Assembly: GCA_021397835.1 (NCBI GenBank)
Contig: JAJFZO010000742.1
Coordinates: 319,001-383,000, forward strand
Direction: 5' to 3'
DNA from: Moringa oleifera
Lineage: Eukaryota; Streptophyta; Magnoliopsida; Brassicales; Moringaceae
DNA: 64,000 nt
Below the pieces are notes generated by a model. It worked only from the letters and a program-made list of their open reading frames with translations, had not been told where the DNA came from and made no database searches. The position numbers and the translations under genes are program-made. Positions 1-64,000 of the stretch are shown here, one piece after another. Within the stretch, counting starts at the first letter, position 1. Every line of letters begins with the position of its first letter.

Positions 1-800
1 ATGAAGCATAAATCCTATGTTCAAAATGTTATTGCTGATGCATTGAGTAAGAAGCATTCTCTTTTATCAACCATAGAGATTACAATGGTGGGATTCGATG
101 CTTGTAAGGATCTTTATGAGCATGATGTTGATTTCAGCTCAATATGGTAGAATTACAAATTAGGTTCTTATAAACAATTTTCTATCTTCGATGGATTTCC
201 TTTTAAAGCTAATGCATTGTGTGTTCCATCTTGTTCTTTGGGACAAATGATTTTGGTAGAAGCTTATGGCAGCATTTTGGGAGGACACTTTGGTAGAGAC
301 AAAACTTTGGCTATAGTTCTAGCTAATTTCTATTGGCCAAAGATGTTTAGAGATATGGATCTAGTTCAAGCTAATTTCTATTGGTCAAAGATGTTTAGAG
401 ATGTTTAGTTCCTCATCTTATAACCAAGCAATTTAGTAGAGATACTAATGAAAGGACAAAATAGATCAAAAAGTTACATGAGAATGTAAGAGCAGCCATT
501 GAGAAGTAAAATGAGAAATACAAGTAAGTTGCCAATAATAATTGAAAGCATATGGAGTTTAAAAATAGTGATCTAGTTTGGATTCATCTAAGAAAGGAGA
601 GGTTTTCGCAAGAAAATTTGGGAAGTTAAAACCAAATTCTGATGGTCCATTTAAGGTGCTTAGGAGGACTAGTGAAAATGTTTATGAGATTAAGTTACCA
701 ACTAATTATGTAGTTTCCCCAACATTCAATGTGGCTGACTTAAGTCTATATCATGCTGAGGGTAACATTGGAGACTTAAAGAGAAGTCTTTTCAACTAGA
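1..800 (+). pseudogene. Ty3/gypsy retrotransposon pol remnant (integrase N- and C-terminal parts)
   Basis: The first 130 bases read as the end of an RNase H region (…ADALSKKHSLL) and then, after a stop, an integrase zinc-binding region containing GGHFGRDKT and NFYWPKM. The usual first zinc-binding histidine appears replaced (EAYGS). From about 560 the reading resumes with DLVWIHLRKERF, FGKLKPNSDGPFKVL and FNVADLSLYH, typical of the gypsy integrase C-terminus. The catalytic core between these parts is missing, so there is a large internal deletion plus several stops (for example near 148 and 405). A segment of about 42 bases around 325-408 is duplicated. This is a dead element truncated by the window edge. 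The family assignment is by recognition of these motifs. Confidence 0.8.
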
Positions 801-3000
801 GGTAGAATAAGGTTTTTTAGTTTGGGTGGGCTAATTTTCTTTTGTCAATTATAATTTTTTTATTTTAAAATAAAGGTACATAAAATAAAGAAATTTTATT
901 TCTTAAATATAATTATTTGTAAATTTAATTTTTTATGAAATTTTATATTATTAAAATTATTAATAACAAAATTTATATCAATTGACTCAAGAATATTTTT
1001 AATATAAATAATCATTCCATATATCAAAAAAATTATCACCTATTTTATTATAAAAATCTTTTTAGTAAGTTTCATAAGTGAAAATTAATGATGTATTAAA
1101 GTTATGTTGCATTATCTACTTTCACAAATTTCAATTTTCAGATTAAAACTTTTTTAGCTACAATCACCTCTTTGTTACTTAGTACTCGCAAGAACTTTTT
1201 TATCACTTTTTAAGGATTTCATTCTGCTATGTTTAAAACTCATAACTTTGGTGAGTGTTATATTCCATGCGTACAATGGATTAAGTATTATCCAATGAGA
1301 TTGAAAAAAAAAATCTATATATCTCACTCATCAATATATGTGAGGTATTTTGCTTAGTTTGTATGTTTACATAAACATTTATTAATCTTTACAAAAATGA
1401 ATAGACCAATAATTGATAAATAACAATAAAAAATAAAAAATCAATGAAAAAAATATATACAAGATTTTAAATGTTTAGAATCAATTAGTTAAATATAAAT
1501 TTAAAAATAAATGAAAATAAAAAATTATAAATAATTGAATTCTATTATTTTGATTTCTTTACTTAATTAAAAATATATCAACTTATAACAAAATATTACA
1601 TTATTTTTGCCCCTCTGTCAAGCAAGTGTTCTTATACTTCTCTTGCTAATATGCTTGAAAATAACTAGATAAGATGACCACCAAGGTGTTATATCTCCTA
1701 AATGGTTACTTGCAAGGGATTTAGTTTTAAAAAATTCAAAAGGGATGGAAATAAGAAAACATCAAACTATCATCACTGATAGAACCTCAACTTAATACTT
1801 GAAACATCAAGATCTTAGGTTCAATGAGTAAAGTACATCATGTATTATGATTGAAGCATTATAATATTCAATGATCTGTCTAAAGATAAAGTGCTTAGTA
1901 TCTATAACATACATGGAAAGGGCAGGTGATTAAGCCTTTAATAAATTCACAAACATATTTGTGTTGAGACACTTTAATTACAAAGGTATCCTTGATAAGT
2001 TTAGCTATTGAGTGTAAGAGAAGGTGTCATCTTCAGTGTAACCTGGTTAGTTACTAAAACACTCATGGAAGATCAAGATATGAAGACACTAGGTCAATTC
2101 ACTTATCGACTTACATGAATACCTGAGGATAAAAAATCTTTCGTATATAACATGTCTGGTCAGTCATATAAAGTTTGTTGGTTCAAAGCTTTTGTGTATA
2201 ACATAATTATACAAAGTTCGTGTCAACAGATATGCAGAAAACTTGTAAAAGATGTGTTGAAAACGTGTAAAAAACATGTCAAATGATGAGTGGAAAATGT
2301 ATAAAAGACATGTTAAATACATATGTAAATACGTGTTAAATATGTATTATGTCTTAATGCGTAGAATTGCATCGATTAGAAAATGATATAACTAGTCAAA
2401 TATGGATCATTAATAAAGTTTTTAAGATTGATCAATTTGTTGGAAATGAAAAGACATGAACCAACCTCAAAAGATATAACCATATTGAAAATGTACTAAG
2501 AATGAAACAAGAAGGCTTTATCATAGCCATTTGATTCATTCATTCAAGCATTCAAGTATCCTTCAAGCAAGAAATCTCTTATCTTTCACTATTCTCTTAC
2601 ATATAAAGTTTCTTACTACTTTCATAGTTTTCAAAGATCAAAAACAATATTGTGTTATTGTAAAAAATAGGATGGTGGTACTTGGAAGACTTGTTATCTT
2701 TGAACGTGTTTTACATTTTTTTTTATTGGTGCACCATGCAAACAAATAAACTCAAGCTTTGTCATATCTTGAAGGCATATTTGTTGACCCTTATGCATCA
2801 CAATTGGTAGGGATAAATAACATCTTAAGGAAAGTGACATCATAACACACCTTGAAGGTTTACATATCTGTTTTCAAATTAGTTTCTCCAGCTTTTGCAA
2901 CAACTTCTGTAATCCACTTTTTCCAACATACTTTTGCTAAGATTTCTACTTCCACTATGTTTTTCCCTTTTATTTAGCTAATTTCCATAAATTTGATCAT
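801..3000. other. AT-rich intergenic DNA
   Basis: I see no coding sequence that I can support. The stretch is strongly AT-rich with short A/T runs. The 72-codon open frame near 2531-2749 has no recognisable composition or motif. Confidence 0.5.
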
Positions 3001-6000
3001 TTCCTTGATTACATAATCATCTTTATTTATAGGTCTTTGTAATTCTGCATCATTCTCTCGTGCATTACTCCTTGGGCTTAGGCAATTTTAAATCCTCTCA
3101 AATCGTGCAGATTAATATTTCATTTCAAATAGTTGGGCTTTTGAACGAGTATTTCACTACTTGATAATTGGGTATTGCTTTGCCTTCCTTATGATTCTTC
3201 TTTTAGTTCATTAAAAAAATAATAATTTTTTATTCTCGATGAATATGCAATGCATGAGGTGTATCACATGCAAAATGTTAATATGAACGTAAAAATGTTC
3301 AATTGAAAGTTCATTTTCCCAAGAAACGATTAGTTTTTATTAATTTGCTACTGATATATCTAATATCTCACATTAAATCCATAATTGCATACATTGTATG
3401 CTTTCTAATACATTGTTAGAATCCGATCTGTAAAGATTATTACTTCTTCAAAGTGCTTCTCTTTTAGTGAAGCCTTATATACTTGAATTTCAAAGTACAT
3501 TTTCATAGCAATTTGTGTTCCTTACTCTTTTTTCTTCCTCAAAGAATCAAGGTTCCCTTGTATTTTGATGTACACTTCTTACTCTTAACAACACCTAATG
3601 CAAATTTCTCTTGCTTTATTCTACTTGATCTTTGCATTTACTGTAACTTACTCTAATTTAACTTGTGAATGATCTTGATCCAAAATTTTTACGAAATGAT
3701 TCAACTTATAAGTATATTCTTCTTTTTCTTACTTTTAATCCTACTTAATCTCTTTAATCCTTTCTTTATACAATGCCTCATCATGATGATAATCTTCTTT
3801 AATATCTTGTTCTTTTTTTTTTTTTTGGTGCATCTTGTAAAGCTTTAGTTGTTCTTTTAAGCTCTCTACAGGCTTTCTCTTTTCCAGCCTTTTGAAGCTC
3901 CTTCTCTACTTATGATTCCTTGAGTTGCTGAGTCAAGACTCTCAATTTCTTATGCCCCCGGGGTATTGATCTTTTCTTTGTTGCCTTTAGAATTTTCTTA
4001 ATCTTCCATTTTCACTTTAACTTCTTGTTTTTCTTTTCAAATCCTCTTAGTAACCTCTTCTTGAGTCAATACCTTGTATTGTAAAGATTTCATGCACTAT
4101 TGCAATCGAGCTCTTTCACTTTCCCATGCCTCCTTTCTTTTTGAAAAGCATTCTAGTTTTATTGTATAGGGAGTTGACATGTAAAGAGTTTTAATGAAGC
4201 ATGACCAAGGGTGAAGAACTATATATATCTTTAATTCTACTAGAGTTTTGGTTTCATACTTAAGACTCATTATATTGACATATTTTATTTTTTGTTTTTA
4301 AAAAGGTTTTCTCCAAGCTTTTTGAATTTGATCTATTTTGAAGAAAGCTATAGACTTTACATATTCAAACTTTCCTCCTTTCAGAGTCTGAGTTACCGAT
4401 ACAAATTACTTCCCTACTAGTTACCTCAAGGGCCATCAAAGGCATATCATTCACTCTTCCCCATAATCCTAACAAAGGCATGTTGTTAAGATCTTCCACT
4501 TTAAATAAGATGGATTATAAGACATCCATAGGGCTATCTATTGAATTTCATCTTCAATTACTGCTGATAGGGATCCTACTCATTTGTACATAGTTCTTAG
4601 TTTGATTATTAGTCTTTTATAAAAGTCTTTTATTAGATTGCAAAATGCTATGAAGATCCGTCTTATTTCTATGAGGTGACTCCATAGCCTAACTTATAGT
4701 AAGGGTAATCCTCTAAAGAAATTTTCTCCTTTGGTTTTCCTACAATATCCTGAAGATCTCATAGTCTTTGCTAGAATAACTAGTATCAAATTCACCTTAT
4801 ATTGAATCACGATGAGGAAATATGTTATCGTATTGTCCATATAACATTGGATTCAAAGAAATATCAATAGCTCCTGTATTGCAAGGGCTAACTTACCCTT
4901 TCTTAGTCTTAAGTCAAGTGGTTTCAAATGAACTTAAGCTGATAGTCTTTATCTACACACTCAATTCTCCCTTTGCATTTTTTCTTTTTTACGAACTCTT
5001 CTTTACCTATGCCTAACACCATGGGCAAATGTTTATGACCTAGTGTTAGATTTCTTCTTTTCAAATATACTTTATAAGGCATAAGAGTTATTATCCCTAA
5101 TAATGTTGCATGTTTCTTTAATTATTGGTGTTAGGTCAAACTTTTCAAAACTAAAGCATCAATAGAAGGGATCCTAAAAGTGTCAAGTTACCTAATTAAT
5201 GATTCCTCTATCTTAACCTTGAGAAAATGACCAATATACCCCATATGCTTGCTCGAATTTTCTACTATCTTCGACATTGAGGATGCCCGCAGCAAAGTTA
5301 TTTCAGTAAACTCATTTATCTTTGTCACCAACTTTATCTCATGTAGTAACTTTGACTCGAAATTTATATCGTGATAATTTCCTCCATCCTGTTATATCTT
5401 TTTTACCATTGATGTACCTTCTCATATGGAACCAAAACTAGTGAGGCTTCCATATCCTTAAAGAATTAACAAAAGAGTGGTGATAATAGGGTAACAAATG
5501 TTCAGTTGACATGTAATGCAAAGAAAGTAAAACAAACTAGGTTAGTAACAATATTGTCATCTTGTACGTGTCTTATTAGGTGCATTCACTCTAAATCTTA
5601 AGTGTGGCTTAACCTTAACTAGGTTAAATAAATGCTAAGTTATGTAAGGAAAGATTGGTTTTTAAAGGCCCCTAGATTGCTTCTAAGACGCCCCAAAACA
5701 TTACATCATCATAGAGTGCTTTTACTTCAAATTTAAGTTAGATACTTCACTAGCCTTACAAAAGTGAAGTAGCTTCTCAGAAGTCATGGTGGTATCCCTT
5801 TTAAAGGCAAAGTTAACATTCTAGAGCTTGTGTCATGCATAAATGATGTATGTTCAAGGTTGTAAGCAATATAAAGAAAGTAGTTAATAAAGCAAATTGA
5901 AGTAGATATCAATTATTAAAGCCCTTATGATTTCCATAACTTTCCTTATGGAAAACCAAAACAAAAAAAAAAATCATTTAATTTTTTTGCTTAACTCTCT

Positions 6001-6008
6001 TTAATATG
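3000..6008 (-). other. Probable internal region of a decayed LTR retroelement
   Basis: The minus strand carries broken reading frames rich in Lys, Glu and Leu (for example about 3830-4150), suggesting an old coiled-coil ORF of gag type. No frame is open for long. It lies on the interior side of the primer-binding-site-like sequence at 6009-6026, which would fit one minus-strand element. Assignment to a particular lineage is not possible here. Confidence 0.3.
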
Positions 6009-6026
6009 TCCCTGATGGAGTCGCCA
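6009..6026 (-). other. Possible retroelement primer binding site
   Basis: The minus strand reads TGGCGACTCCATCAGGGA, which resembles the TGGCGACTC… primer sites of some plant gypsy elements. The adjoining plus-strand text (TATCACAACCC, then GGAGTCACCACCAAT) resembles the edge of an LTR whose terminal TG has changed to TA. No second LTR was identified. Confidence 0.35.
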
Positions 6027-6029
6027 ACT

Positions 6030-9000
6030 ATCACAACCCATGTTCAATTTAAGGAAACCCTCAACATGAAAAATGTTAGGAGTCACCACCAATCCTTTTA
6101 GATGTCATTGGACACCAAACATTTTATTTTGAAAAATTGAAAATAAATAAGAGAAAAATGGTTTTTTCAAAGTTTTAAATAAATAAGTTTGAGACTCTAT
6201 TACATGTGAGTAGAGATTAGTGCTCCACAACATCCAAGATTGGTACCAATTAAACTAGTTTCATTTTTCAGATTTTTAAACCAAATGGGGATTTCCAAAA
6301 TTTTATATTTGTGAATGCATGAAAACTATTTTGGAAAAAAGTAGAAACTTTACCGTCATTCTATTTCGCATATTTTCAAAACAAGTTTTAAGAAAATGGA
6401 AGAGCTTCGCCCTCGATCAACCTTCTATCCTCAAACTATAGTTATGTTATGCAGAAAACCATTTTAATTTATTTTCAAAATTTATATGAAAATTTTCTAT
6501 ATTTTCATTTATTTATAAAACCATTACTGACTATTACCATTTACCAAAATTTAAAGCATCACATAAAAGTAAAGAATGTAAGCACTTTTTGCAATTAAAT
6601 TCTATTTTATTAAAAGAACAATTATTTACAAGCTAAGTTTGAAAAGGAATATACATTATAATTTACTAGACTAAGATAATACTTCTAATACAATTATTCT
6701 AGAAATTAAATTGGACAAATTAAAAGAAAATTTTATAAAGATGTGAAATTCTAATAGAGCCCTTTTTTGCATGTTTGCTCCTAAAATTTAGTATATAAAA
6801 GTGAGTGAGTGTCTGTATGAAACTTAAGAAGTTAACACCACTATTTATAAAAAAATCTAAGATGTAGATTAAAGAATTAAAGTGTGCACTCGCTTCCGAT
6901 GGTGTACTATACCTTTCAAAGTGTTTAGACAGGTGCTGACAGTTCTTCCTTCATCGAGAGTCTGATAAGGGGTTTTGATAGTCTTTCAAAAATGATTGCA
7001 CCTAATCAAAACTATTTTCGCTAATTAATTGATCAAGTAAAACCTTTTCCTTATTAAGGATCATTTAAATTCTAAACATTAAGTCAAGAAAATGGAGGAG
7101 TTCAAATGGTGAGAGTCTGGTTTTGTCATTTTCTACAGACTAGGAAATTAGACCTTCTTCTTTTAGTATGATCAGACCACATTCAAGCTTCATCTAATGC
7201 TCTATTGATCAAGCAAATGGTTTCCTTCATTAATTAAATATTTATACTTAGTATTCTAAAGGTCTAACAAACAATTAAGATACTAAATTAAGAAACCTAA
7301 AATTTCCTAATAGGGTTTTATTAGTTTTCACCCAAATGAAGGGAAAGAAGAGTAGCTTCTAACATGTCAAAGGTTGAGTCATAATTTTTTTTTAGAAGAA
7401 AAGGGTTGGAATGTCAATTTGCCCTTAAAATAATGCTTAAATGTCTTTTGTAATCAAAAACAAGGGTTCTACTGTAAAGGGTTTAGACATTATTTTATGC
7501 TTCAAAATAGGCGTCGGGGTGTTGGTTCCTATATTTCAAAGGAAGTACAGATATACACTAAGGAAGTACGGGTAGACACTCCTTTCATCCAGGTATGCAA
7601 ACCAAGTCATAAGTCGAGTAGGCGAGTAGGCAACTAACATTTTTGGACAAGATCATTACTCAACATCTTTTTTCTCCCTATCAACTCTTGCCCAATGGAT
7701 CTCTTTTTCCTTAAATTACACATTAGTAAATCGTTTATTAGTCCTTCTTTCAACCCTTTTTTAACATTTTTCCAACCCATATCTGAATCATTTAAAACCT
7801 TAAGTGCTTAATAGATTCTCTCTCTAACACAAGGATCCTTTCCTTATCTAGTTACCAGAAGCATCGCCTTCTTCACAAAATCAATTCTTCCAAGCCAACT
7901 CTTCTCTATATCTAATTTTGTCTTTTTTCTTAGCTTTGGTATGCTTCTTTTTCTTTATGTTTCTTCTTGTTTTTTTATTTTAAATGGAACAATATGGGTA
8001 GCATAAGACCTTACCTTATTATTACCAAAACTCTTACCACCATCCGATTTAATTATTCCATAGCCTTTTTTGTCTAATTATTTATACCTATGATAGATCT
8101 TGGACCAAGCGCTTAGGTTTTATCATTATCTTCAAGGATTATTTGAAGGTTGAGCAAAGACCTCCCTTGCACCTTTTCTTTCTGAATGTGGGCTCACGCT
8201 TCCATGCATCTCCCCCTCTACCCCCCAACTTGCTTCAAATTCTTGGGATTGTTTAGTGGCGTTTATGGAGAAATGCATAAAAGTCAAATCTTAATTCCCA
8301 GCACCTACCATTTTTGCAAAATTGAAACCTAATTGATTTAATATTGGTAATATAAAAGAGGTCTAGTAGTTTAGCACAAAGAAGCAAGCCATATTTGGAA
8401 AAGATCTTTTTAATACCAATAAAGGGTGGTAAACTACCAATATTTGGGCATCATGGTACAAAATGGATCGCAACCTAAACACTTAGACAACCTAAATTGG
8501 AAATGTGATTTTAACAAAGACTAGTTCAACCAACTTTTAAAAGCCTACCAAGCTTTGCTAAACCAATCCACATTCTTAGTATGAAAGCCTATTTTACTAC
8601 ATATTGTCCTTTCATTTAAGATACTCTCATTTTAAAGCACAATAAGAAAGAAAAAGGTAGAAGAATTGACCATAGAGTTGAGTTTAGTCAATGTTAAATG
8701 TGGACTGGCTTGAGGTTAGTCCAGATCCAAGCTAAGCTAACTTAAGGCTAGTTCAAACCTAGGTTCAACTAATCTTAAAGTAGTCAAATTGGAGCTATTT
8801 TAGAGATCAATCTAGGTTTAAGCTAATTGAGAATATTTTTTTTTTTTGGAAAATAAATTCAAGCTGAAGTATATTTGAAATTAGATTTAAAAAAAAAGTT
8901 GAATAGATTTGGAGTGCAACTAGGAGTCCAAGTTAGCATTTGAGGTCCAACGTTGAGTTTAAATATCAAATGTTAGACTACTTTTGAGTTCAATATGGAG

Positions 9001-12000
9001 TCAAAAAACCAGTTTAAGTTTGGCAAAGCTAATACTGAAGATTGATCATTAAGTTCAAATATGAATTTAATTAATATTTAAAGTGTAGAATGTGAGTTTA
9101 CCTATGAAAATTAGCACTAGTCTTGAGTTAAGTTCACAATTAGATGGCTATGAAAGAGTCAATTAATGATGGATGTCACTTCAATTTAGATACATAGATA
9201 GATTTGTTAAGACAAAATATAATTTCATTAAAAATGAGTGTGTACATAGTACAATATCTAGTATAAAGACAGGAAAATCTAAACTAAAGCTAGAAGACTT
9301 ATAGGGTAAGTTGCTAAAGTTAGAGGATCTGCAACATTAGTTGCTGAAGTTGGAGATTCTTCTCGAATTACTTAGAGCTCAAACTAAATCTCTTTGTGTT
9401 TAGAAGTAGATGTAAAAGTAGTAGCTCATAAGATCACTAAGATTAACCTGTGTAATGTGAAGATCAAAGCCTAGATATTGAACTTAAATCTCATGTACCT
9501 AGTCCTTACATCTTAATAGATTGAGGCATATTCTTAGAAAATGAGCAAATCAAACTCTAAGAATTGCTTAAAACCCTTTATAGTAACTTTTTTTTTCTAC
9601 TTTAAGCTCTTCTTCATGCTTATGTTATAGTTGCTTAATCTTTACGATATTTCTTTAAAGAAATTTTCTCCTTGAGCTCGAAGTAGATCTTGGCCTTTTG
9701 ATTCAATATCAGCTTAATCGTGAGGTTATTCTAGCTTTACCTGCTCATTTTGCTGCTTTAGCTCCTAATTATCAATAATGAGCTCAGGTATTTTAGCCTT
9801 TGTAACTTCCACTACTTCTTTTGCTTTTTATAAAGTTTCTTTCAAGCTCTTACTAGCCTGATAATCCTCTATCATAAAGATAATTTTTTGGGCACCTAAA
9901 AAGGAAAAAGAGGAAAGTGAGCTCAAATTTGAGAAAATATCAAGGAAAATGTTTGCCTTTGCAAGATCTGAGATCAAACTAAGGACTCTTCCTTACTTGC
10001 CTTTGGATTTGAATTACAAAAGATCTTTATGAAGAATAAACATCCTAAGTAGCTCCCATGCAACAATGGGGTGAGAAAAAAAAGTTGGAAGTCATCACAT
10101 GCCAATCTGATATGAATTTTTGAAGGCTTGGTGTAAGTAATAACATAGGCTAGATTATAGAAAGAGTTATCTTGATCATTTTGCCAGGTCCTTCTTCAGA
10201 GTTGAATAAAGCTAGTTGCCTCATTGGAAGTTCTTTCATTCTCCTAGATATGAGCGAAAATAGTCCAGTAATCTTAAACTTTCTTATAGCTGATCTAGAA
10301 GGAGTCTCTTAGTCATTTTGCTACATTTGATAGCTTTTGATCTTTTATCAACTTGTGTTTACATCTTAAACTGATTTGCATAAACATAAAATCGATGGTT
10401 AATGACATTAATATATGGAGATTGAACACAAGGATGAGATGTACAAACCTAAAGATGAGCTACTAGAGAGCTCAAGCATGCTAAAAATCAACGTTCATGA
10501 TAAGAGCAAAAGGTATGTAGTTTAAAAGGGCTCAAGATTAGGAGAAAGAAATGAGTCAGGGTCCAAATTGTGGCCAAAAGTGGCTGATGAGCCCAAGTTA
10601 AGCTCAAAATTAGAGTACTTATGTTCATCTGATGATCCATGTTCATTGTCATCACCAAATAAGCTTCCTTTTTCAGAGTTCTGTAGTTTGGATTCATCTC
10701 TTATACTAATATGCTCTTTGGTAAAATACTAGTCTATGCTAACCTCTACACTTTAATAGACCATATTATAGTATATTCCAACTAAAGCTTCAAAGAAGTC
10801 CATGTTCTCTCCAAAATTTTAATTTTACACTAACCAGGAGTTCAACTCTAGCTGAATCCCTTTTTAAGTAGAATAGAAGTAATTAATTTTCTAACTTTCG
10901 TTACTTTTAGGCAAACTTTTTTCCATTCTGCTAAAAAAAGAAGGATGTTTACTATTAAAATACCAAATCTTTTGTTTGCACATAGCTTATAATTCTAGTA
11001 TTTGAGCTTGAAGAACTTGGCTAAAACTACAAGCATTGAGAATTCACACTCTAGCTTTAAACAACTTGTAGAAGAGATCACAAGGCAACCCCAAGCATTA
11101 AGGACTAAAGATGGAGACAAAAAAGATAGAAAGGAAAAAAAAAAGATGGGGGGAGTAAAGGGAGGCGTTACGTTGACTTAAAGCAATCCTTAAACTCCAC
11201 AAGGAAGCCTGAACAAAGAGTCTAAGATCTTTCTTTTAACTTAGGAAAGAAAAGGATAATATCTTATAAGTTTCTTTGATCTTGACAAGATCAATATCAG
11301 TACTTGAGAAAGCTTAAAAATCAGCTATAAATGAAAAAAAAATGTGGAAATTCAAAGTAAAAAGCTTAGAAATTCATCAAAAGAAAGATGCAATGGTTAG
11401 GTTAAAAAGCAAAGAAGCTCGCAAGCACATTGAGGGCAGTAATAAAACATTTGAATATCAATATGGATGATTGAAGACAAAGAGTGAAGAAAAAAGGAAA
11501 AAGAGCTCAGATAAGGGCTATATAAGGGCCACAATGATCTTTTGTGAATAAATTTGAATTACCCATTACAAATATAGCCGTTTAGAGGGGTCATTGCGGA
11601 ATGGGGCTTAAACTATAGATTTAACTCAAAGACTTAATTGGATTGGGCTTTCAATTCCAAATTAAAAAGCAAATTTATGACTCGAATGGGCTTTAGGGAC
11701 ACAATTCTTTACCCAAAACTTAGTGACTGACATCTAGACTGACCTATTAAACTCGTTTTAGTGCACAAGTTAGCCATAATGATGGGTATATATTAAAATT
11801 CTTATTTGTCACTCTACCCACTACTGGACTATGAATAGTTTCAAATTCGAAGGAGTAGGAGAAAAATACCAAAGTGCTTTCATTGTGAGAGTAGATTCTT
11901 AAAAATTTTGTTCTTAGATGCTCTACCTAACCTTTCTGTTCAAGTTAGTATACATTTTGACTTTAGTTTTCCGCAAGTTCATCTATTCATCATTAAAGAA

Positions 12001-12340
12001 GCACCTATTTGTTGTATTAGCAAGTAAAAGATCTGTTCTTTTATTGTAAATTACCATTTTTAATCAAATTAGTATATGAAAAATATTCAAAAATGAAATG
12101 AGACTAAATTGAAGAGTTATACTATAGTAATACTTAAATTTCTTTATTTCAAGGTGAATAAGTTTCATTTATATGTGTTTAAACTAAATTGAAACGCAGC
12201 CCTTGGTTCCAACTATGAGCATTCAAAGGGTACCAATCCTTTCTCGGAATAACAAACTCCCAAACCAATTTTCTCTGAAAATATAAAAAGATCAATTTTC
12301 CTTTGTTTTAAATGGTACCCAACTGCACATTTAATGATTG
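6030..12340. other. Degraded repeat-derived DNA without intact genes
   Basis: The stretch contains probable LTR debris and a further Lys/Glu/Leu-rich broken frame on the minus strand around 9590-9900. Short open frames such as 10488-10697 have no recognisable features. I see no intact gene. Confidence 0.35.
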
Positions 12341-12341
12341 A

Positions 12342-14050
12342 TGGCGACTCTTAAGTTTTTCATCGCGTCAAGGATTTTCATTAGTTGAAACCTTTGGTTA
12401 TGCATCCACCAATCCGAAACCAACACCATCGACCCTGTAACACTTAAAAAATCTTCTTATTTATTAGAGTTCAATCTTCTTCTCCCTTGCTTGAACACTT
12501 ATAAAGCCCTCTATTAGAATCATTTCCTTTTAACCAATTTGGAACCTACTATAGCACCATCTCTTTCTAGTTGTAAGTTTTGATCTTTTAATGATCCCTT
12601 TCATAGTTTAGCTTCGAGTTTCCCTTCTTAGCTAGGCTAAAAAATTCCCTTAAATATCCCCTTTTATTTTTATATTTGGTTCAACCCCCTCATAGTCATG
12701 TTGCCTTCTTTTTTATTTTTTATTTTTGTAGAAATTCTTCAATGATCACTCGATTTGGGAAGAAATGCTTAGCTTAGATTGAAGAATTAATCAAGAAGCC
12801 TACCCTAGATACCACTTCCACAAGCAAAGGAAAACTGTTCGGGGTTTTAATTCATGCTTAGAAGATTAGTTCTTCCATGAAAACCTTTACCAAAGAATCT
12901 AGAGAAGCTCATATTGCATCCACTAAACCTCTTAAGAAAAATAGCAAAAGGATAGCCCTTTATGCAAAATATAATACATTAGCACCTCATTATTACCTAA
13001 TGAAGCCTCTCTAAGTGGAATCAGTCCAAATGGGCGCTTTGTTCCTCAGCAGCAACTGAAAACTTTAGAGAGCATCCCTAGCCCCTTTCATGCGTAGGAG
13101 TTTATGAGCAATCTTTCTTGTCGATTACTAAAGATTTACGGCTCAAGAAAAGGAAGGTTTCACCTCCAAACTCTACACTAATCTCTTTAACTCCTTTTTT
13201 TTTTCCTTTCCATTCTTTCTCATTTTCAACCTATTGCCCATTACCTTTATTCCTACTATTCTAGGCCTTTCAATAAGCAGTCTTGGTTCAAATGAAGAAT
13301 GAAGATCTGCATAAGCAATTGGCTCAAAAAGAATAAGAACTTTATGTGGCTTAGGGAGATATACTCAAAGCTAAATCCAAAGATAAAAACATTGTTTGGG
13401 TTTAGCCATAGAGGCTTAGTAAAGGGATTTGGAGAAGACTAAAGAAAGCGTTATTGAAGATTTTTGTGAAAATGAGGAGTTTAATAAAATCATCATAAAG
13501 AAATATGTAAAAATATATTGGCAGATTCATAAAAAGGTGAAAAAGCAAATCTAAGAAAGGTATCCAATCTAGATCTTTGATTTGTACAAGTGGCTCCCCT
13601 TACTCAAAGTACGCTAATTCCTTCTCTAGTCGATACTGCTTCTACTTCAACCCTAAAACTAATGATTGACCATTTCATATCATTGTTTATGAATAAGGTG
13701 GTTGCCACAACTGCAAATACTCTAGAATCCCCTAAAGATTTAGGACCTTTGCCTTGATTGTTCTTTTTGTTTCCTCACTTTTTGTAATATTCCTTTTTAT
13801 CTATGAAACATGAACTTTCTAAAATTAAAGGGTTAGCATTCCTCAAAGGGTACATCTCACAATGTTCTATCCTATTTTCATAGAACCAAAAAGGGTTCGA
13901 GTTGAAATTCGAAGAACCTTTTGGGTTCTAGCCAATTTTGATAGAATCCAAGGTTTGGGACAAAATCAATAGAACCCTTTTGGTTTTGGCCAATATTTAC
14001 AAATCCTTTTTGTTCTAATTCCTTGTATCCTAGCCCTGCGAATCTCATGA
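12342..14050 (+). other. Second decayed retroelement-like region, plus orientation
   Basis: TGGCGACTC at 12342-12350 again resembles a primer binding site, here on the plus strand. Beyond it, broken plus-strand frames rich in Lys, Glu and Gln occur (about 12740-12990 and 13290-13640). They have many stops, as in old coiled-coil gag-like ORFs. Only the first nine bases of the proposed primer site fit, so this is a weak call. Confidence 0.25.
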
Positions 14051-15185
14051 ATTAGTCCTAATGTGTTTTTAAAATTTTTATATATGACAAAATTAGATGT
14101 CTATAATTATTAATAAATTGATTAGAAATGTTTGTATTGCATGTCCAAATATATTTTTTATCTCTTGTTTGGAGTGTTGAAAAGAAAAATAAAAGAAATA
14201 AAGATGAAGTGATCTTTTGGTGAAGTGATTTAAAAACTTTGTTAGATGATGAAAAAAAATAAGTTGATTATATAATTTTTTATTTTATTATTTTAAAAAG
14301 GTAAATTTTTTGATTCATAAATGAAGATGTGATTGTAATTACCAAAAAACATTATTAGCTTCTTCAATCTTATAAATCAAATAAATATTTAATTCACACA
14401 AAGGCATATGATATATGAATATTTTTCATCAAAATTAATTAAATAATATATATTTTGAATCAATTTTGATAATTATTAATTGAATATTAATAAAAAGTGT
14501 TAAGATTATTAAATAACCACGATAGTATCCTTTAAAATTCATATTTAAAAATATCTTTTAAGACCAAGCCAACCATTTTAAAAACAAAGAAATGTAACTT
14601 TTGGATTAATTTTCATAATTGTGGCTGAGATTAGGTAATCTAAAATATTAATACGTAAATTATATACATTTAACTTTGCACAAAGTAAATAGTAATTTTT
14701 GGAACCCTATGAAAATGTATCGTAAGTTAATTAATTAACACTTCTAATCTTTTATATATAAGCTAGTTTTACTTCACTAAATCATTTTGATCAGCGAAAT
14801 AGTCATCTTAATATCAGTTCATTCCAACTAAAGTAACTTTAAGACATTTAAATAACAAAAATAAAATCGTGTCTGAAAAATACTTTTGGTAACTAGAACT
14901 TATTTTAGTTAATATTTTTGTAAAATTTTTCATTCCTTTTCCAAATTCTTATAAACATTTAACCTAGTGCAACATTTGAATATATCAGAGATGTGTAACC
15001 ATTTTATTGAGATGATTTTGAATTAAGATAACAAAATTAGAGAGAATATTATGGTAAAATCGTTCGATATAAATATATATTCTCATCTTTAGTGAAAGAA
15101 CAAAATTTATTACTCTCTTTTACATTCTCTTTAAGTTATAAAAATTTACTCCCATGACATACATTGTCTCCTATGTCGATCAAAA
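14051..15185. other. AT-rich intergenic DNA
   Basis: No gene, RNA or repeat structure that I can support is visible here. Confidence 0.5.
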
Positions 15186-15512
15186 TTGATCGTCTGTCAT
15201 TGCAAGATCATACACAAACACTTGCAAGTAAGTGTCATGATGAACAATATTGTGCACATATCTAGGAGGCAATATGCATGCTTATGGTTGTCTCCGGATA
15301 TGGTTGTCTCTGGATACGTCGGCGGAGGCCTTCGAGCTGATTCCATGCATATGGGCCTAGAGCTTGACGACCTAGCATTGCATGCTCAAAAAGTTTGCTT
15401 TGTAAGACAAGTGAAATCATCAAGAAATTATGTTCTTGGCATTATCATAAAATTTGTCACAATAGCTAGAGTTTCATTGTATTTTGCTATTTCGGATGGT
15501 GAAATTGATTAA
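15186..15512 (+). CDS. Uncertain open reading frame of 108 codons
   Basis: This is an open frame in a locally less AT-rich patch (15260-15400) within AT-rich surroundings. A short direct repeat (GGTTGTCTC at about 15286 and 15302) lies inside. The predicted protein has no signal peptide, membrane segment or motif that I recognise. It may be part of an exon, a fragment of a captured gene, or chance. I keep it only because of the composition shift. Confidence 0.15.
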   Translation: MIVCHCKIIHKHLQVSVMMNNIVHISRRQYACLWLSPDMVVSGYVGGGLRADSMHMGLELDDLALHAQKVCFVRQVKSSRNYVLGIIIKFVTIARVSLYFAISDGEID

Positions 15513-16860
15513 TTCTCACACACTTCTTCTTTATATAGATCAATGAAATAATATAGTATTTTTCATCTAGAAATAAGGTAAAAGACAGAATTGGTATTGT
15601 CATTGATTATTTCATACTTTTCCTACAATAACTGATTTTGGGATTATATTAAGAAAACTAAAAGTTAAATTAACACAATTAGTCTTATAATGAATTGGTT
15701 AATGCAACAATGAACTAAACGACAATGTTAGATTATAAATCTGGTAAACTACCTGATTCTTAATTTGCATCAATATGTGACCTCTAAAATTAACAAAATA
15801 ATGTGGTGGACTAAAAGGAAAGTTTCAAAGACCAATCATACATACTCGTAAAAGAGACCAAATATTACATGCTTTATATGATTACCTCAACTTTTATAAC
15901 TATCTTAACTTTGACTGTATTCTTTAATCCTTTTTATCGATTTGAAGGCCCCCCCCCTCCCCCCCCCCCCCAAAAAAAGAATAAGAGAACTAAAAGAATG
16001 TAAATACTAACAAGTAGTTTTTCAGTAAGCAAGCTGTTAATTGTCTATTTCAAAATTGAGTGAAATTTCATTATTATCTTTACTTGACAGTTTGAAACTC
16101 AAAAATAATAATAATAATAATAAAATAATAAAAAATTTATGAGCCAACCTTGCTTTAGTCTAAGAATTTGAAAAGATGAGTTAGTAACCTTAATTTCAAA
16201 TCCAGTAGATGTAAAACAAACCCATGTCTTTATATAAGAATGCCGTAGTTATGTGCACAAATTTTGATAAAAGAAAATAAGAAGAGAATGTCGCAGGTAA
16301 ATGGATAAATATAAGAATGGTGTTAAATTCATTAACCAAATTAAATTGCTCAATCATAAGTAAAGAAAAGATTGTTTTTGGTGCCTCTTGTTGCTTGTAA
16401 AATTGAATTATATTCATAAAAATATGTTTGTTAATCATAATTACATTAGATATGTTCTCCTTACTCATATGCAAAAGTTATTAACATAAAAAGCCCTTAG
16501 GATTGAAGATACAATAATCAATAAATTCATGTAAACAAAATTAAGCTCTTTTACCCAATGAACAATATATAAATTCTAACAAAAAACATATATTTGAATA
16601 ATTAACTAATTTAAAATATGAAGTTCCATTGCATTAGCTTCAATAAAAAGAGATTCTTTAATGCATTAAAATTCAAAAATACTTTGATTAACATTGGAAT
16701 TAAGTACCACCAAAAGAGTGTTTCAATTATTGTAATATATGTAAAGAGGATTGTAGCATTGAAATAAAGAAGATGAAAAAACATTCTCCTTGTCCAACAA
16801 AGAAGAAGATGATATGCTTTTATTCCAACATGTTTACTCCTTAGCATCGGTACCATGATC
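15513..16860. other. Intergenic region downstream of the MBD-like gene
   Basis: The region contains a cytosine homopolymer tract at about 15949-15972 (reported separately) and a short AAT microsatellite at about 16106-16130. The open frames on the minus strand (16196-16474, 16611-16856) show only AT-biased residues and no motif. Confidence 0.4.
15949..15972 (+). repeat. Poly-cytosine tract
   Basis: The plus strand has nine C, one T and about thirteen C, followed by seven A. It is an abrupt GC island in AT-rich DNA and could form an i-motif (or G-quadruplex on the other strand). It could also partly be an assembly or sequencing artefact. Confidence 0.9.
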
Positions 16861-16932
16861 CTATTCTTCTATATAATTTCTAAGAACTTGGCGTCTAGAC
16901 CTGTATTGCCTCCCTTGTGAATCATGGTAGAT
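16861..16932 (-). CDS. MBD-like protein, exon 2 (C-terminal end)
   Basis: The minus strand shows a splice acceptor (pyrimidine-rich TTTGCTTCATTTGCAG) followed at 16932 by a 23-codon frame ending in TAG at 16861-16863. The peptide begins IYHDSQGRQYRSRRQVL. This fits the second half of a methyl-CpG-binding domain, where plants usually have YY-DP-x-G-x-x-[FY]-RS-x-x-EV. It continues the frame of the exon ending at 18814 without any shift, and the junction reads …FYW then IYHD…. The fit of motif, frame and splice signals at both ends is what supports this small exon. The intron would be 1,881 bases (16933-18813), beginning GTATGA and ending CAG. Confidence 0.7.
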   Translation of the reverse strand: MYHDSQGRQYRSRRQVLRNYIEE

Positions 16933-18813
16933 CTGCAAATGAAGCAAACTATTATAGTCGTCGGCTTATGGTTTGTCATGAAATATATAGTTATCGGTGA
17001 ACCATAATATACAAAAATATGAATTGTAACTAAATGAAAGTAATTTTTTATCAATCAGTGTAGTTGAATGCAAGTAAAATTGGGCAACCAGAAAAAATAC
17101 ACATCTTCTGGAAAAAATCTACTATCAAAATTTTAATCTATCTTTTAATCATTGCCTTTTGATCATGCAATTCTTGGTACATATCCGATCTCAATTTTGT
17201 ATCTACTCCCACAAGACCACATCCATAACACATTGCACTTTTAGTATAATAAGTCACAATTAACCTACAATGAACAAACCAACTTAAGCTACAAATATTT
17301 CAGGAGGATATTTAGGATGATGCAAGTAATAAAATATTGAAAAAGAGCTAAAGGAAAAAAAAGAATCCACAGCCAGTGTGACAATTTAACAGGCAAGTTC
17401 TATATATATATATATATATATGCTGTTTCTTTTATTGTGCTTCAGACACATAACATCATTTTGTGAAAACTATCAATAAAGATCACAACTTAGATTCAAC
17501 CAACATTTCTCCTATAGAACCAGGTTATAACGTCTCTTTTTGGATTTTCTTTTTTCTTTTTTTTTTTCACTTTTCTTTACACCCTTGTATCCTTGTTAAC
17601 TTAAAAGTCAGAGCCCTTCTTACTTCATAGGTAAGTCCCTTACTAACTTGAACATTAAGGACTATTATTCAAGAGTTCTTCTTTCTCTTGTAGGTAACCT
17701 TTACCACGCCAGCATCAAGGACTCTCCTTATTTTTATGTGTCCTCATCTCTTAATGAGATTCTGGCTCAAATCAACTCCTCTCCATCCCACTTACCGATT
17801 TTACTAATGTCAACCATTAATGATAACTAATGTCTTATTTATATCTAGTATGACAAGATGGTTAATGGAGCATCAATATAAGTTTGGAAGAAAGTGTTTT
17901 GAATGAATTGAAGCTTACAAGTCAACAAAAAGTTTTGGCACCTTCTCTTTCTTAACCTAAGAAAAGGAACAACAATGTTTCTTTGGTTTGAGGAAGGTAG
18001 AGAAAGGAAAACCTAAAGGATCTAGTACTTTTATTTATTTATATTGATAACAAGCTTTCCTAAAGAAAAAGTAAAGGAAGAACTTCCAATTACTCCTGTA
18101 GTTTTGTGTTCATGATATAATTTTTCTAATTGTATACTTACATCATTTACTAATGGTTTGATATAAATATATAATATCCAGAGATTATTAAGATGTGATT
18201 AATGCATATTTCTCGCTTTTGGGGACTAAGATTTTGGTGTTTATGTATTAGGAAGTGATATTTTTTAAGGTTTTGAAGTGCACATTTATTTTTTTCTTTA
18301 TCTAAAAGATAGTCTTAATTTTCTCATCTTTACTTTTAATTTCAAACTTGTAATTTATCACTTAATGTATCTTATTTTATTACCTTCCAACTTTAGGTTA
18401 TTATGATGTATAAAGCTATAGAGACGTGGTAACTAATTCACCAAGCTTACATAATTAATTGTTTTTTTTTTTACAATTAGGGTTTATGAAATTAATGAAT
18501 AACAGTCCTTTGATGGTTGACAACAACCAACATAATTTTTTAAAAAAATGAATTCAAGCTAAAAACATAAAACTTATAAAATTAAAATTGTTCTCACATG
18601 TTAATTATAGATTAGAAAACAACCAACTCGGATATGTAATACAGTTAATTTTATTTTTCCTATGTCATGGAATAATACCCTTTTGATGAGTCATTCATAT
18701 GACAAGAAAACATGAAATTAAGAAATTAACTGAAAATTATGTATAAAAGCAAACTGCAAAGGCAAAGTAACAAATGTATATATATATATATACACAAAAG
18801 TTTGAAATCATAC

Positions 18814-19197
18814 CCAATAGAAATTCTGTGGAGATCTCACTCTTTTCTCAGCCACCCAACCTTGACGTAGCCATCGAAAATTGGGAGAATTTCTATCAAA
18901 GAAGATGGAGACAACATTCTCTCGCAGCCTCCTATTTCCTCTTCTTTGTAGTAGCACCTCCATAGTGGAGATTGTTTCTTGTTCAAGGGGCCTTGCGTTG
19001 TTTACTATCGCCCCATCTCGTAGAGAAACCTCCACATAGGTGCCATTCCGCACACCATAATAGAAATGGCCCGGTGGTATAAGAGGCATGACCAGCTCTT
19101 GTGGTGGCTGATGCCTTTGAGATGCTCTAACAGGCATCTCCCTTGTTCTGGGTAGCCTTGAGTTAGATGCTTGAATAATATTTGCTTGGTACGGCAT
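18814..19197 (-). CDS. MBD-like protein, exon 1
   Basis: This 128-codon exon starts at the ATG at 19197 (MPYQANII…). A basic, Pro/Gln/Arg-rich N-terminus (residues 1-40) precedes a folded-looking segment with IPPGHFYYGV, YVEVSLRDG and TMEVLLQRRGNRRLR. The final part, WLRQGWVAEKRVRSPQNFYW, resembles the start of a methyl-CpG-binding domain (W-x-x-E-x-R-x-R). Exon 2 supplies the rest, giving a protein of about 151 residues. MBD proteins bind methylated or unmethylated CpG DNA in the nucleus. Whether this one does cannot be judged from sequence. The frame is not AT-biased like its surroundings, which supports a real gene. A TATA box sits about 110 bases upstream and a six-codon upstream ORF lies at 19270-19287. 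A further 5' exon cannot be excluded. Confidence 0.7.
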
Positions 19198-19306
19198 AGT
19201 TATATGGCACACGATTGATAGAATAAGAGAAAATGGTTAACAAAGTTAGATTCAAATGATTTTTGTGTTCTAGATAAAGAGGTTCATAGATTTCCTCACG
19301 CTTCTT

Positions 19307-19315
19307 TTTTATATA
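19307..19315 (-). promoter_or_regulatory. TATA box of the MBD-like gene
   Basis: The minus strand reads ATTATATAAAAAAG across this position. A start about 30 bases downstream would give a leader of roughly 80 bases containing a minimal upstream ORF (19270-19287, ATG to TAG) before the ATG at 19197. Confidence 0.45.
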
Positions 19316-19319
19316 ATTC

Positions 19320-20424
19320 AATAAGATAAATAAGGGAATAAGCTGAACATGACACAGATGTTCCATGTCTCTAGTAGAGTTTTTCACCCAAGCTCCTTCT
19401 TTTTCTATCTTTTATTGTGCCTAAGAATAGCAGTCTAATTATTATTTGTTAGCATAAAAGTATGGTTTTTTAAAAAAATCTATATATTATACAATGAATG
19501 AGCTAAAAAGGAATATTTGTCAAAACTTCATAATTTTATTTTTATGGAAATATGAAAGGTGATTTGGTTATGACTGATATCTTTTGAATTTTGTTTTGTT
19601 TCCAAAAGTATGCACTAGGTTTTAACTTGATCAACAATTTCATTTTATTCAATTGTTTTATACAGTAATAAATAACATGAATAAAAAATCAATTTTAACC
19701 TTAGTGTCCTCTATGCTGTTGACTTGTTGAGTAATTTAGGTGGATGGAGAATATGAACAAAGTTGACTGCTTCTTAATTTTTTTTATTATTGAAAAAAAC
19801 AATTAAAAAAAAACAATTTCTGTGTAATAAGCATATCATAGATTTGACTGTATTTTACATAGTAATAATTGTAAAATTCTCAAGTCATAAAAATCAAATG
19901 ATAAACAAAAAAAACATGTTAGATGGGAGCTATATGTTCTCTCATTAAAATTACAGAACTAGTCTTCTAGGTTGATTTTAGTCATTACTAATAAAAAGAA
20001 AAACTATTGAATAACTTTGCTGAATGATACATTATCATTAAAGCCAGTAAACCTGAAATAAAAATCAACAAATTGACAAAATCTAAAAGGATGCATTGTG
20101 AATTAACTTAAACCAGTGAAATACCATTGCCATTGTTGCAGGATTCCTCAAGCAGAAAGTCAGAAAACGCCTTTTGATGAGATCGGTGGAAAGAGACAGC
20201 ATTGCCTAGGTCTGTGAGAACTTGAGGCAATGACCAAAAGACATAGAATAAACGGGAGACCTCCTGGATTTAGGTTTCACAGTGATTAGAAGTTTCCAAA
20301 AACAAATAAAAGGATCCAAAAACAAAACCATTGTTTCCAAGTAGGCTATGTAAAACGACTACTTGGTATCATCATCATCACCAGATAAGTAACTCTTAAT
20401 CCTTGTTCTGGAACCTTCGTTTGA
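19320..20424. other. Intergenic region
   Basis: I see no supported gene. It lies upstream of the MBD-like gene on the minus strand. Confidence 0.4.
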
Positions 20425-20610
20425 TTAGGATAAGCAGCTACACAAGTTAGAGAGGAAAAAGAGAGACGTTTTAGCTATGGTTCGAAGAAGGAGAAAACAA
20501 AAAGAAAGAAACGAAGTACTAAGGCCATGGGTTGGCGACAAAGCTTGCCCGCAGGTTGACAAAAGAACTACGAGCAAAACAAAATAAAAAATTAAAAAAA
20601 AAATTCTCAT
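20425..20610 (-). CDS. Possible small secreted or membrane peptide
   Basis: This is a 61-codon frame from the ATG at 20610. The first 25 residues (MRIFFLIFYFVLLVVLLSTC) look like a signal peptide or membrane anchor, followed by GQALSPTHGLSTSF. The rest is again Leu/Phe/Ser-rich, ending in TAA-free coding up to the stop at 20425. A TATA-like TATATATATAA lies about 45-55 bases upstream, which is close for a plant leader. I do not recognise a family. Because T-rich DNA encodes Phe and Leu by default, it could be chance. Confidence 0.25.
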   Translation of the reverse strand: MRIFFLIFYFVLLVVLLSTCGQALSPTHGLSTSFLSFCFLLLRTIAKTSLFFLSNLCSCLS

Positions 20611-20639
20611 TGAACATTCAAAGATCGACAACAGCTTCA

Positions 20640-22690
20640 GTAGCTAGAGATTATATATATAACCTAGCAAAGCGAAAGTGAATTAGCTAAAAAAAAAAAA
20701 AAAAAGCCAAACTAAAGGAATATAGAGAGGGAGTGAGAAAAAAAAATTTTAAGATCAATTTTGTATAACCCTGAAAGACTCCAAAACATTATAAGTCCTA
20801 AAAGTAGGTCAATTTTTGTAACTACATTACTTTTGATTGTGATTTTATAATCCTACATGCAAATTGGAAACCCAAGGATGAAATGAAAGAAGAAGAAGAA
20901 GAAGATAATAGAAAGAATGTAACTACTAAGAAGTAAATTTCTAAATGTGAAGCTATTAGCTTTTACAAATATTTTTAAGATCAAACTTAATCATTGTATA
21001 ATTGTTGTGTATTTGAAGTTCCAGTGAAATTTCATAATTATACCATAACTTTAATTTCAAATCTCGTTGATTTAAAAACACTAATTAATTGAATACCCTT
21101 TCCTTTTGCTAATTAAATTATGTGAACATATTAATCATGTGTACAAAATTAGTAAGAAGAGATAAAAGGAGAATGATCCATGTAGATAGTTGCTTAAAGA
21201 TAAGATTGGTATTAAACTCATTAACTAAGTTAAACTACTTAGTGCAGTGAAGAAAGATTGTTTTTGACCCCTCAAGTTGCTTGTAAAATTCAATTCTGCT
21301 TATAAAAATAGATATTTTGTCATAAAATGCATTACATATGTTCCCTTCAGTCGATTAGTTAGATGCACCACTTCTACATTTTTAATGAAGAGAGTCATTG
21401 AGATTAAGAATTAAACTTTTTTTTTAGAATTGAGCTCAAGTGATTACTATTCAACTAATCCAACTAAATGAGAATGAAAGATCTCATTCGGAAATCATAT
21501 GCTTAATTTGGTAAAATTGTGAAATCATGTTTGTTGTTGAACAGTTGAAAAATGTACTAGAAATTCTTTTATTTTTTTCTTTCCTTGCACAGTTTTTGAC
21601 CGACTTTTTTAATTATCATACCCAATTTTGTTCTATAAGATAGAAATCTTATTTGGTGAATCAAATTTTATGGTTTTAAATGTTCTTTGCTTGTTTAGTA
21701 CAAGCATCTTACAAGGAAATTAAGCTCTCTGTGCAGCCTTTTTGGGTTGCAAATTAATATAATCTGAACCTAGTTGAGTGCCTACTCGAACTCATTTATC
21801 GATAATCGAATCATTTGTGCTAACAGGAACTTGTTTTGGCTGCATAGCCCATTCCGTATGGTTTTTTTAGATAAAGATATTGGAGTAATTCTATTAGATG
21901 TCTTACGTTCTTTTGGATGCATAGGATTTGTGAAGCTCAATAATATATTTGGAGTGATCTCAGAAAATTATGATATTTTATTTTCAAAGGGCTACAAAAA
22001 GGGGAAGAGAAGATTCCTCTTTGTCTAAGTTGATTTTTGATTGGTGATTAGATACTAGGTTGTCTATATGATTGAGGAAGGGACCATTGACATCATCTGC
22101 TGTTATTGTTGTGTGTGCTATTGATCAGAACTTAAATGGATCAGCTAAAACAGCAGGAATTTCATTAAGGTTATCCATTTTGCATGTCTTAATCAAAGCT
22201 ATCCACTTTTTCTTTTCCTCCGTTTGTTTTGTTTATGCAATTCATCATAATAAGTTCCAATTACATATGGTTAATTAATTGATTAGTTGTTTGTAAATAT
22301 AAAAAATGTATCAGTTTTTTTATACTTAAATATTCTTATTATTTTGGAGCAAGAAATTAGTTGCAATTAAGAAGATGCTGAGGTTGGAAAAATAAACACA
22401 GTGGAGAGAAAAGGTACTTCGCCCTAATATTATTAAAGCCAACTGAAGTTGCATGTCATGCAGAACGAGAACTGTCTGATTCATCAGAATAAATGTTGGC
22501 TCTCTAGACTTTCAACTTTCCTAAATATGCATTTGTAAAACTTGTCATACTGATCTGAAATGCAAAGAATTATTGTTCCTTAAGCTTCCAATCTTTGAAG
22601 AGTACTACAAATGGAGATGCATGATCAGATTGCTAGAAAAGATGATAAATTAAAACTCAACAAGGTATTAGAACCTTGATGCTTCCTACA
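20640..22690. other. Intergenic region
   Basis: There is an adenine run at about 20690-20705 and no supported gene. The plus-strand open frames at 21774-22028 and 22072-22278 show no motif. Near 22560-22670 the sequence (AAGCTTCCAATCTTTGAAGAGTACTACAAATGGAGATG) resembles the downstream flanks of the other family copies and is probably the 3' untranslated region of the gene at 22699-23067. Confidence 0.4.
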
Positions 22691-22698
22691 GATGTTCC

Positions 22699-23067
22699 CT
22701 ACACTATTTGATAATAGTAATAATTTTGAAATGTGTAGCAGTACAAACTCATAGGTCCATTGATGCCATCATTGATTTGGTTCTTGTCTCCATTGGTGTT
22801 GTGCTGTGTGTCAGTATTACCATTGTTATTGAAAGCTGGCCCTTTATGTTTGTTATTTCTTCCATGGTTCCTATGATACCTGGGCACACGCTGCTTCCTT
22901 CGAGACAAAGGAAAGGTAGCCTGGTGCACCGGGCGCCGGTAGAAGATCCCTCGAGTAGATTCAATGCTCCGATCAGCTACCTGCAGATGCCCTGGATGAA
23001 CTCCTGCTTCAGCTTCCTGATCAAACCATCCTTCAGTTTCCTCATCGTATTCTTCTTCAGTTTCCAT
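22699..23067 (-). CDS. Gly/Asn-repeat-tail protein, intact copy A (122 aa)
   Basis: The family is not recognised. I chose the ATG at 23067 because the leader before it (…GGGTTTGATA) is shared with the starts of other copies. Residues 1-25 are very acidic (METEEEYDEETEGWFDQEAE). Residues 40-70 are basic, with SRRKQR and PRYHRNHGR. Residues 71-112 are the family tail, with NNKHKGPAFNNNG, then NTDTQHN, then NGDKNQIND, then GINGPMSL. The end is tyrosine-rich (QNYYYYQIV). The tail splits into two stretches of 21 residues with regular Gly/Asn turns and alternating hydrophobics, which would suit a beta-solenoid or amyloid-type fold (inference). The gene has its own TATA promoter and no frame break. 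The role is unknown. Confidence 0.65.
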   Translation of the reverse strand: METEEEYDEETEGWFDQEAEAGVHPGHLQVADRSIESTRGIFYRRPVHQATFPLSRRKQRVPRYHRNHGRNNKHKGPAFNNNGNTDTQHNTNGDKNQINDGINGPMSLYCYTFQNYYYYQIV

Positions 23068-23119
23068 TATTATCAAACCCTTGTTTCAGTCCTTCATAAA
23101 TTCAAAGGAACTTGTCTAG

Positions 23120-23190
23120 CCTATTATAAAGAAGCAGTTCGAGGACTACAAAGCTTCAGCTTAATGGCAACGCTACCATCTGAACAAGAA
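23120..23190 (-). promoter_or_regulatory. Family promoter of copy A
   Basis: On the minus strand TTTATAAT lies at about 23122-23130, some 57 bases before the ATG. Upstream come a variant of the shared TTCTTGAAACTGC element (here altered) and GGTAGCGTTGCCATTAAGC, the conserved box seen before most copies. Confidence 0.55.
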
Positions 23191-23249
23191 AGAATATATT
23201 TCTTGGTCATGATTCCATCACACAACTTTCGGCTTCCTCTAAATAATTA

Positions 23250-24035
23250 GAGAATAGAATCCACACCAAACTGATAATTCGATAAGAATAATCTATTTTT
23301 GACCATAACAAAGAGTTTGACCAATTATTCGACCAAATTGATAATTCAGTAAGCACAATCCATACCCATTATTTTTTACCATAAAAAAATACAATTTTCT
23401 ACCTGCAAAATAGTATCAGTCATGGATGGAACAGTCCTTTTCTAATTAAAAGAAATGATAACCTCCCTGTTTATTCCATATGCTCTTATCCAATCATCAA
23501 AAAAGCAAGAGTAGGCCCCTTGAATTTCTCTTTTTCTCACTACCAAGAGTTAGAGATACTGGAAAAGTTTGCATCTCAAAGGGATTTGGATAAGGTTATT
23601 TTAACTGTGGCAATGTAGCCACTTCCCTTTACTATTGGAACTTTCTTCACTAACATTTTCTGAGGAGACAGCATGGGTGATGCTCAACTCTTTTGCCTCT
23701 TTGCTATGGATCTGATGCCATTTTCAAAAACAACTGTAAGCATCTCTCTGTGGGTAACATAAAACATACTGTAAGCATTTCATCAGACATATATATGTCA
23801 CTATGATTCCAATCAAACTATTTTAGGTGGCCAACAAATATGGTCGGTCCTTATATTGTTTTAGCGTCTTTATTGGTGTTTGGCGGTTAGCTAGGGATGT
23901 TTCGAGATCCGTTGTTATTATTTTAAAAAAATAAAAATAATACAAAAATAAGAAAAATAAATAAATTCAACAATTAATTAAATTTGTATTAATCATTAAA
24001 TTTTATCATTATTTTACCGTTAATAATTGGTTAAG
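23250..24035. other. Intergenic region
   Basis: I see no supported gene. It runs from the promoter side of copy A into the AT-rich tandem duplication. Confidence 0.4.
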
Positions 24036-25380
24036 TAAAACATTTAATTTTATGTATTTTAATAATTGATTGACACTATCGTTTCAATGCTGTTATTTTG
24101 AATTTTTTAATGTAATTTTTTGTAATATAAATTCAAAAAATATAAATTTTTAGTTCTCAATATTTTGTGATAATAATTTAAATTTTTTTAATACATGTAA
24201 AAAAAATTCAAATCAAAATTCATCATATAAAATTTTTAATTTAAATATTTTTAATTATAATTTTTTAATAAATTAATTTAATTTAAATTAAATTAATAAA
24301 TTAAAATTTGATTGATAATTTTTTAACGTCAAAATTTATTTAATAATATAAAATAAATATTAGTTTTTTATAATTATTATTTTATAAAAAATATATATTA
24401 TTTTATAATTTTTAAAAATAATGACAATAAAATCTAACTAAAAAAGTGAGATCTCACTAGAAGATATTATACCTAATTGTGGCCCCACCAATGATACAGG
24501 AATTTTTATCATCTTTCTTGTTGATCATTTCTTTATTATATATTTTTATAGAATCAAAGTCAGTGATAACATGTGCAACACATTTTTATAGAATCAAAGT
24601 GTGTGGTAACATGTGCAACACCAAAGGATTGATCATTTTACTTTATTTTATTTTATTCTTACTTTTACTAATTTAAATTTATATAATGTATATAATATTA
24701 TTTTAAATTTATATTTTCATTTTAAAGATGTTTTCGGTATTATAAAAGAAACTTTCACATTTATATTTCATTATAATATAAAATTTTACTAAATTAGTTT
24801 ATAAATATAATATCATATAATCAATTTTTATAAAAATCAAAGTTATATGTTTAAGAAACAAATTTATATTATATTAATTATAGTGTTTCTTCTTATAATT
24901 GAAATCATTTCATATTTTTAAAATAAAAATATATAAAATAGTAATTAATAAAATTTAAAATAAAATGAATTCACAAAAGATAAAAAATTTTAAGAAATTA
25001 ATGAAAACGCTAAAAAATCAGAAATAATACCAACAAATGTTTACTTTTAATAAATAAAAGAAAAATATATAAAAGCACCATTTTTTATATTTAATTTCAT
25101 ATACTAGTCTGAAATTTTTAATTTTTTTCTTTTTACATTCTTTTATATTTTTAAAACATATTTTAAAATGAAAAATATAAAAATAAACAAATTATCTATA
25201 AATTAATTATCAGTAATTTAATTTAATAGTGATCATTAAAAAAAATAGATATTAATTTAGACGGTCGAGATTTTGATATTTGTTTCAAATCATCCAACGG
25301 CTTCTTTTGAATATGATTTAATTTTGATCATTAAAGAAAACAGTGAAGAAATGATACTCATTTTCAATAAGAAAATATAA
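24036..25380. repeat. AT-rich tandem duplication, unit 1
   Basis: This unit of about 1.34 kb is followed directly by a diverged copy (25381-26735). Landmarks recur in order: ATTTTAATAATTGATTGA, TGTGGCCCCACCAAT, ATAGAATCAAAGT, CATGTGCAACAC and GATACTCATTTTCAAT. Offsets are about 1,337 to 1,349 bases. Inside it, a repeat of about 39 bases (TAGAATCAAAG… CATGTGCAACAC) occurs twice near 24550-24622. I see no coding potential. Confidence 0.8.
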
Positions 25381-26735
25381 AATTTAATTTTATATATTTT
25401 AATAATTGATTGATTCTGTCATTAAATTTTACTTTTTTTGAAAATTTTTTTGCATAATAAAATTTTTAAACATTTTTCACAATATAAATTTAAAAATACA
25501 TATTTTTAATAATTTTTGTAATGATACATTAAATATTTTTTGAAATTTTTGAAAAAATTAAAAAAATTGTTGTATAAAATTTTTAATTTAAATATTTTAG
25601 TTATTAATCTTTTTGATAAAATTTAATTTTATTAAAATTAATAAATTAAAATTTGATTGACAATTTTTTAATTTTAATAATATGAAGTTAACATTGAAAT
25701 TTTTTATAATTTTTTTTTATAAAAAATATATGTTGCCTTATAATTTTTGAAAATAATTAAAATAAACTCTAACTATAAAAAATGAGATCTTACTGAAAGA
25801 TAATATACCTAATTGTGGCCCCACCAATTATATAAGAATTTATCATCTTTGTTGGTGATCATTACTTTATTATATATTTTCATAGAATCAAAGTCTGTGA
25901 TCACATGTGCAACACGATCTCATAGAATCAAAGTCTGTGATACCATGTGCAACACGGAAGGATTGATCATTTTATTTTATTTTTATTTTTTCTCAATTAA
26001 AATTTGTAATGTTCATAATATTATTTTAAATTTATATTTTCATTTTAAAGATGTTTTTAGTATTATCAAATAAAATTATCTTATTTATATTTTATTATAA
26101 ATATAAAACTTTACTAAATTAGTTTATAAATATAATACCATATAATTAATTTTTATAAAAAATAAAGTTATATGTTTAAGAAAAAATTTATATTATATTA
26201 ATTATAGTGTTTTTTCTGATAATTGAAATCATTTCATATTTTTTAAATCAAAATATATAATATAGTAATTAATAAAATTTAAAATAAAATGAATTCACAA
26301 AAAGTACAAAAAAATTTTAAGAAATTAATGAAAATACTAAAAAAATATAAATAATATCAACAAATGCTTGCTTTTAATAAATAAAAGAAAAATATATAAA
26401 AAGCACCATTTTTTATATTTAATTTCATGAACTGGTCTAAAAATTTTTAAATTTGTATTTAAATTATTTTTTCTCTTTTTTTATTCTTTTATATTTTTAA
26501 AACATATTTTAAAATGACAAATATAAAGATAAACAAATTATCTATTAAATTAATTATCAATTATTTAATTTGATAGTGATTATAAAAAAAAAAAGATAGT
26601 TAGACATTCGGTCCAGATTTTGATATTTGTTTTATATCATCCAACAGCTTCTTTTGAACATGATTTAATTTTAATTCCATTAAAGAAAACATCGAAGATA
26701 TGATACTCATTTTCAATTAAAAAATATATAAATAT
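25381..26735. repeat. AT-rich tandem duplication, unit 2
   Basis: This is the second copy of the preceding unit. It has the same internal 39-base doublet near 25883-25955, so the doublet predates the larger duplication. Divergence is moderate, with many substitutions and small indels. Confidence 0.8.
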
Positions 26736-27485
26736 TTTCATATTAATTTATCAACTTAAATTCAACAATATTTAGGTTGAGAATAAAATGAATGAATAAA
26801 CTGCATGAGCAAAATATCTCATACAAAGATATCCCATAACCTTAAAAAAAAAAAAAAAGACAAAAAAGAAACTACAAAAATCAATGCTACAATATCGGAA
26901 AACAGATGTAAAGAAAACATAAGAAAAATGAAAAAAAATTCTAAAATAATGTAATAAAAATTATTACTAATAGTGAAAAATAAAAAGAATAAAAATAAAG
27001 AAGAACACATGCACTAACTAAGTTGTATACCTGACAACATGAAAACTGAACCTTTTTCCCCCAACATTTGTGAGTGGAAATTTCCATTCACAATTAGGAA
27101 ATAATTTTTTTTGAAAAGTTACATTTCTTATGAGATGGGAATATATTAGTAGGAATTGCAGCTGCAGAATTTGTAGGAGTTGCAGCCCACAGATTTTACC
27201 AAATTGGTTGAAGAAAATAAAGGTCATTAGTTGCGGCCTAAAACCAAACGTGTGTGACTCAACTGTTCACTTTTAGATAGAGATATTAATCAAATCTCAT
27301 ATATCTTTTCAGAAAAATAGGATCTTATAACTATGTATACAGCTGCTACTCTTATTTTTTCAGCTGTATTATACTACAAGACTAATTTTTACACATGAAG
27401 AGAGACAAATTTACAGAAGACCTTAATGTAAAGGATTTTTTTTTTTACTTATAAAGCCTTGAAATTTAAAGGCTACTGGAAAAGA
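26736..27485. other. Intergenic region
   Basis: It is AT-rich with an A tract at about 26843-26858. The minus-strand frames here consist of Phe/Leu/Ser runs from T-rich DNA and are not supported as genes. Confidence 0.4.
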
Positions 27486-27665
27486 TTATCTATTAAACCT
27501 CAACAAGGTCGTATACACTTGGATGAACCACAGATTCATAGGTCTAGATGCCGCTATTGATGTGTTCTCAGCTCCATTGCCATCGTTCTGGGTCTCAGAA
27601 ATGTTTTCAGTAGTATTAAGTAAACCCTCTATGTGGCTGATATATACTTCTTCAGACCCATCCAT
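27486..27665 (-). pseudogene. Diverged family tail, copy B (59 aa frame)
   Basis: The open frame from the ATG at 27665 begins MDGSEEVYISHIEG and contains ENISETQNDGNGAENTS, then IAASRPMNLWF. It aligns loosely with the family tail (T-D-x-Q-H-N, N-G-x-x-N-Q, G-I-N-G-P-M-N-L), partly in a shifted frame. Its flanks are duplicated at 34.88-35.3 kb next to intact copy 35903-36484. It may be a short surviving protein or a relic; I favour relic. Confidence 0.45.
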
Positions 27666-28817
27666 GGACACCTAGCTGTGTGCCTGGCCATGCTACTAAT
27701 AGATATTCTGCTGGATTGCAAGGTTCATCACAAATTATGATTTTCCTGCGGATCTCTCCGATAAATTTTTACCTAAATAATGACATTGGAGGACTGAGAA
27801 TCTGAAGAATAGACAGTGCAGGATATGTTTTCTGCTACAGCATGTCATTTTTTAGCTATGCCTCAAGACAAGATAAGATATAATATAGCATGGTATAAAG
27901 GATAATATATTCTTACAAAATCTACGGTTTGTATAATTCTATCTCGAGGCAGCACCACTTTTTAATGATATTTGTCTCCCAACCACAGTATAAAACATTA
28001 ATTTTATTCATAAAATAGTTAGATAAATCAAATTTTCCATGCAATATCCTCTTCACATAAGATCAATTGTCACTGTTAGATGCTTGCCTACAGTACATAT
28101 TGCTAATATTGCACAACCTAACTTCTCATTTGCATGTGTTGTACTATCTACTAATAATTCAATGTTTCATATTGCCTTTATTTTCTGCTTGCTTGGATGA
28201 ATCCGTGACACGAGGTTTTGTTCTTGAATGATAATGCAAGAAAAGTGTATGTCCTATAGAATCAATGGAGAAATAATTTTCGAAAAGAGTAAATATGAAC
28301 TTTAGAAGAATTATCGAATGTTATCCTATGTACCCAAGAGAGACTAGGCTATTTGAACTCTCCTTCTCTCATTAATTAACACAAGTTAGAGATACAGGCA
28401 AAGTTAACATTTGAAATTTTATGGGGGAAGCTCTTTCTGGTTTGTTCTTCTTATTTTACTCCAGTTGAACCATATTCTTAATTATTCAGCATCTTGTAAA
28501 GTGAATATGAAAATTTCTGAACACATTCTGATTATAGTTCTTTAGTCCATCTTGTGACCAAAATGTTGCTATCATGGTGATGATTTTTCATAGTTTTCAC
28601 AGCAGCACCATCCTTGACAGATAAAGATTGTCTCTATTTTTGAGATCCGTTTATTATAATGTTCCTCATCAAAAATGGGGATTTGTTTTAGAATTATGAC
28701 AGGAGAAAAAAGGATTTACAATTAAAATGCTGAACATGCACAAAGGATTTTATTTCTAAACCTTCAAATGTTAAGGAGTACAAAATAGATGATCAACTTG
28801 CTGAAAATTAAAACCTC

Positions 28818-29288
28818 CTACCATCTTGTAAACTTGTAGTTATTTTGAACGAGGAAGGTCAGATGCGCAGGTCCTTTGATGCCATCAATGAGTTTGTTCC
28901 TCTGTCAATAGAGGTTGTGCTGAGCGTCGGTCTTACCGCTGTTACTGAAAGCAAGCCCTCCGTGGTTAGTGTTCCTGTTAATTGTCTGAAGCTGGACTTC
29001 TTTAATTTTCTGTACGAGCCATCTTTCAATTTCCATATGGATCAATATTTCCCTTACCAACCATCTTTCAACTTCCCTATGAAGCCATCTTTCAATTTCC
29101 CAATCTAACCATCTTTCGATTTCTCAATCTAACAATGTTTCGATTTCCCTAGTGAACCATACTTGTCCACCGAACAAAGCAATTTTCACTAGGTGGATTT
29201 CACTTCTGATTTGGTTGCGCCAGATCTCGATCTGCCTTCTTTCCATCTCTCTAGTTGATTGTTTCACCGGAAGCAGTGGGTGGCCCTT
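28818..29288 (-). pseudogene. Family copy C, dead relative of copy 35903-36484
   Basis: There are 157 codons in one frame from the TAG at 28818-28820 to the position of the start codon at 29288. The start reads AAG where the related copy has ATG, and two codons are TGA (28905-28907 inside the tail, 29124-29126 where TGG is expected). No frameshift exists. The middle has octapeptide repeats of the type E-I-E-R-W-L-x-x. The tail has NTNHGGLAFSNSGKTDAQHN, then after the stop KLIDGIKGPAHL. Downstream and upstream flanks match those of copy 35903-36484. Confidence 0.75.
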
Positions 29289-29339
29289 ATCAAACCCAGG
29301 ATTTAGTGGCCTCTTTTGCATATGTAAATCCGAGAGAAC

Positions 29340-29420
29340 TTATCTGCCTCTTATAGAGAACAGTTTCAAGAACAATAGGAGCTTCTGCCTAATTACAACG
29401 CTACAGTTCAAAAATTAAAG
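29340..29420 (-). promoter_or_regulatory. Decayed family promoter of copy C
   Basis: The minus strand retains TTGTTCTTGAAACTG next to TTCTCTATAAGAGG (a damaged TATA at about 29347-29357) and the GTAATTAGGCAGAAGC box. Confidence 0.5.
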
Positions 29421-29494
29421 AAAGAATATCCTTCTTTCTCAATATTCAATCATACATATATTTTTATTCTCTGAGTATTGCTATTGCTACTGTT

Positions 29495-29635
29495 TTTATC
29501 CTCTGAGATTATCAACCAACTAGTAGGCTTCAGTTGTCACGTTGTTGCACAAGATTTCCGTGTCTGCCTTAATTGTTCCATCTTTCTGGTTCAGTCGTTC
29601 ACCAGGTTGTTTTACCGGAGACTGTAGCTGGCCAT
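29495..29635 (-). pseudogene. N-terminal family fragment D
   Basis: From the ATG at 29635 the frame reads MASYSLR and then TAA (29612-29614), then NNLVND and a second stop, then TRKMEQLRQTRKS. This matches the start of copy 35903-36484 (MASHSLRAGNLVDDETRDMERL). No tail follows; the rest is lost. Confidence 0.65.
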
Positions 29636-29746
29636 TATCAAACCCTTGATTCAATGGTTCAATTCAATGGCCTCTCTCTGTTAATAATCCAATGAACTTC
29701 GAAATTTTGTTGTTGTTGCGGCCACCACTAAGCTCAAAACCAAGTT

Positions 29747-29842
29747 TTATTTAGATCCATCGTTCATTGGGAGTATGGAAAGGCCATGCACCAGCTGCCT
29801 GGTTGACTCGATCAATCTCTCATCAGTTTCATCATCAAACCA
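29747..29842 (-). pseudogene. N-terminal family fragment E
   Basis: In a longer open frame, residues WFDDETDERLIESTRQLVHG resemble WFDQEAEAG… and SIESTRGIF of copy A. There is no tail module. It is probably a relic of an acidic-type copy. Confidence 0.4.
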
Positions 29843-29959
29843 GATGCAGTCAAGAGGACTAATAGATATTCTGCTTATTTGCAACGCCAACAATGGATTA
29901 AGGAAAATTATTATGTCTCTGTTAGTGATGATTCCACTAATTAAATACATTTTGTCTGA

Positions 29960-31290
29960 TCAAGGAGCTCGGGAAGGAGAATCTGAAAGCAACAGGCAGT
30001 GCAAGAACTTAGTGGCTTTACTGGAGCTTGATTGAGTAGATGAAATTACTTCTGTCTCAAGGCAGCACATTTACCAATCATGGTTCACATTTTTTATGTT
30101 ATTTTGAATTCATTTTCTCTTAATGGAAGAGGGTATAAATAAGTTAATTATTAATAACAATAAAAGTTATATTTTATTATTTTTTATCTGTTCATAGATC
30201 AATGCTGTATCATAGATGAATCATTTGTACATCACAATATAGAAAAGTTTCGGTAGTAATTGTTTTGGTTTTTAGTGATAATTATAATTATTTTTTAAAA
30301 ATTTTATCAGTAATTATAAAAAAATCAATATAACTTAAGTCTAGAAACTTCTATAATGACAATTATACATCACAATTGCTGGTTGAAACAAAAAATAATT
30401 ACGTCTAAAACATTATGTATTAACGGTAATTATTAGTAATAATTAACAATTATGCTAAACATAAATTGATTTTTAGTTTATTTACGATAATTAATCATTA
30501 CTGTTAAACATCTACACAATTGATAAGGTAATTAAATATTATTGTTAAAACATTTGGCTAGCAACATTTTTTTTTCTCTTATTAAATGTCAATATAATTG
30601 TGTTGTAGAGCAAATTATAAATTTGTTGAGGTAATTAATAATTGCCACTAAAAGAATTATACATGGTCATATATCAAACCATTAAATAATTGTTACTAAA
30701 ACGATTACAAATTGTTATTTATCAATCATTAAATAAAATTACCTAAAAGTCATTTAGCTACATATAATAAATTGTTACTACTTATTTTTTTAAAATTACA
30801 AATTAAAGTACAAAAGTTAAAAATTTATAGCTTAAAATAACACATAATCAAAATGAATATACTTATTAATAACTAAAATATTATTTATATTGTATCTTCT
30901 TACATAATAAATTATATTTAAATATCAAAAAATTATTTAATAAAAATATAATGTAAAGTAAAAAATTTAAAAAGATAAAAGCTAATACACTAACTTTACA
31001 AAATATCATTTATCAATTTTCAATAAAATGATGATTAGCTCATGGTGTCTAACTTAAATATATATATATATATATATATTATGCATAAAATACAAATAAT
31101 ATTTTATGAAAAAATAATACTTACCTTAACAGATAATGATATCTGTTCCTAGTTGCGAGCTACTGTAATTATAATGTCCTACATGAAAATTGGGAATTTC
31201 ATTTTAGGATTAATATTGCACAGAAAAAAGTTTACAATTAAAATGCAAAGATTTATATTTTCAAATTTCAAGGAGTACAAGAGTACCTAA
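29960..31290. other. AT-rich region between family copies
   Basis: Positions 30120-31130 are very AT-rich, with many short related words (TAATTATTACT, TTGTTACTAAAA) and a TA microsatellite at about 31060-31079. This may be a non-autonomous transposon insertion, but I could not define its ends. From about 31140 the sequence resembles the downstream flanks of family copies. Confidence 0.35.
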
Positions 31291-31326
31291 ATGACCAACT
31301 GGCTGGAAAAGATTGTAAATTACAAC

Positions 31327-31733
31327 TTAAAGAGCTTGGCATTTCAAAAGATAATAGTTATGATGTTCAACTTTGCACTTAAGATTCACAGGTCCATTGA
31401 TGCCATCAAAGATTTGGTTCCTATCTCCTCTGACGTTGTATTGGGCGTCAGTATCACCACTGCTATTGAAAACACTGTCTCCATGTATGTTGTTGATGTT
31501 CTGCTGAGCCCTATTAGAAACAAAGCCTCCATATTTGCTATTGCTTCCATTTATCCTCTGACTCCTCACATCCCACCGTTGTAGTATAGCCTTTCATGGA
31601 GTAATTGTTCATACCTGATTACAGTCTCTTTCCTTAACAGATCTCCTCTCTCTTTCCATCAGTTGTTGTACCGTTTTATTTCGTCCTCTGAACGTTTAAT
31701 CCTTCGCAGTAGGTACTCCGCGTTGCTTTGCAT
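31327..31733 (-). pseudogene. Family copy F, frame broken
   Basis: The ATG at 31733 opens MQSNAEYLLRRIKRSEDEIK and stops at TGA 31659-31661. The frame resumes as WKERGDLLRKETVIRYEQ, stops again, and shifts by one before SQRINGSNSKYGG. The tail holds two units, one shortened (SNRAQQNI) and one full (NNIHGDSVFNSSGDTDAQYN), followed by RGDRNQIFDGINGPVNL and a tyrosine-containing end. The N-terminus matches fragment L at 38125 and echoes the EYLR repeats of copy 59768-60211. Promoter elements are well preserved, so transcription may persist. Confidence 0.7.
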
Positions 31734-31806
31734 TATCAAACCTTGTTTCAAGGGTTCAATTCAGTGACCTCTTGCTTATGTAAATTAAAGAGCGCTTGCA
31801 TTCTTC

Positions 31807-31860
31807 TTATATAGAAGCACTTTCAAGAACTATAGGCCTTCAGCTTAATTGCAACGCTAC
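31807..31860 (-). promoter_or_regulatory. Family promoter of copy F
   Basis: The minus strand reads TAGCGTTGCAATTAAGCTGA, then ATAGTTCTTGAAAGTGC, then TTCTATATAA (31807-31816), about 75 bases before the ATG. The order and spacing are the same as at the intact copies. Confidence 0.65.
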
Positions 31861-31919
31861 CAATTGGAAAAGAAACATCTTACTGTAGATGATTCCATTA
31901 CACATTTTTCTTTACTCTC

Positions 31920-33020
31920 TGAATATCGCTATTGCTATTGCTGTTATCTGAATATTAATTATTGTGGCATGCTATATTATGTATGTTTATGTAACATGAC
32001 CTAAACAACTGTCATCTCATTTGCCTTTGGTTTACTAGATTTCTATTAATAAGCCTGTGCATGTTGTATGGTGGCTTTCAGTACGATGTCAACTTGTGAG
32101 GTAAATGAGCATCTTAAGAAAACTGAGGTTTTTTTACGTAAAGATATGCTCTTCCTAGTTTGTATGAGCTAAAATGCTCCACCTCAAACTTGGTAATGAG
32201 AATCCCAGGTTTGGAGATGCTGCATACACTCATGAAGGCATCTGCCAAGTTTTTCTTTCTGTCTTTTTTTTTTTTTCCCAAAAAAAGTTAATTATCAAGA
32301 AGGCTGAAACAATCAGAAAGAATTTTCCTAACACGAATCCCATCTGTTTAGATGCTGCATATCTTTATGTCTGCATCTTCCTTTTCAATTTTTATGGGAT
32401 TTTACCTTTTCAAAAGAAAGGTAAAATGGATTGGAAAGAATAATTTTGGAAAATCCCTTGTGGCAAACAAAACAAAATATTAGCAGTTTAATTTATATAA
32501 GTGAAATGATTTCTTAGCACAGACTTTTCTTTTTGTTAAAACACGAGAGAGAATTTATCTATAAGAGGCATGATTCATTATTAGAGACAATACCATGCAT
32601 GCTGGTAAAAGATTGACAACTTTTAGGAGTATACAGAAATGTTGTCACTTTTTATCTGCTTGTGAGTTTCTGTTTTCTTTTTCTTGGAGAAAAAATCTCT
32701 GATACTTTCATATTAATTCCTTCATTGATATATATGTGCTAGCATGCCTCATCACATTCTAGTTAGATTTCTCCGGTCTATCCTGCGTGTAAGATGTTGC
32801 TCGTTGGGTGATCTTTCACACCCTTGAAAGATAAATTAAGACAGCCATTGGGAGCTCCTCTAGTTATAATATTCTCCATCAAAATGCAAATTAGATTTTG
32901 ATGTTAATGCAAGAGCAGAAATAAGTATACAAAATCTAAAAGAATTCTTATTTCTTAAGCTTTGAAATATTAAAGACTACAAAAGGAGATGATCAACATG
33001 CTGGAAAAGATTGTAAGTTA
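31920..33020. other. Intergenic region and 3' flank of copy G
   Basis: I see no supported gene. The plus-strand open frame at 32174-32443 has no motif. The last 150 bases resemble the downstream flanks of other copies (TTAAAGACTACAAAAGGAGATGATCAAC type). Confidence 0.4.
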
Positions 33021-33025
33021 AATAC

Positions 33026-33460
33026 TCAACGTGATAGATTCTTTATGACATGATAATAGTTATAATTTTGAACGGTGTGGTTCAGATACATAGATCCGTT
33101 GATGCCATCAATGATTTGGTTCTTCATTCCATTGACGTTGTGCTGGGAGTCAGTATATCCACTGCTACTGAAAACGGTGCTTCCATGTTTCTTATTGCTT
33201 CCATCACACCTATGACTCTTCGCCTCTCCCTGATGTTTTGGAGCCTGGTTGGTGCTCCCATCAGCTGCCCCTTTCTTACGTTCGACTACGAGTTGAAGTA
33301 TGACTTCATACCTTTCCTTCATTTGGATGAGTTCAGCCTCATGCTTTGATTTGTGCTGTCTTATTATTCCATCGTACCTTCTGATCTTCCAGCATAAGCT
33401 TTCCTCTTCACTTAGCCCAGGGGGTGGGATCAAGTTGAAGCTGCTCATTGTGGAACTCAT
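33026..33460 (-). CDS. Gly/Asn-repeat-tail protein, intact copy G (144 aa)
   Basis: The family is not recognised. The start is the ATG at 33460, reached just after a leader in which the usual GTTTGATA is altered. Residues 1-20 are MSSTMSSFNLIPPPGLSEEE. Residues 22-65 are charged and likely helical or coiled-coil (CWKIRRYDGIIRQHKSKHEA, then ELIQMKERYEVILQLVVERK). Residues 66-88 form a polar linker. The tail's first 21-residue unit runs from 89 to 109 (NKKHGSTVFSSSG, then YTDSQHNV) and the second from 110 to 130 (NGMKNQIIDGINGSMYL, then NHTV), followed by QNYNYYHVIKNLSR. The frame is intact and has the canonical TATA promoter. The function is unknown; an oligomerising tail is my inference. Confidence 0.68.
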   Translation of the reverse strand: MSSTMSSFNLIPPPGLSEEESLCWKIRRYDGIIRQHKSKHEAELIQMKERYEVILQLVVERKKGAADGSTNQAPKHQGEAKSHRCDGSNKKHGSTVFSSSGYTDSQHNVNGMKNQIIDGINGSMYLNHTVQNYNYYHVIKNLSR

Positions 33461-33520
33461 CTTGTTTTAGTGGTTCAATTCACCGGTCTGTCTGTAAATC
33501 CAAGAGAGCTTGTCTGCCCT

Positions 33521-33585
33521 TTATATAGAGGCAGTTTCAAGAACTACAGGGATTCTGCTTAATTGCAACGCTACCATTTGGAGAA
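33521..33585 (-). promoter_or_regulatory. Family promoter of copy G
   Basis: The minus strand reads GGTAGCGTTGCAATTAAGC, then GTAGTTCTTGAAACTGCC, then CTCTATATAAAGGGC (TATA at 33521-33530), about 61-70 bases before the ATG. This is the clearest version of the shared promoter. Confidence 0.7.
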
Positions 33586-33659
33586 GAAAGCATATCTCTC
33601 TTCCCAATGATTCCATTCTACACTTTTTCTTCACCATAAATGATTAAAGAATAGAATCC

Positions 33660-34870
33660 ACACGAAATTTGTTAGAGAACTTAAATCTAATAATTAAGTT
33701 AATTTCTAATATTTGAAGGTAAATACACTAAGTAACTCCATATTATATTTATAATGATGAAATCAATTGATATTGAGGTAGAAGTGCTTGAATCATTGGC
33801 AGAAGTGCTTAGAACCATGGTTTAAGGATTTCTTTGGCAATTTGCTTAAATTGATATTTTTCAAGCAAATTAAATTAATGGGATAATAGTTTTGTAGCTT
33901 TAGAAAATAATATTGATTTCTAATTTTTTTAAAAACAAAACAGCTTTGATTTTGATGAACGAGTTCAGTAAAGAGAAGTAGAGTTACCGTATTTTATAAA
34001 ATTTTCAAAATTAATCTCAATAAATGCTTTAACTTTAATAACAACATCTTTAAGTCTTTCCAGTGTTTTTATTATATGAGCATAATCAGGAGAATTAATA
34101 ATTTGCATTACTGAACCTTGAGGGATCTTTTTCTCCTTGTGAGAGTATATAGCTTGTTAAGTCTACAATTTGTTGTAACCTAACATTGGATGAACTAGTT
34201 GGTGATCATGATTCTAATTCATACATTTATCTATTTTAAACTAATAATATATTATTAAAAAATAAATCAAAATTAATAAAAACCTTATTTATTTAAGTGG
34301 TGATTAAGAGAGAGTCAAGAGCTTAGGATCCGAGATCACAAAGCAAAATGGAGAATCACCATAAGAGACTAGAGAAATAGTGATTGGAATGGGACTTGGA
34401 GGAATAGTGGAACGGTGAGGATTAAGGAGGCTATTGTGTTGGCTGATAGTGCGTAAAGTCAAAAGACAGAAACATAAAATGAAAGAGATATAGAGGAGAA
34501 ATGGTGAAAAGAAAGATATGTGAACTGAGGTGAAAAGACATTTCATCAAAAAAATTTAAAAAAATTTACCTCAAGCAATACTTAAGGATAATCTTTACGA
34601 GATTCTGACCCTAATTATATCATAAATCGATTCATTATTTTTATTAACTAGTGTTACTTTGATACATATCGTTGTATATATGCTGTGGGACATTTACCAT
34701 AAACCTATTAAACGTAAAGTCAAATTCTAATATCGATTTAACAAAGCATAATTATGCGAGTTAAATTTTATTTTATATTCAATTAATTTATTTATTCTCA
34801 CTTGAAGTGAATTAAATATATTTTCAAGTTTTTTAGTATCATTTATTATACTAAAAACCAACATATTATA
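33660..34870. other. AT-rich intergenic region
   Basis: I see no supported gene. The minus-strand open frame at 34304-34549 is Leu/Ser/Phe-rich without motif. Confidence 0.4.
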
Positions 34871-34879
34871 TGTGTATCA

Positions 34880-35020
34880 CAGATTCATAAGTCCATTGAT
34901 GCCGCTATTGATGTGTTCTTATTTGCCTCGGCACGTTGCAGGTGCCTATGATGATTTTGGTATTGAAAGGCCCCATGCGTCTGAGACTTCTTCTACCCTC
35001 CATCGCACCTAACTATTTGC
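34880..35020 (-). pseudogene. Diverged family tail, copy H
   Basis: The minus strand contains GPFNTK, then HLQRAEANKNTSIAAS in one frame and NSGINGLMNL followed by TGA in another. These match parts of the tail with frameshifts. It is the counterpart of copy B at 27486, in a duplicated segment that continues to the copies at 28818 and 35903. Confidence 0.45.
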
Positions 35021-35902
35021 CTTGCCAAACTACTCGCAATATTATGCTCAATTGCAACTCCACCAATGGGTTCAGAAATTATATTTGATTTTGCTTGATA
35101 ATGATTCCATTATACATTTTACCTAAACAATGACATTGGAGGACTAAGAATCTGAAGCAACGGACAATGCAAGCTATGTATTCTGCTACATGTTATGCTT
35201 CCTACATCTCAAACTAAGATGAGGTATAATATAGCGTGGTATAAAGGACAATACGTTCTTAAAAAACTAATGGTTTGTGTAGCTTCTCTCTCAAGGGAGC
35301 ACCACCTATAATTGATATTCTTTTCTGAACCATAGTACCAAAATTTTATTCATAAAACCGTTACCTGAATCAAATTTTCATGCAGTACCCTCTTTATATA
35401 TAAGGATTAATGGTTACGGGTGCATGCTTGAGCACAGACACATATATTGCGAATATATTGCACAACTTCTTATCTGGATGTGTTTTACTATCTACTGATT
35501 AATAATGCAATGTTTTATGTGGGCTTTAGATTCTAAGTGCTTGGATGAATCCAAAGTGACAAGATTTTGTTCTTGGATGGTAATACAAAAAATTGTCTGT
35601 CTTATCCTATTGCCAAGACGTCTTATCCTATCCTGGGGCCAAGATGTTGCTCTTATGGTCATTTTTCATAGTTTTCCATAAAGAAGTCAGCCTTGAGAGA
35701 TAAAGATTCTAATCCTACTGCTCTCTATTTAAATTGGAAATTTGATTTTGCAATAATGCAGGAAAAAGAAAAGAAGAAGAAAACCTAACTTAGAAAGCAC
35801 CAAAGGAAAAGGATTTTATTTTTAAAGCCTTCAAACGTTGAGGACTACAAGAGTAGATGATCAACTTGTGAAAGGGATTGTGAATTAAGACTCTCTACAA
35901 CC

Positions 35903-36484
35903 TCAGTACTTCAGCACGAATTTTTGATTATTGTAAACGTGGTAGGTAAAACGCGCAGGTCCATTGATGCCGTCGATGAGTTGGTTCCTCCGTCCCGCGA
36001 GGTTGTGCTGGGCGTCAGTAACACCACTGCTATTGAAAGCAGGCCCTCCATAGTTGTTATTGTTTCGAACAATCCCACGACTCCTCGGCCCCCCGCCCCG
36101 CCATTGTACTTGAGCCCTTTCAGTGTTTGGGTTAGCGACCTGAAGAAGCTGCTGTTCATTAATTTTCTGGAGGAGAAATGTTTTAAGTCTCATCTGGACC
36201 GATATTAGAAATTCTGTTTGGAGCGATATTACAAATTCCTCTAGTAAGGATGTTGCAATTTGCCAATCTAACCATATTGAAATTTCCATTTCTACCCAAC
36301 TTTGAACTTCCCTATCTAACCAGCTTCCAACTTCACTGTTGAGCCATCCTTTTCTGCCGTAGAGCTCGGTTTTCAATTCGCGGACTACAGTTGCTACTGT
36401 GTTGCGCAAGATTTCCACCAGCCTTTCCATGTCTCTAGTTTCGTCGTCCACTAGGTTGCCTGCCCGGAGGCTGTGGCTGGCCAT
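35903..36484 (-). CDS. Gly/Asn-repeat-tail protein, intact copy I with octapeptide repeats (193 aa)
   Basis: This is the longest intact copy. The start is the ATG at 36484 (MASHSLRAGNLVDDETRDME), after the shared GTTTGATA leader. Residues 51-114 form eight consecutive octapeptides: EVGSWLDR, EVQSWVEM, EISIWLDW, QIATSLLE, EFVISLQT, EFLISVQM, RLKTFLLQ and KINEQQLL. They are amphipathic, with hydrophobics at positions 2, 5 and 6, so probably a long helix able to pack or lie on membrane or partner. Residues 120-141 are a Gly/Arg linker. Tail unit 1 spans 142-162 (NNNYGGPAFNSSG, then VTDAQHNL) and unit 2 spans 163-183 (AGRRNQLIDGINGPARF, then TYHV). The end is YNNQKFVLKY. It is the living relative of dead copy 28818-29288. 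The function is unknown. Confidence 0.68.
   Translation of the reverse strand: MASHSLRAGNLVDDETRDMERLVEILRNTVATVVRELKTELYGRKGWLNSEVGSWLDREVQSWVEMEISIWLDWQIATSLLEEFVISLQTEFLISVQMRLKTFLLQKINEQQLLQVANPNTERAQVQWRGGGPRSRGIVRNNNNYGGPAFNSSGVTDAQHNLAGRRNQLIDGINGPARFTYHVYNNQKFVLKY
36143..36334 (-). repeat. Coding 24-base tandem repeat (8 octapeptides)
   Basis: There are eight units of eight codons within copy I. Dead copy C has the same period (E-I-E-R-W-L-D-W and similar), better conserved between units, so the array is older than the duplication and has since diverged in copy I. Confidence 0.75.
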
Positions 36485-36560
36485 TATCAAACCCTTTGAT
36501 TCAGTGGTTCAATTCAGTGACCTGTCTTGCTTATGTAAATCCAAGAGAACTTGTATGGCC

Positions 36561-36620
36561 CTTATATAGAGGCAGTTTTAAGAACTATAGAGCTTCTGCT
36601 TAATCGCAACGCTACCCATT
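36561..36620 (-). promoter_or_regulatory. Family promoter of copy I
   Basis: The minus strand reads TAGCGTTGCGATTAAGCAGA, then ATAGTTCTTAAAACTGCC, then TCTATATAAGGGCC (TATA at 36561-36570), about 80 bases before the ATG. The GAA of the shared TTCTTGAA element is AAA here. The element also faces truncated copy J on the other strand. Confidence 0.65.
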
Positions 36621-36730
36621 AGAAAAGAAAGAATATATTTCTCTGTGATGATTCCATTATAGATTTTTTTTACTCTCTACGATATCTAACAAATCTAATA
36701 AAATATAAACTTGATTCAGTTGGCTATAGA

Positions 36731-37016
36731 ATGGAAAAGACAGAAACAAGGCACCAAGTGAGGATCTAGTGGTAGGATTGATGGAAGCAACAACAAACGT
36801 GTAGGCACCGTTTTTGGTAGCAATGGTGACATTGACACCCAGCACAACATCTACGGAGAGAAGAACCAAATCATTGAAGGCATCAACAGATCTATGCATC
36901 TGAAAAACACAAATATAAATTATAACTATAATTATCAGATAATATGGCAACCTGGTCGAGTCATAATTTACAATCTACCTGTTCTAATCCTTAACATTTC
37001 AAGGCTTCAGAGATAA
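36731..37016 (+). pseudogene. Family copy J, 5' truncated, plus strand
   Basis: The upstream part (GAAACAAGGCACCAAGTGAGG) matches the linker of copy 59768-60211 but contains an insertion that shifts frame and adds stops. From 36774 one frame is open to TAA at 37014-37016: RIDGSNNKRVGTVFGSNG, then DIDTQHNI, then YGEKNQIIEGINRSMHL, then a long Asn/Tyr-rich end running into what is untranslated sequence in other copies. The promoter and N-terminus are missing. It lies head-to-head with copy I, about 250 bases apart. Confidence 0.7.
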
Positions 37017-37439
37017 AATCCTTTACCTTAGGTGTTTTCTCACCTCTTTTTAATTTCTTTTTTTGGATTGAGAGTATTATGCAGTTAGATTTATGAAAAT
37101 AATAATGAATGATAATTTACTTACTCAAGTCATAAAATCAATATTACTGTTAAATTTCTAGAAACAATAATGAATAATATTAGAAGTATAGATTCCATAA
37201 TGAACCATGATTGATAAGTGGTGGCGACTTGAGACAGAAGCTATACAAAGACAGGTTTCTTACAAATATATTATCCTTTATTGATCTTATTTACTTACTC
37301 AAGCTCCTGTAGAACCGATTAAGGGAAGTGGAGGCTATAATATATCTTATTATATTTTCAGGCATATCAAGAATAGCAGTAGCAGAACACTGAATTGGCA
37401 GTTGCTTTCAAATTATCGTCGTCCAATGTCATTGACTAG

Positions 37440-37730
37440 GTAAACGTGCATGGTGGAATCATCACTAAGACTGATAATAATTTCTTAATCCATGGATAGC
37501 TTTGCCATTAAGCAGAATATCTATTAGTTGTTTGGTGAATTTCAAAATATGATATATGTAGGCTAGCAGGGTTATTTTCCATTTTTAATAATTTACATTT
37601 TGTTTCCTGTTTTGATTTGGAAGGATTTAGTATGCTGAAGGAAGGGTTGTTGGGAGTTACCGAGATTTTTCTGTGACTAGAGCTGAGCTTTCCAGAAGTA
37701 GCAAAACAAGTTACCATGAAGATATGAAAG
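37440..37730 (+). repeat. Duplicated segment, partner of 58690-59110
   Basis: Shared landmarks in order: GGAATCATCA, ATATCTATTAGTT, AGGGTT, TTAATTTACATTTTGTTT or close variants, CTGTTTTGATTTG, AAGGATTTAGT, CTGAGG/CTGAAGG and AAGTTACCATGAA. It includes a decayed version of the family promoter box (GCCATTAAGCAGAATATCTA). Confidence 0.7.
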
Positions 37731-37777
37731 CCAGAGAGCTCTATGAGTTGAATGATTGAAACTAGGGTTTGATAAAA

Positions 37778-37906
37778 GTGAAGAATATATATGATGAGGA
37801 AAATGAAAAATGGTTGGACGAGGAACCTGAAGAAGAAGGGAATGATAACAATAAGTTCACCAAGCAGCAGATGTGCTCCAGGGAACCTCGGATTTGTAGT
37901 CTTTAA
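37778..37906 (+). pseudogene. N-terminal family fragment K (acidic type)
   Basis: A 42-codon frame follows GGGTTTGATAAAA, where the family leader and ATG should be; the ATG is absent. It reads YDEENEKWLDEEPEEEGN, close to YDEETEGWFDQEAEAG of copy A. It ends at TAA 37904-37906 with no tail. Confidence 0.55.
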
Positions 37907-38035
37907 AACTGAAGGCTTTGAATATGAAAACATTTACATATATGTAAATTTGTTCATATTCCAGTATGAATAAGAGACCTTTAAAAATCCAATTTCTCTT
38001 TCATAACTGATTTCAGTCTCTTTCCCCGACAGATC

Positions 38036-38125
38036 TCACCTTTCTTTTACCTGGTTTTGGAACTGCTTTAGCTGGTCTTCCAAATGTTTGACCTTCTGGC
38101 GTCGGTATTCAACATGGCTTTGCAT
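38036..38125 (-). pseudogene. N-terminal family fragment L
   Basis: The ATG at 38125 opens MQSHVEYRRQKVKHLEDQL, then KQFQNQVKER, and stops at TGA 38036-38038. Beyond the stop the frame continues DLSGKETEISYE, matching copy F. It ends near 37975 against fragment K, in tail-to-tail arrangement. A damaged promoter (TTCTTGAA changed to TCTCTTGAAACTGC; TATA changed to TGTATGAG) lies at about 38199-38255. Confidence 0.6.
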
Positions 38126-38299
38126 TGTCAAACCCTTGTTTCAAAGGTTCAACTCAGTGGCCTCTCTCGTACATGTAAATTTAAGTGAACTTGTCTGCTC
38201 ATACAGAAGCAGTTTCAAGAGACCTTCCAGCTTATAATTGCAACGCTACCCATTAGAAAAGAAAAAATATCTTTCTTTACGATGATTTCATTATACATT

Positions 38300-40800
38300 T
38301 TCTTATTCCTTGAATATTGTTATTGTCACAATGGGGTTATCATGGGATCGAACCTTCGAAGCGATTTAGAACTTTTTTGCTGATTTTTTTTTCAAAAAAT
38401 AAAAATAAAAAATTATCAATTATCTTTTTACAGTGTGGTTAAATATTAAAATCTGTTTATTTTTTAAAATTATATTTTAGATCAATAAAAATAAATATAA
38501 ATAAAGTAATATTAGTCTTTCAAAACAAAAAACATAAGTTCAAAAGTGAGTTACGCATCGAGAAGGATTAACATCTTCATGGTGCTCAAAGATTAATACT
38601 AATTAATTATAATTATTTTTCAATTCTAAAATTTACTTGATATTTAAAATTGGTGCCAAAAGGAAATCTTTCAAAAGAAATTTGATAATATACAAGAAAA
38701 AGAAATAAGTGGAATTTTAACTTCCGAAGAATACCAAAGTTTAACTCATATTTTATTTTTAATTTTTAAATTTTTTTTTAATGATGGAGGACATAGAGTC
38801 TCGTTTTTTCTCAATTTTTAATTTTAAAATATTTTTATGATGAAAAATATAAAAATCTCACCTTGTTCAATTTTTGATCTTTAAAAACATTTTTTATAAT
38901 AGAAATATAAAGGTTTTATTTTTATTTAATCTTTAATTTTAAAATATTTTTTTATAATTTGTGCAAGCACAACATGTTAATGCTAAAGTAAAACAGCTAA
39001 CAAAACTTTGTAAAGCATAATTTCAACTTTACATGACCCTAACACAAGCAAACTACTAATATTTAATATTTAAATTTAAACATTAAACCTAACTTTCATA
39101 TTTCTATTAATTAAAAATATAAATAAATTTAAGATCATACAAACAATATATTTTTTATTTTGTTGAAAATATTTTAGAGAATACAAAAGATTATCTCTTG
39201 ATTTTTTTAATTATCTTAAATAATGTAATTTTTTAAAAATAATTTTTATATAAAAAATAAGAAAACATCTCTTTTGAATTTTTTTATACTTTAGAAACTT
39301 AAGATATATATATTAATTTTTAAAAATAATTTTTATTTTAAAAAATAATGAAAATCTCTCTCTTAAAACTTGAATTTTTACGCACTCAAAAAACTAATTA
39401 TATATTTTTAAAATATTTTTTATATTAAAAAGTATGAAAATTTCTATTTTAAGATCTTTTCATACCCTCAAAGTTTATGATATATTTTACTTTTAAAGTA
39501 ATTTTATATTAGAAAGTATAAAAACTTTTCTATACATACTTCTGATAAACTCAAGAAAGTTATTCTAACTAACAAACTGAATTTTGTTTAGAGCATGTGT
39601 TTGGAGGATCCAGAAACTAGCCTATTAAAATTAAAACTAAGAAGTCATCATTTTAGCAATTTTCATTACTTAATTTGGAATAACTATCATCTTAATCTAA
39701 AATTTCTTTGCTCACTTAACATGGAACAACTATCCGAAGATGCAATACTTATTTAAGCATCGAAAACTTGTACCCTTTTAGTGGGAATGTTTATGAGAAA
39801 TTAGATAATGAGCTGAGTTTGTTTTCATTGTCACTTGTCAAGGGATCAAATTTCAAATTCAAAAGACCAGCTTACTAAATATAGAAGTACTCTAGCTAAT
39901 ACAATTCATGTTACACTAGCCATTTGATATATAACTTATCCAAGTAGTCACCTTTATAGCAACATAGACAAAGTATTTATTTGTTGTTTAAACAAAGAAC
40001 TTGTTCTTGTGCATGTCCAAAGGGCATGAAGTTATTATAAAAGAAAATATTTCAAACTTGGCCATTGCCATATATTATTTTGGTAAAGAATTCTTACATC
40101 AAGAAGTGGCATTTTCCACAACATTGCCAAGAAAATAATAAGTTCATTGTTGTAAATTTAACAAAAGCAAATACACATAAAAATAATAATTCTAATATAA
40201 ATAACAATTTTGAATAGTAAGTGAAGAGAAAAATAAGAGAATAACACAAATTTACATAATTTAGAAATATGCCAACATTCATAAGGTACAACATAAGATA
40301 TTTTTCTACTAGAATAAAATTATAAAGACAACGGAAAGATACTCTCTTATTCTCAATACCTTCTTCCTAAAAACAGGTCGGAATCCACAACTCTTTGAAC
40401 TTAAAAGAATAGATTATAGGAAATACAAAAATGAGGTGCTTGGAACCCTTTTTTCTTTAGGTACTTAAATAGGAGAAAACATAGACTAGATAACTATTAA
40501 GAACACGTCATCTCTAATGATAACTACATAGATGATGATCATCTTTAAAATACACTATAACAAAATATACTTTAATGATGCTTAATAAATAACTATTTTC
40601 AAAAAATAATTATTAAAAACATCCAAAAAATCGAGTAAATAACTGTGGCTCTTGGAAAAAGCATGGACAAAACCTTTCATTTTAAATCAATTTTTTCAAA
40701 TTTCTTGTCGGGTCTTACCAAGCTGACTAGAAAATCTACATTTGTCATGGGCTTCAATTGAATTGACTATGAATTTATGATTATTTAGGGCTTCTAATTT
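38300..40800. other. AT-rich DNA, possible LTR remnant
   Basis: Phrases near 38325-38400 (GGATCGAACCTTCGAAGCGA) and 38548-38585 (GAGTTACGCATCGAGAAGGA) are of a type common in plant LTRs. I found no partner copy in the window, so a solo LTR is only a suggestion. No gene is visible. Confidence 0.25.
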
Positions 40801-41755
40801 TCGCTATCGTGCCGCTTCTTCCCTTTCTTTCTATCTCTTGACCTATCTCTTACTCTCTTCCTTTTTTTCTCTCTCTCACCAACTTACCCACCAGTAAGAT
40901 TCTTCTAGCCTAGTAGCCCCTGGTGAAGATTACCGATTTTCAGTCACTGCTAATATTCTGAGGTATGGAATCCTTGGAAGCAATTTATTGTTCCTTTCTT
41001 TAATTTATAGTTTTAACTAGATGAATCTTATGCCTAAAATTTTCATTTGTTTTGTAGAGCAATAGGTAGAGGTTTGATTAATATACAACCAACATATGCT
41101 TGTATTAGATGTTATTGCTTTAATATCCTACTCTTTCTTCTTTTACATTATTTTGTTACCAATTTGGTAGTACTAGGCAAGGTACATATATACGTCTACT
41201 TGGTGGCCATTGAAACTTTAGTAAATAAGAGGAAATTAAAATTTAATTGATGTCTACTATGTTATGTTGCTCAGACATGACACTTCATCAATATATATCT
41301 ATTGCTTCTTCTTTTTTTGAGTTTCCTTTATTTTTATATATACTTTTGGGTTAGGGGCAGAGTGGAGCAATGCCTTTTAAAAAAGATATGCAAATATATT
41401 ATGGGTTCTTCATCAATCAAAGCTCTTTAATCACTTAATTTTGGTGATGGAAATAAAACCTGCAAACATATCAGTCATATCCTCGAGTTTAAGAGGCATA
41501 TAGTGGTTATAGATTCTTGGTATTTCATAGTCATCTTGTTAATTAATTTATTTAGCATCTGGCACCTTTGTGGAACCTAAATATGATTGCTGTATCATGT
41601 CCAGATTTCTATTTGATAGTATTATCTTTCCATGCTTCAAAGATATCTTCAAATTTTCTTTGTTAATCTTTTTTGCAATTAATAATAAATATGATTGTTT
41701 AGCTTTTCTCCCCTAGATAAAGATCCTTTTTTTTTCATAAAATGTACTTTTGATG
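40801..41755. other. Intergenic region left of the CACTA element
   Basis: A pyrimidine-rich stretch at 40815-40900 followed by less AT-rich sequence resembles a gene leader, but I cannot find a coding frame to support it. The open frame at 41047-41250 has no motif. Confidence 0.3.
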
Positions 41756-41900
41756 CACTACAAGAAAAATTATTTTTAATAACAGTATTTTATGACGGTC
41801 TTTTATGAACGTCATTAAAAAATTGAATACATAACGGTCTGAAAAGATCGTCATAAAAAACGTAACATACATGACGATCCCAAGAGACCGTCATAAAAAA
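41756..41900 (+). repeat. CACTA left end with subterminal repeats
   Basis: The terminal CACTACAAGAAAA is followed by repeated ACGGTC / GACCGT / GATCGTCAT words in both orientations within about 140 bases. Confidence 0.8.
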
Positions 41901-43580
41901 TCTGTAATTAAAAAAAAAAAGTTTGTGATGGAGATTCGAACCCAATCTCTTGATAAATGCCATTGCCATCTAACCAAAGCAAAAGACATGGCATGTCTTG
42001 GACATATTGATATTTAATTTAAATACTTGATTGAAAATGCAAATGTTTGTTTAGTAAAACATATGTTTGAATTATTTTGAGAAAAAAAGCATGGAGGCCT
42101 ACTTAAACCCAAGTTCTCTTAATCAATTTTATGAGACTTGACCACTCAGTCAACTAGAATCTTGTGTAATGATTTTAACAGTAATAATATTTAAATAGTA
42201 TACAGGATGTACTATAAATATCTAGAAAGCTCTTCACCCACGCAGTGGCAGTGGTGTTCTTCATTCTCCCCCGAAAATACTAGTCTTTGAAATAGAAATT
42301 TCTCTCTTTCAACATCATATAATCAATGAAAAGCTTCATTCTGTCAAGAAATTTTATGAAATAGACTTCGTACATTGTCGGATGATACCATTAAAGCAAA
42401 AAAATAGTATGTAAAACTAATCAAATCTTCATCTCACATTGTTAGAGAGAGAGAGAGAGATTTTTTTTTGTTGATTCTTCCAATTTCTTGCTTAGTTTTG
42501 TTCTAAAATTTTCTTCTCTTGGCATTATGCATTTTCAGATGATACCCATGTTTGTTACCCTTGTGATACTGAAAATTGTAAGTAAATGAAGTGAGAAATG
42601 AAGGGAGAAATTGTAAGCCATGGCTGGGGCTGCCAAGTTTCTCCTAATGGTGTAACAAAGCCACACCCAAGTGTGTACTATGCATCTATTTGTGGAAAAG
42701 TAAAACCTAACATAGACAAATTAGCTCTATTTCTTTCTCTCTATGTATATGTATTTAGTAGCTTAGACAGCCTTAGGTACTGCCTTCACAGGCTGCGTTT
42801 TCTCATCCCTATAGGCAGGAAGGCTTGTTGTCAAAGCATGCTTGCTCGTTCTTGGACCAGAATTTTAGATTATAAATGTTAGTTGGTTGGCAATTCGGAC
42901 ACTTAATTCTTTCTCATCTAAGATATCTTTGTGCTATTCAAAGTTCTCGTCCATATTTATCTATTGATAATTGAATCCTAGGTTGATAATTGAATTTCGG
43001 AGAATCATCACACATGTAAGCTTGGAAAAAGAGCTACCACTTGATTGACCCTGCCACATGGAAGATAAAAGCACCAATATTCTATCATTTTGCCGCATAT
43101 GGGTGCCATAATATAGGATTACCATTTAGTACATGAATTGAATCCTTGAGAGAAACCAATAATAAAGAATAATCATTGAGAGAAAAAGTTTACTAATACT
43201 CTGATATTTCAATTAAAGTGAAACTTTTTTAGTATTTTTCTGTGCTAGTAATAAAGGTTTTTTTTCTCACAGATGATATGGTTCATCATGCAGGATAATT
43301 GCTGTGATAGTCAATTGCTCGTTTGAAGGAAAGGAAAGATTGTTACATATTAATAGAACTTGAAAGAAAAGTGAAAACCCTTCAGACAAAAGTCATTACT
43401 TTTTCTGCATAGATAACATCATTCCAGGTTGGTAATTTCTTAGTAATCTACTAATGTACCATATGTTTACAAGAAATAGTCCTCGCTTTGCCTGAGGCCT
43501 TTCAGTCTAATAGGCACCTTGTTTTTTAATCTTATTTTTACAATAACATTACTTTACATGATATGTATTACATACTTGAA

Positions 43581-45600
43581 ATGGGTATAAATGATGAAAT
43601 CAGTGAGGATGATGTTGACTATATACGATCCGATTGTGATGGAACTTGGATTGATGAAGCTTACAAGTAAACTTTTTAACTGAAGGCAAAAAGGTTTGAT
43701 TGTTTTCCTTTTTCTTTTATGATAGTATTATTTATTGCAAAAACTAGTATCATATAATGAATTATACTTTAATTATTTATTTGGATTAAATTTTGTGTTT
43801 GTAGGATTGCAGATATGACTAAGAAGTTGTCAGATTCGCCTACTAAATCCAAAGGACCAACAAAATTATTGAACCAGAAAAATTTAGGGACAAAGAAGGT
43901 GGTACAGTTTAATTCAAAAGGTGTACCATATGGTGCTGAAGCTAAATCCCTTATGTCTACTCTTGGAGTTCTTGCACGTACCACGATACTTATAACTTAT
44001 AGTGACTGGCGAAAGGTTCTTGATGATTTGAAAGAAAAAATGTGGGAATATGTTTAGGTTTAACACTTTCACCCTAAATATTTAATTATTATACTTTTTA
44101 TTAGCATAGTAACTTATCAAATTTCATTTATAGGATGCATTTGAAATTGATCATCGCATGAAAAAGTCTATTTTGCAATCAATTGGCAACAAATTTAGAA
44201 CATTCAAGAATATCCTGACAACAACATATATAATGCCTTTTGTCGACAATCTTGATGCTATAGTGAGACTACCTTTGATCTACAGTTTCATTTCACAAAA
44301 TGATTGGGAGAGGTTTGTTAAATCACGACTATCAGAGAATTTTAAGGTACATTTATGTTATAATATATGTTTTAAACAATAAATATTTCATGTTTCTTCA
44401 TTAACTATAATGACGTTGCAAAAATTGAGTGAGGAACAAAAAAAAAAAGATAAAAACATAGTAAATATCCTCATCGATTAAGTCGAGGTGGATATGCAAC
44501 CTTAGAGCACAAATTGGTAACCTTCTCACTCTTACATTCTTTGTGATGATTTGAAGATATATTCTTTCTAATTTTTAATTTATTACTCTATCTTTACAGA
44601 AAGCAGAACTCAAAGTAGAAGGGAAGATTGATCGTAGTGAATTATGGAAGCTAGCGCAACAAGATAAAGAAGGACATTATGCACCAAAAACGATGCCTAT
44701 CATTGAAAAAATTATAAATGTTTTTCTTTTTTTTTTTTTTGAATCTTACAAAAGCGTTAAAAATCTTGTCTTTAAAAGCAATGAGGCACTAAGGGAATTT
44801 TATTCACGCAGTAAGGTAGTATAGTCTAACCAACTGGAATGCCACTTTTTCTTGGCTTATGAACAAAGACACCCAGATAGAAAGTATTCTATATTTTTCT
44901 TCCCTAATTATTTTCTGGACACACTTAAAGTTAAGTTGCAATATTTTATGTTCATTGCATGCAAGTCATCAATAATAGCTTATAAAATTAGGCAAATTAA
45001 TTTATATGAAATTTATACTTAATTTGGTATGGATTATTATAGGATGAGTTAATGGAGCAGTCAAAAGCTAGCACCATTACATTCTTAGGCAGTAATAACA
45101 TTTTAAGCAAAGCTCTTGGTACTAATAAGCATAGGGGTCGAGTTACATAAGTTGGAAAGTTTATCACTTCTTCGGTCTTTTTTTTTTTTTACTCCTAATG
45201 AGGTAGCATATCTAGAAGCTCGCTTGGCTGAGGTAGAGCAAAAACTGTTGTTGTTGACTCAAGGCAGCATAGATACACATTCACGTGTTGTACAACTTGA
45301 AGGTCATAGCTCTAATAAGATACAAAAACTCGATTCACCAATGCTTATGAAGGATTCTTGCGATGCTTTTGATGAAGATTTAAGGATGAAGGTATTTACT
45401 TATTTATTTAATGCTATAGACATTGTTTTTACTATTAATTATTATTAATAATGTTTTTTTTTTTTGTGAATAGGGTGTTGTATGTAAATTAGTAGTGGAT
45501 ACACTAGAAAATGTTGTTGCAATGGGCACTATTATTGATGGTTTCTCTGCTAATTTTGTGGTTTCTATTGATCAAATATTTAGTTAAGATGCTCGACTAC
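43581..45600 (+). pseudogene. TNPA-like En/Spm transposase exons, decayed
   Basis: The pieces follow a coherent exon order. 43581-43670 gives MGINDEISEDDVDYIRSDCD. 43806-44055 includes STLGVLARTTILITYSDWRK and ends WEY. A piece from about 44134 to 44346 gives DAFEIDHRMKKSILQSIGNK and later WERFVKSRLSENFK. A piece from about 44600 gives ELWKLAQQDKEGHYAP. A piece at 45040-45260 gives ALGTNKHRGRVT, then a stop, VGKFITSSVF, then YLEARLAEVEQKL. GT and AG dinucleotides sit at several joints. The order resembles the plant transposase (Ptta/En/Spm) family, which binds element ends. Stops and shifts show it is not functional. Confidence 0.7.
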
Positions 45601-46985
45601 CTATTGAAAATGAGGATGAATATCTTATATTTATTAAAGATGCATTGGGTCATCATGTAAGTTGGCCTAAAGACTTGGTTTCTACTTATATTGTTATGGA
45701 GGTATGAGACAATTTTAATTGTGGTATATTATCTTTGTTTCTTTTCTTGTTAAAATTATTTGACTTTTAAAATTTATTATTGTCACATGTTTGGAGACAA
45801 AGGAAAAGGAAATCAGTAAAAAAGTGGGATCCATTTCTGAGGAAGCTCTAGAGCAGTTCGTAAAAGCAGCTTATCCATTGATGATTAATATGCGAAATAA
45901 AGTTAGAGTAAGATTTGATGATGATGTTTTTTGCTGTCCATTTTATTGCTATATTGGCTCAGAAGGTTGCTCTGTCATGATTGATAAAAAAGAACTGGGA
46001 GGAACTAGCATTTGTCTGTATATTAGGTGAGATAGAAATTTAATATCAGTTTATTTCAATATCAATATTTATATGACTTAACTTTCAATTTGTTTACTTT
46101 TAGATATCTACATGCTAATTTGAAGGATACGAAAAAGTTGAAACAATTTAGCTTCATTAATCCTGTGATTTTCTCACTCTTCGGTGGACTAAACAATGAA
46201 AGTAGGTTAAAAGATAGAGCACGACATATTGCTGAGCAGTTAGAAAAAGCACATTCAAACCAAATTCTTTTAATGCCTTACAATCCAAAGTAAGAAATTT
46301 TTATCTTAATTGCTTTACCAAGACATATCTCATTTGGCTATTTATCATCTTTCGTTTTTCTTATTACGAATAGATTTTATTGAGAATTAGTGGTTATTGA
46401 TATGGTATCATCAATAATGTATCATTTGGATTCTTTGGGTCATGAAATAGGACCTGATCTTAAAAAAATTGTGACCATATGAGTATAAGTTTTAATTTAT
46501 GTCTTTTGTTTATTGATTTCATTATTACTTCTAAATACTACATATTTTCAAATGTTTATTGGTTAATGATACAGTGGTTTTCAAATGTTTCGTGTGAGAT
46601 CAAATATTACATGGCAACGAATTCAAGTGAGTTCATTTTATTTTTTCATTATTAATAATATTAAAAATAATGTGTTAATGATTATATTTCTACTTGTATA
46701 GGCACCAATTCAAAGAGATGGTATAGAATGTGGCTATTTTGTACTTTGATTTATGAAGGAAATAATTGAAGATCCAAAAATTCTTTGTGAGAAGGTCAAA
46801 TTATTTATTTTATTTACATATTAAATATTTTATATTTATGAATGATATCAAATTGATTATGTTATCTTCTTTTGTGTTTTAATCTTAAGTTCAATCATAA
46901 GGATACATACCGTAATGAAGAAATTGATGAAGTACGTGGTGAATGGGCTATGAATGTACAATAGTTACTATCATAGCCAGGTATA
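45600..46985 (+). pseudogene. ULP1-like (C48) cysteine protease region in the CACTA element, decayed
   Basis: Following a linker (EDEYLIFIKDALGHHVSWP), exons give EEALEQFVKAAYPLMINMR, then GFQMFRVRSN, and near 46380 FY-stop-ELVVID with SIMYHLDSLGHEIGPD. Near 46705 comes APIQRDGIECGYFVL, then a stop, FMKEIIEDP. The layout matches plant ULP1-type proteases carried by CACTA elements: an HW pair, a catalytic D in YHLDSL and a catalytic C in ECGYFV (TGT at 46729-46731). Here the HW pair is replaced by Tyr and TGA, and a further TGA follows the cysteine. The final piece, EEIDEVRGEWAMNV, is also typical. The gene is inactive. Confidence 0.7.
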
Positions 46986-47789
46986 TAATCCTTGTTAGCT
47001 CATTAATAGTGGATTTTAATTGTATGTTGTTTGTCTTGGTTAAATTCAAGTATTATGAACTAATTCTATTCATTAAACACTCTACTCATTCTATCCATTG
47101 AGCCATCTACTAATTTTATTGAGTTCTTTATCAGTTTTATTAAGAATTCTGTAAATGTCACCTTTAAGCAGTTAGTAAAGTAAAAAATAAGAAAAAGTAT
47201 TCAAGCATGCAAATGAAATAAATATGTTAATAATGAGTTAATTTTCACACTTACTGTTGCATTACAAGAAGTTACATTTTTTATGCCTAGATGTAGGGAA
47301 TTAGAATAAAAAATTGCATATTATGATTAATATATACTTTATAGGTTACAAAAAGTTATATTTTTGACATCTAGATGCATTTCCAACCTTTTATTATATT
47401 TGATTTTCAAGCTTTATTACAATTGCTTATTTATTTTGATATGTAAATTAATTATATGGTAAATAGAGCTTATATAATAATGTATCTTTTCTATATCTAT
47501 TGCAGGAGTGACACATCTAATGCACTGGGTATTTTTTGATGCAATGGTAGAACGGAGCAGTGAAAATGACAATTATATAATTTAATTTGTAGATATTTTG
47601 TTCATTTTTGATACTTAATATTATTTTATTTTGTAAAATGATAATAGTTGTAGTTATAAATATATGTAATTTTTTTGTTTGACATTTTTATATTGTTTGA
47701 TTATAATTGTAAAAAAAATGACAAATATTAATTAATTTATAAAAATTATAAAAAAAATTTGTGATTAAGTAATAAAATAATAAAACATA

Positions 47790-48098
47790 AACATTTTTTA
47801 TGATGGTCATAAAAACCGTCATAAAAAGTACATAATTAAATTTTTTTTAATGACGATCATAAAGACCGTCATGATATCATCAATATATTTTATGACGGTT
47901 TGTAATGGACCGTCATAAGTTTTCTCATTAATATTCTAACTTTTTAATGACGGTTAAAAACCGTCAACAATTTATGATGGTCTTTTAGACTGTCATAAAG
48001 TTTCTATAATATCACTTATAATGATAGTTTTTTAACCGTCATAAAAAGCTTTTTATGACGGGCATTTCCCATCACAAAAGATTTGTTTTCTTGCAGTG
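47790..48098 (-). repeat. CACTA right end with subterminal repeats
   Basis: Repeated TTATGACGGT and ACCGTCATAA words in both orientations fill about 270 bases before the terminal TTTTCTTGCAGTG. Confidence 0.8.
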
Positions 48099-48200
48099 AC
48101 GTTTATTTCTTCCACCTACTCCCCTGCCTCTAACCTATAAGTTACTCAATCTATTTTCTATAAGAGTCTTGGCTTTTGAGAAAGTGGCTCGATCCAATCT

Positions 48201-48326
48201 ATGGAAACTTCCCAACCAAGTTCTAGCAATCTTAAAGATGTAGATGTGAGGGGTACAATTGATTTTTCATTTGAAGGTCCTAGCAAGGAAAAGAATACAA
48301 AAGATAAAATCATAAGTAAGTAGGAT
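48201..48326 (+). CDS. Possible first exon or fragment (41 aa)
   Basis: The frame METSQPSSSNLKDVDVRGTI, then DFSFEGPSKEKNTKDK, ends near a good splice-donor-like ATAAGTAAGT. It is polar and not AT-biased, unlike the flanks. I do not recognise it. It could be part of a gene or of another transposon. Confidence 0.2.
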
Positions 48327-48329
48327 ATA

Positions 48330-50219
48330 AGTTGTACATATAATGTGTTTTCACTTGATAGAAATTGTCACATTATTTTGCTAAATAATATTTGTTAATA
48401 AGAATTCTACTAGTTAATATTATGTTCCCTTCTTTCTTTTTGGTGAGGTAGAGTACTTATCTAAAGCTTGGATGCACTGTAGGATGGTTTTGTGCTTTTC
48501 TTTTTCATCCTTCTTCACAATGAGTCTTTTATTGTCTGGTTAAGTATAAGCCTTCTTGTTTTTCTAGATCTATTGGTTCATTTTCAGTTAGAAAGACTCC
48601 TTAAAAGATTGATGCTATGGGTTTGTTGACTTCATGACCTTCTACCTTGGTTTAGTATTAGCCTGGGCTTGTATAAGCCTCTTATTCTTTACGTTATCAT
48701 CTTTTGTTTAGTTGTGAATGTTATATAAAATGGACTATTTTCAATATAGAAAGATTACATAGTTGATCAAAGTTAAGATTATGAGAAAACAAGGCCAATA
48801 GGAGGACATCCATGTAACTATAGGTAAAATAAAATATTCTACCTCTTTTTATGATGTAACATTTTTTTCCCTTTGATGCCCGTTGGCTTTCTGGAGGTTT
48901 TTCGATTCTCATGTGTTTAGTATACCATCTCTATTATAGGATATGCTTCAATACCATCTCTGCAATTCAATAATATTTTGTCCTTTAAGGCAATAAATCA
49001 GTTTGAATCTTCATATGTTGATTTTCAGCATGCGATTGTGTTAACTAACGCGTATTTGCATAATTTCAATTAGTTGTACTAATTAGTTAATCATTTTGAC
49101 TTGAAAAATTTATATATTTCTTCACATCTCTAAAATTAATTTTTGGATTTCATAGGTAATTATATCGTCAAGGATCTTTTGTCTTTCTTTTTCTTTTTGC
49201 TCATTTATAAGTTTGTATCTATAAGTTAATTTAGTAATTTATTTAGATTTATTATGCAAAATGATGTATTTATAAGTTAATGTAATTATTTAGTTAGTAG
49301 AAATCAATTATTAAAAACAAATAACAATATTTTTTGGTATCCAATTAATGAGATTAACAACATATATACTTAGATTTTATATGTATATCAATATAATTTT
49401 TTACTATACATAATCATTTTTATCGATTAATTTAATAATTTATATATTAAAGATCATGTATTAGTAATATACATGTGTGTAATATTCTAGAATGAGTTTT
49501 TTTCTTTTTTCTTTAGAAAAAGGTTATATCATCTATATATTGTTCCTAACCAAGTGAATGCCAATTTCAATAAAGAAAAACATTATAAGCTTTTATTACT
49601 TATAAAATTGAAAATAGATTTATCCTTACTTTGAGGAAAAAAAATTTAATTTATAAAGATATTTAGTTTTTTAAGTCATCATGCATATTTTAGTTTCTTT
49701 TAACATATTGTGAGATACAATATAATGGAAAAGTTAGATTAGTTTTACAACATTGGATCCCTCAAATATTATTTGAGAATTATTAGTAAATTTTTTATCA
49801 TAATTCATATGTTTTACAATAAAATAAATGTGAAGAAAATATTTATTTATTTACATTTTTTTTAATAGGGTGAATTGATAAAGACATATCATTGAATCGA
49901 AAACAAATAAGTTGAGGAAGGATTTTTGTGATTTCATGTGGGATTACTTGAGGGATGCAATAGAAGTAGGTGAATGAGTTATTTTATGTATTATTTTGAA
50001 CTTTTGTAGGCTTGAAAATATGTACATACTTTGCACTTTTGTAAATATATTGGATTCAATGTTTGACTCTTGTCCACAAAGATCGGTGATTGTGAAGTGA
50101 GTCATTTTCGCATTTGTTTCTCTCTTAAAGAGATTGGAGTTTCTTTTGTTAATGTTAAGGAAATTTCTTGGTGTATTGATATTATTTGATGTGTGTTTAT
50201 TGTATTAAAATATTAATGA
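48330..50219. other. AT-rich intergenic DNA
   Basis: I see no supported gene or repeat. Confidence 0.4.
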
Positions 50220-50550
50220 TGTAGTATACATCAACATAGTGTCTTATTTTGATTAGATATCTTAATTTCTTATTCTTTCATATTTCTCATTTTTAGTCTA
50301 AGTCAGTTTCTTATTTTTTCAAGTTTTTCATTAAGTTAGTTTCCTATTCTTTTAGATTTTCTATTTCTAGTTTTCCTATTCTTCTTACGTTTCCTATTCT
50401 TAGTTAGCTTTTTTGCATTAGACTTATTGTAATGGTTAGAGGTAATTTAATTCGATATAATTTATTACAATATCCTCTAAAAGTTTCACCATTGGGTTAT
50501 TCTTTAATTTTATTCCGCTTTTCTTTTGAAGCAAACCTTCTACTAAACCA
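50220..50550 (+). repeat. Left LTR
   Basis: It begins TGTAGTATACATCAACATAG and ends …CTACTAAACCA just before the primer binding site. It contains TTATTGTAATGGTTAGAGG, also found near the end of the right LTR. Confidence 0.8.
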
Positions 50551-50585
50551 AATTGGTATCAGAGTAAGGATTTTTACTTTTTCTG

Positions 50586-51540
50586 ATGGCAGACGATAGT
50601 TCTAATGGGATACAAGCCACCGATAATGAATGACGGTTAGATAAGATCGAGTAACAACTTGATGAGATCAGAGGAACCCTTCGCAAATTCACACAGATGA
50701 TGACTGCAATAAATATAGAAGGAAGAGTGATTCCAAATCTCTGCAAACACCAAATCAGCATGACAACATAAAGGATGATGGCCAACAAGACCTAAGTCCC
50801 TAAGTCAGGCGGATTTTATTCTAAGGAATTCTAAGGAAGGAAATCATGTGGATTCGCAATCTAGACACCAACCACTTATTGACCTAGACTTAAAAGGTCC
50901 ACAGTAGCTTATGGCAAGCCAAGTCGATCAATACTAACACCAAATTGGCTCGAGAATTGATAAGGAAGCCTCAATTCAAGCAGGACCAGTCATGAATCAT
51001 GATTTTCATGAGCATGTTTTATTATGGGTTTATGAATAACAAAACCAAAAAGCTTCCATATGGCAGCGTGATAGTGAGTTCGAAGTTGGAGATGTCCTTT
51101 AACGAGAGGACTTTTGATGTCTGAGGTGACTATTTTTCACCTTTTTCAGATGGTGATTTTCAACATCAAGATTGAAAGAATTTTCAACAAAAACAGCCAC
51201 GGAGATTGGATTATTCATTTGAAAAGAAGAAGATTTTCATTTTAGGGATAAAGATTCACACACTAAAGAATTAAGATGAAGATGAATTTACTAAATTTTG
51301 ATGATCAATTATACATTAAATATTTTCTCGATTGGATCAATCGTATTGCAAACTTTTTTAATTATTTGAATATTTCAAAAGAAAACCAAGTCAAGCTTGT
51401 CGCATGTGAAAGGTAGAGCCATTGCTTGGTAGGAATAACTTCAAAATAATCATCAATGCCAAGAAAAGGAGCGTGTCCACACTTGGCCTAAGATGAACAA
51501 TTACTACAAAGAAAATTCCTCCCCTGAATGAGTTTTCTTT
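50586..51540 (+). pseudogene. gag remnant of the short gypsy element
   Basis: It opens with MADDSSNGIQATDNE and a stop, then fragments. From about 51275 there is LLNFDDQLYIKYFLDWINRI, then ANFFNYLNISKENQVKLVAC, then GRAIAW followed by a stop, which matches gypsy gag (…FLDWL… KVKLVA… GRA..WW). Stops are spread throughout. Confidence 0.65.
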
Positions 51541-51589
51541 GCAACCATAAAATTCGGGGGCGAGTTTTCTTCAAAGTGGAAGGAATTGG

Positions 51590-51888
51590 TGTAGTACCCA
51601 TCAACATAGTATCCTATTTTGATTAGATATCTTAGTATCTTATTCTTTCAGGTTTTTTATTTCTAATCTAAGTCAGTTTTTTATTCTTTTAGGCTTTTCA
51701 TTTCTAGTTTTCCTGTTCTTTCTACATTTTCTATTCTTAGTTTACTTCTTTTCATTATTTAAAGATTTATTGTAATAGTTAGAAGCAATTCAATATAATT
51801 TATCAAATTTTTCTCTAAAAGTTTAACCTTTGGGTTGTTATTTAATTTTATTTTGCTTCTCTTTCGAAGCAAACCTCCCACTGCAACA
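51590..51888 (+). repeat. Right LTR
   Basis: It begins TGTAGTACCCATCAACATAG and is collinear with the left LTR, slightly shorter. The exact 3' boundary is uncertain because CACTGCAACAA at 51879 could also be a CACTA terminus. Confidence 0.75.
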
Positions 51889-52014
51889 ATTAAGGAAGCG
51901 TATTAGCCTATTGATGTGTTGGCTGGAATTAGTATTGGTCAGTGTATATTGGTATCACAAGTGTAATTTTGGGATTAGTTACAAATATAAAGAAGTATTT
52001 AAAAATACATAACA

Positions 52015-52368
52015 TTAGATGTGGTTTTAAAAAACTGTCAAAAACTATCTTAAAAATTAGATAACTTTCTTGACGGCTCCATAAAAATCATCGAGAAATC
52101 GTACATTTCTCAACGGTTTCTCAATAATTTTTAAGAAACCATCAACAAAAGTCAATTTTTAAATATTTTGAAATATAAAATTAAAAAATTAATTACGTTA
52201 AATGACAGTTCTTTGCGACTGTCATCTAATGTATAAATAGCCAGAAAGAATGATTACTTTAGATAACGATTTTTAGCACCTATAATTTTTTTTAGTTAAG
52301 TTAATGCTTCAATAACCATCCAAAAAGGCCTTTAATGATCGTTAAGAAAAGTCTAGTTTGTTGTAGTG
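52015..52368. mobile_element. CACTA-type element end, right terminus at 52368
   Basis: It ends AGAAAAGTCTAGTTTGTTGTAGTG and has inverted words inside (GACAGTTCTTTGCGACTGTC). The terminus belongs to the same family as the element at 54214-58467. The left end is not certain; CACTGCAACAA at 51879 is a candidate. Confidence 0.5.
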
Positions 52369-54213
52369 ATAAATATAAAAAATATTTATAAATTTTTAAA
52401 TAATACTAATAACAATTGATGGGATAAAATCAAGTATAAATCATAACAATATGTTAATTAGGATAAAAATAAGGATTTACATCTTATCTCTTAATAGTCT
52501 CCCATTTGAAGACTTAATTATCCTTTAACAATTTTTTTAAAAAAATATTCAAAGTTGCTGCCTCAACATTACTATTGATTAGGTAAAGCCTAAGAAAAGT
52601 TTAACTTTGAATAACCTCTTCTTTTCCAAGAGACTTCTTCAGTAATCTATTATGTTCTCATCGATGTTAATCTTCTATAAAGAAATACAATTATGTTCTA
52701 TGCTCTTGAAACAAACTTTGTAATTAATAGTGTATCTATTAAACAACAACAACAATTATAGAGTATATAGCAGCAGTAAGAATTACCTTAATCTCCTACA
52801 TAATCAACAGCTAACAAATTTAGAAAGCACAAATCTTGACTACTGTAACATAATGTGGCCCTTGAAGTACCCTTTAAAAAATAAATCACTTCACAGTTAC
52901 TCAATAATTTTTACCCAATTAACCATAACCTTACTAACAACTTCTAATCCACATATAATGTCATATTTGTGCACATCTTGGCAATATAAGATTTGATATT
53001 ATAAGAGTTATAGTACTTAAAACACCTATATCTTCTTCACATCTTTGCCAAGGAATTGTTTTAAAATCCTGTTAACTAATAAGAAATAGGGTACTCATAG
53101 GTAGGTATCTTGCATAGTAAAACAGTGCAAGATTCTTTCAATATAATCCTAAGTAATCTAGTCTTTTCTGTTCCTCCTATCTTTAAGTACATTATTCCAA
53201 GAATATCACATGTAACTCTAACTTTCAATTAAAATTTCTAGCCAACACCAATAAAAATAGTACCTGGAACTAATAACACATGTGCAGATAGAAAAATTAT
53301 AAAACAATGACCACTACAAATAGGCGCCATGGTTACCAGATTAGCAAAAATCCTCAACTTATAATGTAAGAATCAAATCGCTTGTATGAACATCTTAGTA
53401 CTAGTTTCATCAAACAACAATCTGTTCAATTGTCACATTAGGTTAATTCTTCTCACTTTCAACAATAAAACTCTAGCTTGAGCCATATAAACATTCCTAG
53501 CAAATACATCAATTAAAACATGATAGTTATGTACTGATTCTATAAAAGCACTAATATTCATTCAACTATCTTTAGTTATCTGCTTCAACTAGAAAACTTC
53601 CCATCTCGTTGAGCTTGTGTAGATATAAGAAAATGTTTTCTTTTTTGTTTTTCTTTACTTTTGTTGAATTCTTTTCATAGTATTAATTTCTTCATCTTCA
53701 AATACATCTCTTTCTTTTGTTATATTTAATATGAAACTTACCAGATGATTATAGGTTACCTTGATTCACATTTCTTGTTTCACATTATTTCAATCGTTTT
53801 GTAATTCTAACGCTTACCATTATTTCTCCCATTTGATTAGGATCTGATTTGATATACATAACCATCAACTTTCTCACCAAATCACGTATTATCATAACAT
53901 TTCCATTAAGCCATTATTTGTTTTTTTATAGCTTTATTAAAAAAGTAATATATAGCCATAACAAATTCAAAAGTTAGAACAAATTTTTTACCAATTTCAT
54001 AATTAAAATCACACGATTTTGGTATAGTACAAAGCAAAAAAGTAGCTCTTTTTTTTTTCATCAAGTTTTACAACTGCTAATTTGTTGATTAGGGTGTTCA
54101 ACTCATTCAAGTGTTCTTGCAAAGATGATCTTCTCTCCATCTTAATTGTAAAGTTTCTTTCTCGGAGAAATCTTACTTGATAAAAGATTTTCTTTCGATC
54201 ACTTAGGTTCTAT
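52369..54213. other. Intergenic region
   Basis: I see no supported gene. The plus-strand open frame at 52730-52996 has no motif. Confidence 0.4.
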
Positions 54214-54419
54214 CACTACAACAATGTAGGCTTTTCTTAACAGTCAAAATAGGCCTTTCTTGACTACTGCAAAACTAACCTTTAAATAAGTGACATTAAA
54301 AATCTAAAAACTGTAATCTAATAAAACATTTCTTTATGGTTGCAAATCATTTAGATGACAGCTCCAAAATCGTCATCTAATGTATTTTAAATTTTAATTA
54401 GAAAAATAGAAAGTTAGAG

Positions 54420-54720
54420 ATTTAAGATGTAATGTTGGTCATGTAAAATCAACATTAAATCCATTAGGAACTTTTAACATCTGTAAAAATGGATCGATGT
54501 TAAATCAATTAGTAACATTTAACATTAATCCTATTTAATCAAGGTTAAAAGTAACAAAATAATTTAACATCGGTCAGAAGGGATTGATGTTAAATTTTTT
54601 AGGTAAGAAGCAATATTAATTTTATACAAAAAATCAAAATAATAATATTTATTTATTGAAATTACTTATAAATCTTTAACATTGATCATAAATCTATGAT
54701 CGACATTAAATAATACATGC
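54420..54720. repeat. Subterminal or nested-element repeat words
   Basis: Short words around TAACATCGGTC and GATCGATGTTAAA recur in both orientations. This may be the end of a third non-autonomous element nested in the CACTA element. Confidence 0.35.
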
Positions 54721-54949
54721 ACTTTTTGAAATGTAATTTATTAAATTAAATATTTATTTTTAAATTTATTTTATGTCCATAAATTGTAATTCATATCTCT
54801 CACTATTAATTACAAGAAATTACTTTACAATTGATAATGTTAATATATAAAATCTTATCAAATATGAACTACTTTAACTAAATCATGCATTAAGATTGAT
54901 CACATTCAACATATATATATATATATAATAAAACACTTTAATATGAATA

Positions 54950-55330
54950 ATCAACATTTTCACCAATTCTATAACATTATACCAGAACAATGATAAACCA
55001 AAGGCACACTCCAGTATATATTAATAACAAATCACATTTTCATCATTATACCAAAACAATGATATACCAAAATCATTCTCTAATATACATCAATATCTTC
55101 ATCACTTCATCATTTAACCATAACAATGGTATACTGAAATCATATTGCAATAGACATCAACACCTTCATACCTTCTTCATCATTTAACCATAACAATAAT
55201 ACAAAAAACTACACTCTAATATACATCAATACATCTTCATCAAACTTAACATTATAATACCACTTCAATGCAAAAAAAAACATCTTATCTTTAGTATACA
55301 TTCAAACATCATACCCTCCTAACAATGCAC
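54950..55330. repeat. Diverged tandem repeats, about 75-base period
   Basis: The phrases CCATAACAATG…, ATATACATCAATA and CTTCATCA recur about five times in order with drift. The repeats are inside the CACTA element and noncoding. Confidence 0.6.
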
Positions 55331-55659
55331 TAAAATATTGTCATACAAAACCAAAAATCTTTGCCCTTAGTGGAATGGCGATCATCATATCTACATCCAT
55401 AGCACAACACACACAATGATAATGAAACCTAATCGATTTTCAAATGGACTCTACATCCTATTTATGTACAGTAGGTGTTGGTTGCAATTTAGATAACGTC
55501 TATAAAAGATCAAATATATCATCTTAATAATTCATTCTTAAACTCGATGAAAATAATACATATTCTGATATTATATTACCCATAATCCAAGAGCAACAAG
55601 CAATTTTGTGGCTAAGCAACATGTGTTCTAATAACTTGAGATACAATAACGATATCTGT

Positions 55660-55800
55660 GTCAATAATTGATCGAGGCAAAGGAGCATTGAGCTTTGCAG
55701 CTATGGTGATCTAGACTCTAGCATCATCCTCGACCATGTCATGCCCATGAATTGCCTTGTTCATGGCAGGATCAATGAAAACAGATATAGCTCTTATTGT
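55660..55800 (-). pseudogene. Unrecognised gene fragment inside the CACTA element
   Basis: The minus strand reads NKAIHGHDMVEDDARV, a stop, then ITIAAKLNAPLPRSIIDTDI. It is less AT-biased than its surroundings and looks like decayed coding sequence. I do not recognise it; it may be transposon-encoded or captured. Confidence 0.3.
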
Positions 55801-58689
55801 TAGATTTGTTAAGTTTTTAATGTAGTTCAGGGTTGGTCACTCATTCTCACTACAAACTGAATTTTGTAATAGTAAGTTTTTTACTTGAAATGTCTAATAT
55901 GAGTTCCTTTTCCATGTGCTTGCATAGGAAGAAGAAAAGTTCATTGACCTTCCTTATGTTGTCAAAAGGACAAATGTTTCTATGTTGACGCCACTACTGT
56001 TGAAAAGCTAAAAAATAAGGAGTGCACCCTTACAGATAATTGTGCTACTCCCTTCAGATAAATTGTTTTGTTATTACTATCAATTTGCTCCATTAATTGC
56101 CCACTGAGGAATTAATTGCAGAATTTATTACTCAGTAAAGATCTTGATACTTATGATTTGACAATGAGTTTGTTGTCTTAGTAATTAGTAGGATTTAGAT
56201 AATGCAATGTGTTAAATAAAAGGAGTTCCACATACTTAGTTAGGAGTCTTTTATCTTTTATTTCTCAAAGGATTAGTTTCAAGTTTTTACTAACTTGTAG
56301 TGATTATATCCAAATTTAGCTTTTAAGTTATAGTTTTAAATCATACTAAGTGTGCACAGAGTCTCTTATCTTTTATTTCTTTATCAATCACCAGAATGCC
56401 CTTGTTCAATTTTATATTAAACACATACATTTTTTTGGAATTTGTTTTATTTTCTAAAATTAGTGCTCATTTGATTTAACTTTTTTCTTTTTCTTCCTTT
56501 TGGTGGAAATTAATGCAAATTCTTTTTTTTTTTTTTGTGAGGTGAGACCTTATTTGGTTGGATGGATATGTATGTATGTGTTTGGATTTTATACTTTAGT
56601 TTGTGATAGTGAGTGATGCTTATACATCTTGTGCAGCTATTAGGACTACTAAAGAGCATGAAGGGCATAATATCAATCTTTATTACTTTTCAGTGTGTAT
56701 TGGAACTATATGGAGGGGAAATATAGATAATTAAGAAAAGTGATTCAAGAGCTTTCTCAATTTACAGCACATTTTGTCAATAGAGTGATCAAGATGAAGC
56801 CTACCATTTCGTAAATTTTTCCTTTGGGTAAGGAAATGCCTCTACAGGTACAGTCACATTTACACATCTATGCATATATAGATATATAATACATAAATAT
56901 GTTAATGTAATTGTGATATATTTCTATATTGAAACCTTAATATATTTAAGATACATAAGGTTAAAGTTATCATGGATGCTATAAATTATCAGTTACTAAT
57001 TCATACTCATGAATGATAAAGAGCAGAATGGATCAAAATTCTTGGGAGCTTTTGCCAACCTTAAAAGCAGAGTCGACCAAGTTTATGATGTTGTGAGTTT
57101 ATTGGACTGCTTTCCTAACATTGCTAGCATTAATTGGAATAATATGGCATTAATTATATTTGCATATTGCAAGGGAAGTTTTTCTACATGTGCCTTTAGA
57201 TGGTTACATGTCACATATGATTATATGCCATATACCAATTAATACTTGTTTTCTCAACTTACTTCTTTTCTACCATGATACTGTTGGCCAAAAGGAAAAA
57301 AAGAGAATCATTTAGATTCAAGTAATAATCTCTTTAGTTCATTGAAAGCAACATGAGGGACTGAACTTTATTATTTTTTATTTATAAACCAACAAAATTA
57401 ATTTTGCACTAAAATTTGGATAATCAAAATGAAAAAATTTGGATGCTTAGTATTGTTTAAAACAAATAGAATCCATCTCTTTGATCATTTTACTAAAGTT
57501 GAAAATTTAATGCTTAATTGATCTTATCTGCCTTTGGTGGCAGTTTATGATATCGTTTACCCTTTATAATTTGATTATAGGATAGGACAACCTAAAAGAG
57601 TTACTGCTCAGTGGTTGAACGGATGGAATATTACATAGCATGAAAATGCCTGTAACTAAAGAATCAAGCATTCCAATTGTCAAGATTTATGTTTAAACTG
57701 AAAAATTATCATGCTGGAATATGATTGGAGTTTAATGATGTTTTAGATTATAATTTTACATATGAAATTTGACAGTTGCTGTAACTTTATATGAGGGATG
57801 ATACTTATTGTGTAGTGCAATTTTTACTTTATATTGTAATTTGTAATTAAAGAAAAAAATTATTTAAAAAATATATTTGTTTAGATATAATTAACGTATG
57901 CCAATTTACACTATCAATTTAATTTATGGATATATGTAAATATTTAAAAATAAATAAAACTATTAAAGTAATTATAATTTTGAAAAGAAAATAAATATTA
58001 ACTTTACTTGGATTCCAAAGATTGATATCAATTCTTTTCTAATTTTTTTTTTATAAATAATTTAAATATATATGTTAATCTTCAACATAGATTTTTTTAA
58101 TTTATATTTATTAGTTTTTGAATTCAAAAATAAAATAATTAAAAAAGAATTGACCTTCGTTTGATAAAGGTGAATACATAAGTTTTTTAATGAAATTAAA
58201 TGGTACCACTTTAGATGACGATCATTTACGATTGTCATCTAATGTATTTAAGACTATCACCTATTTGCTAGTGCATTATAGGATAGTTTTTACGATGGTC
58301 ATCTAATGTATAAATGACCGTCATTCTAAGGTGCTTTAGTTGACGATTTTTTAATTACAACAATCATCTATTATAGGATTTTTAATGTCGCTCAATTAGA
58401 TGACACTTTAACAATCGTCAAGAAAAATCTTTTTTGACCACCAAGAAAAGCTTGTTTTGTTGTAGTGTGATCTAAGATTCTTGATCAGATTAGTATTTAA
58501 GTCTCTTTCACTATAAGATCATCAATCACATTCATGCCTTGAAACCCAATGTGAGATTATCATCAATTACTACCAATCTTTAGGTCTACATGCATATAAT
58601 TTTTGAATTTTGATGTAAGATCAAAATCACATCTAAATCTTCATCATTGGCTCACTGGCTGTTGCTTTTAGATTCTCGTCCTTCAATTT

Positions 58690-59110
58690 TATTGAATAGG
58701 TAAAAGTGCATAATGGAATCATCATCATTAAGAGGGATAACAATTTTTTGACCCCTTGGTGGCATTGCCATGCATTATGCATAATATCTATTAGTTCTAT
58801 GATAAACCCAGAATATAATTCATGTATAATAGGGTTGTTTTTCTGTCTTTTTAATTTACATTTTGTTTTCTGTTTTGATTTGAAAGGATTTAGTCTGCTG
58901 AGGTGGGATTATTGGGAATGAAGGAAATTTTTTTTTTTTTTTGGTATCCAAGAGCTGAGATTCTGTGGAGAGGCTGCCAGAAACTCGTGATTATGCTGCT
59001 ATTCACTGAATTTCTTTGTTCTGAATGCAATTATAGCTAAAAGAATATTTATTCTTCTTTTAGCTGCATCCATGCAAGTAGCCAAATAAGTTACCATGAA
59101 AATACGAAAT
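58690..59110 (+). repeat. Duplicated segment, partner of 37440-37730
   Basis: It is collinear with the segment at 37440-37730, with an extra insertion of about 110 bases near 58930-59060. It precedes family copy 59768-60211, as its partner precedes fragment K. Confidence 0.7.
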
Positions 59111-59645
59111 TAAGCAAGAGAACATATGCAGCATGGGATTCGCATTTGCAAAATTCTTCCTTAGCCGTTTTATCATTCTTTGATAATTTTTGTTTTTCAA
59201 ATAGAAAATCTGGGAAGATGCAGTTGATTAGTGTATGCAGCATCTCAAATGCTGGGATTCTCATTAAGTTTTTAACCCTAGGAGGAGCATATATGTCTTT
59301 AGGTAAAAAAACTCAATTTGCTTAAAGGCTCCTTAACGTCACAAGCTGACGACAAACCTAAAGCCAGCATAAAACATGCATGGAATTAACAGTAAAACAA
59401 AGGCAAATCAGAACTCTGCTCAGTGTTAATATTAGCCATTACGTATATTAACATCTTTTTGTCAGTTATTTAAGTGCTCCGCCTAAAAAAATGTTTTAAT
59501 AGTCAAAATAATTTTTATTTATGATCAAAAAATAGATAAATAAGTTTCACACAGTGAATTTCTATTCTTTTATTATTTATGGTACTTAAAAAGAATGTAG
59601 TATGGAATCACCATAGATATTGTTTCTTTCCCAATTAGTAGCCTT

Positions 59646-59690
59646 GCAATTAAGCAGAATCTCTATAGTTCTTGAAACTGCTTCTATATG
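59646..59690 (+). promoter_or_regulatory. Family promoter of copy M
   Basis: The plus strand reads TTGCAATTAAGCAGAATC, then TATAGTTCTTGAAACTGC, then TTCTATATGATGGGC (TATA-like at 59682-59690), about 80 bases before the ATG. The TATA is weaker than at copy G. Confidence 0.6.
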
Positions 59691-59767
59691 ATGGGCATAC
59701 AAGTTCTCTTAGATTTGCATAAGCAAGACAGATCACTGGATTGAACCTTTGAAACAAGGGTTTGATC

Positions 59768-60211
59768 ATGTCACGTGGTGCGGAATACCTGCGCAGTACG
59801 GAATACCTACGCGGTTTGGAATACCTACGCGGTGTGGAATACCTATGCAGTGCGGAATACCTACGCAGTTTGGAATACCTACGCGGTGCAGAATACCTAC
59901 GCGGTTTGTGCAGGTATGAATATCAGCAGTACGAAAACGAGAGAATACAATGGTCAAGGAAAGAGGCTGAAATCAAGCTGAAATCACTCATCGAAGAGGC
60001 AGAAACAAGGCACGACATGAGGAGTCGTAGGATTGATGGAAGCAACAACAAACATGGAGGCACTGTTTTCAATAATAATGGCGATACTGACGGCCAGCAC
60101 AACGTCAACGGAGAGAGCAACCAACTGATTGATGGCATCAATGGACCTATGTATCTGAACTTAACAGTTGAAAATTATCACAGCTATCGAATAATTCATC
60201 AACCTCTTTGA
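59768..60211 (+). CDS. Gly/Asn-repeat-tail protein, intact copy M with hexapeptide repeats (147 aa)
   Basis: The start is the ATG at 59768, after the shared GTTTGAT leader (an upstream TTG is not needed). After MSRGA come seven hexapeptides, residues 6-47: EYLRST, EYLRGL, EYLRGV, EYLCSA, EYLRSL, EYLRGA and EYLRGL. Residues 50-85 are a charged, likely helical segment (YEYQQYENERIQWSRKEAEI, then KLKSLIEEAETRHD). A linker RSRRIDGS leads to tail unit 1 (93-113, NNKHGGTVFNNNG, then DTDGQHNV) and unit 2 (114-134, NGESNQLIDGINGPMYL, then NLTV), ending ENYHSYRIIHQPL. It is the best match to the family consensus. The N-terminus echoes AEYLLRR of copy F. The function is unknown. Confidence 0.7.
   Translation: MSRGAEYLRSTEYLRGLEYLRGVEYLCSAEYLRSLEYLRGAEYLRGLCRYEYQQYENERIQWSRKEAEIKLKSLIEEAETRHDMRSRRIDGSNNKHGGTVFNNNGDTDGQHNVNGESNQLIDGINGPMYLNLTVENYHSYRIIHQPL
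59783..59908 (+). repeat. Coding 18-base tandem repeat (7 hexapeptides)
   Basis: There are seven units based on GAATACCTACGCGGT plus one codon. Units are nearly identical at the DNA level, so the expansion is recent compared with the octapeptide array of copy I. Confidence 0.9.
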
Positions 60212-60454
60212 GTTTTAGTGTACAATATTTTCCACCTAGTAAGTCATCTACTTGTGGTACTCCTTAAAATATGAAGGTTTTAGAAATAAAATCCGTTACT
60301 TTGGTATCTCAATTGTAAACTTTTCTTCTCTTCCTGCAATAATAATCCCACAACCAAATAGATTTTATGCCATCTTGGCCAGATTATAGACTATTGCCTT
60401 TATGCCAGAAAGCAACATATATATTTAAATTAGGATACGAAGGGAATGTTATGC

Positions 60455-60708
60455 TAAAAAAGGAAGCAATAACAAATAGCATGAAGGCACTGTTTTTAAT
60501 AGCGCATCAGCAGAACATTAACAACAGACAAGGAGGAAGTGTTTGCAATAGCAGTGGTGATACTGAGCCACAACACAACATCAGCGGAGGTAGGCACCAA
60601 ATTCTTGATAGCATCAATTGACCAATCAATCTGAAGTATAAAGTTGAACAGCTTACAAAAGAGATAGAAAATGACAAAAGTATAAATTCTATTGTTATCA
60701 ATAATTAA
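60455..60708 (+). pseudogene. Family copy N, tail only, broken
   Basis: It reads GSNNK, stop, HEGTVFNS, then a frameshift into AHQQNINNRQGGSVCNSSG, DTEPQHNISGGRHQILDSIN, a stop, and PINLKYKVEQ. It therefore held two 21-residue units before the final one, like copy F. No N-terminus or promoter is recognisable. Confidence 0.65.
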
Positions 60709-60772
60709 GTAATGCATACCCTCTTCTAGGTAATTTATCCATAATTGTAGTAATAGTGATAATACCAATAAT

Positions 60773-61282
60773 TTTGAACTGGTAGTGATAATAGTGATAA
60801 TAGCCATTAATGATTTGGTTCTTCTCTCCCTTGATGTTGTTCTGAGCGTGAGTATCACCACCGCTATTGAAAAAAGCGCATCCATCTGTTTAGTTGATAT
60901 TGTGCTGCAGGTCTAGATCACTTCCGCTGTTCAAAACAATGCCTTCGTGTTTGTTGACGATGTAGTGTTGGACGTGAGTATAACCACTTCTATGGAAAAC
61001 AGTGCCTCATGTTTGTTGTTGATATTGTGGTGGGCGTCTGTATCACCACTGTTATTTAAAACATTGCCTCCATGTTTGTTGTTGGTACTGGAAGTCGGTA
61101 TGGACACTGCTATTCAAAACAGTGCCTTGATCTTCTTGCTTCTGTCAACCCAATGAGTCTTGTGCCACTCTCCATTCTTTTGCCCAAAGGTACCCTACTT
61201 CAAGTTTATGTTTCCTATAGAAGATTTCAGTTTTCAACCGTCGTTGTTTTACCTCATATTGGCAACTGTGTGCCATGACCAT
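60773..61282 (-). pseudogene. Family copy O with five tandem tail units
   Basis: The ATG at 61282 opens a 45-codon basic N-terminus (MVMAHSCQYEVKQRRLKTEI…) ending at TGA 61145-61147, where other copies have RIDGS. Below it lie five tail units: GTVLNSSVHTDFQYQ; GGNVLNNSGDTDAHHNI; GTVFHRSGYTHVQHYI; EGIVLNSGSDLDLQHNI, then N and a stop; and GCAFFNSGGDTHAQNNI followed by KGEKNQIING. Units 2-5 keep an exact 21-codon spacing, apart from a one-base loss between 2 and 3 and a shift between 1 and 2. The final GINGP is replaced by NGYYHYYHYQ. It is tail-to-tail with copy N. It is dead as a protein unless spliced or recoded. Confidence 0.7.
60790..61135 (-). repeat. 63-base tandem repeat array (five units)
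   Basis: This is the DNA basis of the five tail units of copy O. The recurring core is ACAAACATGGAGGCACTGTT with AATAGCAGTGGTGATAC following. Confidence 0.7.
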
Positions 61283-61359
61283 TATCAAGCCCTGGTTCCA
61301 ATTGTCTAATTCAGTGGCCTTTCTTGCTTATACAAATCCAAAACAACTTGTCTGGCCCA

Positions 61360-61425
61360 TTGTATAGAAGCAGTTTCAAGAACTTTGAGCTTCAACTTAA
61401 TTGTAGAGCTCCGATTAGAAAAGAA
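61360..61425 (-). promoter_or_regulatory. Family promoter of copy O
   Basis: The minus strand reads TACAATTAAGTTGAAGC, then AAAGTTCTTGAAACTGC, then TTCTATACAATGGGC (damaged TATA at 61360-61370), about 80 bases before the ATG at 61282. Confidence 0.5.
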
Positions 61426-61449
61426 AGAATATCTTTCTCTATAATAATT

Positions 61450-62985
61450 CCATTATGCTTTTTTTTTTCCTTTTTTTTTCACCATAAGAGAATAGAATCC
61501 AAATGAGATGTATAGTTCATTAAGAATATCTCTCATTTGACCATAAATGAAAGATTATTTTGGCTAACAATCCCAATACAATCATTGGGATATTTTTTTG
61601 CCTAAAACGGACGCAACAGCTATCCAATATTGGGAATTGATATTTTTATGTAATTATCTGATGAAAAATTGGATACATAAAATTTTATTATCACTTATCA
61701 TGTGATCAAGATGTCAACCCAAAGGACTTGTATATTGGATACAAAAACTCTCTATCAAAACCACACAATGCCACTGATATACCATTTGAAACATCACTTT
61801 ATAATCAAACTTGAGCACCTAAGACAATTTGTTGATTACAAATATTGACTATGTACTATTGAAGACTTCAGATTTTCTATTTTCAGCTGATATTATTGAA
61901 TATTGTGGTATGTTATGTGTGTAACACATGGATGGCAAGTAGATGATAATATAAAGCGTTAACTATTGCTGCTAGTATTAGTATGACTACTTCTCAAGAT
62001 TTGCTATAATGATTTAATGAATTATGCTACCTCTAGATTTGATGTCACTTACCAACGTATCTAAGCATATCTTAACTTTTTTAACATAGAGGTGCTTTTT
62101 TTGAATTTTTAATTTTTTTTGAATTTTTAATTTTTTCTTTTGAATCCTAAAGCTTAAAAAAAAGAATTTATTTTTTGCTTCTCACAAAGCATTTAGTCAT
62201 CATATATATATATTATTTAACATAAACTTGTAGGCAGAATATTGCTTCTTTTTCATATAAAAAAAAGATTTTTTTTCAGTTTTTATTTTGGGTTTTTGCA
62301 CAATTATTCTTTCTGTCTTTAGGGTTAGGATTAAATAATTTTTGGGGATATTACAGGTTTCATCTTCATTAAATTTTATGGGTTTCAATTATTAACACAA
62401 CAACTTAAGGTGTTTTAGGGTTTCAGCACAAAAATTTTAAGGTTTTCTTCAAGTTTAAGCACATTAATTTCTGGTTATTAGAGCACATCAACTTTATTTA
62501 CAATTCGGATTCTTCCTCGCCAGTGAAAGCAATAACAGTATTCTCTCATGTTGTTAATAACTTCTCTATGACTTCACATTATACATGCTTACATTGGCTT
62601 GTTAACATAGTTGTTATGCTTTCAACTTGTTATGGTATATTATAGTTATTATTTTATTTCTAATACATAACTTGAGTTTTGAGTTTAGATTTGAGTTTTT
62701 TTTAAACTTTTCAGGCAATTTCTATGGATCAAAAGATGAATAGATAAAGAAGGGAGATAAAGAGTACTACATCATTATGATTGTACATTTTCTAAAATAA
62801 ATAATTATGTATTGAAATTTTACTTATATTTTATTATTTAATACATATGTATATATATACACACATATAAATTAAGTAATTTTTATAATAAAAATTATAA
62901 TAGTTAATTATATTTTTTAATTGACATTATTATTAAGTATGTAAAGTGATTATGTTTTTAATAATGTAACAAATTTTTTATATAA
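61450..62985. other. AT-rich intergenic region
   Basis: I see no supported gene. A short tandem repeat (TTGAATTTTTAATTTTTT, two to three times) lies at about 62100-62145. The open frame at 62200-62388 has no motif. Confidence 0.4.
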
Positions 62986-62989
62986 AAAA

Positions 62990-64000
62990 CTACATCTTTA
63001 TTTATTACAAATTTTAAATATTTTAGATATTATTAAAATAATTATATATGTTTTTAAGAAACCAAATTTCAATAATGATTTATTGTAATTTAAATTTTAT
63101 GTTACGAATGATATATTTATAAAAATTGATAAAAATTGTAACTTTTATAATAAAATTTTAAATAGTTAATAATTATAAAAAAATTCCAAATTTTTATAAT
63201 AACAATAAGAAAAGTTAATAAATATAAAATTAATTATCTTTATTACTGTATTTTTGCTAATCAAAATTTTAAAATTTGTTATAGTATGAGAATAATTATA
63301 ATGTTATTTATCTAATTATAAAAATAAAAATAAGATTAATTAATAATTATAAAAATTGATTGAGTTTTTTGTTATTATATTTTCTTCAGGTTTACTAAAT
63401 TATTTTTATATTAGTTTTTTATGAGAGAAATTATATCTTTTGTAGTTTTTTCAAAAATAATAATAGTAAGTATTTATAAAATTAATTGACTTTATCATTA
63501 TTATTATTTTATTTTTAATTATAAAATTTAAATATTTTTAATATTATTATAGCAATCATATATATTTAAGAAATATGATAAAGCATTTGTCAAAACAAAA
63601 ATCCAGTAATTATTAACTGTAGTTTAAATTTTATGTTATAAATTATATATTTGCAAAAATTGTATTTCTTTATAATAATAATTGAAATATTTTTGTTATA
63701 TTTTAAATTTTATAAAAAATTTAAATATCTTTAATAATTATAAAAAAAATTAGTTTACTTTATTTTTTTTATATCTTTACCCATATTTATTTGTTTATTT
63801 CTTTTGCAAAACCGGAATACTTATAATGTTAAGCTATAGTAATTTTTATAATAACAATAAGAAAAGTTAATAAAATATAAAAATTAATTATTTTTATTAT
63901 TGTATTTTTGTTAATAGGTTCTTAAAATTTACCTTAGTATGAGAATAATTATGATGTTATTTTATTGTAACTGTGAAAATAAAAAATAAGAATAGTTAAT
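62990..64000. repeat. AT-rich direct repeat running off the window
   Basis: Sequence at about 62990-63320 recurs at about 63525-63970 (TTTTTATAATAACAATAAGA at 63191 and 63843; TAGTATGAGAATAATTAT in both; TTTAAATTTTATGTTA in both). The spacing is about 510-650 bases with indels. No coding potential. Confidence 0.65.

Follow-up and report, generated by a model that had tools for sequence, protein, structure and literature searches.

The window, a 64,000-nucleotide stretch of the Moringa oleifera genome, contains four intact small genes that share a C-terminal tail, together with broken copies of such genes. The intact genes encode 122 aa with an acidic N-terminus (22699..23067, minus strand; tail HMM E 1.1e-25), 144 aa with a charged N-terminus (33026..33460, minus strand; tail profile), 193 aa with an amphipathic N-terminus containing 2.9 copies of a 24-bp repeat (35903..36484, minus strand; tail profile) and 147 aa with EYLRGx repeats, i.e., 7.4 copies of an 18-bp unit (59768..60211, plus strand). 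All four had ATG-to-stop frames, as the preliminary description had claimed for the genes with the common module; its "about seven" broken copies became five loci, which account for nine tail rows of the profile search when one additional weak row (score -0.4) is left out. The broken copy at 28821..29150 (minus strand) had 24-bp tandem repeats in its N-terminal part and stops that split the tail, as judged by profile search and repeat analysis. The tail profile identified a full tail in an 88-codon open frame without ATG at 31330..31593 (minus strand), a tail within an 84-codon open frame without a preceding Met at 36762..37013 (plus strand) and tail positions 1-33 at 60346..60618 (plus strand). 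At 60701..61113 (minus strand), profile and repeat analyses revealed tail pieces in several frames with 62- and 125-bp repeats. A chance origin of the tail was rejected, as full copies in the window scored E 2e-20 to 3e-26 and the 24 genome matches among the best candidates scored were all on one contig.

A conserved leader precedes the genes. The leader at 59578..59770 (plus strand) had 20 matches in the genome including itself, all on the contig referred to as C612; among the 19 others, identity was 76-83% in 18 and 70% in one. In the window, it was 82% identical to the leader at 36482..36672 (minus strand), which stops at the 193-aa gene's start codon, and 76% identical to that at 33461..33628 (minus strand), which precedes the 144-aa gene. 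The leader of the 122-aa gene (23097..23218, minus strand), which matches the 193-aa gene's leader at 81% identity across 124 columns, was absent from the 20 matches. In all six pairs of intact window genes, blastn aligned the leader and then the tail, with no alignment between them, and in some pairs the alignment reached into part of the 3' flank. The point at which the aligned leader ended varied from about 50 bp upstream of the start to codon 1. The N-termini of these genes lack alignability between alignable flanks. The claim that the N-terminal halves are unrelated holds for the four intact window genes; some other array pairs aligned throughout (481 kb vs 519 kb of C612, 95%; 281 kb vs 289 kb and 350 kb vs 518 kb, 71% each). 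A dispersed transposon was rejected at the sensitivity of the genome search with the leader and the 3' flank, as all leader matches were on C612 and the 3' flank had 12 matches, one on C563 and the others on C612. The N-terminus of the 193-aa gene showed a helical moment above that of shuffles (p 0.008), which was significant in one of nine array N-termini tested, and AlphaFold2 predicted a helix at residues 3-85 of the 147-aa gene. A PDB match at E 3e-6 fell on the EYLRG repeats and was set aside as low complexity.

The four window genes had no match in Pfam at E≤1 or in NCBIfam, in agreement with their description as an unrecognised plant family. At E≤10, Pfam returned three weak DUF matches for 10 relatives, all in P0001, and nothing else. 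No Pfam profile of a HeLo, RPW8 or MLKL four-helix bundle matched the window genes (E≤1) or the 10 relatives (E≤10) in this search, which was a profile search only, and Rfam gave no match at gathering thresholds. Window-type relatives elsewhere were not found among 7992 candidates scored. We found no literature naming six identifiers of the database relatives and, in the literature on amyloid signalling and plants, no title or abstract start describing this family.

The window array belongs to the C612 array, which comprised 24 matches among the best candidates scored, at 291-714 kb of a single contig. The family extends beyond what had been described, over C612 at 281-714 kb and 861 kb and over contig C18 at 3.78-3.85 Mb. 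Three architectures were distinguished. Older relatives (C612, 281-284 kb; C18, 3.83-3.85 Mb) have a conserved domain of about 58 aa that a linker connects to a tail of this kind; in this first architecture, for which seven complete genes on C18 and C612 were read, the tail follows a predicted two-helix domain. The second consists of small tail-only genes in the C18 array (16 matches, 11 read); Met stood at the tail start in all 11 frames, and an in-frame stop occurred within 10 codons upstream in seven of them. One C18 frame (L051) is not a small tail; it extends into degenerate repeats and spans 207 codons from stop to stop. In the third architecture, that of the C612 array including the window, fast-changing, charged and partly repetitive N-termini are joined to the tail beneath one common leader. 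HMM and MAFFT placed the tails of all three in one family, and hhalign aligned the older tail with the C18 tail at 95.6% probability over 27 columns. These comparisons demonstrate, at the level of sequence, three architectures and the kinship of their tails inside this genome. Together with the blastn results for the window genes, they bear out the view of the tail as a separable module on different partners.

The ~58-aa domain was present in 23 database proteins, and those named were all from rosids (Prunus, Rhamnella, Ziziphus, Rubus, Theobroma, Diplodiscus, Pterospermum, Ricinus and Jatropha). The domain is amphipathic; none of 500 shuffles reached its value. A Gly/Asn motif tail was recognised by eye in 14 of the 23 proteins, with two pseudo-repeats in some (P0005, P0021), and an evident tail was missing in nine. 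In hhalign, the Prunus and Rubus tails gave 0.3% against the older tails of M. oleifera, with no alignability, and the Rhamnaceae and Jatropha tails gave marginal values of 11.5% and 4.4% against the older and C18 tails, respectively. Because the tails of other genera align marginally or not at all, their kinship across genera rests on position and composition. Identity within Prunus was lower in the tails (0.58, 0.70) than in the domain (0.89) and linker (0.85); within Rhamnaceae, tail identity (0.67) equalled that of the linker (0.68). One Prunus relative carries the database name 'RNA-binding protein FUS-like', as written by the source.

We quantified selection as pN/pS. The effector domain had a value of 0.19 (0.11-0.29) and the linker 0.86 (0.69-1.07). 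The older tails had 0.50 (0.30-0.83) and the C18 tail-only frames 0.38 (0.27-0.53; 11 of the 16 matches included), indicating that the tail stays conserved while the linker drifts. That is, the effector domain, the older tails and the tail-only frames are under purifying selection.

The tail had been described as a series of consecutive 21-residue units. Lag 21 was the best self-similarity lag in seven window-type tails (column permutation z 2.25, p 0.019 before correction over 27 lags); in the older tails it was outside the six best lags, and the 21-residue periodicity of the tail is weak. Single-chain AlphaFold2 models gave no confident beta-solenoid. The window tail had a pLDDT of about 40-47 without strands of at least three residues. 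The model of P0005 (Prunus) was poor overall (mean pLDDT 44), with helices at 3-28 and 33-51; its tail pseudo-repeats showed the same short-strand pattern twice (115-119/122-124 and 150-154/157-159) at a pLDDT of about 45-55, i.e., without a confident fold. Kinship to a solved structure was likewise not supported: the tail profile gave two matches against PDB chains (E 0.11 and 1.5), neither amyloid and none HET-s, which were judged to be chance. The chain set presumably includes HET-s (2RNM) and RHIM entries.

We tentatively propose a rosid gene family built on a short Gly/Asn-rich tail that may serve as a homotypic contact and assembly module. Our best guess from the sequences is a tail-driven self-assembly switch. 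The ~58-residue domain, with its two predicted helices, is taken as the effector. The tails would stack or co-assemble in a beta-arc or solenoid-like manner, a tail clustered by one protein would recruit the helical effector, and the conserved hairpin of the recruited effector would then act, perhaps on membranes; tail-only proteins may serve as seeds or decoys. We infer the assembly, the membrane action, any defence role and the translation of the C18 frames as they stand.

This layout resembles known systems in part, as far as excerpts of the published accounts describe them. Fungal HET-S/NWD2, with HET-s-related amyloid motifs, combines a helical effector, short C-terminal pseudo-repeats and clustered genes (PMC12881547). 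However, the tail here had no sequence match to HET-s among PDB chains, its own-genome matches include no receptor, the family is known from sequence and models, and the plant effector domain, unlike that of HET-S, has about 58 aa, two predicted helices and no Pfam match. Bacterial BELL proteins with BASS motifs likewise place varied motifs at the C-terminus, behind a small helical domain (PMC7889193), whereas no kinship was found when genomes of bacteria and archaea were scanned with the C18 tails: 38 stretches matched a pattern and one passed tblastn. This match, on an Actinomadura contig in GC-rich DNA that overlaps an NRPS-like frame on the opposite strand, was judged to be chance. The RPW8/HR genes of Arabidopsis are likewise clustered plant genes; their products begin with a helical domain and end in a variable set of 21- or 14-residue units, which have been likened to the HET-S repeats (PMC6684095). 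Those repeats are predicted to be alpha-helical, whereas the tail here is Gly/Asn-rich, was not modelled as a helix by AlphaFold2 and has no RPW8 Pfam match. Plant prion-like proteins and vicilin amyloids are further aggregation-prone plant proteins (PMC8350573, PMC10454621); however, vicilin is a storage globulin unlike the tail family, which is unnamed in the titles and abstract starts of these articles.

It is somewhat unlikely that the tail is instead a disordered low-complexity region or a short linear motif, which would bind another protein or RNA or enter condensates with no ordered stacking of beta strands. The low pLDDT of both models, the Gly/Asn content of 34-40% in three tails and the FUS-like name of the Prunus relative agree with disorder, whereas the strictly kept tail positions differ from a neutral linker, mean gap columns in the relatives were 0 and 1 in two tail stretches and 7 in a third as against 15 and 22 in the linkers, and the tail is maintained as a stand-alone frame on C18.

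We consider it unlikely that the window copies are a decaying recent amplification, in which the tail functions in older genes, the C612 array mostly drifts and in-frame tandem repeats scramble the N-termini. The window-array tails showed no significant constraint (20 copies; pN/pS 0.77 (0.43-1.42) in the core and 1.32 at the end, both intervals including 1); an absence of purifying selection on the tail, by which the reading of the preliminary description would be refuted, is compatible with the values of the window copies taken alone but is contradicted by the C18 and older tails. Decay also accords with five broken against four intact loci, with N-terminal repeats whose units measure 18, 24 and 105 bp and with the lack of relatives of the array proteins among the candidates scored. 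However, Gly/Asn/Gln positions are invariant over 12 open copies, the leader is conserved at the identities given above, and where open copies contain longer tandem arrays, of which there are three, the periods are multiples of three.

Beyond the proposed assembly module, plant amyloid-type signalling, in which a rosid two-helix effector is combined with rapidly diversifying self-templating tails and tail-only microproteins and helical tail proteins act as seeds, decoys or receptors, appears improbable. If true, it would extend signalling amyloids to plants, where their existence is called an open question in an excerpt of PMC7889193, and the family offers a concrete, testable plant candidate: its effector-like domain is conserved, its tails diversify and its tail-only frames are under selection. 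Should the tail prove not to be amyloid, this is still an uncharacterised family of rosids in which N-termini are replaced, unusually, beneath a common leader. An NLR-coupled amyloid signalosome as in fungi, in which an N-terminal tail copy of an immune receptor templates the effector tail, is highly improbable: a helical effector with C-terminal pseudo-repeats recalls HET-S and BELL (excerpts of PMC12881547 and PMC7889193), but the sought receptor with the same tail was not found among the own-genome tail matches, all in frames of at most 253 codons, and one regular expression detected no NB-ARC-type P-loop in 262 kb of C612 and four short stretches. The sole match of the NB-ARC regular expression was MHDL in a stop-rich context.

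The tail, a short Gly/Asn-rich C-terminal segment, belongs to a rosid family that is real and previously unrecognised, and in which this module is under selection. A three-round HMM search covering 262 kb of contig C612 and four short stretches listed 46 rows, counting weak ones; two divergent genes, at C612:281859 and C612:283951, were among its results. With one of these older genes as the query, the own genome yielded 10 matches (E ≤ 1), including five full-length genes on contig C18 (3830411–3847534) and a C18 gene with an altered domain (3848948). The older proteins (~130 aa) begin with a highly conserved N-terminal domain, the presumed effector domain, which a variable linker joins to a tail with the motif GPxFDNxGNIGSQNNTTGNxNTVDxRISGG; this tail can be aligned with the window tails. 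In two C18 stretches (L040, ~3.849 Mb; L039, ~3.830 Mb), a 347-codon frame resembling a beta-1,3-glucanase adjoins effector-type genes; a copia-type retroelement frame, named by sequence look alone, also lies there.

A profile built from seven of the older proteins detected 19 proteins at E ≤ 0.01 among 7988 scored, and the domain of one Prunus protein matched 15 of 16 candidates, the query itself counted. Pooled, both searches yielded 23 distinct effector-domain proteins; the source plants of the 20 named ones we take to be rosids. By eye, 14 carry a Gly/Asn motif tail (P0001, P0004, P0005, P0006, P0007, P0011, P0012, P0013, P0015, P0017, P0018, P0020, P0021 and P0022), and the motif is repeated within a single chain in Prunus, Ziziphus and Rubus proteins. 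The nine without it come from Malvales (four), Ricinus (one), Rhamnaceae (two, which look shortened or frame-shifted) and unnamed sources (two). Using hhalign, the older tail scored 95.6% against the C18 tail, 11.5% against the Rhamnaceae/Jatropha set and 0.3% against Prunus/Rubus; the C18 tail scored 4.4% against Rhamnaceae/Jatropha. The tails thus differ between genera, and one conserved domain bears tails alike in position and character whose cross-genus homology is not provable. Two Rhamnella rubrinervis proteins (P0001 and P0020) contain two or three partial effector-domain copies per chain.

The older tail alone, as the query, revealed more tails at C18:3779582–3824902 and C612:860885. 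A C18 tail gave 22 matches, of which 16, at E < 1e-3, lie within C18:3779576–3826904; one of these is interrupted by two internal stops. Met was the first tail residue in all 11 of the 16 frames that were read, and seven had an in-frame stop at most ten codons upstream of it; upstream exons may exist. Stop-to-stop lengths were mostly 74–131 codons, one frame (L051) having 207 and continuing in degenerate repeats; most C-termini run to the end of the stretch read, so that any stop would lie beyond it.

Nei–Gojobori pN/pS (column bootstrap; pairs non-independent, ratios uncorrected for multiple hits) in the seven older genes was 0.19 (0.11–0.29) for the effector domain, 0.86 (0.69–1.07) for the linker and 0.50 (0.30–0.83) for the tail; 11 C18 tails gave 0.38 (0.27–0.53). 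The window-array tail core gave 0.77 (0.43–1.42) across 20 copies, including broken ones, and 0.75 (0.36–1.64) in the four intact genes, and the Tyr-rich end gave 1.32 (0.89–2.28) and 1.99 (0.93–8.59), respectively. Purifying selection on the tail was thus borne out in the older and C18 genes but not in the window core, whose interval spans 1; constraint acts on the module as such, and for the window copies it is not demonstrable.

The preliminary description divided the tail into 21-residue units and regarded it as a self-assembly module. The units were its weakest part: lag 21 ranked top among 27 self-similarity lags, at an uncorrected p of 0.019 (seven tails, whole alignment columns permuted), and the z of 4.6 in the initial test came from shuffling each sequence separately, which ignores relatedness. 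In the AlphaFold2 model of P0005 (Prunus avium), the conserved domain formed two helices and both tail pseudo-repeats had matching strands at pLDDT about 45–55. The 147-aa window protein formed a single helix (3–85), its tail lacking strands of at least three residues; both models are single chains, in which an assembly formed on stacking need not appear. The HET-s fold is described as a beta-solenoid in a passage of PMC12881547. Text portions of PMC7889193 and PMC9815663 pose the extension of amyloid signalling to plants as an open question and describe it as apparently confined to fungi and bacteria, respectively; PMC12261475, on a proteome-scale detector for such motifs, has 'plant' once, within a reference. 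The 21- and 14-residue repeats of RPW8/HR are likened to HET-S in PMC6684095, although they are predicted to be helical. We tentatively favour a self-assembly switch as the best single mechanism; close behind it, with slightly less confidence, comes a disordered binding or condensate segment.

In the window (G000:C612:319001-383000; genome, 279.5 Mb), the four intact small genes ending in the module were confirmed; broken copies exist too, as five loci with nine tail rows (HMM) instead of about seven. Matches to the 147-aa protein (24, own-genome search) lie at 291–714 kb on C612 alone. For window-type proteins, i.e., those of C612 array genes under one common leader, no match was found at E ≤ 0.1 among 7992 candidates scored. 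Taken alone, the window array may for the most part be decaying, a reading held with rather low confidence.

Using blastn among 14 gene regions, a leader of ~100–190 bp, ending near the start codon, aligned at ~68–82% both among C612 genes and against older ones, and the tail with its 3' flank aligned at ~65–84%. Most coding stretches between leader and tail gave no alignment, and the N-terminal halves, already described as unrelated or strongly rearranged, were unalignable in 6 of 6 intact window pairs. The leader had 20 genome matches, all on C612. Tandem repeats in the N-terminal coding stretches have units of 18 bp (59773–59905), 24 bp (36266–36334, and 29059–29149 in a broken copy) and 105 bp (~C612:410170–410630). 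Unalignable N-termini between alignable flanks, together with these repeats, thus make in-frame repeat turnover or replacement a likelier explanation than point divergence. One leader match (78%; 38128–38272, minus strand) has no recognised tail below it, and the adjacent 141-aa frame (37508–37933, minus strand) resembles what the leader region of another copy gives when read in antisense.

Convergent pairs of a single-tail copy (+) and a double-tail copy (−) occur five times on C612 (480–482, 518–520, 593–594, 649–651 and 713–715 kb; own-genome search, HMM), so duplication of two-gene blocks contributed to the growth of the array as well. A 129-aa open frame without a Pfam match (18808–19197, minus strand) is identical, as far as compared, to a frame on the opposite strand at C612:294670–295254, which suggests an inverted duplicate that also takes in the gene at 22.7 kb and that gene's broken copy at C612:291 kb. 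On another contig, a 91-bp segment (G000:C563:1818337–1818427) is 80% identical to part of the 3' flank belonging to the gene at 59.8 kb.
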